Shown here piece after piece: positions 1 through 64,000 of a stretch of 64,000 bases of DNA (its first letter is position 1; each line of letters starts with the position of its first letter). The notes beneath the pieces were generated by a model. It worked only from the letters and a program-made list of their open reading frames with translations, did no database searches and had not been told where the DNA came from. A program made the position numbers and the translations under genes. Source of the DNA: Sphaerolaimus hirsutus (lineage: Eukaryota > Nematoda > Chromadorea > Monhysterida > Sphaerolaimidae); the NCBI GenBank assembly GCA_964036195.1, contig OZ038451.1, forward strand, positions 3,972,529 to 4,036,528, in the 5' to 3' direction.

Positions 1-1880
1 TTTTACCTTTCCGTTTTCCATTTTCCGGCAGCCAAAAAATTTTTACCTTTCCGTTTTCCGTTTTCCGGCAGCTGAAATTTTTTTACCTTTCCGTTTCCGT
101 TTTTCCGGCCCATTTTTCCGTTTTCCGGCTGAAAAATTTTTACCTTTCCGTTTCTGTTTTACCATGCCATTTTTTCATTTTCTGGCTCAATTTTCAGTTT
201 TCTGGCATTTTTCCATTGTTTTTCCAATCTGTATTCATCTTCAATTGGCTCATCCCATTGTGTTGTTTTTGTCTCTTGGAGCAGCATTGACAACTGGGAT
301 TTCAGGGTCAGTGAAACAGGTGCTGTGAACCCAATTGGGTCATATGCTGACACCAATAATATATTCAAGTTTCGTCTGGTTGGTGATGTGATGCTGTCAA
401 TTTGCAATTTTGGTGTTGATATTGCCAGCATGTCCGTTCGGTGATTTTATTTCATGCCCATTACTGCGACAATTTTATTCACCTTTGGACTCCTGTTGTT
501 TTCTGCTATTTCATTCATGACTGATCTGGAGTTTGACAGCCATTCCCTCATGTTCATAGAACATTGGTTAAATAAAGCTTTGACTTTGTAATATAGTTCT
601 AAAGCTTCAACTTCATTCGTGACACTCATGATGAAGTTATCAACATAAATGTTGTTTATTATCATCGCCAACTGGTTTCGTTCCCCTTCATTTTCTTCAT
701 ATTCATTCATGTTGTTTATTGTCACATTTAAATGGTATTTTATGACTGCTCCCAAAATTGCTGGGCTGCAGACAAGTCCAAACAGTACGCGTTTAAAACG
801 AAGTACTATTATATTATTTTCAGTTACTGGTTTTGAGGCATCTTTCAGCCGGAAAAATCGTGTGTAGTCTCTAGCTTGGTCATGCAATCCTTTTTGCAAA
901 AATGCCTTTTCAATATCGGCAATTAATGCTAGATTGCCTGCCCTGAACCTCAGGAGTAGGCCCAGTGCTAATGGTGTGGTAATTGGTCCTCTAAAAAGGC
1001 ACTCGTTGAAACTGGGCTTACCTGCCGACCCATTATACACGATTCTGCATGATGTTGATTTGCCCGGTGTGATTACTGGCTGGTGTGGCAGGTAATGAAT
1101 CCCCTTGTTGTCTGTTTTGTCATCACAGATCTCAATTATTCCCTTTTCTAGTTGGTTATCCATAACTTTCTGGTATTGTTTGTATAAGTTTGGATCTTTG
1201 TTGAATCTTCTTATCAGTGATTTAAACTGCACCAAGGCTTCTGCTTTTCCCGTGGGCAGGTCACTGATACTCTCTTTATATGGCCAGTCAATATAGTATT
1301 GTTTGTTGTTGTCATTGAATTTTATGCTATTTATTATCATCTCCTCTGCAATGTTGTCATCAATTGCATAGGAGTCATCAGTGATTCCCACTGCTTCTAG
1401 ACTTTGAAATTGTCGTAGTGTTTCCTTTCCTATGGCCACTATGGCTACTTTTTGATGATTTTTTGTTGGTTCAGTTAAGCTTGAACTATGAGTGAAGTTA
1501 CAGGCATGATCCATAGTTGCAGAATGTACAGCTACCACAATCAAAGCCAAACAGGCAAACCTGCATGCAGGTTTTCCTTCTGCAAATTTGTCTATTCCCA
1601 TGCTAATTTCACTTTATTTTTTTCCGTTTCCGTGAAAATTTTGCTTTCCGTTTTCCGTTTTCCGGCATTTCATTTTTCCGTTTTCCGTTTTCCGGCCGAC
1701 AATTTTTTTTTACCTTTCCGTTTTCCGTTTTCCGCTGAGTGAAATTTTTTTACCTTTCCGTTTTCCGTTTTCCGGCAGAAATTTTTTTTTTACCTTTCCG
1801 TTTTCCGTTTTCCGTAAAGTGAAAAAATTTTACCTTTCCGTTTTCCGATTTCCGTAAAAAAAATTTTTTGACACCCTACT
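1..1880 (-). mobile_element. Minisatellite-bearing hAT-like element carrying a BEL/Pao RT fragment (left copy, cut by window start)
   Basis: Both flanks are tandem arrays of a TTTTCCGTTTTCCGG-type unit with TTTTTACC spacers (1-180 and 1615-1866). Between them lies a reverse-strand RT-coding fragment. The right end reads TTGACACCCTA at about 1870-1880, the same end as the complete copy at 44003-45974, which lies in the opposite orientation. The left end falls outside the window, so no target duplication can be checked here. Confidence 0.75.
159..1601 (-). pseudogene. BEL/Pao-type retrotransposon reverse transcriptase fragment
   Basis: A 384-residue reverse-strand ORF (447-1601) is followed, after one stop, by a 90-residue ORF (159-431) that continues the same polyprotein. 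Visible motifs are a catalytic-region ADIEKAF, a LFGLVCSPAIL stretch and a YVDN box (the usual box is YVDD), then the post-RT AYDPIGFTAP segment that is diagnostic of BEL/Pao elements. No gag, protease, integrase or LTR is seen. The internal stop, the altered catalytic box and the missing domains mean it is a dead fragment. It is less decayed than the copy at 44332-45721. Confidence 0.8.
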
Positions 1881-2060
1881 CCAGCTATCTATCTATCCCC
1901 GGGGGCGCTCAGCTATCTATCTAACCTGAGGCTAAATTTTAGGCTACTATCCCTCGAGCCCCCCACCCCCTCAAATCGACCAGATATGTATCTCTCCAGA
2001 GCGATTATTTGAGAAATTTTGCCCCGATTTAGTGGTTGTTTGAGTGGGCAAAAGTTCAAT
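1881..2060. repeat. AGCTATCTATCTATCC-type interspersed repeat
   Basis: Tetranucleotide-like AGCTATCTATCTATCC blocks alternate with C-rich tracts. The same family recurs at about 8775-8935, 41405-41885 and 58430-58600. No coding potential. Confidence 0.6.
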
Positions 2061-2137
2061 AGACTACTATGACTTCAGCGGTACGTCACTCACAGTTATG
2101 CACTCATTTTTCTACCATAAAATTGTAGAACTAATTT

Positions 2138-2343
2138 TTTGGCGCTGGCGCTATTGGCGCTTGGCGCCATTACCCTCTGGCGCCATTGGCGCTTGGCGCT
2201 GAGGTTCAGAAAAGCGCCATGGCGCTTTTGGCGCTTGGCGCCATTTTGCTCTGGCGCCATTGGCGCTTGGCGCCGGGGTCAGAAAAGCGCCATGGCGCTT
2301 TTGGCGCTTGGCGCCGAAAGCCTGGCGCTTTTTCCATCACTAG
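2138..2343. repeat. GGCGCC-palindrome array, first block
   Basis: Dense alternation of GGCGCC, GGCGCTT and GCCATGGCGC, ending in GGCGCTTTTTCCATCACTA, the end shared by other GGCGCC elements in this window. The many overlapping open frames are by-products of the repeat. Confidence 0.7.
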
Positions 2344-2363
2344 CCGTGGGCCATGGTGCTGTC

Positions 2364-2694
2364 CAGTGATGTAAAAGCGCCATGGCGCTGGCGCTGGCGC
2401 TAGCGCCAAAGCAAAAAACGCCATGGCGCTTTTGGCGCTTGGCGCCTTTCTGCCGTGGCGCCATTGGCGCTTGGCGCCGTGAACGTCAAAAGCGCCATGG
2501 CGCTTTTGGCGCTTGGCGCTATAATGCTGTGGCGCCATTGGCGCTTGGCGCTACAGTCCGGAAAAGCGCCATGGCGCTTTTGGCGCCTGGCGCTAAAATC
2601 GTCTGGCGCCATTGGCGCCTGGCGCCACACATGGAAAAGCGCCATGGCGCTTTTGGCGCTTGGCACCAAAACTCTGGCGCTTTTCACATCACTA
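2364..2694. mobile_element. GGCGCC-rich hAT-like MITE
   Basis: The terminal inverted repeat is CAGTGATGTAAAAGCGCC on the left and GGCGCTTTTCACATCACTA on the right. The flanks GTGCTGTC (2356-2363) and GTGGTGTC (2695-2702) match at 7 of 8 positions, which suggests an 8-bp target duplication. The interior is GGCGCC palindromes. Confidence 0.65.
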
Positions 2695-2867
2695 GTGGTG
2701 TCACAAAAGTATGCCTAATGGTGTTAACGTTGAACACAAATGGTGCTTATCACTTACCTTATAAATTATAAGTAAAAAAAGTGAATTTGAAGGAAAGTCA
2801 AGTAACACTTGAATACATATAAGTTCAATACCTAGGTATTTATAACACAGACAACAACCACAGTAAT

Positions 2868-2977
2868 ATGCTGACTGTTGTGTTGAGAGTTCTGCTGCTG
2901 CTGAATATCATACACAACCTGGCAGCAAGGGACCCAAGCCAGTGCCCATGCTTTGATGAAGCAGATGTGATTGTCAG
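2868..2977 (+). CDS. Exon: signal peptide and CPCF motif
   Basis: The exon begins at an ATG. Residues 1-20 form a hydrophobic, Leu-rich signal peptide (VLRVLLLLNIIHNLAA), followed by a mature start with a CPCF-DEAD stretch. The donor CAG|GTGACC leaves phase 2. Confidence 0.65.
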
Positions 2978-5900
2978 GTGACCAGTCTGATCAAAATGTT
3001 CTGCCCAGCTACAACATTGCTTATTTTTTCACTAAATTTTTCAACGAAATATATTGACATTTCGCTTCTAAAACTTTGCTCACATCAGAAACCTAGCCTC
3101 ACAAAGGTAGATGAAACAATGCTCTGGTTTATGGAGCAGCGGAACCCACCAAAATCTGAAGGTTCTAATTCCATCAAAATAATCAATCATCAACCAAACA
3201 ACCCCATCACAAGGCATTAGTACTTTATGCAAATGTGCACAAAAGTGAAAACATATACATTTGAACAGACAGTACTATTAATTTACAGATGTTATAGACA
3301 TATTTTAAATAATTTTTGAGTGGTATAAATTATGGAAGTATAGGACAGTTTGATCAGACTCGGTACTACGCTGGGGGGTGTTTCCTGACCAGTGCGAATG
3401 GCAGGGGGCTGGTGAGCTGGGAGCAGGCGCGCGCAGCCCAGCACGGCCTGTCCCCCAGCTGCATGCGGCACTACGCACTCGCCTCCCTGCACGACCCCCA
3501 TCTCAGACTCGCCCTCGCGCATGCCATCAAGCAGGTGGCTTAACTTTTGTATGTGTCCTTTGTGACTAGTGTAAACTTTTTGTAAATTATGATGAGTAGC
3601 TTTAGTTGCAACAATTTGTTCTGGTAGGAGTGGGATAGTCCAGCATCTAAACACCTTCCCAGACAAGTTCACCACCCATTTTTTTATTTCACTTCGAATG
3701 CAATATCTCCGTCCATGGGGGTGTTATAAAGCTGAAACTTTGTATATATAAAGTTGTAAGACCTCTCTACTCCCCAACAACGGGGGAGGTGCGGCGACTC
3801 ACTACAGGGTGGGTCGCCCTATATGCAACAATTTTTTTGCCGTTTTTGGTGTCCCAAACAAGTTCACCACCCACTTGATTGGCTACACTACGAGAGCCAT
3901 ATCTCCAGCTGTGATGGCGGTATAAAGCTGAAATTTGGGGGATGTCTTGCCCACAACCCCCTTCACGATCCACCAGTGGGGCGGTTGTGAATGACCCAGT
4001 AAAGCATGGGTCACTGCATATAAAGTTCACCATTTTCTAAAAACAGCCCAAGTGTCCCAAAACAATTTCATCACCCAACTGCATTAAAAAAATGTAGCAA
4101 CAACATACCTAATATAAAAATCAATCGGGTTGGAACACTATTTCAGCCAAAAAAAATTTTTTCAGTAGGGCACCCACCCTTTCCCATAAACAGCCGACTG
4201 AAAATTTCACTTTAAACCAATTTTTTGTATCACACTTAAAAAGTTGGTTTACAAAGTTCACTAGGGGAAGGTCTAAGGTTCAAAGTTATGTAAACAACAT
4301 AACCTCTAAAATGCTTCCATAAGGAAATTTACTTGGGGTGAATTCTATGATGTCAAAATGATGTCATTTCAGGAAGAAAATTTCACAAAATTTTCACTTT
4401 TTCATTCACCCCAAATAAATTTTCTTATGGAAGCATTTTAGAGGTTATGTTGTTTACATCACTTTGAACCTTAGACCCTCCCCTAGTGAACTTTGTAAAC
4501 CAACTCTTTAAGTGTGATACAAAAAAATTGGTTTAAAGTGAAATTTTCAATCTGCTGTTTATGGGACAGGGTGGGTGCCCTACTGAAAAAATTTTAATGA
4601 GCAGAACTAGGGTTCATATCTGATTCAATTTTGTATCAGGTATGTTCTCACAACATTTTTTTATAATGCAGTTGGGTGGCGAACTTGTTTGGGACACTTG
4701 GGTTGTTCTTAAAAAAATTATCAAATTTATATGCAGTGACCCATGCTTGAGTGGGTCGTCAGCAGCAGCCCCACTGGTGTATTGTGAGGGGGGTTGTTGG
4801 CAAGACATCCCCCAAATTTCAGCTTTCTACCGCCCTCACAGCTGGAGATATAGCCTTCAAAGTGTAGCTAATCAAGTGGGTGGTGAACTTGCTTGGGACA
4901 CCAAAAACGCCACAAAATTTTTTTGCATATAGGGCGACCCACCCTGAAATCTGTTTTCGCCGCACCTCCCCCCAATTGTTGGGGAGTAAGGGGGTCTTAC
5001 AACTTAATATATACTAAGTTTCAGCCTTATAACACCCCCATGGACGGAGATATTGCATTCATAGTGAAATAAAAAAATGGGTGGTGAACTTGTCCGGGAA
5101 GGTGTTTACTAGCTATCTATCTTGCAGAAAAAGTTTCTGTTTTAGACATCTTAAAAATAACATACATAAATATATATCTTCAAAAATACCTATCTTATCT
5201 AAGCAGTTTGCCCTGCTACTATTTGTAAGCTATACTATGCGGACATCACACAAGTATGGAAACCTACCACAATACATCTCAACCAAAAGTGTACAGCTTT
5301 TTCATCATTATGTTTTCTTTTTACAATGGAATAATAAATTATGAAATGTATCACAAGATTTTTTTCAGTAAATTATGGTAGGTTTCTGCACATTCTTTGC
5401 TGTCCGCCTAGTATACCAATCTCAATTGAAGGGATGTTGCGATATATGGCAAAGAAATGTAATTGGTAAGTCATTAGCAACGATGGGAAAAACACAGAAA
5501 TTGAACACATAAACTCATTGAGTTTCTGTGTTTTTGTTTTACACAGAAAAACGGAAACTCAATATTTTTGAAAAACTCAAAACTCAGATGAGTTTTTTAT
5601 TGGAGATCACGGAAACACAGAAACACGGAAACACAGAAAAGTTTTTTGAGTTTTTCATTGGATTTGAGGAATTGAACCGTGTTGATTTGAACAAAGTAAG
5701 GAATGTTCACAAGTACATAAACAACAGATTCATACAAAGGGTCCAAATTGATTAACAAGTAACAAAATACAATTGGCATCTGTATTATCTGTATATCCCA
5801 CTGTATTTGGGTAAAAACTTGAGTTTTTATGAAAAAAAACTTGGGTTTTCACCAAAAACACAGAAATAAAAACAGAGTTACTCAAGTTTTTTTTTGTGAA

Positions 5901-8900
5901 AAAAACTCAAAACACAGGTATTCATTTTTGAAAAACTCAAAACACAGAAAGTGTTTTTTTCTGGAGAACTTACCCATCGTTGGTCATTAGAGCTATCAAT
6001 TTCTCAGCTGAATATCATGTGCTTTGCAGTAGGCCTTTTGACATCGATATACGGGTATAAAATATACAAAGTTTTTCACTTAAAAAAGATAGTCTTTATA
6101 GAGCTGGAGTTCCATTTAGCCACTTGTGCAGATATGCTAAAAAAAATTTTTAAACCCTGTTTTCTTTGAGTCGAATTGCCAAACATTATTATTTGACTGG
6201 TACGTTTTAACATAAGCTACTCTTTATGAAGATCTAGGAGTTTCTAGTGGGTTTAATGTATACTATATACTTTCTAGTTATTTATCATTACAGCATCTCA
6301 ATCTTTATGGAGTAAGATTGAGAGTAGCATTGGGGCACAATGGTAACCATTCATGGTATTGGCATGGAAACATTCACAGTGGCAGGGTGATTGCAGCCAA
6401 CAGCACTCTACAGGTCAGACACACCCTCCATGTGCATCATGACATCAATTCACGCAATTCATTTATTGCAGGATGACTTTGTCCTCTGGCCTGGCTTGGG
6501 CTCAACCCTATCGCATGAAAACCATTCCAGTGCAGTTGTTGATCTGGACACTGGCCAACTGCACACTGCGGATGTCAGTGAGGAGCTTCCGGCACTGTGG
6601 CAGGCACCAGGCGTTGCTCCGTACCAGATGGAGGTGCACTGCACAGATGGAGTGCATGGAAGTGGGGTGCATGATGAGCATGATGTCACACTGCAAATGG
6701 ACAGACCTGATTACAAGATTTGTGAGAGACACTGCTTCAAATCAAACTGCAGTTCATTTACAGTCAAAGATGTGAATGGTGGTGGATATGCATGCATTGC
6801 CCACCTGGGATACAGGTATACATTTACACACTTCTTACCCATCTGTTTTATTTACATTTCATCAAACAAAGGCATTATAACACCTGCAGTCCATCACATG
6901 TCCATCTGGAATCTATGGCTGGAGCACAGTTTTGCTCAAAGCATGATCTATCATTCGAGAAAGGTGATGCTCATAGATTTTACCAGTATTTTTCTGACAA
7001 ACAAAAAATTTCTTCAAAAAGTTCAGTATTAAGGTAAAGTAAATACCGTAAACTCTCTAATAATATGTGAGTTGTATTATACTTATCAGCAGATTTTTAA
7101 GGGTCACACTATTGGGGAGGTCACGTGAACAGAGAGTGTCACATTTTATTTTACCTCAATTCAACAACTCCACTGTCCACATAACTCAAGTGTGAGAATG
7201 ACATTGTAAAGCATTAATAAACAGTGAATAGTGGTGGCAGTCACGCGGCTGGCCTCCTGCGAACTGCCCATCACCTTGTCAGAAAGTGCGGAATCAGCAA
7301 CTTCTACAGATTGCAACATCGTTATGTCATTTTTTTATGTTTTTCTCAGGGGGTTGCATTGAAATGTAGAAAGTTTCTTGAATTTCACCATTAGAATTCT
7401 CATATGTCAGATGCTGAACTTTAAGCAGAGTAGGTTTTTAAAAATGCCTCAGGATTTCTCTTTCAGACGGAAGCATTTTCAATGGGAAGAGATGTAGCAT
7501 GAGCAGATAAAAAGATCACAATCATGGCTGATCATGATCAGCAGTACAAAACAATACAAATTTAAAAATTTTATATCTCATTTCTACGTGAAAATGAGCC
7601 GTTGAAATTGCATTTGGCACTTTGCCAGGACTTTGTTCTGTCTTTCAGGCTGATTTCTGGCCTTGGAAGACAGAATCTTTAAGCGTATCAACAAACACGT
7701 ATGGAGCAAGGTGATCACTGCATTTTTGTATAAAAAAATGCGTGGGCCATTTACACAGCCCACATGGCATTACAATGGGGGATGACCCAATAGCCTTTTA
7801 AACAACTCTTTTAGCTAACTTTTGTATGGGATGAATTCGCTGTTAAGTCAAGTGGGAGGCGTGACAAAACATTTTATAAAAATTTTGTGAATTTATGGAC
7901 CGAGGTAAACAGGGGTTTCTTTGCACACCTATGGTATGTTCTATTAGACAGGTATGGCATTCTATTAGCAGAAATATGGTAGTAAACTTGCTATATGCAA
8001 CAAAATTAGCTTTACCCTAGAAAACGTTCTTTGGGAATGGTAAAAAATGGGCACCAAAATGAGAAATTGGTCAGAAAATCAGCACTAGAAACATACTTTT
8101 TTCTACTGCAGTTCCATGCACAGGAAGCTTATTTGGTGCACAAGTGAAAGAAATACTGCAAAACATCTAAGGCTAGACATAAAATTAGGCCATATTTTTG
8201 CATGTGTACACATTCACACTGTTGATCAGCACACACATTCAAGATAATGACGATATTGTACCATACCATCAATTTCCAGAAATCCTTCATTATCCAGAAA
8301 CCTTACTGGCACAAAAACTGACATTCATTCACAGCACATACCTGGAATCAGTGTATCACATTACCATCAATACAACTACAAGCAAAAAATTTGCTTGCAA
8401 AAAAAAACAAATAGCAATGAGATTTTCTAGTATGCTTTAAATTGTCATAAGGTGTCCTTCTGATGCTTTTCCATAACTAAATTATTGATTCTTCTAATGT
8501 TGAAACATTACAATCCATGAAAAGAACCATCTTAAAAATGATTGACAAACTGGCTCCTCCAACAATTGAGCCTGAAAAATGACAAATAACTGATGTAAAA
8601 ATAAATGTGATAATTACTTCACTTCATATTTGTACAGTATTTTCGTAATGCAAATGAGGTGTCTACTTGTAAAAGTCAACAAGTCCAAAATATGAAAATT
8701 TTGCGTTAGGCCCAGAAACGTCATCTGTGGCTACTCCCGCACATTTTTCATAATTTTCCACAAATTTTTTGACCTCACATGCAGGGGTCTCCTAGGGGGG
8801 GCTGGGGGAGGGCTTCCCCCCCACCCAAATCCCCCAGCTATCTATTTATCTATTCCGGGTAAAATTTTTGGCTACTACCCCCAAAGACCCCCCCAAATCG

Positions 8901-11900
8901 CTCAGCTATCTATCTAGCAAGAAGACGACAAGTCCATCCTATTCATCCTTTTTTATGGGAAAAATATGGGAAGAAATTTTATTTTTATGGGAAGAAATGT
9001 GATATGACCAGCTACTTCTAAAAGTCGACAAGTCCATAAATTGCCCATAAGAGAGAATCATTCAGGCCAGGAACAAAAATGTTTGTAGTGCAAGAAGTCG
9101 ACAAGTCCATTTCCCTCATGTCCCCAAAATAGTTTTGCTCTGTCCAAATGGAATTTTATAGACACCCCATTTTTCACGTATACGTTGAGAGAAGGGGCTG
9201 AAAACTTTATTGTCAACATTCGGAACTTAATGGTAGGCGCGAGGGAGCCAAATTGGACACACAGGATGAACATGAAATTGGATCGGAAACTTAAAATGCG
9301 ATTTACTCAAAATCGCATTTGTGGACTTGTCGACTTCTAGAAGTAGACGCCTCATATACATTTTGAACAAATTTTTGAAAAACATAACTAGGGTTGGCCG
9401 ATGTTTTTTCAAACATTTTTTATTTAAAACAAAAACAAAAACAAACAAACAAATATATAACATCACAGAATTATGTCACTTGTCTCATATACCTATATAG
9501 GTATATGTTGACACAATGCCATATCTGGGAGCTTTGAAAAAAAAAACGTTTTGTTTCCAACCCTATGTGTAACAGTGATATGATAATCTCAACTGTTCCA
9601 GCGTGTGGCATGCTGTCAGTTGGTGAGAATGCAGAGCTGAGGTATGCCAGTGGCCCAAAAACCAAAGGGAGAAGGTATCAGAGTGGTGAAGTGGCAACTA
9701 TAGTTTGCCAGAACAAAACTTATTTCCCATCCAGTAAAGAAGATAAACTGCAAGTGGCATGTCAAAATGGGAAATGGTTGTATTGGGATCCCTTGGAGTA
9801 TAGATGCATCACACTTAGCAGTCAGTTATACTTCAATAAATTCATCAATTTTGATTAATTACTTTATGTAAGACTGAGACATTTATCTGTGAGAATAGAA
9901 TGAAAGAATGTTTGAATTTGTTTGAAGATTTTTTTTTCTCAGAGGTATGGATCTCAGAAATGTCCATTGCAAAGTGGCAGAAGTGGCAGCCAGGCAGTGA
10001 TGGTGTGGAGATGCCACAGGAAAGTGCAATGGTGGCACTAACACATTCGCAGGCACAGGAGAGTGTGTTAGCCCGATACAGAGGCTTTGCTTACTTTATT
10101 ATACGTGAGTGTTAAAATGCATTTCATGCATGGCTAAATACAAGTCACACACAGCTAGTGATGGAATGGCACCATGGCACTGGCGCCATTTCAGACACCA
10201 AAGGGCGCCGCGCCATGGCGCTTGGCGCCCTTTTTCTGTAGCACCATTGGCGCCTGGCACCCACATCTTGAGTGGCGCCATGGCGCTTGGTACCCTCCCC
10301 TAAAAGGGTGCCAAAATGGTGCCAGGAATATGACTGCTGCGTGAGTAAAAAGTAAATACAAACAAAAAATACTTCTGTCAAAAAGCTATTGAAATGGTGT
10401 GAGTCAGCTGATATTATATCCTTCCCCAAATTGTTCATCATGCCGAACTGAGAACGATGGACTGTTAAACTTCCACATTGGTAAATTTGTGGATTCGAAA
10501 AGGTAATCAGAATTCCATTTTTATCCACTTCAATAAAATTTCCATGGGTAGAGGGAAGTGTAATTATTACCAAGGCTGTATCCAGGAGGGGGCTGCTGCC
10601 TTTGCCCCCTAAACACATGGTATTTTCAGCATATAGGTCCCCGTTGACACATCTTCCCGAAAATGCACACAATAATGTACCTTTCAGTGTGAATGTACGT
10701 ATTTACATACATTTACAGCGCTTTCTGGTGCAAGCGCTAACGCCAATGGTGCCTACAAATGGCGCCAGCACCATGGCAATATTTCATCACCATACAGGTA
10801 ACATTTTAGGGGTGGAGGGGCTGAGCTCCCCCCATTCGCCAGGGTCTGTAAACAAGCAGCCCCCCCCCCCCCCGCTCAAAAATCCTGGGTATGTCCCTGA
10901 TTATTACATCATATAAATAATCTGTAATAATCAGAGCTGAGTCCGTACCTTCGTACCTCTGCTGCATATGTCATAAATATTTATGTAAGTATGAACTTTT
11001 ACAGAGAATTTTTTGTTGCATATATTCTAGAGAAAGCTAACAAATGGGTGCACTGTAATGCTGAAAAGATCTTCAAGCAATACAGGCATAACATAAGCAC
11101 CTATTTATCTTGGCGCCAATGGCGCCTGCCACCCTATCTTTGAAATGGCGCCATGGCACCCTTGGCGCTTGTTGCCACCTTCCTGTGGCGCCCTGGGCGC
11201 CTGGCGCACACTTTTCGAATGGTGCCATGGCGCCATTGGCGCTTGGCACCCTTTTCTTTGGCGCTTTTCCATCACCACACACAGCCACTCAAAATCACTA
11301 ATTTACATATTTTTTTGACATTTTCACCCTCAAACTTTCAGCCTTTTGGCTGATCTTATTTAACCCATTTTTGGCTATTTTTAACCTTTTTCACCCTTTT
11401 ATCCCTTATATGCATTGAAAAATCTATAAAATATAAAACCTTTTATAAATGCCTACTAGGATTCAAACGGGATCCCGATCCCGAATACCAAGTAATTTCG
11501 GGATTTTGTCATCCCGATCCCGATCCCGAAACCTAAATCCTGATCCGGATCCCGAAAAGTCAATCCCATTTGAACCCTAATGCTTCTGCACCCAAGTATT
11601 AACTTTCAATAAGTACCGTATTTCTCCGTGTATTTAAACTGCCCCCCCCCCCCCGTGCACAACGCCCGGGGTGTTATACAGCTTTATAGCGCGCCGGGGC
11701 GCTAAACATAGTTTCAAAAACATAAGCGAAGTTGAAATATTTACATGACAAATCAAGCTGAACAGTAATGAAACTCCCACTTGGTTTGAACTATTTGAAT
11801 GTTGTGCCTTGCATTGTTATTCCGCAGTATGCACGGTTTACCATTGAATTCGGTGCACACGGGGAGGGAACACAATATGTTAATATTTAAGCAATATTCC

Positions 11901-14900
11901 CCCTGCATAACGCCCCCCTCGCAATGACTGACCGCCCGGGCGTTATACAAGTTTTTAAAAAAGTTGCTGAAAAGTGCCTCGGATTTGTATAACGCCTGGG
12001 TTACACGGAGAAATACGGTAATGTAAAAGTGAGTACAGGAACTGTTTTGGAGGAAACATAAATGGATTTACCCTGTACTTGAGTATGCCGTATTTCCTCA
12101 AAATACCCCCCCCCCCCCCCCCCGGGGGTGATTGTTTCAGAGTGCGAATTTTAAGGGGGGGGGGGGTTAAACGAGCGGGGGTAAAATGGAAAATTTCAAA
12201 ATAATAAAAAAATTGTATATAAATTCGAATTTTTGTAACATTTTTGTAAAATTGTATACAAATTCATATTTTTGTAAAAAATTGTATAAAAATTCATATT
12301 TTTTGTACATTTTTTTCTGTTGTTTNNNNNNNNNNNNNNNNNNNNNNNNNNNNNNNNNNNNNNNNNNNNNNNNNNNNNNNNNNNNNNNNNNNNNNNNNNN
12401 NNNNNNNNNNNNNNNNNNNNNNNNNNNNNNNNNNNNNNNNNNNNNNNNNNNNNNNNNNNNNNNNNNNNNNNNNNNNNNNNNNNNNNNNNNNNNNNNNNNN
12501 NNNNNNNNNNNNNNNNNNNNNNNNNAAATGGCATCAAAATCGGTCAACGTACAAAGAATGTGGGATGCACAAATGTATATTTGTATGAAATCGAAAAAAG
12601 GACACTCATTAGTTTACAACCTAATACATCATGTATGCAATGTACATGATGTATTTATTACTACTTATTTGCATCGCAGCTACACTTATACGCTGATTTG
12701 TGTACAGATGTACTTCTAAAGCCCCAATATAACCTATTTTCTCACGTTTATTACCGTTTTTTGTGTAAGAAAAAGCGTATTTTTTACTATGAATTTCATG
12801 AAAATTTCTGACGAAAATAATAAAAAAAACCTCGAATAAACCCCCCCCCCCCCCCCGAATTACCCCCCCCTCAAAGTTTGCTGGCGAAATAATAAACCCC
12901 CATGGGGGTATTTCGAGGTAATACGGTAGTTTTATCTGTGGCTGTGATGCATATTGGCATCAAGTAATATATCATGTACATTGTGTACATTGTACCGTAT
13001 TCCAGACGGGGGTATTTCGAGAGGGGTTATTTTTTACTCAGCTCAAAAAAACCTGGGGTATTTCGAGGGGGGCGGGGTTTATTCGAGGGGGTATTTTGAG
13101 GAAATATGGTATACTCGGCGGACACGATACTGTGCCCTCGCAATCATTTATGTCTCATGTTGGAAGCGTGCCAATGATTATGAAGGAGTCTGTTATTTTT
13201 GTATAAAATATGGAAAAATCATTGTTGCGAATAAGTTAAGTATGGCCTTATAACACAGATGACTTTTTTCAATTTTTTGTGAAAATCGCATGTGTAAAAC
13301 AATCGTTGGCACGCTTCCAGCTGGAACCACGCGTGCAGGGTGTAAAGTGACTCGAGTATACATTGACTACTTTGTGTAATAATCTACAAAAAAATCTCCA
13401 AAAAGTCCCATTTGGTCACATTTGTTCGCTGAATTTTGGCGCCATTTCTGGTGCCATCCAAAACAATGGCGCCGGGCGTAAATGGCGCCAAGCGCCAAGG
13501 GCGCCATTCGAAATAATGACGCCAACAGAAAAGGGCGCCATGGCGCCATTGGCGCTTAGCGCCCTTTTCTGTGGCGCCATCTGGCGCCTGCGCCATTATT
13601 TCGAATGGCGCCATGGCGCCTTGGCGCTTGGCGCCATTTTTGCTGGCGCCAATTTGGCGCCATTGTTTTGGACGGCGTCAGAAATGGCGCCAAGATGCCG
13701 GGATGACAGATTTTATTTACATTTTTTAAATGCCTTATCTGCTTAACGATTTCATTTGGGTGTTATTTATTTAACACATTTACCTTTCAATTGTTTTGCT
13801 ATCATTGCACTTTTGGATTTGGGTACGTTTATGGTTTTATACGACATAAACAAATAGGTAGTCAAATATAGCCCACAGTTGGACAGTTTAATGTTAATCA
13901 CCTAAACTAAATGAATTTGTCCCAGTCCTGAGTCCTAACATAGATTTACAATTTGAATATTTCATCTAGGTAGGTATTTATTTGAGTGGCTATGCTTTCA
14001 GAAAGCTTTCTGGGGAGAGTTTAATCATCTGAAAATACAATTAGTTATATTATATTTAATAAGTAATTGATTATGTATCAGGCTGGCAAAGCAATGCTTA
14101 TGCATTTACCGTATTTCTCCGTTTATAACACCCGAGGGTTATATGTAGGGCTCGAAACTCGATTTTTTTCAAACTCGAGTTCAAGTCGCAACCCCAAAAT
14201 TTTTCCGGTCGAGTCGGCGAGTCGAGTCGGGCGAGTCAGTGAAAATTCGAGTCGTTTTTTAATCTAGCATAGCAACCCGCGGTGCTATAAAATTATATAA
14301 CACCCCCGGGTGTTATGCACAGGGGGGGTGCTATAAACGGAGAAATGCGGTAAATCAGATTCCGAAATTGTAAAAATTCTGCAGAATGTAATTCCTGTTT
14401 CAACGTTTCCAAATAATTCTACCTCACACTATCTGAACATGTTGCAAGCAATAAATAGATAAAATTAGTTTCATAAAAGTCCTGGCAAAATAATAAACGC
14501 CTTGGGGGTGCCCTCTCAAATTTGCTAAAGAAACAATAAATTCCCTGGGGGTATTTCCAGGAAATATGCCAAATTATTTTCTTCATAAAATGAGTTTTTG
14601 TGGGTTTTCACTGTCAGAAAAGTGTATTTCACTTTGCTATCCTATTGTAGTATAATAGTTGATTGATCAATGAGGTAAGTCAATCAACTAATACACTATA
14701 AATGCTTCTCTGACCATATACACGTCGAAATAATGATTTTTTTGGTGGCGCCATTTTTTCTGGCGCCGGCGCCATTTTTTCAGATGGCGCCATGGCGCCA
14801 TTGGCGCCTGGCGCCATTTTCGCTGGCGCCCTTTGGCGCCCGGCGCCAATTTTTTGTATGGCGCCGTGGCCATAGCTGAAATCGCGGGTATACTCGACAG

Positions 14901-17900
14901 ACATGATTATTATACAGGTTTGGTCCACTTATGTTTCGCTTCGCTGAGCGTCAATGAAATTCAACGCCTTACTGAACAGCGAAGGTGCGATACATCTTAA
15001 ATACAGTAGAAAAAACGGTGCACAGTGGGTCGTGAATATGTGAATATGTATAGTCAACAGACATATCATTCTACAAAATCGGAAAGTTATATTTTTGTTC
15101 TTGTAGAGCGAATGATAAAAGGAAATTAGTAAAAAGAAAATATAAAGATAGTAAGAAGGAAAATAAAAATGTGCGGTTCTTTACGCACTCCGTTTACTCC
15201 AATTTTTGTGCCGATAGGTGCTGCAAATTTTTGATTATACATTTACCTACGTTTAATCTAATTCATATTTAAAAAAGTTACACGCTATCTAAAGAGCTGG
15301 CAAATATAAATGGGTTTTTGATTTTGAAAAATTTAATCAATTTTCATCCGACCCCAAATAAAAGGTTGGGGCGAGCCATCCAGCTCAGTTTGTAGCCCCC
15401 AACATTTCTCTACAGGAACCCCCGTGGATGACCCCTGTAGCTGCTCAGGTGCAGCTGCAGGGGCGCCTCCCGAAAAAATTCTAAAATTCCGGCTGGCAAA
15501 TATGAATGGGTTTTTGAAATCGATTTTTTTTGTGCTCTTTACACGCGAAGTGTAAACGTTGTGTTTTGTATTTGGATATTCTGGTGCAGAAATTCACAGC
15601 CCTTTCTTTTTTTAATAGGGCAATTTCAAAGCATGAATCCAAATATTTTGCATCCCAAAATAATGTTGAAAGTTGTGCTTTGACTGGTGAGTTTGGGTCA
15701 TTTTTTACATTATTTTCTAACCATCCAGCGGAATCTAACCCCCCAAATTGCACACTTGGGTCGCTTCACATGCCCAGCACAGATTGCCAACATTATCTGC
15801 CTCACAGAGGCAGATAATGTTGGCAATCTGTGCTGGGCATGTGAAGCGACCCAAGTGTGCAATTTGGGGGTTAGATTCCGCTGGATGGTTAGAAAATAAT
15901 GTAAAAAATGACCCCAAACTCACCAGGTCAAAGCACAACTTTCAACATCATTTTGGGATGCAAAATATTTGGATTCATGCTTTGAAATTGCCCTATAAGG
16001 AAAGGGCGTGAATTTCTGCACCAGAATATCCAAATACAAAACACTTGTGCTCTTTACACTTTGCGTGTAAAGAGCACAAAAAAAATTGATTCCAAAAACC
16101 CATTCATATTTGCCAGCCGGAATTTTAGAAATTTTTTACGGGAGGCGCCCCTACAGCTGCATCTAAGCAGCTACAGGGGTCATCCCGGGGGTTCCTGTAG
16201 AGAAATGTTGGGGCTACAAACTGAGCTGGGTGGCTCGCCCCAACTTTTATTTGGGGTCGAATGAAAATTGAATCAATTTTTCAAAATCAAAAACCCATTT
16301 ATATTTGCCGGCTCTTTATTCATTTTGAAGGAAACTTGTTACGTTCAAAATTTTGAATTCAGAAAACGTTCCCGCTTTGTATTTATTCAGATGCTGTCCA
16401 TCCAGACGACGCTTGGATGGCATCATGCCAAAAAATTCAACCACACTTTGACGGGGGGTTTGAATTGTGTGGGCACAATTGAATAGTTTCACTCCGTATA
16501 TGCGTAAGCACGAGTCACCAAAACAGAGTTCTACGGGTTGGATACAGCGTGCATGATATGACATCATGCAACTCATTGTATAGTATCATGTCCGCCGAGT
16601 ATAGCATTTCGAGGGGGGGGGGGGGTCGGCCTGCCGCACGTGTTTTTATTTCGGGAACCGCTTGGTGAAAATTGTTGATTTTTTAATATAATATGGTTTC
16701 AGGTCGGGGCTAGTTACAAGTCCGAGGAAATTTCGCTATGATGCCCCAGACCGGAGATAGAGTGGGTCTATAAAAAGATGGTCATTTTGCGACATTTTTT
16801 GGGTGATGCCCAGAACATGCAACTTTTGAACATCAATATCTCGGCTCTTTGTGAACCGATTTTAGTCATTAAACTTTTGAAACAATCACAAATGTTTTGG
16901 AGAGTCCATTTCTGTGGTCAAAACGGTGATATACAATTGTCCATGTACCGATTTGGCCCAATTTCCGCCCAACATTCCTATAAATGACTGCATGAAGAAA
17001 AATGCATGGAACTTTTAAAACGCCATTTCTCGGCCATTTGTCAGCTGATTTTGATTAACAAACCTTAAAATGATCAGAATAACCTGGAGATTACATTTTC
17101 ATTCTCGGATTATTATATGAATTTCCATCATGACAATTTCATACAAGAGTTTGCATTATTTTGTTGTGTGGGGAATCTGAAGTAATATTCCGTATTTCCT
17201 CGAAATACCCCCTGGGGGGTGATTGTTTCATAGTGGGGGGGGGGTCAAACGAGGGGGGGTATTTCGAGGGGGGGGGTTATTATTTCACAAGAAATTTTTT
17301 TTAATCCCAGTACGAAATTGTCGTCTGAAACGTACGCAGACGTCAAACAATACAACAAAAACCGCCATTTATAAAGTTATGTAGACTAATATTAGTACTT
17401 AGATGGTATAAACACTGTTCTAACGTGATTCTGACATTGTTTTAACGTGTGTTCTGCACTACGCAGAACACAAACTGCAGTATTTGTCATGTACGTTCTC
17501 TTTACACTCAATCTGTGGGGGGTATTTCGAGGGGGGGGGGGTGATTGTTTCATAGTGGTCTCCAGAGGGGGGGTCAAACGAGGGGGGTAGTTCGAGGGGG
17601 GGGGGGTATTTCGAAGAAATACGGTAAAGATAATCCGAGAATGAAAATGTAATCTTCAGGTTATTCTGATCATTTTAAGTGTTTGTTAATCAAAATCGGC
17701 TGACAAATGGCGTTTTAAAGTTCCATGCATTTTTCTTCATGAGGTCATTTATAGGAATGGTAGGCGGAAGTTTAAAGAGCTATAACTTTTGATCGGAGAG
17801 AGATATCGATCTCATTCTTTCGGTATGGTGTTTCTCGCGATCAAGTGTATATGATATACTCGGCGTACATGATACTCTGCCCTCGCACTGATTTATGTCT

Positions 17901-20900
17901 CGTGTTGGAAGCGTGCCAATGATTGTTAAATCATGCGATTTCCATAAAAAGATGAAAAAATTTATCGATGTGAATATGTTAATGAAAAACTTTGTTACAA
18001 CAATCAACTTTGTCATGTTTTTATGAAACTCGCACGCGTTAACCATCGTTGGCACACTTCCAGCGGGAACCACGCGTGCAAGGTGTAAAGTAACCGGAGT
18101 ATAGCATGTCCAAAACTATAATTTTGCCCGAAATTTTGCAAGCGGAAATTGGGCCAAATCGGTACATGGACAATTGTATATCACCGATTTGACCACAGAA
18201 ATCAACTCTCCAAACATTTGTGATTGTTTCAAAAGTTTAATGACTAAAATCGGTTCACAAAGAGCCGAGATATTGATGTTCAAAAGTTGCATGTTCTGGG
18301 CGTCACCCAAAAATTTCGCAAATGACCATCTTTTTATAGACCCACTCTATCTCCGGTCTGGGGCATCGTAGCGAAATTTCCTCGGACTTGTAACTAGCCC
18401 CGACCTGAAACCATATTATATTAAAAAATCAACAATTTTCACCGAGCGGTTCCCGAGATATAAACACGTGCCGGCAGGCCGACCCCCCCCCCCTCGAAAT
18501 GCTACCCTCGATTTCAGCTATGCCCGTGGCGCCATTTTCCCTGGCGCTTTTCCATCACTACTGTAGAGGTACTTTTAGACACTGGCTTTGCAGTGGTGTA
18601 ATTCGTTTTTGCCTACTATGCACCGTTAAGAAATTATTTAACATTTAATTTCAAATGTTCAGATTTGTTCCCTATTTTGTGTGACTTATAAAATCTCACA
18701 TATTTCCCTAAATATTTCCCGGCCAACAAAATGTGTGGTTACAAAAATTGTAGAGAAATGTCGGATCTATCTGAAAAGTGCAAGGCAAGCTTTGTCGCCC
18801 AAACATAGCGCCGTCGGGCCATCGTCAAACTTCAAAATGCGATTTTGAAAAATTGAAAATTGTGGATATATGCGTTTTTGGAATGAAACTCCCCATATGT
18901 TGTACCAATTAGAGGAGACTGGCTAAATTTCAACTGAGGCGTCCAATTCTAAAAGTCGACAAGTCCACAATATGAAAATTACGAGTTAGGCCCAGAACCG
19001 TCATCTGGGGCTACTCCTGCACATTTTTCATAATTTTCCATAAATTTTTTGACCTCACATGCCCATATGGCATAGTGCCAAATTTGACATTTTTGGGAAA
19101 AAATGCAAAAAATGGGCAAGAAGTCATCAAGTCCACTTAGTTTTAGGCTAAAAGTCCATCCTCCGTATCCTTTTTTTATGGGGAAAAACGCAAGAAATGT
19201 GATAAGTCCACTGTGGAAACCGATTTCTAAAAGGTGACAAGTGCATAATTTTCCCATAAGGCAGCCTCGGCTTCCCTGAGAACAAAAATGTTCTCGCGTG
19301 GAAGGAGGCGACAAGTCCATTTTCCTCCCTGAAACAGTTTTGCTATGACCAAATGGAATTTTATGGACCCCCCATTTTTCACATATATGTTGAGATTAGG
19401 GGCTGAAAATTTGACACTTTATTGTCAACACATGGAACTTAATGCAAAGCATGAGAGAGCCAAATTGGACACGCACCACAGGCCTGGAATTGGGTCTGAA
19501 ACTTAAAATGCGATTTACTCAAAATCGCATTTTGTGGACTTGTTGACTTTTAGAATTAGACGCCTCAACTGCATGCACAACTAGGGTTGGCCGATGTTTT
19601 TTTTTTTTTTAAGTTTTTTTTTTTTTTAAACATGACGTCCGAAATGTTTTTTTTTTAAAAAAAACATCGGCCGAAATTTTTAGTACTAAGCACTAGGTAT
19701 TTTGCAAAATTTTTGTGCGCAAGCGCGCAATTTCACACACAAATTGACATTGGTGGTTGTTTTCATTGGTTTTGTTGCATTTTTAGTATCAAAACATCCA
19801 TTTCTATGTGCTACCATGGGTGAATAAGCCGACATATGTTGCTGTAATATATAATATTGAGGTAATGTGCTTCCATGTACCTCCACAGTGTGTAACTTCA
19901 CTCCCAAAGTAACAACCTCCTTTTATAACTTTGTTTGATCACTATTCCGTGCCAAACTTTACCTGAAGTCACGAACATTTGACTATAAGGCGATATACGA
20001 ACGATATGTCGATGAAAAATGGATATTTTTGACACAAATCACCACTTATAATGCTATCCCATGGCTCCACAGCCATTATATGGTCATATTTAACATCACA
20101 GAGTATTGCCACTGTCTGATATACCTATATATGTTGACACTAGGTCATATCTGGGAGCTTTTAAAAAAAAACGTTTTTTTTATTAAAAAAAACGTTTTTT
20201 TAAATAAAAAAAAACGTTTTTTTTTTTAAAAAAACATCGAGTTAAAAAAAAAACGTTTTTTTTCCAACCCTATGCACAACACAACTAACAGCTGAATTCA
20301 CAACACATGTGAAGTGTTTGAAACATTTAACTGTGAGAAATTTTTGTGGGTATTTCTGGGTATTTACTGTGGGTTCAGATATTGGTGTTGGGTATCAGGT
20401 TCAGGCTTGTGTTGTGGAGTTGTGTTTGGGTAAATAGGTAGGTAAGTATGTGGTTTCAATTAAAAAACATGTGTGTATTAGGTTCAGGTTGGGTTTGATT
20501 GGGTTGAGTAGTAGGTTCAGGCTTTATTGTTTCATAGCTTTATGTTATACTAGCAGGAAACTCTCTGACCTTTGGTTGGGTTTTGTGGTTCTCTACAATT
20601 AATACCACAAGGATTTACAAACACAAGAAGAACAGCAAAACATAAACATAACCAATTAAGATTACAACAAAGTTTGACACCTTGCATAAACCACACAATC
20701 ATATCACAAAACCTATACAACACAGAATGTACACAGCACACCATCATACCAAATTGCAAACTGTCCACATTTTACCATCAAGTTTCATGCCCAACCATTT
20801 TAAGGAACTATACAAAAATCTATTCCAAAAGATTGCATCTTTGGTATTGGTCTTGTTATTGTTGGTACATTACATACCACATATCAAAATACATGGCTAG

Positions 20901-23900
20901 CATGTGGGCAACCTTAATTAGAGTGGTGTATTTCCTATAATATGGCTTAAAGTCTAGACTGGTGTCTTCGATGGAAAGGTGGGTAAAGAGGTGGTGAAAA
21001 AATATATGGGTCCTCTGTCATTGGAGGAAATATGATACTTTAGTTAAGTTTGCCCACATGCTAGGCATGTGTTTTGAAATACAGTATGTAATGTACCAAC
21101 AATAACAAGACCAATACCGAAGATGCAATGTTTTGGAATGGATTTTTGTAAACTTCCATAAAATGGTTGGGCATGAAACTCGGTAGTAAAATGTGGACAG
21201 TTTGCGATTTGGTATGACGGTGTGCAGTGTGCATTCTGTGTGGTATAGCTTTTGTGATATGATAGTGTGGTTTATGCAAGGTGTCAAACTTTGTTGTAAT
21301 CTTAAATGGGTTACATTTGTGCTTTGCTGTTCTTTTTGTGTTTGTAAATCCTTGTGGTATTAATTGTAGAGAACCACATAACCCACTACTCAGAGGCTTG
21401 CAAAAACTGACACCCCAGTGGGGACCCCCTCCAAATGGCACCCCCCCGGGGAACCCCACAAAAATGGCACCCCCTGGGAACTGCCCAAAAATGGGACCCC
21501 CTAGGGACCCCACAGAAATGACACCCCCCTGAGGACCACCAAAAATTGGCACCCCCTGGGTACCCACCCAAAGATGGCCCCCCCCTGGGGACTCTCCAAA
21601 AATGGCACCCCATAAGGACCCCCTCTACATCCTGTAAATGCAGCCCCTAGTTTGGAAACTCCTGTAAACTCAGCCCCTATTTTTGGAAACCCCTGTAAGC
21701 ACCCCCCTGAGGACCACCAAAAAATGGCCCCAGTGGGGACCACCTGAAAAATGGCATCCCAAGGGGACCCCCTTGAAATGGCACCCCCATATGTACCTTC
21801 AAAAAATGGCATCCCCTGGAGACCCCCCAAAAATGGCACCCCATAAGGACCCCCTCTACATCCTGTAAATGCAGCCCCTAGTTTGGAAACTCCTGTAAAC
21901 TCAGCCCCTATTTTTGGAAACCCCTGTAAGCTCAGCCCCTAACTTGCAAACTCCCATAAACTCAGCTCCTAACTTGCAAACTCCCGTAAACTCAGCCCCT
22001 AATTTGTAAGCTCCCATAAACTCAGCCTCTAATTTGAAAACTCCCATAAACTCAGCCCCTAATTTGGAAACTCCCGTAAACTCAGCCCCTAATTAGGAAA
22101 CTCCCATAAACTCAACCCATAATTTGGAAACTGCTGTAAACTCAGCCCTAATTTGGAAACTCCCATACACTCAGCCCCTAATTTGGAAACTTCTGTAAAC
22201 TCAGCCCCTAATTTGGAAACCCCTGTAAACTCAGCCCCTAACTTGCAAACCCCTGTAAACTCAGCCCCTAACTTGCAAACTCCCGTAAACTCAGCCCCTA
22301 ATTTGTAAGCTCCCATAAACTCAGCCTCTAATTTGAAAACTCCCATAAACTCAGCCCCTAATTTGGAAACTCCCGTAAACTCAGCCCATAATTTGAAAAC
22401 TCCTGTAAACTCAACCCATAATTTGGAAACTGTTGTAAACTCAGCCCCTAATTTGGAAACTCCCATAAACTCAGCCCCTAATTTAGAAACTCCCATAAAC
22501 TCAGCCCCTAATTTAGAAACTCCCATAAACTCAGCCCCTAATTTGGAAACTCCCTTAAACTCAACCCCTAATTTGGAAACTACCATAAATTCAGCCCCTA
22601 ATTTGGAAACTCCCATAAACTCAGTCCCTAATTTGGAAACCCCTGTAAACTCATTTTCAGGTTTATGGTAATGTAGTGTCAAAATGGAATGAATATTTCA
22701 AATCATTGCTATCATCAATCCACAAATGCATCAATTCACAATTTTCAATTTTTTAGCCCCAGGGGTTAGACTTAAAGGTTATGGTAATGTAGAGTAAAAA
22801 TGAAGTGCACATCTCAAATCACTGCAATAAAAAACCCAAATGCATCATTTCACAAATTGAAAGTTTTTGGGCCCAGGGGTTCATTATCAGGGTTTTAGTA
22901 ATGTGGTGTCAAAATGGAGTGCATATTTGAAATCGCTACAATCAGAAACCCACAAATGCATCATTTAATGATTTGAAAGTTTTTGGCCCAGGGGGTTCAT
23001 TTTTAGGGTTATGGTAATGTAGTGTCAAAATGAAGTGCATATTTTAGATGAGTGCAATCAGAAACCTGAAAATGCATCATTACTCAAATTGAAAGTATTT
23101 GGCCCCATGGGTTCATTTTTAGGGTTATGGTAATGTAGTGTCAAAATGGAGTGCTTATCTCAAATCAGTGCAGTCAGAAAACCCAAATTTGAAATCAGTG
23201 CAATCAGAAACCCAAAAATGAATGATTTCACAAATTGAAAGATTTTGGCTCCAGGGGTTCATTTTCAGGGTTATGGTTATGTAGTTTTCAGGGTTATGTA
23301 GTGTCAAAATGGAGTGCATATTTCAAATCAGTGCAATTAGAAACCCACATTGCATCATTTCGCAATTTCTAATTTTTTAAGCCCTGGGCATATTTGAAAT
23401 GCATCATTTTATGATTTGAAAGTTTTTGGCCCAGGGGTTGATTTTTAGGGTTATGGTAATGTAGTGTCAAAATGAAGTGCATATTTCAGATGAGTGCAAT
23501 CAGAAACCCGAAAATGCATCATTTCTCAAATTGAAAGTATTTGGCCCCATGGGTTCATTTTTAGGGTTATGGTAATGTAGTGTCAAATGGAGTGCATATC
23601 TCAAATCAGTGCAATCAGAAACCCAAATTTGAAATCAGTGCAATCACAAACCCAAAAATGAATGATTTCACAAATTGAAAGATTTTGGCTCCAGGGGTTC
23701 ATTTTCAGGGTTATGGTATGTAGTTTTCAGGGTTATGTAGTGTCAAAATGGAGTGCATATTTCAAATCAGTGCAATTAGGAACCCACATTGCATCATTTC
23801 ACAATTTCTAATTTTTTAAGCCCTGGGCATATTTGAAATGCATCATTTTATGATTTGAAAGTTTTTGGCCCAGGGGTTCATTTTTAGGGTTATGGTAATG

Positions 23901-26900
23901 TAGTGTCAAAATGAAGCGCATATTTCAAATGAGTGCAATCAGAAACCTGAAAATGCATCATTTCTCAAATTGAAAGTATTTCGCCCCATGGGTTCATTTT
24001 TAGGGTTAGGGTAATGTAGTGTCAAAATGGAGTGCATATATCAAATCAGTGCAATCAGAAACCCAAATTTGAAATCAGTGCAATCAGAAACCCAAAAATG
24101 AATGATTTCACAAATTCAAAGTGTCAAAATGGAGTGCATTATATATCAAATCAGTGCAATAAGAAACCCACAATGCATCATTTCACAATTTGAAAGTTTT
24201 GGCCTCAGGGGTTCAATTTCAGGGTTATGGTAATGTACTGTCAGAATGGAGTGCATATTTCAAATCATTGTAATCAGTAACCCACAAATGCATCATATCA
24301 CAATTTATATTTTTTAGCCCCGGGGGCCTCACTTAAGGGTTATGGTAATGTTATTGTCAACTCCCATAAACTCAGCCCCTAATTTGGCAAACACCCATCA
24401 ACTCAACTCCCATAAACTCAGCCTCTAATTTGTAAACTTGTCAACAGCCCCTTATTTTCAACTTCTGTCAACTCAACCTAATTTATAAACACCCATCAAC
24501 TCAACCCTGAATTGTAAACTCAGCCCCTAAAAACTCAAGTCAACCCCCTATGCATGTGCAATTGAGGCTTCTAGTTCCGAATGTCGGTATCTCCATCATT
24601 TTAAGCTTTTCCAAAATCGCATTTGAAACTTCAACGTTGGCCCGAGCGGGCAATTTTCAAAGGAGAACCCTTGCCCAAAACTTTTTGAAAAGCTTATAAA
24701 TTTATCTACATTTTTCCATATTTTCGACCCTGCGGCCGACTTATATAGCTGGAGTTATGATGATTTGATTGACAGCAGGTCAGCAGATTCAGTGGAGATA
24801 CCCTGTTTTGAGTGATTTTTTTATGAAAAATCACTCGAAACAGGGTATCTCCACTTAGTACATAGGATTTGCTGGTCGGTGGTGGTGCACCGCTTCGGAG
24901 TCAATGGTCCGCTTCCATGAGAATGGCCCCACTTGAGAGTAAATTTTGAGTAGAGATACCCTGTTTCGGACAAAGATTTTTTGGAGATACCCTGTTTCGG
25001 ACAAAGATTTTTTTGGAGATACCCTGTTTCGGATGATTTTTTTCAAAAACTGATTTGGAATTCTATACCGTAATTCGGATGATTTTTTCTGTTTGTATGG
25101 GAATTTGGACACATTCCTTAAATCTATACCGTAATTCGGATGATTTTTTCCGTTGGTGGAGATACCCTGTTTCGAGTGAAATTTTTGGTGGCTCTTTTTG
25201 GAGATACCCTGTTTCGAGTGAAATTTTACAAATTTGAGGGTGGAGATACCCTGTTTCGGATGATTTTTTTTGTTTGTTTTTCTAAAAATCGGCATATATG
25301 TATCTCGGGAACGGTATAAGATATTGAGAAAATTCGTTTTCTATCATGAAGAAATAAGTGCACCTATCACAGATCCGCACTTAACTCATTTTTTTCCACT
25401 TAGGTCTTTACCGATATTCGGAACTAGATGCCTCAATTGCATTCTTGGGAAGCAACTTTGCCATCTACTAACCCTGTTTGTCAAGATTGTAAGGGATCGT
25501 GTATGTAAAGGACATTTTGTACTAATACAAAATGTCCACATTGTAAAAACACACACGAATCGTGTAGAGTCAGTGACGTCCTATCGTTTACGTTGGAGCA
25601 TACTTTCCACACAAATAAATAGTGGCGTTATAATTGGTAGAGATGGTATCAATTCCAAAAACAAGTGTGTATCAAATTAGTTGGGTTAGATTCAGTTCCC
25701 AATCATAGCACCAAGCATGAAGGACACCACTGCATTCAATATAATTAGTGCACCAATGTCACTGACACACATCTTAAAGGGGCAATACCGTATTACCTCG
25801 AATTACCCCCCCCCCCTTGAATTAACCCCCCCTCGAAATACCCCCCCTAAAATTCGGCTGAGGAAATAATAAACCCCCCCCCCCTCGAAATACCCCCCCT
25901 AACATTGAAACCCCCCGGGAGTATTTCGAGGTAATACGGTATGCTAGATAGCATTTATCACCATTTAACTGCATACCGACATTGTGTCAGGGCCAGCATG
26001 ACACTATGGCACCATCACATTGCCAGTGTCAGGTGATATACCAGTCACCATATTTGAATTGGATCATTGTATTTGTTACACGCCTAGCAAAGCATCTTTG
26101 TTTACTTTTATCTTTATACAGATGTGACATCACTGGATGTAAATTTGCAAGCATGGCGTACTGAACCTTCCCTCATACAAGTCAGATACCATGTCCAGGC
26201 AGCTGTAGAAATTTATCATGGTAAACTGTTTGTCTGTGGTGGTCATGTAAGTTCTGGATATCGCCGGAATGATTGTGAAATGTTGGTTTTGCTTTGATAG
26301 TTAACAATTCCAAGTACAGTCAAGTCATAGGTGGACCTAGCTGATATTGAACAACGTATTTGGTATCATATCATCATCATATGAAATATTGAACAACTGA
26401 TGCATAGATACCAACTGTGGTAATAAATAAATAAACACCTTCCCGGTCAGGTCCGGCACCCTATTTTTGATTTCACTCTGGGTGCCCTAACTCCTGCTGT
26501 GGGCGGAGTATAAAGCTGAAAATGGGGGGGTATATACTTGCAACCCCCCTCTACGCTGCATCAATGGGGGAGGCCACGGCGACCCGCTACAGGGTGGGTC
26601 GCCGTATACGCAAAGTTTTTTTTTGGCTTTTTGAGTGTCCCGCACAGGTCCGGCACCCACTTTATTTTGCGACACTTCGGATGCCGTACCTCCAGCTGTG
26701 GGGGTGATAAAGAGCTGCAATTTGGGGGGAGTATAGACAACACCCTCCCCTACTATACCCCCTCAGGGCAGCCTCTGGCGACTCATTAAATTTCCGGTTG
26801 CCGCGGTTCAATTTTATTTCATTGTAAAAATAAACTGTCCCATCGGGTCCATCCATCACTGGTTTCTGGTTCAAAAATGAACACAGTAGTGTAGAAAATG

Positions 26901-28232
26901 CGCGATTAATGTGAAATAAAGCAATTAAAGATGCAATTTGATACACGTATCCAAATTGCAAAATGTACCATGCACACCAAAACTAATTTTATTTTAAAAG
27001 TTGAAAAATCGCTCGCTTTGCAGGGTCTCTTTTCGAGCGATTTCGTTTCATCGAAAAAATCGACTGTCCCATTGACATGACATTAAAAAACATGACCACC
27101 CAATAGATGGATGACAAATAATTCACTTTTTGGAACTTTTTTATTAGATACTTGAAGAGCTGGTTTACGATACTTTAAAGGGAAGGGTTTGATGATTAAA
27201 GTTATGTAAAGAACCATACCTCTAAAATGCCTGCATTGCAAAATTTACTTGGGGGGAATTTTATGACACCATAATGACATCATTTCAGGAAAATTTTTAC
27301 AAAATTTACACTTTGAAATTCCCCCCAAGTAAATTTTGCAATGCAGGCGTTTTAGAGGTGTGGTTCTTTACATAACTTTAATCATCAACCCCTTCACTTT
27401 AAAGTATTGTAAACCAGCTTTTCAAGTGTCTAATAAAAAAGTTCCAAAAAGTGAATTATTTGTCATCCATCTATCGGGTGGTCGTTTTTTTAGCGAATAA
27501 AAAAATATTTTAGAAATTTTTCACATTAATCTCACATTTTTGAATAGTGTATAGTAGGGGAGGGGTGTTGTTAACACATCCCCAAAATTTTAGATTTATA
27601 GCCCTCCCACAGCTAAAAAATCAGTGGGTGCCCGACCTGTGAGGGACACCAGAAAAGCCATAAAATTTTCATACTTATGGCGACCCACCCTCTAAAGGGG
27701 TCGCCGCGACCCCCCAAATTCATGTGAAGTAGAGGGGGGTTCCGTCAATATTTCCCTTAAGTTTCAGCTTCTGGCGCACCATAGAACTGGAGATAGGATG
27801 TCACAAATGTCATCAAAAATAGGGTGCCGGACGTGACCGGGAAGGTGTTTACATTTAATAAAATATTTACAATGAACATTTTTGATATGCACCATCAATA
27901 CTTTAGGTTCACATTGTCACAAAAAAAAACAGAAAGGAATAAAAAAATGATGTGTAGAATTACCATTACTTACCTTTTTAACACTACAGTCCTACACGCC
28001 ACAGGTTCGACACAATCTCATGGGAAATTGTACCTGGCATATTGCCAAGGAGCATGTGCTGCGGTGCGCTGACTGCAGTCAATGACTCACTGTACTATGT
28101 TGGGGGATTTTCTGATGGTAACAGGGCAGAAATTGCCAAATACAACGTCACCACTGGCACATGGGCAGATGTCCCTGAGCGGCTTGCCAATGCGACGCAC
28201 AGACACAGTGCAATAAATGTTTGGTGATGCAG
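2868..28232 (+). CDS. Multi-exon secreted or membrane protein: C-type-lectin-like, PAN-like, CCP and kelch modules (incomplete model)
   Basis: Exons seen by splice signals and phase are 2868-2977, 3321-3534, 6294-6413, 6472-6815, 9602-9820, 9943-10104, 26122-26246 and about 27988-28232. The joins 2977/3321 (phase 2), 3534/6294 and 6413/6472 (phase 0), 9820/9943 (phase 1) and 10104/26122 (phase 1) agree. The joins 6815/9602 (2 against 1) and 26246/27988 (0 against 2) do not, so exons are missing or placed wrongly. The product starts with a signal peptide and would act outside the cell or at its surface; the modules suggest ligand or carbohydrate recognition, but the ligand is unknown. No transmembrane segment is seen. 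It may be two genes, because the 16-kb gap between the CCP and kelch exons is bridged only by matching phase. Confidence 0.5.
3321..3534 (+). CDS. Exon: start of C-type-lectin-like region
   Basis: Acceptor TTTTTGAG restores phase 2 from the signal-peptide exon, and donor CAG|GTGGCT leaves phase 0. The GC content is much higher than the surroundings. The text includes YYAGGCF, a SWEQARAA box and an Ala/Leu-rich helix-like end, as in the first half of a CTLD, though an expected cysteine after RAA is absent. The lectin assignment is by pattern only. Confidence 0.5.
3650..5106. mobile_element. 1.46-kb foldback (palindromic) DNA element, TA target
   Basis: The whole element is one inverted repeat. 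It opens with AACACCTTCCC and closes with GGGAAGGTGTT, flanked by TA on both sides (3648-3649, 5107-5108). The arms carry the matching blocks around GACAAGTTCACCACCC. The TA duplication points to a Tc1/mariner or similar mover acting in trans. A related element lies at 26434-27849. Confidence 0.8.
5478..5982. mobile_element. hAT-like MITE, ACACAGAAA/AAAACTCAA family
   Basis: Perfect 8-bp target duplication GTCATTAG (5470-5477, 5983-5990) and 10-bp TIR CAACGATGGG...CCCATCGTTG. The interior is low-complexity ACACAGAAA and AAAACTCAA repeats. No transposase. Confidence 0.85.
5983..6293. other. Intron sequence
   Basis: AT-rich intron upstream of the exon at 6294; apart from the target duplication copy at its start I recognise nothing in it. 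Confidence 0.4.
6294..6413 (+). CDS. Exon: C-type-lectin-like region, middle
   Basis: Acceptor TCATTACAG and donor CTACAG|GTCAGA; 40 codons, phase 0 on both sides. Contains WYWHGNIHSGRVI, which resembles the central Trp-rich strand of CTLDs. Confidence 0.6.
6472..6815 (+). CDS. Exon: end of lectin-like region and PAN/apple-like cysteine cluster
   Basis: Acceptor TTATTGCAG, donor TACAG|GTATAC, phase 0 in and 2 out, about 114 codons. The exon opens with DDFVLWPG, like the W-x-P-G strand of CTLDs. Near its end is a cysteine cluster ICERHCFKSNCSSF then YACIA, which resembles a PAN/apple module. It is one of the longest clear exons of the locus. Confidence 0.65.
6816..8655. other. Intron with possible missed exon(s)
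   Basis: Mostly AT-rich with no recognised repeat. The mismatch of phase between 6815 (phase 2) and 9602 (phase 1) implies at least one exon here or before 9600. Weak candidates follow acceptors near 7464, 7650 and 8109; none is convincing. Confidence 0.35.
8656..9353. mobile_element. GTCGACAAGTCC-family inverted-repeat element
   Basis: The ends read TGAGGTGTCTACTTG...GAAGTAGACGCCTCA, and the interior repeats AAGTCGACAAGTCCA on both strands. A sister copy lies at 18934-19568 with the same internal order. An AGCTATCTATCTATC block is embedded at 8800-8935. No target duplication could be fixed. Confidence 0.7.
9389..9565. mobile_element. Internally deleted TAGGGTTGGCCGATG-family hAT-like MITE
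   Basis: Ends TAGGGTTGGCCGATG and TTTCCAACCCTA match the full-length copies at 19582-20272 and 52392-53076, but only 177 bp remain. The flanking 8-mers AACATAAC and TGTGTAAC are only partly alike. Confidence 0.7.
9602..9820 (+). CDS. Exon: sushi/CCP module
   Basis: A phase 1-1 exon (acceptor GTTCCAG, donor A|GTCAGT), the class used for shuffled extracellular modules. It holds one CCP-like unit of about 70 residues: ACGMLSVGENAEL at the start, YQSGEVATIVC, then LQVACQNGKWLYWD and a final cysteine after YR. Four cysteines and the Trp between the last two fit the family. Confidence 0.75.
9943..10104 (+). CDS. Exon: linker and first kelch-like strand
   Basis: Phase 1-1 exon, acceptor TTTTCTCAG, donor C|GTGAGT, 54 codons. 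It joins the CCP exon in frame. The text has KWQKWQPGSDGVEM and ends RYRGFAYFII, which could be the first strand of a kelch blade. Identity beyond that is unknown. Confidence 0.5.
10150..10330. repeat. GGCGCC-rich block
   Basis: Begins CTAGTGATGGAATGG and contains repeated GGCGCC/GCCATGGCGC palindromes. Related to the elements at 2364-2694 and 28533-32117. The right end is eroded. Confidence 0.6.
10571..10899. mobile_element. hAT-like MITE, CAGGGCCGTATCCAGG family
   Basis: Perfect 8-bp target duplication ATTATTAC (10563-10570, 10900-10907). Ends CAAGGCTGTATCCAGG and CCTGGGTATGTCCCTG; a GGCGCC block and C-rich tracts lie near the right end. Sister copies: 55562-56010 and 62636-63076. Confidence 0.85.
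11108..11285. repeat. GGCGCC-rich block
   Basis: Repeated GGCGCC and GCCATGGCGCC palindromes, ending TGGCGCTTTTCCATCAC as in the other members. Confidence 0.6.
11458..11579. mobile_element. TCCCGA-repeat hAT-like MITE
   Basis: Ends TAGGATTCAAACGGGATCCC and TCCCATTTGAACCCTA surround (GATCCC)n-type repeats. Same family as 43085-43586, 50066-50247, 54442-54591 and 60781-60935. Confidence 0.75.
11618..12019. mobile_element. Hairpin element, ACCGTATTTCTCCGT family
   Basis: Starts TACCGTATTTCTCCGTG and ends CACGGAGAAATACGGTA, with C-rich (ACGCCCGGG) inner arms. A related hairpin is at 14107-14353. Confidence 0.75.
12086..12928. mobile_element. Hairpin element with poly-C/poly-G arms, ACCGTATTTCCTCGAAATACCCC family, broken by an assembly gap
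   Basis: Left arm GCCGTATTTCCTC then a C17-like tract; right arm ends GGGGGTATTTCGAGG then TAATACGGT. The centre contains a 200-N gap. Confidence 0.7.
12326..12525. other. Assembly gap (200 N)
   Basis: A run of exactly 200 N. It lies inside the hairpin element, where poly-C/poly-G arms would block reads. Confidence 0.99.
12990..13112. mobile_element. Short ACCGTATTTCC-family hairpin
   Basis: Starts TACCGTATTCCAGACGGGGG and ends TTTGAGGAAATATGGTATA with G-rich arms between; interrupted or degenerate. Confidence 0.55.
13110..13352. mobile_element. TATACTCGGCGGACA-family element
   Basis: Opens TATACTCGGCGGACACGAT and closes near GCAGGGTGTAAAGTGACTC; internal GGAAGCGTGCCAATGATT is mirrored by AATCGTTGGCACGCTTCC near the right end. 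A second full copy is 17852-18109. Confidence 0.7.
13436..13702. mobile_element. Palindromic GGCGCC element
   Basis: A folded array in which GGCGCCATTTCTGGTGCC near the left is mirrored near the right, ending GGCGCCAAGATGCCGGGA. The end CCCGGCATCTTGGCG recurs at 31965-31980. Confidence 0.65.
14107..14353. mobile_element. Hairpin element, ACCGTATTTCTCCGT family
   Basis: TACCGTATTTCTCCGTTTAT at the left, ATAAACGGAGAAATGCGGTA at the right. A block of CGAGTC repeats beginning TAGGGCTCGAAACTCG sits in the middle and may be a separate nested insertion. Confidence 0.75.
14745..14875. repeat. GGCGCC-rich block
   Basis: GGCGCC, GCGCCGGCGCC and TGGCGCCATGGCGCC palindromes ending CCGTGGCCATAGCTGAAATC. 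The mirror of that end is at about 18513-18540. Confidence 0.55.
14889..16603. mobile_element. TATACTCG-ended element split by a palindrome insertion
   Basis: Left end GTATACTCGACAGACATGAT and right end ATCATGTCCGCCGAGTATA are inverted. The 1-kb palindrome at 15292-16316 sits inside it. Confidence 0.55.
15292..16316. mobile_element. 1,025-bp near-perfect palindrome (foldback element, TA target)
   Basis: Left end AAGAGCTGGCAAATATAAAT, right end ATTTATATTTGCCGGCTCTT, with TA on both sides (15290-15291, 16317-16318). The arms meet at about 15804 (CTGCCTCACAGAGGCAG) with almost no spacer and high identity throughout. Confidence 0.85.
17187..17627. mobile_element. ACCGTATTTCC-family hairpin nested between the arms
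   Basis: Opens TCCGTATTTCCTCGAAATAC and closes ATTTCGAAGAAATACGGTA, with G-rich tracts. Close sequence match to 31266-31732, including the shared AGATGGTATAAACACTGTTC segment. Confidence 0.75.
17852..18109. mobile_element. TATACTCGGCG-family element nested in the right arm
   Basis: ATACTCGGCGTACATGATAC at the left, GCAAGGTGTAAAGTAACCGG at the right. The left arm of the host palindrome lacks it, which shows that it is a later insertion. Confidence 0.7.
18934..19568. mobile_element. GTCGACAAGTCC-family inverted-repeat element
   Basis: Ends TGAGGCGTCCAATTC and GAATTAGACGCCTCA. Same internal order as 8656-9353, including GTTAGGCCCAGAACCGTCAT and the GAGAGCCAAATTGGACAC block. Confidence 0.75.
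19582..20272. mobile_element. hAT-like MITE, TAGGGTTGGCCGATG family
   Basis: Perfect 8-bp target duplication TGCACAAC (19574-19581, 20273-20280). Ends TAGGGTTGGCCGATG and TTCCAACCCTA, A/T-rich AAACGTTTTTT repeats at both ends, and a GCGCAAGCGCGCAA palindrome inside. A reversed sister lies at 52392-53076. Confidence 0.9.
20573..21390. repeat. Large inverted repeat, about 360-380-bp arms
   Basis: The left arm contains GGTTCTCTACAATTAATACC and the right arm GGTATTAATTGTAGAGAACC, with matching text throughout and a loop of about 65 bp near 20940-21000. Open frames here mirror each other and are not genes. Confidence 0.8.
21418..21640. repeat. C-rich tandem array
   Basis: Units of roughly 25-32 bp built on AAAAATGGCACCCCC(T)GGGGACC. 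It grades into the 30-bp array to its right. Confidence 0.75.
21640..22660. repeat. 30-bp minisatellite
   Basis: More than 30 units of TAATTTGGAAACTCCCATAA + ACTCAGCCCC, with a C-rich interruption at about 21695-21860. The unit is a multiple of three, so both strands show long open frames coding ten-residue repeats; these are by-products. Confidence 0.9.
22661..24357. repeat. About 110-bp satellite with a ~440-bp higher-order period
   Basis: The block AGGGTTATGGTAATGTAGTG recurs many times. The longer arrangement that begins TTTTTAGGGTTATGG at about 23000, 23442 and 23881 repeats at about 440 bp. No coding function. Confidence 0.85.
24358..24545. repeat. Return of the 30-bp minisatellite
   Basis: Degenerate CTCCCATAAACTCAGCC units, showing that the satellite at 22661-24357 is bounded on both sides by the same 30-bp array. 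Confidence 0.7.
24561..25443. mobile_element. Inverted-repeat element with GGAGATACCCTGTTTCGG tandem repeats
   Basis: Ends GCAATTGAGGCTTCTAGTTC and GAACTAGATGCCTCAATTGC. The interior has several units of GGAGATACCCTGTTTCGG(A) and ATACCGTAATTCGGATGATT. The TGAGGC end resembles the GTCGACAAG family. Confidence 0.7.
25444..25785. other. Intron sequence, nothing recognised
   Basis: No recognisable exon or repeat apart from a short GTACTAATACAAAATGTCC inverted motif. Confidence 0.4.
25786..25942. mobile_element. ACCGTATTACCTCG hairpin
   Basis: TACCGTATTACCTCGAATTA at the left and TTTCGAGGTAATACGGTA at the right, with C-rich arms. Confidence 0.7.
26122..26246 (+). CDS. Exon: kelch repeat
   Basis: Acceptor CTTTATACAG, donor CAT|GTAAGT, phase 1 in and 0 out. 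The text VTSLDVNLQAWRTEPSL then HGKLFVCGGH fits the end of one kelch blade and the conserved GG of the next. Confidence 0.65.
26434..27849. mobile_element. 1.42-kb foldback DNA element, TA target
   Basis: Ends AACACCTTCCCGGTC and GACCGGGAAGGTGTT, TA on both sides (26432-26433, 27850-27851). Arms are mirrored through about 27295. Same terminal motif and layout as 3650-5106 but with diverged internal text. Confidence 0.85.
27988..28232 (+). CDS. Exon: kelch repeat with probable 1-nt frameshift
   Basis: Acceptor ACACTACAG before 27988 (or CACAG before about 28003). Kelch features are FDTISWEIVPG, LTAVNDSLYYVGGFSDG, AEIAKYNVTTGTWADVP and THRHSAI. The frame meets TGA at 28225-28227, yet a strong donor GCAG|GTGAGA follows at 28232. 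One fewer A in the run at 28215-28217 would keep the frame open as far as that donor. Either the gene ends here, this allele is broken, or there is a sequencing error. Confidence 0.65.
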
Positions 28233-29642
28233 GTGAGATTTTTTGACATGTACAGATATAAAAGATAATGATAGAGTCCAGCATAACATCATGTATAGAA
28301 AAAAAACATAATTCTGCACTCTTCTTTCTGACATGTCTTCTAACACACGGGACATTCTCATCAATCGCAGAGGGGGAGTTATTCAAAGTGGCAGTTATTT
28401 TTTCCTCACTCAGTCCAGAGTTGTTAAAAGTACTGAACTTTTTTGAAAGTAAACGTGAATGAAAAGGATTACATTTGTACTCACCACTGAGTAGAGAAAA
28501 CATTAAGTAAATTTTTTACTTTTACTCATGAGTAGTGATGGAAAAGCGCCAGGAAAAATGGCGCCAGGCGCCAATGGCGCCATTCAGAAAATTGGCGCCG
28601 GGCGCCAATGGGCGCCAGAGAAAATGGCGCCGGGCGCCAAAGGGCGCCAGAAACAATGGCGCCAGGCGCCAACAATAAAATTCACTATTTCAGCATATAT
28701 ATCATCACAGAAGCATTTTTAGGATGCAAAGTGTTACGCCATTTTTTCTGATGGTTAAAAACCACAAAAACCCATTTTATCATGAATAAAATGTGCCATA
28801 TTTCCTGGAAATAAACCTAGTGGGTTGAGTATTTCATCAGCAAATTTTGAGGGGGTCGATTCAAGGGGCTTACGCGAGGGGGGTCTATAATTATGCCAGG
28901 TAGATTTTTATTTCGCCAGGTATAATATTTGTGCCCCCCTCGCCATACCCTCAGGTCTGAGCGAGCTGGCAACTAATAACCAGAGTTAGAAAAACGTATT
29001 TATGTTTACCGGAAATACCCGGTTATTCAGGTATTTATACTTACGTTTACATTTACGTTTTCCAAAAATACCATTACGTTTGGTTACGTTGTCCTGACCA
29101 AAATACCCGGGTACTAGGGAAAACGTAAAAATCATATGGAAAATATAAAAACTGCTATTTATTTGAAATATTTTCAAAACCCTACGCATAAAGTTTGTGA
29201 GTGGCGACTTTTGGTGTGTTTATGTATTGCGATTAGCATTCGAAAAATAACCCGTGATTTATATTTTGAAAATCACAATAAATATAAATAACCTGTGATT
29301 TATATATATATTTATATTTTTTCCAAATTCTGAGTGATATATTTATATATATTTTTTAAATTTGAAAAAAAAATCACTGAGAAAATCACTCATACTTGAT
29401 ACATTGTGGAGCAATTATTGCGCTTTATGACTAAAACATGTAATCTGTGCAAGATAAATTTGCGAGTGATTTTCTCCAGGAAATCTCTCTGTTCATGTAG
29501 AGCATTATTGGGTTAAAATTGTATTTGAAGCAGGTAAATATTGTGCCTACACACTAGTTTTCACCCTGACTCTTTTGAAAACTGAAATGGCCAAAAATGG
29601 TGACATGTTTCCATCAAGTTTTCCACTACTGAAAGCTATATA

Positions 29643-30185
29643 CAGGGTGGCGCACGTCAGGCGCACGGTTTCAATCTGCTCTCAACAAGTCAATTTTAAA
29701 TGAAACCTGTTCAAATTTCGTATGGCAGTAGATAAATGCACCCCATTAAGTATGTTAAGAGCAGGTATTCATATAGCAAGATTTTTATGTCGGAACATGT
29801 AAGCACATTGAATGGAGTTTTCCTTTGGAGTTATGTGAAGAAGAAGGTCCACAGTCCACAGTTGCCCAAAATGATGGACATTGAGCAGTTGAAGCATCTG
29901 ATGGTCCAGCAGTTCAATGAAATTTTGCCTAGCATGCATGTGAATGTTGTGGGTGAAATGCTAAATCATTTGGGTATTGTCATATTGTGATAATGTCAGT
30001 GGTTCTGTGGAGTGACGTTCTTTCATATGGTTTGATGTATGTGAAAATTTAGCAATATGAATGCGTGCTCTTCACATACTAAATGGGGCACATTTATCTA
30101 CTGATATACAAATTTCAGCACTTTTCATTAAAAATTGACGTGTTGGGAGCAGATTGAAACTGTGCATCTGACATGCACCACCCTG
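29643..30185. mobile_element. Innermost level: Tc1/mariner-superfamily element, deleted
   Basis: TA on each side (29641-29642, 30186-30187) and imperfect ~55-bp TIRs beginning CAGGGTGGCGCACGTCAG and ending ATGCACCACCCTG. Only the end of a transposase-like ORF remains inside. Confidence 0.8.
29790..29990 (+). pseudogene. Transposase C-terminal remnant (Tc1/mariner-like)
   Basis: About 66 residues with FLWSYVKKKVHSPQLPKMMD then IEQLKHLMVQQFNEI. This resembles the C-terminal tail of mariner/IS630-type transposases, where a W-x-Y-V-K segment precedes a helix that begins with 'IEEL'-type text. The catalytic domain is gone. Confidence 0.6.
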
Positions 30186-31265
30186 TACGTTCAGTTGTCA
30201 CAAATGGCATGAATTTTGGTGGGTGGTGTTGGCAAATCACTTGTTTGATTACAACTCAAACTCAAATGATGACAAATGGTGACATCACCATCAATTAGTT
30301 TTCATTTTGTATGTGACAAAAATGTAAACTGTTTTAGAAATTGAAATAAAGCGCAAGTGATTTTTTGAGATTTTTTTTGAGTTATTTTTTCAGTAATTTA
30401 AGTATATTTTCTGGAGACCTAGCGTGATTTATATATATTTATATTTTTTCCAATATTGGAGTGATATATTTATATATATTTTCCAAAAAATCAGTGATTT
30501 TTTCAAATGCTAATTGCCATTCATCATGAAAACGCGCTAGGGTGCTGATATTGGTGGAAAGAGATAGACAAAACATTTATCTACCAACGTATAAAATGCA
30601 CCCTAGCTTTATCCTACGCCCCATCCCGTGTAGAGTCCCCAAAATGAAATTGGCGTAGACAAAAGTTCATGCACCAGGAACAAAAGTTCACTTCTACGAT
30701 AACGCTAGGGGGGTACGATAAAGTTGGGGGGGGCTGGAATTTCATACTTTGTAATGAAATGTTCTGGCTATATTTTGATACAAAAATCAGCCCCCCTAGC
30801 ACATTGTCATCACAAATCGCAATTATAAACACACAAAAGTTGCAAGTGCAGAAACCTTATGCGTGGGGTGTATTAGATTCCACTCACCGTGTACTTGACA
30901 ATGAATAAATACTTCACATAATTCATCATGTTCATCAAACTGTAAAAATAGGTGAGGTTTTTTTCACACGCTCTGATGATGGGAGTGCTTCAAAATATTT
31001 TTACGTTTACGTTTTTTTTACGTTTACCCGGGTACTTTCAAAGTATGTTACGCTTTTAGTATCAATACTTAAAATTGAGAAAAGGTATTTACGTTTACGT
31101 TTTCCAAAAATACCGGTATTTGTACAACTCTGCTAATAACCCACCTCGAAATATTTACGTCTCTGTGCCACATTTGTTATAATGTGTTTACATTTACTCG
31201 AAAAATCCATACGCCGTACTCGAGTACTGAGTAAATACATTTATTTAATATTCCTCTGAAAAAAG

Positions 31266-31732
31266 TACCGTTTTTCCTCGAAATACTCCCCAGGGGGTGA
31301 TTGTTTCATAGTGGTCCCGAAGGGGGGGGGGGGTTAAACGAGGGGGGTATTTCGAGGGGGGGGGGGTATTATTTCGCCAGAAATTTTTTCAAATCCTAGT
31401 ACAAAATCGACGTTTGTGATGTAACTGGGGTAGAAAAATGCATCAATAACTGACATGTATAGACTCCTGTAGACTATTAGTAGTATCTAGATGGTATAAA
31501 CACTGTTCTAACGTGATCACAAGATTGTTTTAACGTGTTCTGCACTACGCAGAACACAAACTGCAGTATTTGTCATGTACGTTGTCTTTACACTCATTCT
31601 GGGGGGGGCGGTATTTCGAGGCGGGGGGTGATTGTTTCATAGTGGTCTCGAGAGGGGGGGGGGTCAAACGAGGGGGGGGGGGGTATTTCGAGGGGGGGTA
31701 TTTCGAGGGGGGTATTTCGAGGAAATACGGTA
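31266..31732. mobile_element. ACCGTATTTCC-family hairpin with poly-G arms
   Basis: TACCGTTTTTCCTCGAAATA at the left and CGAGGAAATACGGTA at the right; contains AGATGGTATAAACACTGTTC like 17187-17627. Confidence 0.75.
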
Positions 31733-32543
31733 CCTGTACTCACCCGTACTCATACTTTTTCAAAGTATTTACCTGACCTCTTTGTTTCCTTTTGTTTTCG
31801 TTTTGTTTGAAGATTTGCCGTTTGTGGTATAAAACAATCAACATGAACGCAAACTTTCAATGCCAGCAAATAATTTCAAAGGTAAATGTGTTTCATTCCA
31901 TCTAAACGCTATCATTTAGCAGATAAGGCACCTGAATATGGAAAAATATTACCGCTCGTCCCGGCATCTTGGCGTTATTGCTGGCGCCATTCAAAACAAT
32001 GGCGCCAGGCGCCAGATGGCGCCACAGAAAGGGGCGCCAAGCGCCAATGGTGCCATAACGCTGGCGCCTTTTGGCGCCATTGAAGGGCGCCAGCGCCATG
32101 GCACCATTCCATCACTACTCATGAGTAAATGTGAGTAAATTGCTTTTGTTCCTGGAAAACATAAGTGGGTATTTTTGAGAAATTTTGCCGCAATTTTCAC
32201 TCAGAATCACAAATAACCTAACTTTATCACCCTCAAATTATCTAGGTAATGTGTTTGTGCCCATTTTTAAAGCTACCTATTTTGGATATTTTTACCGATT
32301 TTCTCCAAGCTTTTTCGCCCTTTTTCCTTTTATACAATGAAAATGGCAATACAAACGGCTTCAATAAAAGATAATAAAAAATAAAGGAAAAAATAATAAT
32401 CTGAAAATTTTTTCTGTACTCACGTACTTTCAAAAAGTATGCAAGTAAGTGAGTATTGGTATATTTTCGGGACTTATTTATGCAGTACTCAAGTATACAT
32501 ATTTATCAAGTAAACGTCAATGTTTTAAGACTATGACTCAGTC

Positions 32544-33405
32544 AACTATGTTCAAGGGCGTGATTCATTAAAAACAATGAATACATACAGGGCGTGGGTC
32601 CATGGGATTTCTGGTACCTTTGGTGTGTGGTTTAAATAAGTATGTAAGGAAGAAATGCAACCATTCAGAATGCTGGCATATGACGCATCGACGCCCATGA
32701 GCCATGGCCCATGTTAGACTATTGAAAGCGACTGGACAAATTGACGTATCTGCATTGGCTTCGACTGCAATGACACAATTGACAGGCATTCTATTTAAGT
32801 AGTCTGTTTTTAGAAGAATTCAGAGGACACTGCAAAGTCAATTATGTGATTTGTGATTTGTCTAAAGATGGCAAAAATGAAAAAAAAAGTCTGGAAAAAG
32901 TATTCAAATTTTTAGGTGTTTTTTTTTAAATGAATTTTCAAATTTCAATTTTTTTTTAAATAGTTTTCGAAATTACATATTTTTAGTTTTAAATTTTTTT
33001 GAATATTTTTGATTACTTTTTGAATTTGTGAATATTTTTAGTAGTTTTCGAATTTTTTTGTATCGAATTACTGTATTTTCGAATTTTTCTTCTGAAGTAT
33101 GAATGCATGTTCATGTTTTGCAGCCTTCTGAGCTGCTACCGCTAACGATGGCAAAAAAAAGATAGGAAAATTCAAAAAATATTTTTGAATTTTTATTTCT
33201 CCACTGGAAAAAAACACTTCAAAATCGATTTTTTTATTATAAATTACTTTTCGAATTTTTCAGGGACATAAAACACATTCTTAAGTTCAATGTGCTAAAT
33301 CGATTGACAATTGATATGCAGTGCTTCTGAAAAAGTGTATCTAAACGAGAAAAAAAAACGTCAAAAACGTTGAAATGGCATCCGTGGCGGAACCACTAAA
33401 TCATA
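32544..33405. other. Intergenic or intronic, nothing recognised
   Basis: AT-rich with TTTTGAATATTTTTGA-type low complexity. No exon, RNA gene or defined element seen. Confidence 0.4.
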
Positions 33406-33463
33406 TACACTACCGTGCAGAATAGTTGAGACTTTTCACACAAAGAGAAACAGTAGGCTGGGG

Positions 33464-34239
33464 CAAAGTTGTTAAAATACCGGTATTTTTGGAAAGTGTA
33501 AATACACTTTCAAAATTTTGAGTATGGATACTGTAAGCGTAAGGTATTTTTAAAATACCTAGGAAAGTGTAAAAAAAGTGTAAGTGTAATTTTTTTTAGA
33601 AAGAGCTCTCACTGTTGAGCATCAGAAAACACCACTGTTTTCACCTTTAGATCAATTTATTTATCATTTTCATGCATTATTTCACATTTTACTGCTCTAT
33701 GAACAGCAGTATGAAACATTTCAGACTGTAACAAATTTAGTGGTATGAAGTTGTGTAATAATTGCACATTTTCAGTGTTGATATTTTACTGATTAAGCTA
33801 TGTGATACACACTGTTTAAATACAAGAATGGACATACAGCAATAATGTCAATGCAAAAGCCAGTGTCCAGCAGGTGAATTTCCATTGATCTTGTCCTTTT
33901 TACAAAGTATGATGAAACTGCAGAATACCATGAGTACTGATCAAAGTTTGGAGCTGGTGCACATTTGTACATTTGCCATATTTTCTACATTCAATGCATA
34001 ACTGCATGTGTGCACTGTGCAGTTATGTTTTTGTACATGACCCTGTTTTATGCTTCCTCAAATGCTTAAAACAGGGCCATCTGAAAGAAAAACATACACT
34101 TTCTGTATCCGGGTATTTTGCCCAGGAAAGTGTAAAAAAAGTGTATGGGTATTTTATGAAAGTGTAAGTGTACGGGTAAATATAAATACCCATTTACCCG
34201 GGTATTTCGGGTAAGTGTAAATACACTTTCGGAACTCTG
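33464..34239. mobile_element. hAT-like MITE, ACACTTTC/TACCGGTA family
   Basis: Perfect 8-bp target duplication GGCTGGGG (33456-33463, 34240-34247); ends CAAAGTTGTTAAAATACCGG and TTTCGGAACTCTG; arms rich in AAAGTGTAAGTG. Confidence 0.85.
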
Positions 34240-34961
34240 GGCTGGGGGTCCACCACACTTTTTTGCTTCCCAATTTTTTGTCCCTTGCAATTTTGATGCC
34301 GTTTGAGTATGTTGGGGTTTGATGCTGGGGCTACTACAAAAAAAATTTGTTTGCTCAAATAATCCCCCAGGCCCGAGATAAGGGGGGTCTATAAAAAGAT
34401 GGTCAATAAATATACAAAAAATAGACAATCTGGGTGAGTGTCTTTGAAGTTTAATAACTCAACCATTTCTGGGCTGATTTGAATCATTCTACACTTAAAA
34501 TGATCGGTACAACCTGCAGATTCCATTTTTGTTGTCGGTTTAGTGATGTCTAAATTCCGTATGTCAATTTGACCCAGTTTTTGAACATTAAAAAAAAATT
34601 TTTTTTGAACATGCTATCATGTACTTTAGACAACAAGGATTCATTTAAAACAAAAATGAGTTAGATATCTCTTTCCAATCAAAAGTTATAGCACTTACAA
34701 ACTGCCATCTTCATTCCATCCAAAATAATTGCACATTACTCATTCACAGTTGGGCCAACGTTTCTCCCTAATAGAGCAAAGCCAAAACCTCAAATTTACA
34801 CACCAAATAGCCCCACTCAGTAGTATGCCTACCCCCACTTCTGAGTTGCTGGCAATGGATGCAAAAGTGCAGCAAAAATAAATAAATGCCCCGTTTCCAT
34901 ATATGCTTTGCCATATGCTGTTCATGCTTAGAATGTTTCTTGCTGCACACAGAGCTCAGCA

Positions 34962-37900
34962 ATGCAGGCAAGCAGTTCCCATGGTGAAAATTTTGTGAAA
35001 AATGAACAATGCAACTGGGTGTTACATTTGACCGAATTTGGCACTTTTTTTCATGGAAAACGCCTCGGTTGTATAATTCCGTCTCTGGTCGATGGATTGA
35101 AACTGGAAAAAAAATTGGACTATGTGGTAATTCGGTGTTGCCTAGATGTGGCGGCGTGCGTTAACTTTGAAATGAAGCAATGTAATGATGAGAAAAATCG
35201 CCAAAACTGTTGGGAAAAACACCTGCTCCACCCAATGCAAAAAATGCTGCTGAAATTTGAAAAATGGTTGAACGGGCATGGCCAAAATGGCACTCAAATT
35301 CTGATATGCCCATTGAACCCGATATTGAACGGTCCCTTGACAAAAAAAACGGACGAAGCTGAAGTACGCATTTTTTGCGACTATATGCTTCGTCTGGAAA
35401 AAAATGTCAAACAATATTTTGAGGGCAACTGCAGAGTGATTGTTTTGGAACCGCTTAAATGGCTGTGTGAAAATTTCGAACGTGTGTCTGGCAATGCGTC
35501 TAAGGTCATGGCCTATTTTTATGGCATGAAAAATGATGGGCTCCACCCAAGTATGATCTTTGATGCCATATGCTGCAGGGAAATTATGAAATATGCGGCC
35601 TATGCTGACTGCATGTGCGTTGGCAATTCGCATTACTTGTATGTATACACCTGGTCATGCCCAAAAACCTCTAAAAATTTATCGAATGTGTCTAAAATTG
35701 CAGCGCGAGCGGGGCACCCGCAACACGTATGGCTCAGGCCACGACAACGGTCGAGGTGCTCGAAGAGCAACTTATGGTTCCAAGAATTCATGGGGGAATG
35801 GCGGTGGAAATTGGTGAGGCAGCAAGACGGCGCTGCGGATTTTAAGGGTGACTTTGGAGATAATTTTGGAGATATTTTTGACTGCTATAAAATAGCTGAC
35901 AATTGGATATTTACCACTCTAAAACTCAGGCAGTCACTTGCGGTTGTGTGCGATTGGCCGAAAGTTCGACTTGTGGTGATTTTTTTGTCTTTTGAGGATT
36001 ATGTACTCTCGCAATTGAATGGTGAAAACGGTTTTATCAAAAATTTGGCATTTTTGGTTTCGCTGATCTGGCATTTCGCTGACATAATACTCGGTGCCTT
36101 GAGTTGCAAGCTGTGTTTGAAAAATTCGAGTGGGCACGGTTTAAAAACAGTTGTCGTGATAATTTTAATGCTAATATCAGGGGTTTCGGCGATGAATTCT
36201 GATGGACACAACGATGGGAATATTCATGCGTCAACGGCAGTCGGGGTTGCATGCACAATGATCAAACGTGCTCTCACACGTGGTGCTTCGAAATCGAAAG
36301 GCGCAGACAGCAAAAATGTAAAAATTTTGTACCAAAATGTACGGGCCATGCGCGGGAACTTTACGGCATTGGCGGATACGTGCAAAAATGTGGAAAAATT
36401 AAAGGGCATAGACATAGTCGCACTATGTGAGACTCAAGCACTGAGTGGTCTTGATATGCCTGATATATACGGATTTGATAGCTTCCATAAATTCAAAACA
36501 AGTCCGAAATCAGCCGGCGGCCTGTCAATTTACATAAGGAAGGGGCTGGAAGGTAGGTACGTTGGGTCTGCGGAATCAATTGAAGTACAAGACCACATGT
36601 CAAATGTGACAGTCAAAATTGGTGGTGAGATTATTAGCATAATATTGCTGTACTTGGAGAACAACGGCAAAGTCAAAAACAATCGCTCGTTTTCGTTGCT
36701 CAACAAGGAAATTCTGCATTCGACAACTGAAGTCATCGGTAAAAATATGACGAAAAATATGTCTACGGTCATTGTGGGCGATTTCAATGGTCATATTGGA
36801 AATGACCGATGGGGTATAGTGGGAAATGCGAGCCGAGTTAATGAAAATGGCAAAATTGTCAGAAAATGGATTAAAAGCTCCGGTGTTACATTGGCAAACA
36901 AAAAAATGGCTGGAATGTGGACTTTCACGCGGAAAAACTGCAAATCGGCCATAGATTTGGTATGCTATATAGGCAGCGCGATAAAACTAGTTGAGGGTTG
37001 CGTCAACGAGTCAGGGCAATTGAGTACCATGATTAGTGATCACAATGCTATCTGGGTAAACATGCAGGTATCGGGTACCCAGAATGAACAAAAACAGTTG
37101 TCCGAAGAGTTGAGACAAGCAAAATTCTCACAAACGGAACTGAGAGAATTGAAAAAACAGCTCGAAAACAATCCAATAAAACCAAATGCTGATCATGGCG
37201 AGATAATTGCATCGATTCATCAACATGGGAAAAAAATAGATGTAAATAAAGTAAAAACGGGTGTGCAAAAATTTGACGACGTGGAGGCGAATTTGATACG
37301 AAAAATGAATGTGGCCCGGCGGCACCTGAAAAACAACAGCATGGATACACAAAGCTTGTTGCGGCTACAGATTTGCAGGATGCAATTAAATAAGTACAGA
37401 AAAAACCGTGATATGAAAAATGAGACGAAATACGCTGAAAAACTGCATAAACCGGGGGCGTGGGGGGTAAACGAAATTTACAAACATGTCACTGGTTACA
37501 AAAAGGCGGCATTTAAAAGCTTTGCGTTAGAAAATGCAAGCGGAATAATTACGTCGAACGATGCAATTGAATCGGAGTTGCTGAAAGCCTGGGAACTGGT
37601 CATGAGCCCAAATATGGGTGAAACAAAAATGGATGCCAGAAATTGGAAAGGCGCCAACATAATACGACCGGCAGATAAGGTTAAAATGGATGCCGAAATT
37701 TCTGAACTAGAAGTGCGCGAATCTATCAAAAAAATGAAAAATGGTAAATCGGCCGGCACTACGATTATACAACACGAAGCACTAAAAGCACTAGATAACA
37801 GCAGAATAGCGGCTCTGGTACAACTGTTCAATAGATGGTTAAACGGCGCCAAAATTTCAGACGAATATAAAATCTGCGAAATGGTGTTTCTACACAAAAA

Positions 37901-39574
37901 GGGGAACACAATGGATATAAAAAACTATCGAACCTTGGGTATTGGGTGCAACATCGTAAATTGTATCTTTCGATCCTAAACAGACGAACTTTGGAAGCTT
38001 TTGAGAATTGTAACGGTTTTGGTGATATTCAAGGCGGCTTCAGGGGGAAAAAAAGGACACTTGATAATGTCATGATCCTGCAAGCATGTAAAAAATATGC
38101 GGAAAAAATGAAGGGAAGATTATTTACGTGCTTTGTTGACGCAGTAAAAGCATTCGATCGTGTGGATCGGGGGAAATTGTGGGCGAAAATGAGCCATTAT
38201 GACTACTCACACAAATTCTTTACTGCGATAGCAAATACCTATGAAAATCAAAAATGCAAACTAAAATTTGGCAATGTGACGACAGATAAACAATCGTACC
38301 CGATAGGGTTGCGGCAAGGTTGCTGCTGGTCACCTACAGGCTTTATCCTGTATTTGGCTGACCTGCGTTTCCACTTGGAAGACAGCGATATGGGTGCAAG
38401 ACTAGAAACGAAAAAAAATTCCGGCACTGATGTTTGCGGATGACATTTGTCTGGCCGCAAACACTGAATACGAACTGCAAAAAATTATGATGTTTTTAGC
38501 AAATGGGCCTGGGACTGGAATGTAAAAATTAACCCGACAAAAAGCTTCGTCCTCAAGTGGTGTAAAAAAGCGGATGTCATCAGAAAATGGAAATTGGGAT
38601 TTGCAAAAAAAAATATACCGACATTTTTCACTGAAACAGACCAAATTAAATATTTAGGTGTCTGGTTCACTAGCGGCAAGGACACTTTTGCACTGCATCG
38701 CGACAAATCGTTGGATAAAGGGAAAAGACTGCAGGCAATGATTTTTCGATGCGCAAAAAAATCGCACCGGCCGCTCTGGTACGCCAACCATATTTGGAAA
38801 ACCTACGCCAAAAGTGCCATTTTATATGGTCTCGATGTCACCGGCGCCAGGAAAAAACACATGGATATAATCGACAGACTTTATCTACAAACACTAAAAA
38901 TGGCGGCGAATTTGAGCCGCACTACGTGCGGAGACGCTGTGTTGTTGGATGTGGGGGGTGTACTGCCATCGGAAAGGCTACGGCGACATACTTTGAACTA
39001 CGATAGATACCTGGTCGGCGAAGGCAACAGCCTATTGAAACATGCGTATGAATTTATTACGAAAAATACGACGAAAAAAAATACCATGATTGAAACGATG
39101 GGGGCAACAATGTATGCGCGAGCTGTCAAAAGTGCAGAATATTTTGGGATGTTGCTGGAGCATACAAGGGTATTGAGCAAATCTGTGCTGAAAATGCGGA
39201 CCAATAAATTGTGTCAGATCGCATGCCGCAAACGGGTGCTTCTACATGGAAGCCAAAAACTGCGCCACAACATCGTCGAAAACGATGACCTTTGTTTGAA
39301 AAACCTGTCAGGGAAATACCATTTGTGGCTCCAAGCGAGATATAATTGCATTCGATACCCCTCAAATGAAATGCTCTTCTGCAACAGTTGCAGCACACCA
39401 TCGAATAAAATTGCATTGACTTTGGCGCATATGTTCGGTAAATGTCTACACGGGGCGTCAATGAAACGCTTGTCAAGTTTATGCGTCACGAGTTCTTGCG
39501 CTTGCGAGTCTATAAAAAAATCGAGCAATGCACATGAAAAATTGGCGTGGGTTCAAAAATCAGGGAGATGTTAA
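34962..39574 (+). pseudogene. CR1-like non-LTR retrotransposon (LINE), frameshifted
   Basis: The main ORF (34962-37979, 1005 codons) holds, in order, an SGNH/GDSL-esterase-like region (about residues 35-225), a low-complexity region, a hydrophobic stretch (about 330-410) and an EEP endonuclease (about 452-700, with QNVR, LCET, GDFNGHIG, SAIDLV and SDHNAI). The RT starts at about residue 900. RT continues in a second frame (37946-38443: FVDAVKAFDRVD, GLRQGCCWSP), a third frame (MFADD, 38430-38444) and then 38594-39574. That makes at least three frameshifts, so it is inactive. Esterase plus EEP plus RT fits CR1-type elements, but here they lie in one frame rather than in ORF1 and ORF2. The 3' end is not defined. 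Confidence 0.8.
37946..38444 (+). pseudogene. LINE reverse transcriptase core
   Basis: Contains the first catalytic-Asp motif in FVDAVKAFDRVD and motif B in GLRQGCCWSPTGF. The frame changes at the A8 run at about 38411-38418, immediately before the MFADD box with the two other catalytic aspartates. Confidence 0.8.
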
Positions 39575-40844
39575 TCTCATAGAGCGAAAATTCACGAACA
39601 TATAAAATTTTGCATGAATAGATGCTCGATGGCACAGACAGGTACACTAGCAATAAAATCAGAGTTCGAAGTCGACAGATATTAATAAGTTGGTTCCCGC
39701 CAACAGATAAAAAACAGCTTGGCGGATCGGATCAACAAATTATCAACTTCACCGCGCCGGCAGCAACTTGGCTCTCCTCGCGGACTTGGAACAGAGACCT
39801 ACGAATGGGTAACGATGTTCCTTCATATCAACTCAGTTTCAGGTACTGTGAAAATCACTGTGATATCTTTTATATGTGTATAAAAATACTAAAAATATCA
39901 ATTTTTACTGTCTTGACTCGCATACAACGTCAGTGGGTTACCTATATTCATTGATGTGCAGTCACTTGGAAAAGACAATAAACATACTATATATAACATA
40001 GAGATTGGATAGACTTTAAAGTGAAGTACTGGGTGGCTACTGCCCAAAACAAGAAAAGTCTCAACTATTCTGAAACATGAACAAACTGGGTTAATATGTT
40101 TGTACACTAGGAATATATGCAGATTTTAACTTGAGGGGCGGTCATCCCGGGCATGTGTAGTCAACCCCCCAGGGTACCCATGTATAGTATCCAAATGTTT
40201 TGCATATCGACCATTTCGAAATTCTGGCAACATTAATCACGCAGTGGAAAAAGTCTCAACTATTCTGCACGGTAGTGTATTGCAAAATACCTAGTGCAAG
40301 TCTACCAGAAATTTTGCCTTTTGATTTTTCAAATTAAAATCAGTTTCCACCCTTCGATTTAAAAAAAAGAAGATTTTCTTCTAAATCAGTTTAAAAAATC
40401 AAGTGCCAAGCCTAGGGGGCTGAGCCCCCCACGTTCGCCTGGCTCGTAAACAAACAGCCCCCCCTCAAAAATCCTGGACACGTCACTGACTGGATCGTTG
40501 GGGGAAGATTGCATTTTGCCACGATCCGCAAATATCTTTAAGGAAGATCATCTTTATGGTAAATTTCATCCATTTGGAAACAAATTTGATGATTCATGAT
40601 CTATGGCGCTACGCACACTGAAGCCGAAATATTCGGCATACGCACGTTTTTGACAAATGCCGAATTAAATGCTGAATAGAAAAAAACTTGCTGAACTCAA
40701 ATCGTCCGTACTCTTGAAAATTAGGCGGTTTGTCAATTCAGCATGTATTTCAGCATTCAAAAGATGCGTACACTTTTTCATGCGGAAACATTCAGCAATA
40801 GGATAAAATCTCAAATGCTGAAATGCAAAGATAAACGAGGATTG

Positions 40845-41275
40845 GTTTTTGAGATCTCGGGATCGGATCGGGATTGACCTTTCGGGATCGGGATTGGCAT
40901 TTTTTGGGATCGGTAATGGCATTTTTGAAAACATTCTAATATACACGTTTTTTGCCAATGTTTTCACAAAACAGGCTCAAAAACACGTCTGGATGCCAGA
41001 AAAGAGGCATAAAGTGGACATTGGTTAAAATTTATTAATGCAAAAAGGGCATTTAATGAGGTTGACCAAATTTTCTGGGATACGGATCGGGATTGTATAA
41101 ATTTTTTCGGGATCGGGATTGTGATTTTGAAAGTTTCTGGATCGGGATCGGGATTGGCTTTTGAGATTTCGGGATCGGGATCAGGATTGAGGTTTCAGGA
41201 TCGGGATCGGGACCACCAAATCCCGAAATGTTTTGGGATCGGGATCGGGATTCCGTTTCGACCCTAGTGCCAACC
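40845..41275. mobile_element. TCCCGA/GATCGG-repeat element
   Basis: GGGATCGGGATTGG-type repeats, ending GATTCCGTTTCGACCCTA. Reverse-oriented member of the TCCCGA family; the left end is eroded. Confidence 0.65.
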
Positions 41276-41404
41276 CTATCCAATATACATAATCACTATT
41301 GTCTATTGACCGAAGTTGATGCTGTACAGAGAATGTAACTAATTATAACTTGTCATAAAGTTGACATCAAAAATTGTCATCAATTATATCTTGTCACACA
41401 CACT

Positions 41405-41885
41405 AGTCAGGGGTAGGAAAGGGGGGGTTCCCCCCCCAAATCGCCCAGCTATCTATCTATTCCAGAGGCCGCTCAGCTATCTATCTATCCCGGAGGCAAA
41501 ATTTTGGGCTACTATCCCCTAAACCCCTCCCCCCAATCGGCCAGCTATCTACCTATCTGGAGCGATTTTTGGGAAACTATACCCTAATTTTCGCTCAAAA
41601 TCGCTATTTTCATACCTATATATAGATTTTCACCTCCAAAATCACTAGTTCGTGCATCTAACTGCCTATTTTGAGCTATTTTTAGTACTATATGTCCTTA
41701 TATACCCATTTTTAGCCATTTTTCACCTACTTTCAGCAATTTTTCTCCTTTTCCTCCCTTCTATGCCTATATATTGAGCCCCCGCGAACCCCCCCCCCAG
41801 AAAAATTTTCAGCTATCTATCCCTCCGGAGGAGTGATTTGCTATCTATCCAACACCCAGGAGGGCCGAAAACTAGAATACCCCTG
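41405..41885. repeat. AGCTATCTATCTATCC-type repeat
   Basis: Longest copy of this family in the window, with C-rich blocks and CTATTTTGAGCTATTTTTAG. Confidence 0.6.
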
Positions 41886-41949
41886 ACACTAGTTGACATC
41901 AAAAATTGTGTCAACTAAATTTTGGATAATTATTGGTTTTACTTGGCAG

Positions 41950-42213
41950 CAGGGTTGGCAAAATCTCAGAAGAAAAAAAATCAAATACAATTTTTATACA
42001 ATTTTACTACAATTTTAGTAAAAAGAATTTCACAAAAACTAATCCTGGTCACAAAGAATAAAAAATAAAAATAAAATAATAATAAAATGGAAAATTGAAG
42101 AATAAAAAAATAAAAATAAAATGGAAAATTGAAGAAAAAATAAAAATAAAATATAATTTATTTACAATTTTACTGCAGCTTCAGTAAAAATAATTTTACT
42201 AAAACCAACCCTG
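41950..42213. mobile_element. hAT-like MITE, CAGGGTTGGCAAAATC family
   Basis: Perfect 8-bp target duplication CTTGGCAG (41942-41949, 42214-42221); TIR CAGGGTTGG...CCAACCCTG; interior AAAATAAAAATAAAAT repeats. Confidence 0.9.
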
Positions 42214-42469
42214 CTTGGCAGACGCTACAGTGTATGCACAACTTCATGTGTGCAGTGGCAAAAAGGATGAAAATTGGGGTTAAGGGTGACTTCTAGTGAA
42301 AATTATGGTCATCGTTTTCAAAAATACTTACTTTTACATTTTCCCATGGAAATAAAAGTAAAAAATTCTACTATACGTTTTCTGCACTCAGGAGTGACTA
42401 AAAATGAATATTTTACATTAACTTTGAAAACATTGATTACTTTCAACAATCTGGTTTGCAGGCATGCTT

Positions 42470-43040
42470 AGGGTGACAAATTTCCGTTTCGGTTTTCTGC
42501 AGGCAAATTTTTTCCATTTTCCATTCCGTTTTCCGGTAATTGAATTAATTTTTCCGTTTTCCGTTCTGTTTTCCGACTACAAAATTTTTTTCCATTTCCG
42601 TTCCTGTTTTTCTGGCTAATTACTCCTTTTCTGGCTAAATTTTCAGTTTTTCTGCCTTTTTCCGGCTGAATTTTCAGTTTTTCCGGCTGAATTTTCAGTT
42701 TTTCCGCCTTTTTTCCGTTTTCAGGCTCAATTTTCAGTTTTTCAGCCTCATATTCCCCTTTTCTGGCTCAATTGTCCGTTTTCTGTTTCAGCCAAACTGG
42801 TAAACATGCATGCAGGTTTTCAATTATGTGACTTTTTCCATTTTCCATCAAAATTTCAGCAATTTTTAGCATTTCCAGGAAATTTCCACAATTTTTTTTG
42901 TTTTCTGGCAAAATTTCATTTTTCCATTTCCAGTTTTCCGGCCTTGTTTTCCTTGTTGCTGAAATTTTATTTCCGTTTTCTGGCAAGTGCAAAAAAATTT
43001 CCGTTTCCATTTTCCATAACAAAATTTTTTTGACACCCTA
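42470..43040. mobile_element. TTTTCCG-minisatellite hAT-like element without RT insert
   Basis: Ends TAGGGTGACAAATTTCCG and TTTGACACCCTA; the interior is TTTTCCGTTTTC-type repeats with a remnant CATGCATGCAGGTTTTC that also borders the RT fragment in the other copies. Confidence 0.7.
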
Positions 43041-43084
43041 GGCACGCGCTGTTCCAATGTTTATCATTACTATTCGCTCATGTA

Positions 43085-43586
43085 TAGGGTTCAAACGGGA
43101 TCCCGATCCCCGATCCCGTGAAATTCCGGGATTTACCAGTCCCGATCCCGATCCTGAAACCCCAATCCTGATCCCAATCCCGAAATCTCAAAAATACCAA
43201 TCCCGATCCCGAAAGTTTTCAAATCCCGATCCCGATCCCGAGAAACTCCCAAGTCCGGGATCCCGATCCCGGAAAAATTAGTGGAAATTATAAAAAGTGA
43301 AATAATGACGTTTTTGCATGCAAAAAAAGTGGATGCAAACCCCCAGCGTCAATTTTATGCCACTTTTCTGGCATCCAACAGTGTTTTGAGACCTTTATGA
43401 ACAACTGTGAATGCCAGAAAAATGGCCAAAATTTCTATCCCTAGAACCCAATCCCGATCCCGGAAAAATGCCTATCCCAATCCCGATCCCGTGACCCCAA
43501 TCCCGGCCAATCCCGATCCCGAAATCTCAAAAAGTGAATCCCGATCCCGATCCTGATCCCGAAAAGTCAATCCCGTTTGAACCCTA
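43085..43586. mobile_element. TCCCGA-repeat hAT-like MITE (full-length)
   Basis: Perfect 8-bp target duplication CTCATGTA (43077-43084, 43587-43594); ends TAGGGTTCAAACGGGATCCC and TCCCGTTTGAACCCTA; (ATCCCG)n-rich arms around a short unique core. Confidence 0.9.
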
Positions 43587-44002
43587 CTCATGTACACACA
43601 TTGCCCAAATTCCCAAAATGGTTTGTACGTTTTTTCTGTTTACACACTGTTGAACTGTGCTGAACTACAATATCTCAAGAATGAGCAGTTTTTAAAAAAA
43701 ATTTATGGTCTTCATTTTTGAAGATCATGTTCATACATGTTCATAAAAAATGTTTCATGAAGATGTATGAAAAACTAGATGAGATCTGGATCATTTCACA
43801 GCAGTAGATGTTCTGCCAATTGCTGAACTGGTTTGCTGAAATGAAAGTGTCCGGATACAATTTTTTCACAAGATGCTGAAATGTTAAATTCAGCATATGA
43901 CCAAAAATGCTGGAAAATCATCTAAATCCGTCCGAATTTGTCCGAATTCGTACGGTTGCTGAATGTCTGGACCCAAAAATGCTGGTCTAAAACCGTCCGA
44001 AC

Positions 44003-45974
44003 TAGGGTGTCAAAAAAATTTTTCTACGGAAAACGGAAAACGGAAAGGTAAAATTTTTTCACTTTACGGAAAACGGAAAACGGAAAGGTAAAAAAAAAAT
44101 TTCTGCCGGAAAACGGAAAACGGAAAGGTAAAAAAATTTCACTCAGCGGAAAACGGAAAACGGAAAGGTAAAAAAAAATTGTCGGCCGGAAAACGGAAAA
44201 CGGAAAAATGAAATGCCGGAAAACGGAAAACGGAAAGCCAAATTTTCACGGAAACGGAAAAAAAATAAAGTGAAATTAGAACGGTAATAGACAAATTTGC
44301 AGAAGGAAAACCTGCATGCAGGTTTGCCTGTTTGGCTTTGATTGTGGTAGCTGTACATGTGGATGTGGCAACTATGTATCATGCCTGTAACTTCACTTGT
44401 AGTTCAAGCTTAACTGAACCAACAAAAAATCATCAAAAAGTAGCCATAGTGGCCATAGGAAAGGAAACACTACGACAATTTCACAGTCTAGAAGCAGTGG
44501 GAATCACTGATGACCCCTATGCAATTGATGACAACATTGCAGAGGAGATGATAATAAATAGCATAAAATTCAACGACAACAACAAACGATACTATATTGA
44601 CTGGCTGTATAAAGAGAGTATCAGTGACCTGCCCACGGGAAAAGCAGAAGCCTTGGTGCAGTTAAAATCACTGATTCAACAAAGATCCAAACTTATTCGA
44701 ACAATACCGGAAAGTTTTGGACAACCAACTAGAAAAGGGAATAATTGAGATCTGTGATGACAAAACAGACAACAAGGGAATTCATTACCTGCCACACCAG
44801 CCAGTAATCACGCCGGGCAAATCGACATCATGCAGAATCGTGTACGATGGGTGGCAGGTAAGCCCAGTTTCAACGAGTGCCTTTTTAGAGGACCAATTAC
44901 AACACCATTAGCACTGGGCCTACTCCTGAGGTTCAGGGCAGGCAATCTGGCATTAATTGCCGATATTGAAAAGGCATTTTTTGCAAATAGGATTGCATGA
45001 CCAAGCTAGAGACTACACACAATTTTTCTGGCTGAAAGATGCCTCAAAACCAGTAACTGAAAATAACTTAATAGTACTTCATTTTAAACGCGTACTGTTT
45101 GGACTTGTCTGCAGCCCAGCAATTTTGGGAGCAGTCATAAAATACCATTTAAATGTAACAATAAACAACATGAATGAATATGAAGAAAATGAAGGGGAAT
45201 GAAACCAGTTGGCGATGATAATAAACAACATTTACATCGATAACTTCATCATGAGTGTCATGAATGAAGTTGAAGCTTTAGAACTATATTACAAAGTCAA
45301 AGCTTTATTTAACCAATGTTCTATGAACATGAGGGAATGGCTGTCAAACTCCAGATCAGTCATGAATGAAATAGCAGAAAATGACAGGAGTCCAAAGGTG
45401 AATAAAATTGTTGCAGTAATGGGCATGAAATAAAATCACTGAACAGACATGCTGGCAATATCAACACCAAAATTGCAAATTGACAGCATCACAACACCAA
45501 CCAGACAAAACTTGAATAAATTATTGGTGTCAGCATATGACCCAATTGGGTTCACAGCACCTGTTTCACTGACCCTGAAATCCCAGTTGTCAATGCTGCT
45601 CCAAGAGACAAAAACAACACAATGGGATGAGCCAATTGAAGATAAATACAGATTGGAAAAACAATGGAAAAATGCCAGAAAACTGAAAATCGAGCCAGAA
45701 AATGGAAAAATGGCCTGGTAAAACGGAAACGGAAAGGTAAAAAATTTTCAGCCGGAAAACGGAAAAATGGGCCGGAAAAACGGAAACGGAAAGGTAAAAA
45801 ATTTTCAGCTGCCGGAAAACGGAAAACGGAAAGGTAAAAATTTTTCGGCTGCCGGAAAACGGAAAACGGAAAGGTAAAAATTTTTCGGCTGCCGGAAAAC
45901 GGAAAACGGAAAGGTAAAAAAATTTCCTGCGGAAAGGCGGAAACGGAAAACGGAAACGGAAATTTGACACCCTA
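44003..45974 (+). mobile_element. hAT-like minisatellite element carrying a BEL/Pao RT fragment (complete copy)
   Basis: Perfect 8-bp target duplication GTCCGAAC (43995-44002, 45975-45982). Ends TAGGGTGTCAAAAAAATT and AATTTGACACCCTA; AACGGAAAACGGAAAGGTAA arrays on both sides of the RT fragment. Confidence 0.9.
44332..45721 (+). pseudogene. BEL/Pao RT fragment, decayed copy
   Basis: The same protein fragment as at 159-1601, broken here into five frames (44332-44748, 44717-44911, 44957-45202, 45209-45433, 45449-45721) by small indels and stops. It keeps FGLVCSPAILGAV, a Y-I-D-N box and AYDPIGFTAP. Inactive. Confidence 0.8.
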
Positions 45975-46058
45975 GTCCGAACAGCATTTTTTTAGTTCGG
46001 ATTCGGCAGATGAAAACGTGCGTATGCCGAATATTTCGGCTTCAGTGTGCGTAGCGCC

Positions 46059-47569
46059 TATAAGCCATTCAATTTTTGTTCATTTCATGCATCATTCAGG
46101 CTAGAGGGCTAACTCGGGCTGGAAAGTCGAAACTTTCAAAGCTATTTAGGGTTCCAGCATGGAATTTTGAAATTTTTGAGTCGCCCAAAGCCGGATCACA
46201 AAAAAATAACAAGGACATTAGATCACGAAATCACACAAAAATGCTTACTCCAGCCAACGAAGTTAAGAGAAAAACAAGCGGATCAATAAATAATAATTAT
46301 TATCATGTACAAATGTTTCATTACATGCAGGGGTTCGGTAGATTTTGTACCTGCCTGTGTGGTTTCATTTTTTGCGAATGTTTTGCCTGTTTTGCGTAAT
46401 TGAGGTAACTGGGAGCACCCCGACCTACCAAACCCCTGTCATATTTTAAATCAGTGTACAAATTATTCCGATAAGCCAATTAAAAAATGGGTGGCCTTGA
46501 TAATCTGGAATAAATGAGTATTTTTGTTGGCAATGTGTTCCGAAATTCCCGATGCGAAGAGATTCTCGTGCGTGCTAAACACTGCAAGACACAATTTTTT
46601 CTGTCAATCAGCAAATAAGCATTAAAAAAGGAAATTTACTCTTGCCACTATTTCAACAAATCCGGGAAAAACGAAAAGTATACTCACACATTCTACTAGG
46701 ATAAACCTGCCCCCAGTTGCGCAAATTGAGAAGTGATAAGCAAAATGGCAAATGCGAAGTGAAATGGCAAGCAAATTGGCAAAAGCGAAGTAAAAAAAAT
46801 AAAAAGTAATTTCAGATTGCCAATTTCCTTCTCAATTCACTTCGCATTTGCCATTTTACTCCTCACTTCTCAATTTGCGGAACTGGCCCCTGGTGAAAAG
46901 AAACTTTATCTAACCCAGATAAATACCGTGCAAAGTGTCGCGAGACGAAATTTGTCCTACATAAATACACGAATTTATATATTTTAATAAACCAAACTTT
47001 AAAGCGGTTAATACTAAATACGGCGACGGGATGGCAATAAATACATGTAGAAAACAATCTGACAATGCGACACTTGATAAACAAATTTACTAGGATCAAT
47101 TATTACTATACGATACGATCATATTTTGACCAATGCGAATGTCATATTCACCTGTCTTACTCACGCTTATGAACAGACTGAAGACGGAAAAATTAGAGGT
47201 TCGGTAGGGAGGGGCTACACGGTACGGTAGGATAAATTCCCGGTAAAGATTTCGCGGTAACATATTTCCTTTTGTCATAAATATACGTCAAAACCGAACT
47301 TTTCAAAAATCCCAATAAATCATCAGTGATCAATCTATCTGGAAAAAAGTATTTTTTCCCATTTAGAACCTCCAGCCAGTCAATGAGGTGGCAGAAATTT
47401 GCCGTACCGCACATTTTGCTACCGTATCCACAGGAGCCCCGGCAATCTTCGATAGATACTCACTCAGAGATCTAAAAATTCCACCAAAACCAGCGTCTAA
47501 AAACCGCCACAAACCACATAGAATATAAACCCACTTCACAAACATCTCCTGTGTAAAAAATAGAAAAAC
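46059..47569. other. Region downstream of the F-box gene, no gene seen
   Basis: Contains a small inverted-repeat element (46711-46893: CCAGTTGCGCAAATTGAG mirrored by CTCAATTTGCGGAACTGG). Otherwise AT-rich; no exon supported. Confidence 0.45.
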
Positions 47570-47743
47570 TAGGGTTCAGACGGGTTCCATTCACAATACA
47601 TTCTCAGTGCCAAATTTTTGCAAACTTGGCAAAAGATTTTCCGGATCGTGATAATCATCGGAAAAAAAATTCCCGGTTGGCACGGCAGTTCGCTGAGTCC
47701 AGAAAATATCGGGATCGGGAATATTGATCCCGTTTGAACCCTG
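47570..47743. mobile_element. TCCCGA-family fragment
   Basis: TAGGGTTCAGACGGGTTCC at the left, GGGATCGGGAATATTGATCC then CGTTTGAACCCT at the right; lies just beyond the stop codon of the F-box gene. Confidence 0.6.
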
Positions 47744-47773
47744 CAAAGAAACACTAAAAAGTCTCCCAAAAAG

Positions 47774-49971
47774 TCAACACAGCACTCTGAGCGTTCTCTT
47801 CTGCGCGAACATGGCCCGCTCCAAATGCTCGCACTCGTGCGGCTGGAAGGCGGGCACGCCGGACACGCACAGCTCGGATAGCACGCGCAATCTGGGGGCG
47901 TACTTCCAGAGCCTGTAAAACGCCCTGTAAAATGTCAAATGTCGCGCAAAGTGTCTAAAGTCGTGTAAAATGCACTGGAAAACGCCATGGTGCCAATCCC
48001 AGACCGTGTAAAATGCCCTGTAAAATGTCAAATGTCATGCAAAGTGTCAAAATCATGTAAAATGCCCTGCAAAATGGCAACCGAGTTGTCATTTTGCAGG
48101 GCATTTTTGCATGACTTTTGACACTTTGCATGAAATTTGACATTTTACAGGGTATTCTACAGGGTTTGGGACTGCCCCTGGAACGTACGTTTGTCATTTT
48201 GCAGGCCATTTTACACGACTTTTGACACTTTGCGCGACACTTCACATTTTACAGAGCGTTTTACAGGGTCCGGGAGTGGCACCTGACCAGGCTGTCGTAG
48301 ATCATCGGCGTCACGTGGTGGCAGTGGGCCACGTCGAGTCGTTTGAGCGTTTTCGACGTGACCGCACCGCTGGCGCTCAGCAGCGAGATAGATTGGTCGG
48401 TTATCTGAGAGGATCCAGGATCTACACACACTAGTTGACAACGGCACCAAATGTCAACTGGTCCCGGTCCCAATTGAAAGATCCAAGATCCGATACCGCA
48501 TTGTTGCCTTTTTTATGAATGGAATCTATGTAGGGTCGCGACGATAACGTATCCCAGCGAATAATATTGATATGTAAAAAAAAACTTATCACTTCATAAT
48601 GGGGGGAGTATCGTTTCCCAACCCCATCCCGAATCCACCTTGAATCAATTCCCGCAAACAAAAACGCACCTGTCTGCACCCTTTCAAGGACAAAACTCTC
48701 AGTTCCGCAAACTGATTAGCGATCAATCGAACTGTGGCGTCGGCAATATCGCAACTGGCCAGCGACAATTCGTGCAGCCGCTTTAAGCGGGGCGTGTCGC
48801 TCACGAGCGATTTGAAATTTGCATCCTGCGATGAATGAGTTCGATTTAAGGACGTAGGCTCATCCCACATCTAAACCCATCCCACATCTAAATGTACTTT
48901 GTCTCTCAAATAGACTGTATTTAATTTAGGAATTTCAAAAAAGTCATGATGACACAAGGTAATCAATCTAATATAACATGTTAGAGTGTTTGAAGGCAAT
49001 TTGACACCACATGTGTTAAAACATGACAGTTGACAACTATCAAATACAGTCAGTGTTATTAGGTATAACTTTGACCGGCGAAATCACCGAGTCATCGAAA
49101 GTGGCCCTTAATGTAGCACTTTTTCATCATCAACATTTTTTGCATCCATTATCCACCAAACATGCAAGGAATACGCATCAAATATGACAAGCATCCAATT
49201 TCTAGGCCAGGATGTGGGATGGGTTTAGATGTGGGATGGCACAGACCCCAATTTAAGCACGCGTGGATGAGAACAGGTTAAATGAGGATATTTATTGTAT
49301 TTACATGGGTACCGTATACCCTCGAAAAATTCAATCATGTTAGCAGACTGGGGAATAACTACTCCCCTCGAAAAACTGCCCCAAGAACTGCCGCTGCGGT
49401 CCGCGGAGTAGAGGGTGCACTTATACGCACATCTACCCGTTACGCACATTTGCCCTTTTTTCACTTGACACTTTTTCATATGATTTTCAGATATGTGTGA
49501 AGTGAAAAAAGTTCACAGATGTCATTGCGCAACTTTTTTTTCACTTCACTCATATCTGAAAATCACTTGGAAAAGTGTCAAGTGAAAAAAGGAGCAAATG
49601 TGCGTAACGGGCAGATGTGCGTATTGGTGCAGCCTCTACTCCGCGGACCGCAACGGCAGTTCTTGGGGCAGTTTTGCGAGGGGAGTAGTTTTTCCCCAGT
49701 CTGCTGACAGGATTGAGTTTTTCGAGGGGGCTTATTCGAGGGTATACGGTACCCATGTAGATGTGCGTATTAGGCATGCCCCCGCCGAGTACAACACTGA
49801 AACTGACATTACACCCAGCCACTCCGGTCAAGTCCAATCTACTCAGGTCCCACTTGAGGCACTTCAAAACGCGCACGACGCTGAAATGTTGATAGGCGAG
49901 CGACAAATCCTTCAGACGTCCATTTGTAGATAGCAATTCGATCAATTCGACTTGGTCCAGCGCGGTGTTCT
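47774..49971 (-). CDS. Exons 17-20: leucine-rich repeats and C-terminus
   Basis: Successive LRRs: LKDLSLAYQHFS, LSRLDLTGVAGC, LHELSLASCDIADATVRLI, LRVLSLKGCRQ/ITDQSISLL, LKRLDVAHCHHVT, and LRVLSELCVSGVPAF, then HECEHLERA and stop. The LASCDIADATVRLI / ITDQSISLL pair is close to the KDM2A/KDM2B LRR pattern as I know it. The final intron is the repeat-built one at 47913-48282. Confidence 0.85.
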
Positions 49972-52900
49972 CTGCAAGGTGGACGTTGCATTTGAAGACA
50001 AAAAAAAATTGAGAATAACTTGAAATGTGTTGACTTGCGGCCAGATAGATTTAATAAAAACATGGTAAGGTTCAAACGGGATTGACTTTTCGGGATTGGG
50101 ATTGTTTTGTTTTTTTGAGATTTCGGGATTAGGGTCGGGATCGGGTTCAAGTTCACCGGATCGGGATTGTTTTTTTAGCTTTTGGAATCGGGGTCACAAT
50201 ATCCCGAAATAATTCGGGATCCGAATCGGGAACCCGTTTGAACCCTAGAACATGGTGTATGTAAGGCGCTGGCGATTTAAGCGCCGTTCTGATTAATTTC
50301 GGGACCACATAAAGATTGAGGTATCGCAAGACTTAGGTATCCTAACAATAGTTATCGCACTGGAAAATTCCTGACAATCCCTCGTTTGAAAAAAAGTCCT
50401 TGAATAAAGTTTTAACCATTCCTAATCGAATCCACATTTAAAAAAAATTAAAAACACGCACCCAGTGTCAACTTGGCGGGCCTTTTAGCGTTGATGGCGG
50501 CAATTTGGCCGCCTTCGAACTGCCTGGTGCGTCCGGTGAGATCGATGTGGTGCCACAAAGTGGACGCCTTGTTGACGCAGTCGAGCCACGCGCGACACAC
50601 CTGGCGCGAATGGGTCAGGCCTATTACGCATGTAAACCCATCCCGCATGTAGACCAATTATAGGCGGAGGGGTACGAAAGGGGCACGGGGAATCCCACCC
50701 CAAACGCAAGGCGCAAACCACAATTTTGGAATACTCGGCGGACCGCAAAGTATGTTCTGAGTCCAACCATAATTTAGTGAATAAAATCTTAAAATAAGTT
50801 TCGTAATTAATTATTTCATGGCAGAAAATACGAAATATAATGATGAACAAACTCTTTGTCCATTATTCGGAGGGGTAGCTACAACTGAACAATTCTTTCT
50901 AACTACAACTGAACGGAAGTTCTAGAAAATGAAAGAACTTTCTTTCCAACCATATACCGTGTTTGCTTGAATATTTATTCCCCCTCTTGAATAGTCCCCC
51001 CACCCCATTAGATGAACGAGGAAAAAATTCCATCCCTCGAATAATTCCCAAAAAAAACTATGACAACGACCAACTAGCATGCAGTTGACAGCAGTTTTCT
51101 GGTCGCCCAGCCGATCGAAAACCAGCGTCCAGAGAACTTGTTGTTGCCGCTCGTGCCACGGCCGGTCGTCTCGGCCACCCCCAGGGGTGTCCGCGTCGGA
51201 ATTTTCTGTAAATGGTGCATTTTAGGATGATAAAAATTGTTTTTAAAAGGAAAGTGTTCAGTAATTGCGCGAGTTCATATTTAGTTTGAAACATGAATGA
51301 TGTAATAAGGGGGGTATCACGGACACCCCCCTCCACGAAGCGACAACTAAAGTTATATCAAAAGTGACAATAAAAGCTAAATCGCCGCGTAAAAACACTT
51401 TTATGTATATGAATGGCCACGTTCAGTGATAGTTAATTTTTATTTTATTTGACATTTCAAGTGCCGTGCTATTGATGCATTTTGCCGTCAACTAGAGTTC
51501 AAACGGGATCCCGAGTAGGGTGGCAGACGGTACGGCCTTGTGGTAAACCGTACGGTACGGTAAATTTTCTATTTTGCGGTAAACGGTACAGTACGGTAAA
51601 TCTTCAATTTTGCGGTAAACGGTACGGTACGGTAAATCTGAAACGGGTGGTACCCGGTACGGTACGGTAAATTTCTGATTGTCAGAAATATATTAATGTC
51701 GGACTACAGACAACTTTTACTTCATAAATTGACACCAAATTCAATGCCACAATTTGATAAATGGACTTCAGAACACAATAACAGTATGATGACATAAAAT
51801 TCCATTACCCACAATGTAGGGGCTCAATATATAGGTTTATTCAAGGTGTAGAAGGAAGAAAAGGAAGAAAAATTGCTAAAAGTGGTGAAAAATTGCTCAA
51901 AGTATGTGAGATTTAAACGATAACAGCGTGTTGAAGCACATGGCTTGATTTTATAAACACATTATACCAATGTAAATCATGACTTATATCAATGAAATGA
52001 AAGGGCTTCAAATCAGGAATACAGTGTTGTGAAATTTGCGCGCTTGCGCGCAAAAAATTTCAAAACACCACATTTATTGTCATCAATAAATTGGCATATT
52101 TAAGGTCAATCTAAGAGTCAAATTTACCGCATTTTCTGCGGTAAATGAGTGCGGTACGCGGTACGGTACGGTAAATTTTGGAAAATGCGGTACGCGGTAC
52201 GGTACGGTAAATTTCTAAAAGTGCGGTAAACGGTACGGTATGGTAAATTTCCTAAAAATGTGGTACGGTACGGTACGGTACGGTAAATTCTGCCACCCTA
52301 ATCCCGAGTCCCGAAAATTTTATGACTTGCAGTACCCGATCCTGAATCCCGAAACCCACAATCCCGATCCCGAAAAAGAAAGTGTCCAAACTAGGGTAGG
52401 AAAAAAAACGTTTTTTTTAACTCGATGTTTTTTTGTTTTTTTTTGTTGTTTTTTAAACGTTTTTTTAATAAAAAACTTCTTTTTTTAAAAGCTCCCAGAT
52501 ATGACCTTGTGTCAACATATATAGGTATATCAGACAGTGGTAATACTCTGTGATGTTATATATGACCATATAATGTCTGTGGAGCCATGGGATAGCATTA
52601 TAAGTGGTGATTTGTGTCAAAAATATCCATTTTTCATCGACATATCATTCATATATCGCCTTATAGTCGAATGTTGTGACTTCAGGTAAAGTTTGGCACG
52701 GAATAGTGATCAAACAAGGTTATAAAAGGAGGTTGTTACTTTGGGAGTGAAGTTACACACTGTGGAGGTACATGGAAGCACATTACCTCAATATTATGTA
52801 CTACAGCAACATATGACGGCTTATTAACCCATGGTAGCACATAGAAATGGATAATTTGATACTAAAAATGCCACAAAACCAATGAAAACAACCACCAATG

Positions 52901-55900
52901 TCAATTTGTGTGTGAAATTGCGCGCTTGCGCGCAAAAATTTTGCAAAATACCTAGTGCTTAGTACTAAAAATTTCGGCCGTAAAAAAAAACATTTCGGAC
53001 GTCATGTTGTTGTTTTTTAAAAAACGTTTGTTTTGTTTTTTAAAAAACGTTTTAAAAAAAACATCGGCCAACCCTAGTCCAAACCCGATCCCGATTCCGA
53101 AAAACCAATCCCGATCCCGAAAAGCCAAACCTGCTTGAACCCTCCCATGCCATGACCCGACAAGTAGCAAACTCAAACCCGACCACACCAACCCGCGACC
53201 GCATCACTTTTTCCCGCTCGAACTCGCCCACCCTGGGGTTGGTCATTCTTGACACTTCCCCGCCCCTGCGACGACCGGTCGTCGTTATCCGGCTCTTCCG
53301 CGTCGATATTTTGATCGGCGTGCTCCGTTTTAAGAACTGAGCCTGGCAAAGTGGGGTGGGAAAATTAGTGATAATTGTTGTTTTTGGAAAAACTATCAAT
53401 TCCCTAGGTTTTCAATTCACTGAAGAGTTTTCTGGCAAAAAAAGCACGAATTTGATCGAAATTGTAAAAATCCACCATGGGGAACGTGACTTTCACATAT
53501 CGTATTTACACACTGGAATTTCATTATGTAGGTACAAGAGTAGCATAAAAATAATCTCTTTTATAAATGCTTCCAGAGTGCACCACGGGTGCAAAGTGAA
53601 AAGTAACACGAGTCTAAGCTTGAAACCACAGTCCACGTGAAAAAATGGTAAACTGACAAGTATCCGATTGTTGGGCCGCCTGATCACCCACGATCACGAA
53701 AGTGTGCCGCACGACGCGTTTGCGCTGCGAGTGAAAATCCGCTGTTTTGGAACCTAAGCTATATCTGGGGCCAGTTCCGCAAGTGGCAAGTACTTTACTA
53801 TTTACCTTTCTCAATTTACTCTCCAATTAGAATTTAGTTTCTGATTATCATTTTTCTTTCTTTTTAACTTTACTCTTTACTTTACCACTTGCGGAACTGG
53901 CCCCTGCGCACGTACACTTAAGTCGGTAAATGTGCTCGATATATCAATCCGAGACGATATCGTCGATAATCGACGCCTCATCAAACTTCGACTATCGACG
54001 CCAATTATCGATACGAAAAAGTGCTCTATATTCAATTCACACACTAAAAAGTCATCCGATCTTTCAACATAAAAACTTCAACCAGTCAAAAGAGTCAAAC
54101 CTGTATTCTAGGTCCAGCCAGGGCACCCCTGGTGACTCGGGGGTTGCTGCCATCTGCAGGCGGCACCCTGGCAACGACCCTGGCTGAATTCGGCCCCACG
54201 CGACCCCCATGGAGGTAAACTGTCGAATTGCTACGTCTGTAATGGGGTTTTGATACGCGTTGATCAAATAATGGCCTGTAAAATGGAAGGTAGCGGCCTA
54301 TAAAGTGTCTGAAATAATTTGTCGAGTGCCAGGTAGGGTTAGTGTCGTAATGATCGACAATATCTGGTTTTTGACGTGAAAGGAATCTTTCGTTCGATAA
54401 TAAAACATTCGAACATTTCCATCAAAAAAGCACCGACCGACTAGGGTTTTAACGGGATCCCGATCCCAACTCCGAATCCAGAAATATTTCGGCATTTTGT
54501 GGATCCCGATCCCGAAAGCCCAATCCCGATCCGATTCCCGGACACTCAAAAAACCAACCGATTCCGAGAACTCAAACCCGTTTGAACCCTACAACCGACC
54601 TGCCATCGCCCATCTGCACTATATTAGAGTGTCTTCCAGCGAGTCGCAACCTGCCCTGCGGCGCGCCCGATCCCCTACTACTATTCTGCGCGCCGATCCG
54701 CACCGAGGGCAGCGTGCCGGCGCCGATGTACGCACTCGTTCCCGTGGCGGCCGGAAACTGACTCGGACCGGGTACCCGGTACACACCGGCCGCCGTGTAA
54801 GGCGTGGCCGCGTTCGCGTCGCTTCCCGATTGGTTCAAACTACGCTGTTGCTGCCGCTGCGCGATCGTCAGCGAATGGATGTCTGCGGCGGAGGGAAATT
54901 GGTTTGTGCGGGCGTGCCGTAGGCAGTAGCATGTAACCCGCTAGTCATGTAGACCCGCCAGTCACGTATTTGAGGGGAACCCGTTTGTGAACCCGTATGC
55001 GGTATCCTCCGTACCGTGCTAACTCCCCTAAAATACATGACTGACTGGTCTACATGACTGGCGGGTTTACAGGACTAGGGTGTCAACAAAAACTTTTTTA
55101 CGGAAAACGGAAACGGAAAAAAATTTGCACTTGCCGGAAACCGGAAACGGAATTTTTTTGCACCTGCCGGAAAACACAAAAATGAGAAGTCGGAAAACGG
55201 AAACGGCAAAATTTGTTGAAATTCTGCCGGAAACGGTAAAAAAAATTTGCACAAATTTATCTGGAAATGAAAAAATTGCATAAATTTTGCTCGAAACAGA
55301 ATAAATTAACATAAATAAGAACCTGTATGCATCTTTACCAGTGTGGCTGAAACGTAAAGTAGGAGAAACAGACAAATGACCCGGAAAAAGGGAAAAAAGC
55401 GGAAAAAAAAGAAGAAGAAAAAGCGGAAACGGAAAAAAATAAGCAGCCGGAAAACGGAAACGGAAAAAAATTTGCCTGCGGAAAGCGGAAACGGAAAGTT
55501 AATCATCCATTTTCAGCTATTTCCTCCAAATTTACCCGGAAACGCCCAAACAAGGCACTCAAGGACGTACGCAGGAGGGGGGCGGGGGGGGGGGGCGGCC
55601 GCCCCCCCCCGTTCCCGGGTCGGACAGAAAAATTTGCCAGAAATGGCACTTTTCTGAGGCGAACTGGTAGGCACTTTAAAAATTTTTTTGCGCGCAAGCG
55701 CGCAAATCTCCACCCCATTCTTTAATATGTCTTTTCAAGCGTCAAATTGCACTAGAAAAGTGTCCAACAGTGCCAAAAGCGGACCTAGTACCATATATAG
55801 GTATAAATAGATACCTATATGGTAGACGTTGGCGCCAACGCCAACGCCAATACTGCCATGGCGCTGGCGCCTACAAATGGCGCCAGCGCCATGGCTCTAT

Positions 55901-58900
55901 TCCTTTACTATAGGACAAAATTTTAGGGGGGGGGCGCCGCCCCCCCCGTCCGCCGGGCTCCGTATACAATCCGCCCCCCCCCGCTCAAAAATCCTGCGTA
56001 CGTCCCTGTAGGCACTCAAAATTCACAAATCCACCCAACCCGATACAGTGCACACAGTAACTCACCTTTGGGGCCGACCCTGGTCTGCCTGGTGGGCCCC
56101 CAGCCGCCAGTACGCGCGCAGTGTCTGTGCCCCCCGCTCGTGTCCATGCTCAGCGGCGGCGACGGCGCAGAGATGATCTGCTTGTCGTAGATCGCTGGCA
56201 GAGGGCCCGGCGACATGCTGAGGGGGGGGGGGGTGGTCTTGAACTTTTGTTAGTTTTGTGGGTGACAGGGAAGAAAGTGCTGAAATAAGGGTGTTCCAGT
56301 TGTCCGATGGGGGTTGCCCTGTTTCGGCTATATACCGTATTTCCTTGAATAATTCCGCCGGGGAATTATTATTTCGTCAACATTTTTGAAGGTTGAGCTA
56401 TTCGAGGGGGGAAGTATTCAAGGGGGGATTAATATTGCATCAAATTTTCATGCAGGTTTCTATCAAATCACCTCACGAAAGGTGCTTTATTAACACAAAA
56501 ACATGCCATTTTTGTTAAAAATTGAACACAAATTTATTAAATAACTTGGAGAATAAATTGGAGAATTATCCAATGGGGGTTGTTTTTTTCCAAACTCGTC
56601 TTACAGGGAAGAATTATTCAAGAGGGGGGATTGTTCAAAGTTCAAGAACTATTCAAACAGAAGGTATTTCCTTCGACCAAAGTGAAAATCTTACTGTAAG
56701 ATTCTTATACTGATCTCCACGCTAATTATTTTTCCAGTAGCTTCAACCCCCAGAGGACGGATTATCCAAGCGAAAGTGCCCAATCTCCAACACAACCCCC
56801 AACCACCCCCACCTACCCAGTGTGCCTGGCGCTGGGCTGCGGCCCCACCTGGCCCCCCTCGGCACCCCACTGCGCGGCGGCCGCGTGACCCCCCGCAGCC
56901 GCGGGCCGCGTCTGCGTGTGCCGCAACTGCGCCGCCAGCCAGGGGGTGCCCGCCGCGCCGCCGGTGGTCGCCTGCTGCCGCCCCTGGCCCGACTGCTGCT
57001 GCTGCTGCGTCCTGCCGCGCGGCGAGTAGTAGGGCCGGCGCGGCGGCGGCTGCGCCAACGGCAACTGCACGCCGCCGCGCGACACGTTCCGCCCGGCCGC
57101 CGTTATGGGCGGCGCGGCCGGTTTGCCCTGCCGCTTGCCCGCCCGGTAGGGCAGCGTGCGCGCGCAGCCCTGGTCCTGCGGCCGGTCGGGCGTCGATCCC
57201 ATCTGGGCGGGGGTGTTATAGGTCGCGCGTAGATTTCATATTAGAAAAATCAGGGCTGATTTAAATATTCAATTAATTATTGAAAAACCATTATTCAAGA
57301 AAATACATTTAACATTTAACGTTTTATATATTCCAGGGGTTTTTGCAGAGATTTAATTATATTTATTTTGTGAGAAGAAAGTATAAAAATATATGATTAA
57401 TATTTTCTGCGTTTTAGAGACATTCGATTGTATTTTATTTTTGAGAGATTTTCTGAGATTATATTTGATTACATTTTCAGGGAAAAAAACATCATTTTCG
57501 AACGCTAGTCATGCGGTTGTCTAAAGTTGTCCAAATCACACTGATTGAAACATGAAAACAATAAACAAATCTCCGACACCAGCAAAAAAACACTGGAAAA
57601 AAAGAAGAGAGGAACAAATTTCAAGTCCGTCAATCAAATTGTGTTGCGCCCACACACAAAATTTTTGTTGTGTTATTTAGTTGACATTCAGTTGACAAAA
57701 AAAATTTATGTCAACTAAACGCATGTTAGACCGTTGTGCCAAATCTCTGTTTAAAACACGCACCCTGCCGGCGAAATGCGTGGCCGCGGGCTGAACCTGT
57801 CGCTGGGCGTGCTGCCAAGCGGGCTGGACCTGCGGCGGGGCCGGCTGCAAAACTTGACGAATTTCGCCGCTTTGCGTGATGGCGCCCGATTCTTGCAGCT
57901 GCCGCAGCTCCTCCTCGCTCAGCGGAATGTACTGCGGAATGTATCCAATGAATAATTGCATCAAAAATATATAAATGGAATATCAACTAGGGTTCATATT
58001 GGACTGGGCACGCGGAATCCGGTGTCGATGCTGCTCTCACATTTGTGCGAATAGGGATGGGAAAATGGAAGTTTTTTCACGACCCCGTTTAAAAAAACCG
58101 TTTTTTGCTCCAAATGCTCCAAAATGCTCCAAAAATTCGGAACGAGAAACGGGAACACGACATAGATAGCTCTACGGTTAGGAATTGTGGCAATCCCGCT
58201 CGACTGCAAAATACCCGACACTCCAGTCAAAATCTCAACTGACTTCATAATCGACGCCATCGGCTGCGGTCTCCACGAGTACGGTGTCGCCGACGTTCTC
58301 GAAGGGCACGGCCACGTTCTTCAGGCGGATCTCGTCGGCGATGCGCGGCTGCTTGGCCAGCACTCCGCGGGTATTCTGCAAGGGGAACAGGGATAGTGCA
58401 GGGTCTCGAATGAGGTGTTGAGTGGGGGGTAACCCCTATCTAACCCATATCTATCTGGAGATAGATTTTAGAAAATTTACCAAAACTTTTGCTCAAAATC
58501 GCTAACTTTCACACCGTTTCATAGATTTTCACATTCAAAATGACTCGTTCATGTGCCTTGTTGCCTATTTTGCGTCCAAAGAAAATCACAATAAATGCCA
58601 CTGACGAAATTGGCACAAAGTGGTGATTAGGGATGGTATTGATTTTTTAACTAATTTTTTTAATCTGATATGTTTTCAATTGATATTTTTTAAATCAAGG
58701 CGTTTAAAAAAAATTTCCAACCCTAGCGGTGATTTCATAACACCGTAACATCCATTGCCGTACCTGATTGAGCATGGTGCCCATGGGCGAGCGGTCGGCG
58801 CGGTACGCCGCACTGGCGCCTGGAACCGGCTGCGGCAGACTGTACGCAGCGTGCTGAGGTGTTTGCACTGGAGACTGCGAATTGAGAGAGCGTTAAAGTG

Positions 58901-61229
58901 GATCCGGTTGTTGAACAAATGCCAGGAACCGACTGAAACGACCATCAACTGAACTACGAAATCCAGGTAAACCGCCCTGTTACAACAACGGTAAACACGT
59001 AGTTACGGTAAAGGCAGTAACACCAAACTAAAAAATTCCACCAAACCTCAGTTATTCACAGGCACCGTACCGTAACCGTCCCCCCACCCTCGCCCCTCCC
59101 CCCAAAAAAAATCACCAAGTCTCACCGGAAACCTCTTCTGCGCCACTCTACTATTAGCAGCGCCGAACGCAAAAGTAGGCGCGTGCGACGCGTGCACCGC
59201 CTGGCGCACGTCCGGCCGCCGGGGGCCGGCTGCCGCGTGCCGCTGCTGCAGCGACGTCGCCTGCACGTGCGCCGGCGGCGGCGGCACGACGACTTGTTGG
59301 GGCGGCGGCGGCGGCGGCGCTTGTTGTTGTTGTTGCTGCTGCTCGTTGGCCAGGCGGCGACGGAATTCCGATACGGTCAGCACTTCGGTCACGTTGCCTG
59401 GTCGAAGGGGGTCAGTGCGCGTTTGCTTGATACTAGGGATGGACAAATAGACGGTCCATAGTATTGACGTGATTTTAAACCGTTTTTTGACAAATGTCGT
59501 CGTGTCACAATCTGAAAAGTTACCTATCACAACACTTGCCAATGGGCACTCTTTATTAACATTCTTACTCGCCTCGATCAATGATAATTTCAATCTGCCG
59601 GGGTCAACAAAGGACCCCATTTGCACCCCAACAGACCCCCCACCCAAAAGGGGGTCACCCAAACGGACCGGCCTCGTCCTGCAGGTGGATCATGTCCTCG
59701 TCGTTCAGCTGCACGTTGGCCAGGTCGTCCTCGTTCACGTACAGCACGTCGCCGGACTCGCCCCCGGGGCTAAAAAAAGTGAACACTTGGCCACTATTGG
59801 AATTAGACCATTTTTTATGAACACCACTACACGTTGTAATGTTCAAACTTAAGTTCAGACTTATGTTCAAACAAAGGAAACTGAAGCGATTTACATCCCA
59901 CAGCCAATCTAACTGGCGTATATCAAACAATAAAAAACTATCAACCGTCTTACGATGATAGGAATTCAATTTCAAATATATGAATCTTTGAACAAATAGT
60001 TTTCCAGTGTTAAAAATGTGAACAGCACAAAAAAAAATTAATACAAACCCGGGAGGCGGTTGGTCAGCGGCGCTGCCATCGAATTCAGATGTCGCCGGCT
60101 GTTCAGCAGAAATGTCCATTTTTGTTCGCTTGGCCATATCCTGTATGGATTGTACAATGTTGGTACGATGCCAGGGAAATATAAATTATGTTATGAGAAA
60201 AAAATTTTGTTGAAAATATACGATATAAGTGACTCAATTAAAATACACTGAATAAATTAAAATACAACATACAAGTAAACTTGCCTTATCAATCATCACC
60301 CAACTAATTCACTTATGTAATTGGGCCCAGGTACCAAACCTATGTTTCCCAAATTCCAGTGCATTTTACAGAACTGTCAACACTTTGCTTGACATTTGAC
60401 ATTTTGCAGGCCATTTCACAAAGTTGGCACTTGAAAATTTCCCTTGCCATTTTGCCCACAACCATCACACCCCCCAACCGACCTGCGCGCCGAAAGTCTC
60501 ACTCCTCTCCACAACGACCGCATCGGCCACATCGGCATAATTGACAAAGTGCAGTTGCGCCGCTCCAGCCGCGGCCACATCCGGCTGCGCGGCCGCTACG
60601 GGCCCGGCGACGGGCGCGGCGCTTTGCGGTCCCGGTTTCGACTCGGTACCGGTCTCGGTAAGCGGGTTGTTCGGGTCGCCGGAGGCGGGCGGCAGGCCCG
60701 CGTCCGAGGTGGTCACCCCCGCTGCTGCCACCGCCGCATCCACCAGCATCTGGGCGGAGTCGAGTTGGGATTGGGGCGACTAAGGTGAGAGCGGGATCGA
60801 CTTTTCGGGAGTGGGATTGGAGGTTTTTTAGATTTAGGGATCGGGATCGAGTCTTAGGGATCGGGATTGGGTCTTCGGGATCGGGAACGCAAAATCCCGG
60901 GATATTTCGGAATTCGGGATCCCGTTTGGACCCTAGGGGTGACAGATGGGAAATGGGACATTTTGGCTTGAAGTTTCGATCAGAGCACAGAGCAGAGAAA
61001 GCGGAAACGGAGAAAATATGTAGAAATGCAAAAATTTAGCACGCGGAACGATCCGACGCGCCGCAAAATCTGGGAAAAAGCTAGCACCCCAGCCCCGGCG
61101 CACCTCCAAATTGGCGGTGCTTCCATCTGGCCCAGTGCCAGCGGCGAGGTCCCCCTCCTCCTTGACGCCATTTTCCGAAGTTTCAGCGGCGTTTTCAGCC
61201 GACAAACTCGAACTATCAATGTCGGCCAT
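47774..61229 (-). CDS. 20-exon F-box/leucine-rich-repeat protein, KDM2/FBXL-like C-terminus, long disordered N-terminus
   Basis: Exons, 5' to 3' on the minus strand: 61229-61104, 60749-60483, 60140-60049, 59769-59669, 59397-59126, 58874-58764, 58375-58244, 57931-57764, 57202-56817, 56217-56066, 54882-54600, 54236-54127, 53753-53658, 53336-53232, 51205-51075, 50600-50462, 49971-49808, 48825-48670, 48404-48283, 47912-47774. All are AG/GT bounded, every phase matches, and the total is 3252 nt (1083 residues). The N-terminus is acidic, then Ala/Pro/Gln-rich with a Q7-P6 tract near residue 220. The F-box is at about 816-862 and the LRRs at 868-1060. F-box proteins link substrates to SCF ubiquitin ligases; KDM2 proteins act on chromatin. 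No JmjC, CXXC or PHD is visible. The start is the first ATG of the frame at the exon (MADIDSSS); an upstream exon cannot be excluded. Confidence 0.8.
47913..48282. repeat. Palindromic CTGTAAAATG repeat that forms an entire intron
   Basis: The 370-nt intron between exons 19 and 20 is almost wholly a palindrome of CTGTAAAATGTCAAATGTC units, with a centre near 48087. The repeat's TTTTACAG supplies the 3' splice site. Related repeats lie at about 60354-60440, 62063-62235 and 63175-63440. Confidence 0.75.
48863..49239. mobile_element. CATCCCACATCTAAACCC inverted-repeat element in intron 17
   Basis: Ends are CATCCCACATCTAAACCC and its complement (GGGTTTAGATGTGGGATG), with the short unit doubled at both ends. 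Confidence 0.7.
49302..49761. mobile_element. Palindromic GGGTACCGTATACCCTCG element in intron 17
   Basis: Left ATGGGTACCGTATACCCTCG, right CGAGGGTATACGGTACCCAT; arms mirrored through about 49530, including GTTCTTGGGGCAGTTTT. Confidence 0.8.
50066..50247. mobile_element. TCCCGA-family hAT-like MITE in intron 16
   Basis: TAAGGTTCAAACGGG...CCCGTTTGAACCCTA; flanks AAACATGG and GAACATGG match at 7 of 8. Confidence 0.75.
50462..51205 (-). CDS. Exons 15-16: F-box
   Basis: Exon 15 ends with WHERQQQVLWTLVFDRLGD and NCML; exon 16 begins VCRAWLDCV, then STLWHHIDL and AAINAKRPAKLTL. The V-C-R-x-W, L-W-x-x-I-D-L and R-P-x-x-L positions are those of the KDM2-type F-box. The intron splits the F-box at L|V in phase 0. 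Confidence 0.85.
51516..52300. mobile_element. hAT-like MITE, TAGGGTGGCAGACGGTACGG family
   Basis: Perfect 8-bp target duplication ATCCCGAG (51508-51515, 52301-52308); ends TAGGGTGGCAGA and TCTGCCACCCTA; GGTACGGTACGGTAAATT arrays in the same orientation at both ends; central GCGCGCTTGCGCGCAA. Confidence 0.92.
52392..53076. mobile_element. hAT-like MITE, TAGGGTTGGCCGATG family, reverse orientation
   Basis: Perfect 8-bp target duplication GTCCAAAC (52384-52391, 53077-53084); ends TAGGGTAGGAAAAAAAACG and CATCGGCCAACCCTA. Reversed near-copy of 19582-20272. Confidence 0.92.
53767..53912. repeat. Short inverted-repeat element
   Basis: GGGGCCAGTTCCGCAAGTGG mirrored by CCACTTGCGGAACTGGCCCC in intron 12; related to 46711-46893. 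Confidence 0.7.
54442..54591. mobile_element. TCCCGA-family hAT-like MITE abutting a 5' splice site
   Basis: TAGGGTTTTAACGGGATCCC...CCCGTTTGAACCCTA. Flanks CGACCGAC (54434-54441) and CAACCGAC (54592-54599) match at 7 of 8. The right flank is the first 8 nt of intron 11. Confidence 0.8.
54932..55073. repeat. Inverted-repeat element, GTCATGTAGACCCGCCAGTC
   Basis: AGTCATGTAGACCCGCCAGT at the left is mirrored by ACTGGTCTACATGACTGGCG at the right. Confidence 0.65.
55074..55500. mobile_element. TTTTCCG-minisatellite hAT-like element without RT insert
   Basis: Starts TAGGGTGTCAACAAAAAC and runs on GGAAAACGGAAACGG repeats; right end eroded. Related to 44003-45974 and 42470-43040. Confidence 0.65.
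55562..56010. mobile_element. hAT-like MITE, CAGGGCCGTATCCAGG family
   Basis: Perfect 8-bp flanks GGCACTCA (55554-55561, 56011-56018); ends AGGACGTACGCAGGAGG and CCTGCGTACGTCCCTGTA; contains GCGCGCAAGCGCGCAAA, a GGCGCC block and poly-G/poly-C arms. Lies in intron 10. Confidence 0.8.
56066..61229 (-). CDS. Exons 1-10: low-complexity N-terminal half
   Basis: Acidic start (NGVKEEGDLAAG) and an Ala/Pro exon ending NYADVADAVVVERSETFGAQ. Then come a basic AKRTK patch, an acidic DVLYVNEDDLANVQLNDED segment, poly-Gln/poly-Pro, EIRLKNVAVPFENVGD, SEEELRQLQESGAITQSG, and an Arg/Gly/Gln-rich exon with YYSPRGRTQQQQQ. No known fold is recognised. The alternating short acidic-hydrophobic motifs in a disordered background suggest protein-interaction motifs of a nuclear regulator (inference). 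Confidence 0.65.
56333..56660. repeat. Degenerate ACCGTATTTCCTTGAATAATT hairpin
   Basis: TACCGTATTTCCTTGAATAA followed by G-rich TTCGAGGGGGGAAG tracts; right end unclear. Confidence 0.45.
57203..57763 (-). other. Intron 8 of the F-box gene
   Basis: AT-rich, with GTTGACATTCAGTTGAC near its 3' side in the plus sense; no other feature. Confidence 0.5.
58430..58600. repeat. AGCTATCTATC-type repeat fragment
   Basis: TATCTATCTGGAGATAGATTTT and the trailing CACATTCAAAATGACTCG text match the family at 41405-41885; lies in intron 6. Confidence 0.5.
60781..60935. mobile_element. TCCCGA-family hAT-like MITE in intron 1
   Basis: TAAGGTGAGAGCGGGATCG...GGGATCCCGTTTGGACCCTA; flanks GGGGCGAC and GGGGTGAC match at 7 of 8. 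Confidence 0.75.
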
Positions 61230-62062
61230 TGCGAAACCGACCGCCGAAATTTGATCAAAGCGCCAGAATTTGAAACTTTCACCGCCGAGCTGCGCGTTTT
61301 CCAGTCGGTCACTTTTTACGTTGCAGATAAATTTGGCTCCGAGCCAAGAAGTAGGCTTGTTGTAAAAAAAGAAAATACCGTAACCCGAACGTGCGACGCA
61401 AGGGAAAAGACGCGAGGTAAAGTGACGCATGGCCACCGGAAACAAGACGTAATCAAACTGGAGACGTCGCGGCACAGGGCCCAAATTTAATTAGGAGCGC
61501 AGATTCTGCCCAGATGTCAACTGATTTTTATGTCAATTCAGTTTTTGGTTGTCCGGACGGAAAATGACGTTCAAACGCACGTTGAAAACAACTACCTACG
61601 GCAAGTGCATTTGAACATCGTTCCGCGATCCGTCAACTGAAATCTGAATCGAAATGAAAACCAGTTGACCAGCGTCAACTAGTGTGCGTAGCAAAAAATG
61701 TGAAATCGCGTGGCTCACACGACACAATTAAATCTGGTCCCAGTGTCACTTGTCAGTTGGATCATTAATTTTTGGCACTGTATTCATTATTTTTCAGTCG
61801 TTTATTCTTCGGCATTCACAAGCTGCGAACGTAAAAAAAATGGCAAATGCGTAAACACCGATGATAGTCGAAAATTAGACATTTGGAATCACGAGCTTTT
61901 GAAATTCGACACAAACGCAAAGCGAGAGATTATCGTCAAGTGATTGCAAAATTTTGCATCATAGAAATTTGCAACACAACGGCGGATGAAAAAACACATT
62001 GATATTTAATTATTGCATTTACTTGGTGCTTAAAGTAATTACGTACATCGGTAGAACACAAG
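61230..62062. other. Upstream region of the F-box gene
   Basis: The reading frame of exon 1 stays open upstream to 61484, so an extra 5' coding exon cannot be excluded. Contains GTCAACTGATTTTTATGTCA and CCAGTTGACCAGCGTCAACT, a GTCAACT-type repeat. No promoter motif can be assigned. Confidence 0.4.
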
Positions 62063-62235
62063 AGGCGGTCCAGCACCCTGTAAAGTGTAAAGTCAAGTGT
62101 CAAATGTCATATAAAATGTGAATTCAAAAATATATAAAAATGAGTTTAGTACTGAACTTTTGACATTTGCATGACATTTTACAAATATGTTTGACATTTT
62201 ACACTTGACTTAACATTTTACCGCCCCGTGTTGCA
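62063..62235. repeat. CTGTAAAATG-family palindrome
   Basis: CACCCTGTAAAGTGTAAAGT mirrored by ACTTGACTTAACATTTTAC; related to the intron palindrome at 47913-48282. Confidence 0.6.
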
Positions 62236-62635
62236 CTAAAAATAGGTACGCTCACCACATTTTTCTCAAGCATTCAGATCTTTAGCTCGAATAGACCCTT
62301 CAATAAACCCCCAGTCTCAGCTTTGTGGAAACAAAATGAATCCCGATCAAAGTAGACATTGTGTATCACACATAAATCAATGTCTGATTCAGATTGGAAT
62401 TATTCGAGGTAAAACCGTAAAATCTAACGGCACCAAATAAACACAAAAATGCCCGAAAAAAAATAAATAAATACAGCACGAATTATCCATTATGCATTGC
62501 ACAGTATATTTATGTGGATGCGAACTATCAGTGGTGCAAAAGGTATCTGACACTTATCTTTAGCAACATAAATAGGTACGTTAGATTCATTTTGCACTGT
62601 AAATAATCAACATTCGAAAGTAATGCACCGGCAAT

Positions 62636-63076
62636 CAGGGCCGTATCCAGGGGGGGGGGGGGGGCGGGGGGGGCTGCAGCCCCCCCCCCTCCCGGGGCGA
62701 GACCAAAAAGTGACCGGAAAATGCAATTTTTTAACGTCAGCGTAAAAAATTTTGCGCGCAAGCGCGCATTCTTCACCAGACATAAGGTCTTATCATCGGA
62801 TTTGCTCCATGTGGCCACAAATCATTATAAACACACTCAATGTTGTGTTTTTTTGCTGTTTTGTATGTATATTTACATACATATACAGCATTCCATGGCG
62901 CTGACGCCAATGCCAATGGCGCCATGGCGTGGCGCCCACTAATGGCGCCAGCGCCATGGCGCCATTCCGCCACTATGTGGCTAAAAGTTTAGGGGGGGGG
63001 GGGCTGAGCCCCCCCCCCTCGCCGGCCTCCGTAAACAAGCAGCCCCCCCCGCTCAAAAATCCTGGATACGTCCCTG
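62636..63076. mobile_element. hAT-like MITE, CAGGGCCGTATCCAGG family (complete)
   Basis: Perfect 8-bp target duplication CCGGCAAT (62628-62635, 63077-63084); ends CAGGGCCGTATCCAGG and CCTGGATACGTCCCTG; contains GCGCGCAAGCGCGC, a GGCGCC block and CTGAGCCCCCC. Confidence 0.92.
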
Positions 63077-63174
63077 CCGGCAATATAAGCCAATTCGGAA
63101 AGTTCTCAGCCAGCTCAGCGAAAAGCGACAACTTCACTCGGAGCCATATCCGCAAAAAGATAAGAGCGAAATTG

Positions 63175-63440
63175 GCTATTTTCCATGGAATTTTTACACG
63201 ACTTAAGAGACTTTGCCAGACATTTGACATTTTACAAGGACTTTAAAAGTCAGCCAGCGATCCCTGGTATGGTCCACAAAAAGTGTTTTCATTATTAGAC
63301 ACTTTGAATGACATTTCAAATTTTATAGGCCATTTTACATGGCTTTTGACACTTTGCAGGACATTTCACTGGGCATTTCACATGACTTTTGACACTTCAC
63401 GTGACATTTGAAATTTTACAGGACCTGGCGTTGGCACCGG
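63175..63440. repeat. CTGTAAAATG-family repeat
   Basis: Several ACATTTGACATTTTACA and GACTTTTGACACTT units, all in one orientation. Confidence 0.6.
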
Positions 63441-63526
63441 ATCCCTATTGTGCATAGTCCCATTTACAACTTGTTCAAACATTCCGAAAAAGCCAACTTA
63501 TTTACCTTTTACTTACGTATTAGTAC

Positions 63527-63668
63527 ATACCGCAAATTCTTGAGAACTCCCCAGCGTATAACAAATGAATCAATAATAACCCCCTCCCCCATCACTTGAA
63601 TAACTCCCCGCACGACGAAAATATCACTGCACGGGGGGGGGGGGGTTACTCAAGAATATGCAAATCTC
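63527..63668. repeat. Degenerate C/G-armed hairpin
   Basis: CATACCGCAAATTCTTGAGA mirrored by TACTCAAGAATATGCAAAT around a G12 tract. Confidence 0.5.
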
Positions 63669-64000
63669 AGTATAAATTTTATATGCTTCACATGTTTCTT
63701 GAAAACAAACCATTAGCAGATTTTCTCACGGAGCAAAACAGACTGGCGTAGAATTATTATTTGGAGGATAGTTAATAGAGCACCAATTTTGATTTACATA
63801 AATAAATACACACAATCAATATTTACAAAAATTCAGATTGTCATTATACCTAAATAATTTATACATTGAGCTGTTAATGGAATACAAAAGCGAAGAGAAA
63901 TTACCGACGGGAATAGAGTTGCAACAATTTAAAAACAGTCGCATTTTTAAGCATTTCAAATAGCTGTATCACAAAGTAATATCGTTGCAAATCTAAACGG
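63669..64000. other. Window end, nothing recognised
   Basis: AT-rich; no exon or repeat seen. Confidence 0.4.

Follow-up and report, generated by a model that had tools for sequence, protein, structure and literature searches.

In the CAGAGTTG class of small transposable elements in the nematode Sphaerolaimus hirsutus, subfamilies with a similar end scaffold carry a different repeat motif at nearly every site; this holds for both ends and extends to inverted copies. This switch of motif on a shared scaffold is the new observation of the present analysis. We assign a probability of roughly three in four to the reading that the elements are non-autonomous, cut-and-paste MITEs of the Ac group of hAT transposons, that their arrays are putative transposase-binding sites and that the recognition motif changed in concert. 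The genome is packed with such small elements, the end repeats being a putative enzyme-binding sequence, and in some groups these repeats are respelled almost uniformly, as if the recognition code of the enzyme had changed. We analysed a window of 64,000 nt (the whole stretch of DNA under study; assembly GCA_964036195.1, OZ038451.1:3,972,529-4,036,528, forward strand) and a wider sample of 262,019 bp, made up of the window and 20 ten-kb loci. The elements of the window are listed in Table 1.

Table 1. Elements of the window, with strand and supporting evidence.
Position	Strand	Element	Evidence
1..1878	-	Second CGGAAA-array copy, reverse-transcriptase fragment as filler	Truncated by window edge; ends ..GACACCCTA at 1878
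2364..2694	.	YAGTGATG-end element, GCGCCA arrays	1-mismatch duplication, TIRs
5478..5982	.	CAACGATGGG-end MITE, AAACTCA/CACAGAAA repeats	Exact 8-bp duplication GTCATTAG
10571..10899	.	CA(A/G)GG..GTATCCAGG-class MITE, separate end class	Exact duplication ATTATTAC
19582..20272	-	TAGGGTTGG-end MITE, AAACGTTT repeats	Exact duplication TGCACAAC; family shared with 52392-53076
28533..32117	+	TAGTGATGGAA-end element, GGCGCC arrays at both ends, hosts nested 28981-31132	Exact duplication CTCATGAG
28981..31132	-	CAGAGTTG-class element, AAACGTA state	Exact duplication CTAATAAC; alignment, motif counts
33464..34239	+	CAGAGTTG-class MITE, AAGTGTA state	Exact duplication GGCTGGGG
41408..41885	.	Element of a further end class (CAGGGG ends), AGATAG repeats	Exact duplication ACACTAGT
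41950..42213	.	CAGGGTTGG-end MITE, CAATTTTACT repeats	Exact duplication CTTGGCAG
43085..43586	+	TAGGGTTCAAAC-class MITE, ATCCCG state	Exact duplication CTCATGTA; perfect TIR of 16 bp
44003..45974	+	TAGGGTGTCAA-class element, captured reverse-transcriptase fragment flanked on either side by CGGAAAACGG arrays of one strand	Exact duplication GTCCGAAC
50066..50247	-	Short TAGGGTTCAAAC-class element, nearly all TCCCGA repeats	1-mismatch duplication
51516..52300	+	TAGGGTGGCAGA-end MITE, GGTACGGTAAATT arrays on one strand at the two ends	Exact duplication ATCCCGAG
52392..53076	+	TAGGGTTGG-end MITE, AAACGTTT repeats	Exact duplication GTCCAAAC
54442..54591	+	Short TAGGGTT-class element, TCCCGA repeats	1-mismatch duplication
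55560..56008	.	CAAGGACGTA..CAGG-class MITE, one-sided GCGCCA	1-mismatch duplication
60781..60935	-	Short TAGGGTCCAAAC-class element, TCCCGA repeats	1-mismatch duplication
62636..63076	.	CAGGGCCGTATCCAGG-class MITE, one-sided GCGCCA	Exact duplication CCGGCAAT

The original prediction named 11 elements with exact 8-bp target site duplications, and exact 8-bp direct repeats lie right outside the ends of all 11; the (T/C)AGGGT termini that it ascribed to many of them are present at both ends in six. Ends of the form [CT]A[AG][AG]G[TC] gave 8 pairs with an exact 8-bp duplication in the window; the 40 offset controls averaged 0.375 such pairs and never exceeded 2. Duplication length was set as a test in the 262,019 bp, using eight listed end types and requiring the TIRs to match: exact cases at 4, 5, 6, 7, 8, 9 and 10 bp numbered 4, 1, 0, 0, 48, 0 and 0. 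Relaxing the ends as far as [CT]ANNG with a single mismatch returned 78 candidates, compared with 5-19 at ten offset controls, so that part of the 74 candidates retained must be chance. T at position 2/A at position 7 accounts for 55% of 69 symmetrised duplications and for 61% in the 57 duplications of the main classes, with a central TA in 5 of the 69; this nTnnnnAn pattern is that of the Ac group in the available text of PMC8961557 and PMC10368747. Short imperfect TIRs of the form YANNG are present, YANNG having also served as a search criterion. The proposed kinship of the ends is seen in the terminal ~5-8 bp, which agree between classes; further in, the sequences diverge. The elements are short, lack intact coding and are numerous, many copies having duplications of their own. 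The family of 33464-34239 was scored at 40 places genome-wide, this element included, with exact duplications in 11 of 12 fetched copies; a second fetched set of 12 copies likewise gave 11. For the family of 51516-52300, 44 matches were listed genome-wide, and 8 of 9 fetched single copies had exact duplications. The earlier list is corrected here on two points: 28981-31132 is nested inside a larger GGCGCC-array element (28533-32117), and the end class of 10571-10899 and 62636-63076 is a separate one, CA(A/G)GG..GTATCCAGG.

Each family was also said to have its own short repeat just inside the ends, and this is real: the top hexamer occurs at least 8 times in the two terminal 150-bp stretches of 44 of 46 elements (>=300 bp), a count reached by 14 of 400 controls taken from sequence outside the detected elements. 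Together with the 8-bp duplications and the related ends, these repeats bear out the hAT-type MITE families. The description of the bodies as minisatellites does not stand: most of the repeats lie in the two ends, and unique sequence makes up most of the bodies. The motif of a family measures 6-7 bp and is present in a handful to ~40 copies within the terminal 150-250 bp. In the CGGAAA, ACGGTA, TCCCGA, TATCGA, AAGTGTA and sister families, the majority of motif copies lie on the same strand at both ends, as illustrated by the CGGAAA counts in 44003-45974 (L+18 L-0 R+20 R-0) and in locus L009 (L+17 L-0 R+17 R-0). Arrays of the Ac/Hermes type at both ends were not found in the CA(A/G)GG..GTATCCAGG class, in which GCGCCA is one-sided.

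The motif switch was counted over 16 aligned sites between three CAGAGTTG-class loci. From AAACGTA (L012) to AAGTGTA (L018), 15 sites change AC>GT and one AG>GT; from AAACGTA to AAGCGTA (L014), 15 change AC>GC and one AG>GT; and from AAGCGTA to AAGTGTA, 15 change GC>GT (13 direct, 2 inverted) and one is unchanged. Scaffold columns differ at 38/276 (L012 vs L018), 39/277 (L012 vs L014) and 26/278 (L014 vs L018), and within subfamilies motif columns differ at 1-2 of 34. The switch claim is based on the site counts, because the column counts take in one marked column pair that has no motif in other subfamilies. The bodies align over 139-633 bp within subfamilies and only in matches of 26-41 bp between them. 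The outermost motif copy, located in or adjoining the terminal inverted repeat, switches as well. The switch is incomplete: one inverted site reads GTGT in the AAGCGTA and AAGTGTA sets alike, and GCGT is retained at one of two positions in 8 of 12 AAGTGTA copies (5 at one, 3 at the other). In this class the sites keep their arrangement and their letters have changed together, so that the suggested independent expansion of the repeats is not the best reading.

The differences could in principle be mutational, through slippage and CpG decay with no selection on recognition. The AAGCGTA to AAGTGTA step replaces C by T within a CpG, stray mixtures of GCGT with GTGT and of ACGT with ATGT are seen between copies, and some scaffold CpGs are lost too: of the 5 in L025, four AAGTGTA rows keep 3, 3, 2 and 4, a loss of 8 in 20 cells. 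Decay would, however, be expected on both CpG strands, whereas between L014 and L018 every one of the 15 changed sites has its C-to-T on the strand of the motif itself (13 direct, 2 inverted; p ~6e-5, assuming equal odds and independent sites). In L029, the change at one of the 15 is C-to-G. Furthermore, the step from AAACGTA to AAGCGTA does not alter a CpG, and slippage could not respell copies in inverted orientation or sites whose contexts differ. We regard this explanation as improbable.

Across the genome, three end classes show discrete motif states. The CAGAGTTG-class triplet pattern has 3944 matches (reversed-pattern control, 0), and among the first 100 listed, 86 are homogeneous, compared with 12.1 expected under site independence. 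The right-end inverted pair of this class marks 4480 ends (control, 0), its states agreeing in 88 of 100 listed, and left and right motif states are concordant in 70 of 72 elements. A second end class comprises 5715 ends (control, 0), the first 100 listed being 68 GGGATCCCG, 27 GATATATCG and 5 other, and a third comprises 10713 (control, 1), with 76 AGCGCC, 16 GGCACC and 8 other among the first 100 listed. For these two classes the switch is based on gapped alignments and end patterns, the site count being that of the CAGAGTTG class. Part of the homogeneity among copies comes from their descent from a small number of masters.

It is possible, although we do not favour it, that the subfamilies are separate invasions of hATs that diverged elsewhere, in which case recognition would still differ but no switch would have taken place in this lineage. 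The transposase relics of one AAACGTA and one AAGTGTA element are just 59% identical over 69 aligned residues, and bodies hardly align between subfamilies. The end scaffold, however, is still ~86-91% identical, and copies of mixed state are found at a low rate (14 of the first 100 triplet matches listed); both would fit a switch here or elsewhere.

Relics of the hAT C-terminal dimerisation domain (PF05699) lie inside elements with a matching duplication in 17 of 21 cases examined, at 20 loci. Elements of the TAGGGTGTCAA, CAGAGTTG, TAGGGTTCAAAC and TAACGATGGC classes enclose C-terminal relics of different sequence groups. Measured against the L012 relic (CAGAGTTG class), identity is 35-39% for three TAACGATGGC relics, 38% for two of the TAGGGTGTCAA relics and 32% for another TAGGGTGTCAA relic; two further TAGGGTGTCAA loci and three TATCGA-type loci gave no match to it. 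Several end classes carry relics of their own hAT lineage, and many elements are therefore deletion derivatives. The original prediction had one transposase mobilising all families, a claim that is unsupported because relics differ between end classes. A single enzyme of relaxed specificity, with repeats expanding independently and without functional meaning, would account for the 8-bp duplications and YANNG start common to all classes, and maize Ds1, which shares little beyond TIRs with Ac, can transpose in response to Ac (PMC3260210, available text). In addition to the relics, the divergence of the ends past the first 5-8 bp and the joint shift of motif sites on a mostly unchanged scaffold speak against this scenario, which we consider highly improbable. 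Only relics were seen: neither an intact transposase nor a DNA-binding domain could be assigned to a family, and no autonomous partner of the MITEs was found. PF14372 and PF10683 had no match in the genome, but they had none in 14 control genomes either, so that this negative does not demonstrate absence. Of 8 zf-BED hits, 6 within 23 kb of one contig, none is tied to these ends.

In the concerted-change reading, the motif would be the DNA site of the N-terminal, BED-type domain of the transposase, by analogy with known hATs, and the array a multivalent landing platform. Transposase recognition would have shifted first and the matching copies would then have been amplified, yielding the concerted motif change, and each subfamily would depend mainly on its own transposase for movement. 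Arrays of high copy number make good targets for silencing, and a host factor or small-RNA silencing system reading the array might instead have selected the new motif. The switch of the outermost copy, in or next to the TIR, is a better fit to transposase recognition, and comparable repeats bind transposase in Ac and Hermes (PMC3260210 and PMC10368747, in the text available). We consider selection by a host factor or by silencing unlikely. More speculatively, and on balance doubtfully, autonomous hAT lineages may repeatedly have altered the motif and nearly all ~16 end sites as an escape: a new code would free a lineage from thousands of MITEs competing for the old transposase, and new MITEs would later derive from the new code. 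If so, the genome preserves a fossil series of code switches, spread over three or more end classes.

It is an open question how a transposase can change jointly with its numerous binding sites, since every intermediate should function badly. In this genome, thousands of copies have ends that differ mainly in motif letters. Because AAACGTA, AAGCGTA and AAGTGTA are separated by single steps and the arrangement of sites is kept, the path of the motif can be read and tested. The subfamilies also offer ready-made site sets for decoding BED-finger specificity, and annotators are warned that reported minisatellite arrays may be functional transposon ends.

Among known systems, Ac/Ds of maize, above all Ds2 and Ds-like elements, is alike in 8-bp duplications, short TIRs, subterminal repeats, internal deletions and foreign filler, and AAACGG hexamers bind Ac transposase (PMC3260210, available text); the CGGAAAACGG arrays include literal AAACGG. 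In contrast to Ac/Ds, long and largely same-strand arrays are found here in several families, and several motif states per end class on a kept scaffold. According to the accessible part of PMC10368747, the BED site of house fly Hermes is AAG(T/C), with 17 and 14 copies in the two ends; STR2-STR7 are antisense on the left end and STR1-STR5 sense on the right, which, read as one strand at both ends, resembles the arrays here, as do the nTnnnnAn target and a quasi-palindromic pair beside one end. The Hermes AAGC and AAGT are contained in AAGCGTA and AAGTGTA. Hermes tolerates T or C, whereas each subfamily here has one letter at nearly all sites. Because the Hermes domain takes both, the specificity reading of AAGCGTA versus AAGTGTA is weakened, and one protein might bind both. 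The hAT DNA-binding domains described in the available text of PMC8097297 recognise varied, mostly CGG/CGC-type motifs matching their own subterminal regions, so that related CGGBP-type domains have very different specificities; that work measured proteins, whereas here the site side is read from genomic copies alone. In Atlantic cod, tandem repeats occur inside hAT-derived MITEs and a simple sequence repeat is derived from a hAT; a motif switch on a kept scaffold is not among the features given in the accessible part of PMC12368964. Tetris, a foldback transposon of Drosophila virilis, ties a DNA transposon to an emerging satellite (PMC4079207); the likeness is one of description rather than sequence, and hAT membership is not stated in the text available.

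At least one family holds captured retroelement DNA. As in Ds2/Pack-type filler, a reverse-transcriptase fragment lies between CGGAAA arrays in two copies, 1-1878 and 44003-45879, which are 96% identical over 1886 aligned positions. An RVT_1 match, below the curated cut-off, was obtained in the sister copy of 44003-45974.

Exact direct repeats of 8 bp lie outside the ends of all 11 hAT-like elements named in the original prediction, which had proposed target duplications of that length. The same length prevails in a wider sample, the window together with 20 ten-kb loci surrounding hAT domain matches, in which the listed end types gave 48 exact duplications of 8 bp and none of 6, 7, 9 or 10 bp. 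Within the window, the end pattern [CT]A[AG][AG]G[TC] returned eight pairs with an exact 8-bp duplication, where 40 offset controls average 0.375, and the loosest ends returned 78 candidates in the window and the 20 loci, against 5-19 at ten offset controls. Scanning the window for TIRs with no end motif imposed yielded 40 candidates, inside the offset-control range of 21-62, so the end motif is needed for the signal to show. The duplications fit nTnnnnAn, the pattern of the Ac group (PMC8961557) and likewise of the Hermes target (PMC10368747). The 18 placed elements together make up 14,158 bases (22%) of the window; five of them have a duplication with one mismatch and one is truncated by the window edge. 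Exact duplications also accompany family members fetched elsewhere in the genome (see table), which has a size of 348 Mb split over 762 contigs.

Short repeats behind the ends, likewise predicted, are present: in 44 of 46 elements the top hexamer occurs at least eight times across the two 150-bp terminal stretches, a count reached by 14 of 400 control stretches. The repeats are mainly subterminal in location, and their identification as ordinary minisatellites was rejected because the arrays sit within duplication-bearing elements, mostly at both ends. For several asymmetric motifs the copies share one strand across both ends, while near-palindromic GGCGCC and AAACGTTT are mixed in strand or not able to show a bias. 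In the TAGGGTTCAAAC class, the first motif copy beside the left TIR stands in inverted orientation and makes up a palindrome together with its neighbour (CGGGATCCCG or CGATATATCG). Such same-strand arrays and the palindrome recall the ends of Hermes, in which the BED site AAG(T/C) is present in 17 and 14 copies in the two ends, antisense on the left and sense on the right, the first two sites forming a quasi-palindrome (PMC10368747); we read this paper's convention as placing the sites on one strand at both ends. MITEs of corals are the subject of a further paper (PMC2872659).

Two double elements were encountered at loci elsewhere in the genome. Both have the order array-body-array-body-array within a single set of ends, one of them (L041) with a duplication matching at 7 of 8 positions and the other listed in the table; recombination between two same-strand arrays may have caused them. 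At another locus (L042), two GGTACGG-family copies are adjacent with a single copy of the shared flank between them, in line with insertion of one copy at the duplication of the other. Three window elements belong to an end class of their own, CA(A/G)GG..GTA..CAGG, and two of the three have GCGCCA on a single side. The ends of this class may recall Tip100/Zaphod-type hATs.

Several subfamilies can be told apart among the elements with CAGAGTTG ends. They have a common scaffold, the end-sequence columns outside the motif sites, and carry the motif AAACGTA, AAGCGTA or AAGTGTA. Elements from three loci, L012, L014 and L018, were compared at 16 aligned sites, each read in the motif's own direction and two of them in inverted orientation. 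Between L012 and L018, AC is replaced by GT at 15 of the 16 sites; the change is AC to GC at 15 of 16 between L012 and L014, and GC to GT, again at 15 of 16, between L014 and L018. The scaffold columns that differ number 38 of 276 (L012/L018), 39 of 277 (L012/L014) and 26 of 278 (L014/L018), while members of one subfamily differ at 1-2 of 34 motif columns. Fisher values on these column counts are a guide only, since the same alignment served to mark the motif columns and one marked pair was false. Element bodies are alignable over 139-633 bp within subfamilies, whereas only 26-41-bp matches are found between them. Twelve copies of the AAGCGTA family contain 171 GCGT, six stray GTGT, a further 12 GTGT that all fall on one fixed inverted site, and one GCAT, and 12 copies of the AAGTGTA family contain 169 GTGT, eight GCGT (at two positions) and three GCAT.

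Discrete motif states recur genome-wide, as judged for each of four patterns from the first 100 matches listed, which all come from the beginning of contig C1. A three-site pattern allowing A/G and C/T at each neighbouring site had 3944 matches (reversed-pattern control, 0), and the first 100 listed comprised 39 AC-AC-AC, 25 GC-GC-GC, 22 GT-GT-GT and 14 mixed triplets, that is, 86 homogeneous ones where 12.1 are expected under site independence. A right-end pattern, with one site adjoining the terminal repeat and the next inverted, had 4480 matches (control, 0), the two sites agreeing in 88 of the first 100 listed. Left and right states were concordant in 70 of the 72 elements with both ends among the matches listed, with the states transcribed by hand, the left state taken as the majority of three sites and the input being 91 of the 100 listed three-site rows and all 100 right-end rows; in these 72 elements the left array is at most 1800 bp from the right end (limit 3200). 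The TAGGGTTCAAAC and TAGTGATGNAAA classes also have discrete motif states, here counted by eye. TAGGGTTCAAAC is followed by GGGATCCCG in 68, GATATATCG in 27 and other sequences in five of the first 100 listed of 5715 matches (control, 0), and TAGTGATGNAAA by AGCGCC in 76, GGCACC in 16, AGCACC in four, GGCGCC in two and CGCGCC in two of the first 100 listed of 10713 (control, 1). Whole-end alignments of these two classes, which are gapped, suggest the same type of change with the scaffold kept.

Homogeneity of the motif state could by itself be accounted for by descent. Descent falls short, however, since the motif differs at almost all sites, direct and inverted and in varied contexts, between subfamilies that share a scaffold. 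A protein that reads the motif would be the simplest cause of the switch, by analogy with Ac and Hermes, in which repeats at the same place bind the transposase (PMC3260210, PMC10368747). The DNA-binding domains of hATs vary in the motif they prefer, which in most cases is CGG or CGC and matches their own subterminal regions (PMC8097297). It is very improbable, in our estimation, that slippage and CpG decay produced the motif differences without selection on recognition: decay would change both CpG strands, whereas 15 of 15 changes between L014 and L018 are on one strand, and it is unable to turn AAACGTA into AAGCGTA. CpG decay was rejected on these grounds as the entire cause, but may contribute, as scaffold CpGs are only partly retained (12 of 20 cells). 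If a motif-reading protein drove the switch, a transposase tolerant of two letters would have let sites change singly, the code narrowing again afterwards; Hermes, which tolerates both AAGT and AAGC, offers a model for this intermediate (PMC10368747). The switches may have occurred in this genome or else in elements that entered it later. Among the titles and abstract openings listed from open-access literature, none dealt with concerted motif change in hAT ends, which may have been described elsewhere.

The C-terminal hAT domain PF05699 has 28 places in the genome; the 20 fetched loci cover 22, and 21 of these were examined. Seventeen of the 21 relics are enclosed by elements whose duplications match, in some cases with one mismatch; of these elements, seven have TAGGGTGTCAA, four TAACGATGGC and two CAGAGTTG ends, three are TAGGGTTCAAAC elements with the TATCGA motif, and one is a TAGTGATG-type element in which a TAGGGTGTCAA end also occurs, its relic being similar to the TAGGGTGTCAA lineage. 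Nine more loci contain CAGAGTTG-type relics, and six of these relics are inside closed elements. Identity to the relic of the AAACGTA element L012 is 59% for the relic of an AAGTGTA element (L054) and 35-39% for those of three TAACGATGGC elements. On these identities, the idea of one transposase for all families is not borne out, and the end classes were served by related yet separate lineages. All open frames at the 28 places are partial (at most 148 aa), and a search of the genome for an autonomous element found none. PF14372 and PF10683 had no match in this genome or in 14 control genomes, and zf-BED had eight matches, none of them linked to these elements and most of them clustered (see table).

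Locations of individual features (window coordinates unless a locus or contig is named)
Position	Feature	Details
450-1613	RVT_1 fragment	inside hAT ends
5478-5982	AAACTC element	strand pattern mixed or unable to show bias
10571-10899	CA(A/G)GG..GTA..CAGG class	
14871-18522	possible 3.6-kb element	CATAGCTGAAATCG ends, one-mismatch duplication
16735-18372	more inner inverted repeats	within the possible 3.6-kb element
21401-24420	3-kb block of nested tandem arrays	units of 30 bp (26 copies), 115/116 bp and 439 bp
33464-34239	hAT-like element	exact 8-bp duplication in 11/12 family copies fetched elsewhere; exact duplications in 11/12 fetched copies of its AAGCGTA sister family
34932-39571	LINE-like element, long open frames	endonuclease domain PF14529 in 1015-aa frame
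44003-45974	CGGAAA element	left end 18 plus, 0 minus; right end 20 plus, 0 minus
about 44400-45700	RVT_1 fragment	inside hAT ends
51516-52300	ACGGTA element	left end 10 plus, 0 minus; right end 10 plus, 0 minus; exact duplications in 8/9 single copies fetched elsewhere
55560-56008	CA(A/G)GG..GTA..CAGG class	
62636-63076	CA(A/G)GG..GTA..CAGG class	
L017:2698-5885	double element	three ATATCG clusters, two transposase relics
G000:C1:7466186-7488779	zf-BED cluster	6 of the matches within 23 kb; may be a host gene cluster or transposon relics

No element of hAT type was called in the nested tandem block of the window. The reverse-transcriptase fragment found inside hAT ends (an RVT_1 match with an E-value of 0.00018, short of the curated cut-off) is presumably BEL/Pao-like, and the two copies of the hAT elements that carry it in the window are 96% identical.
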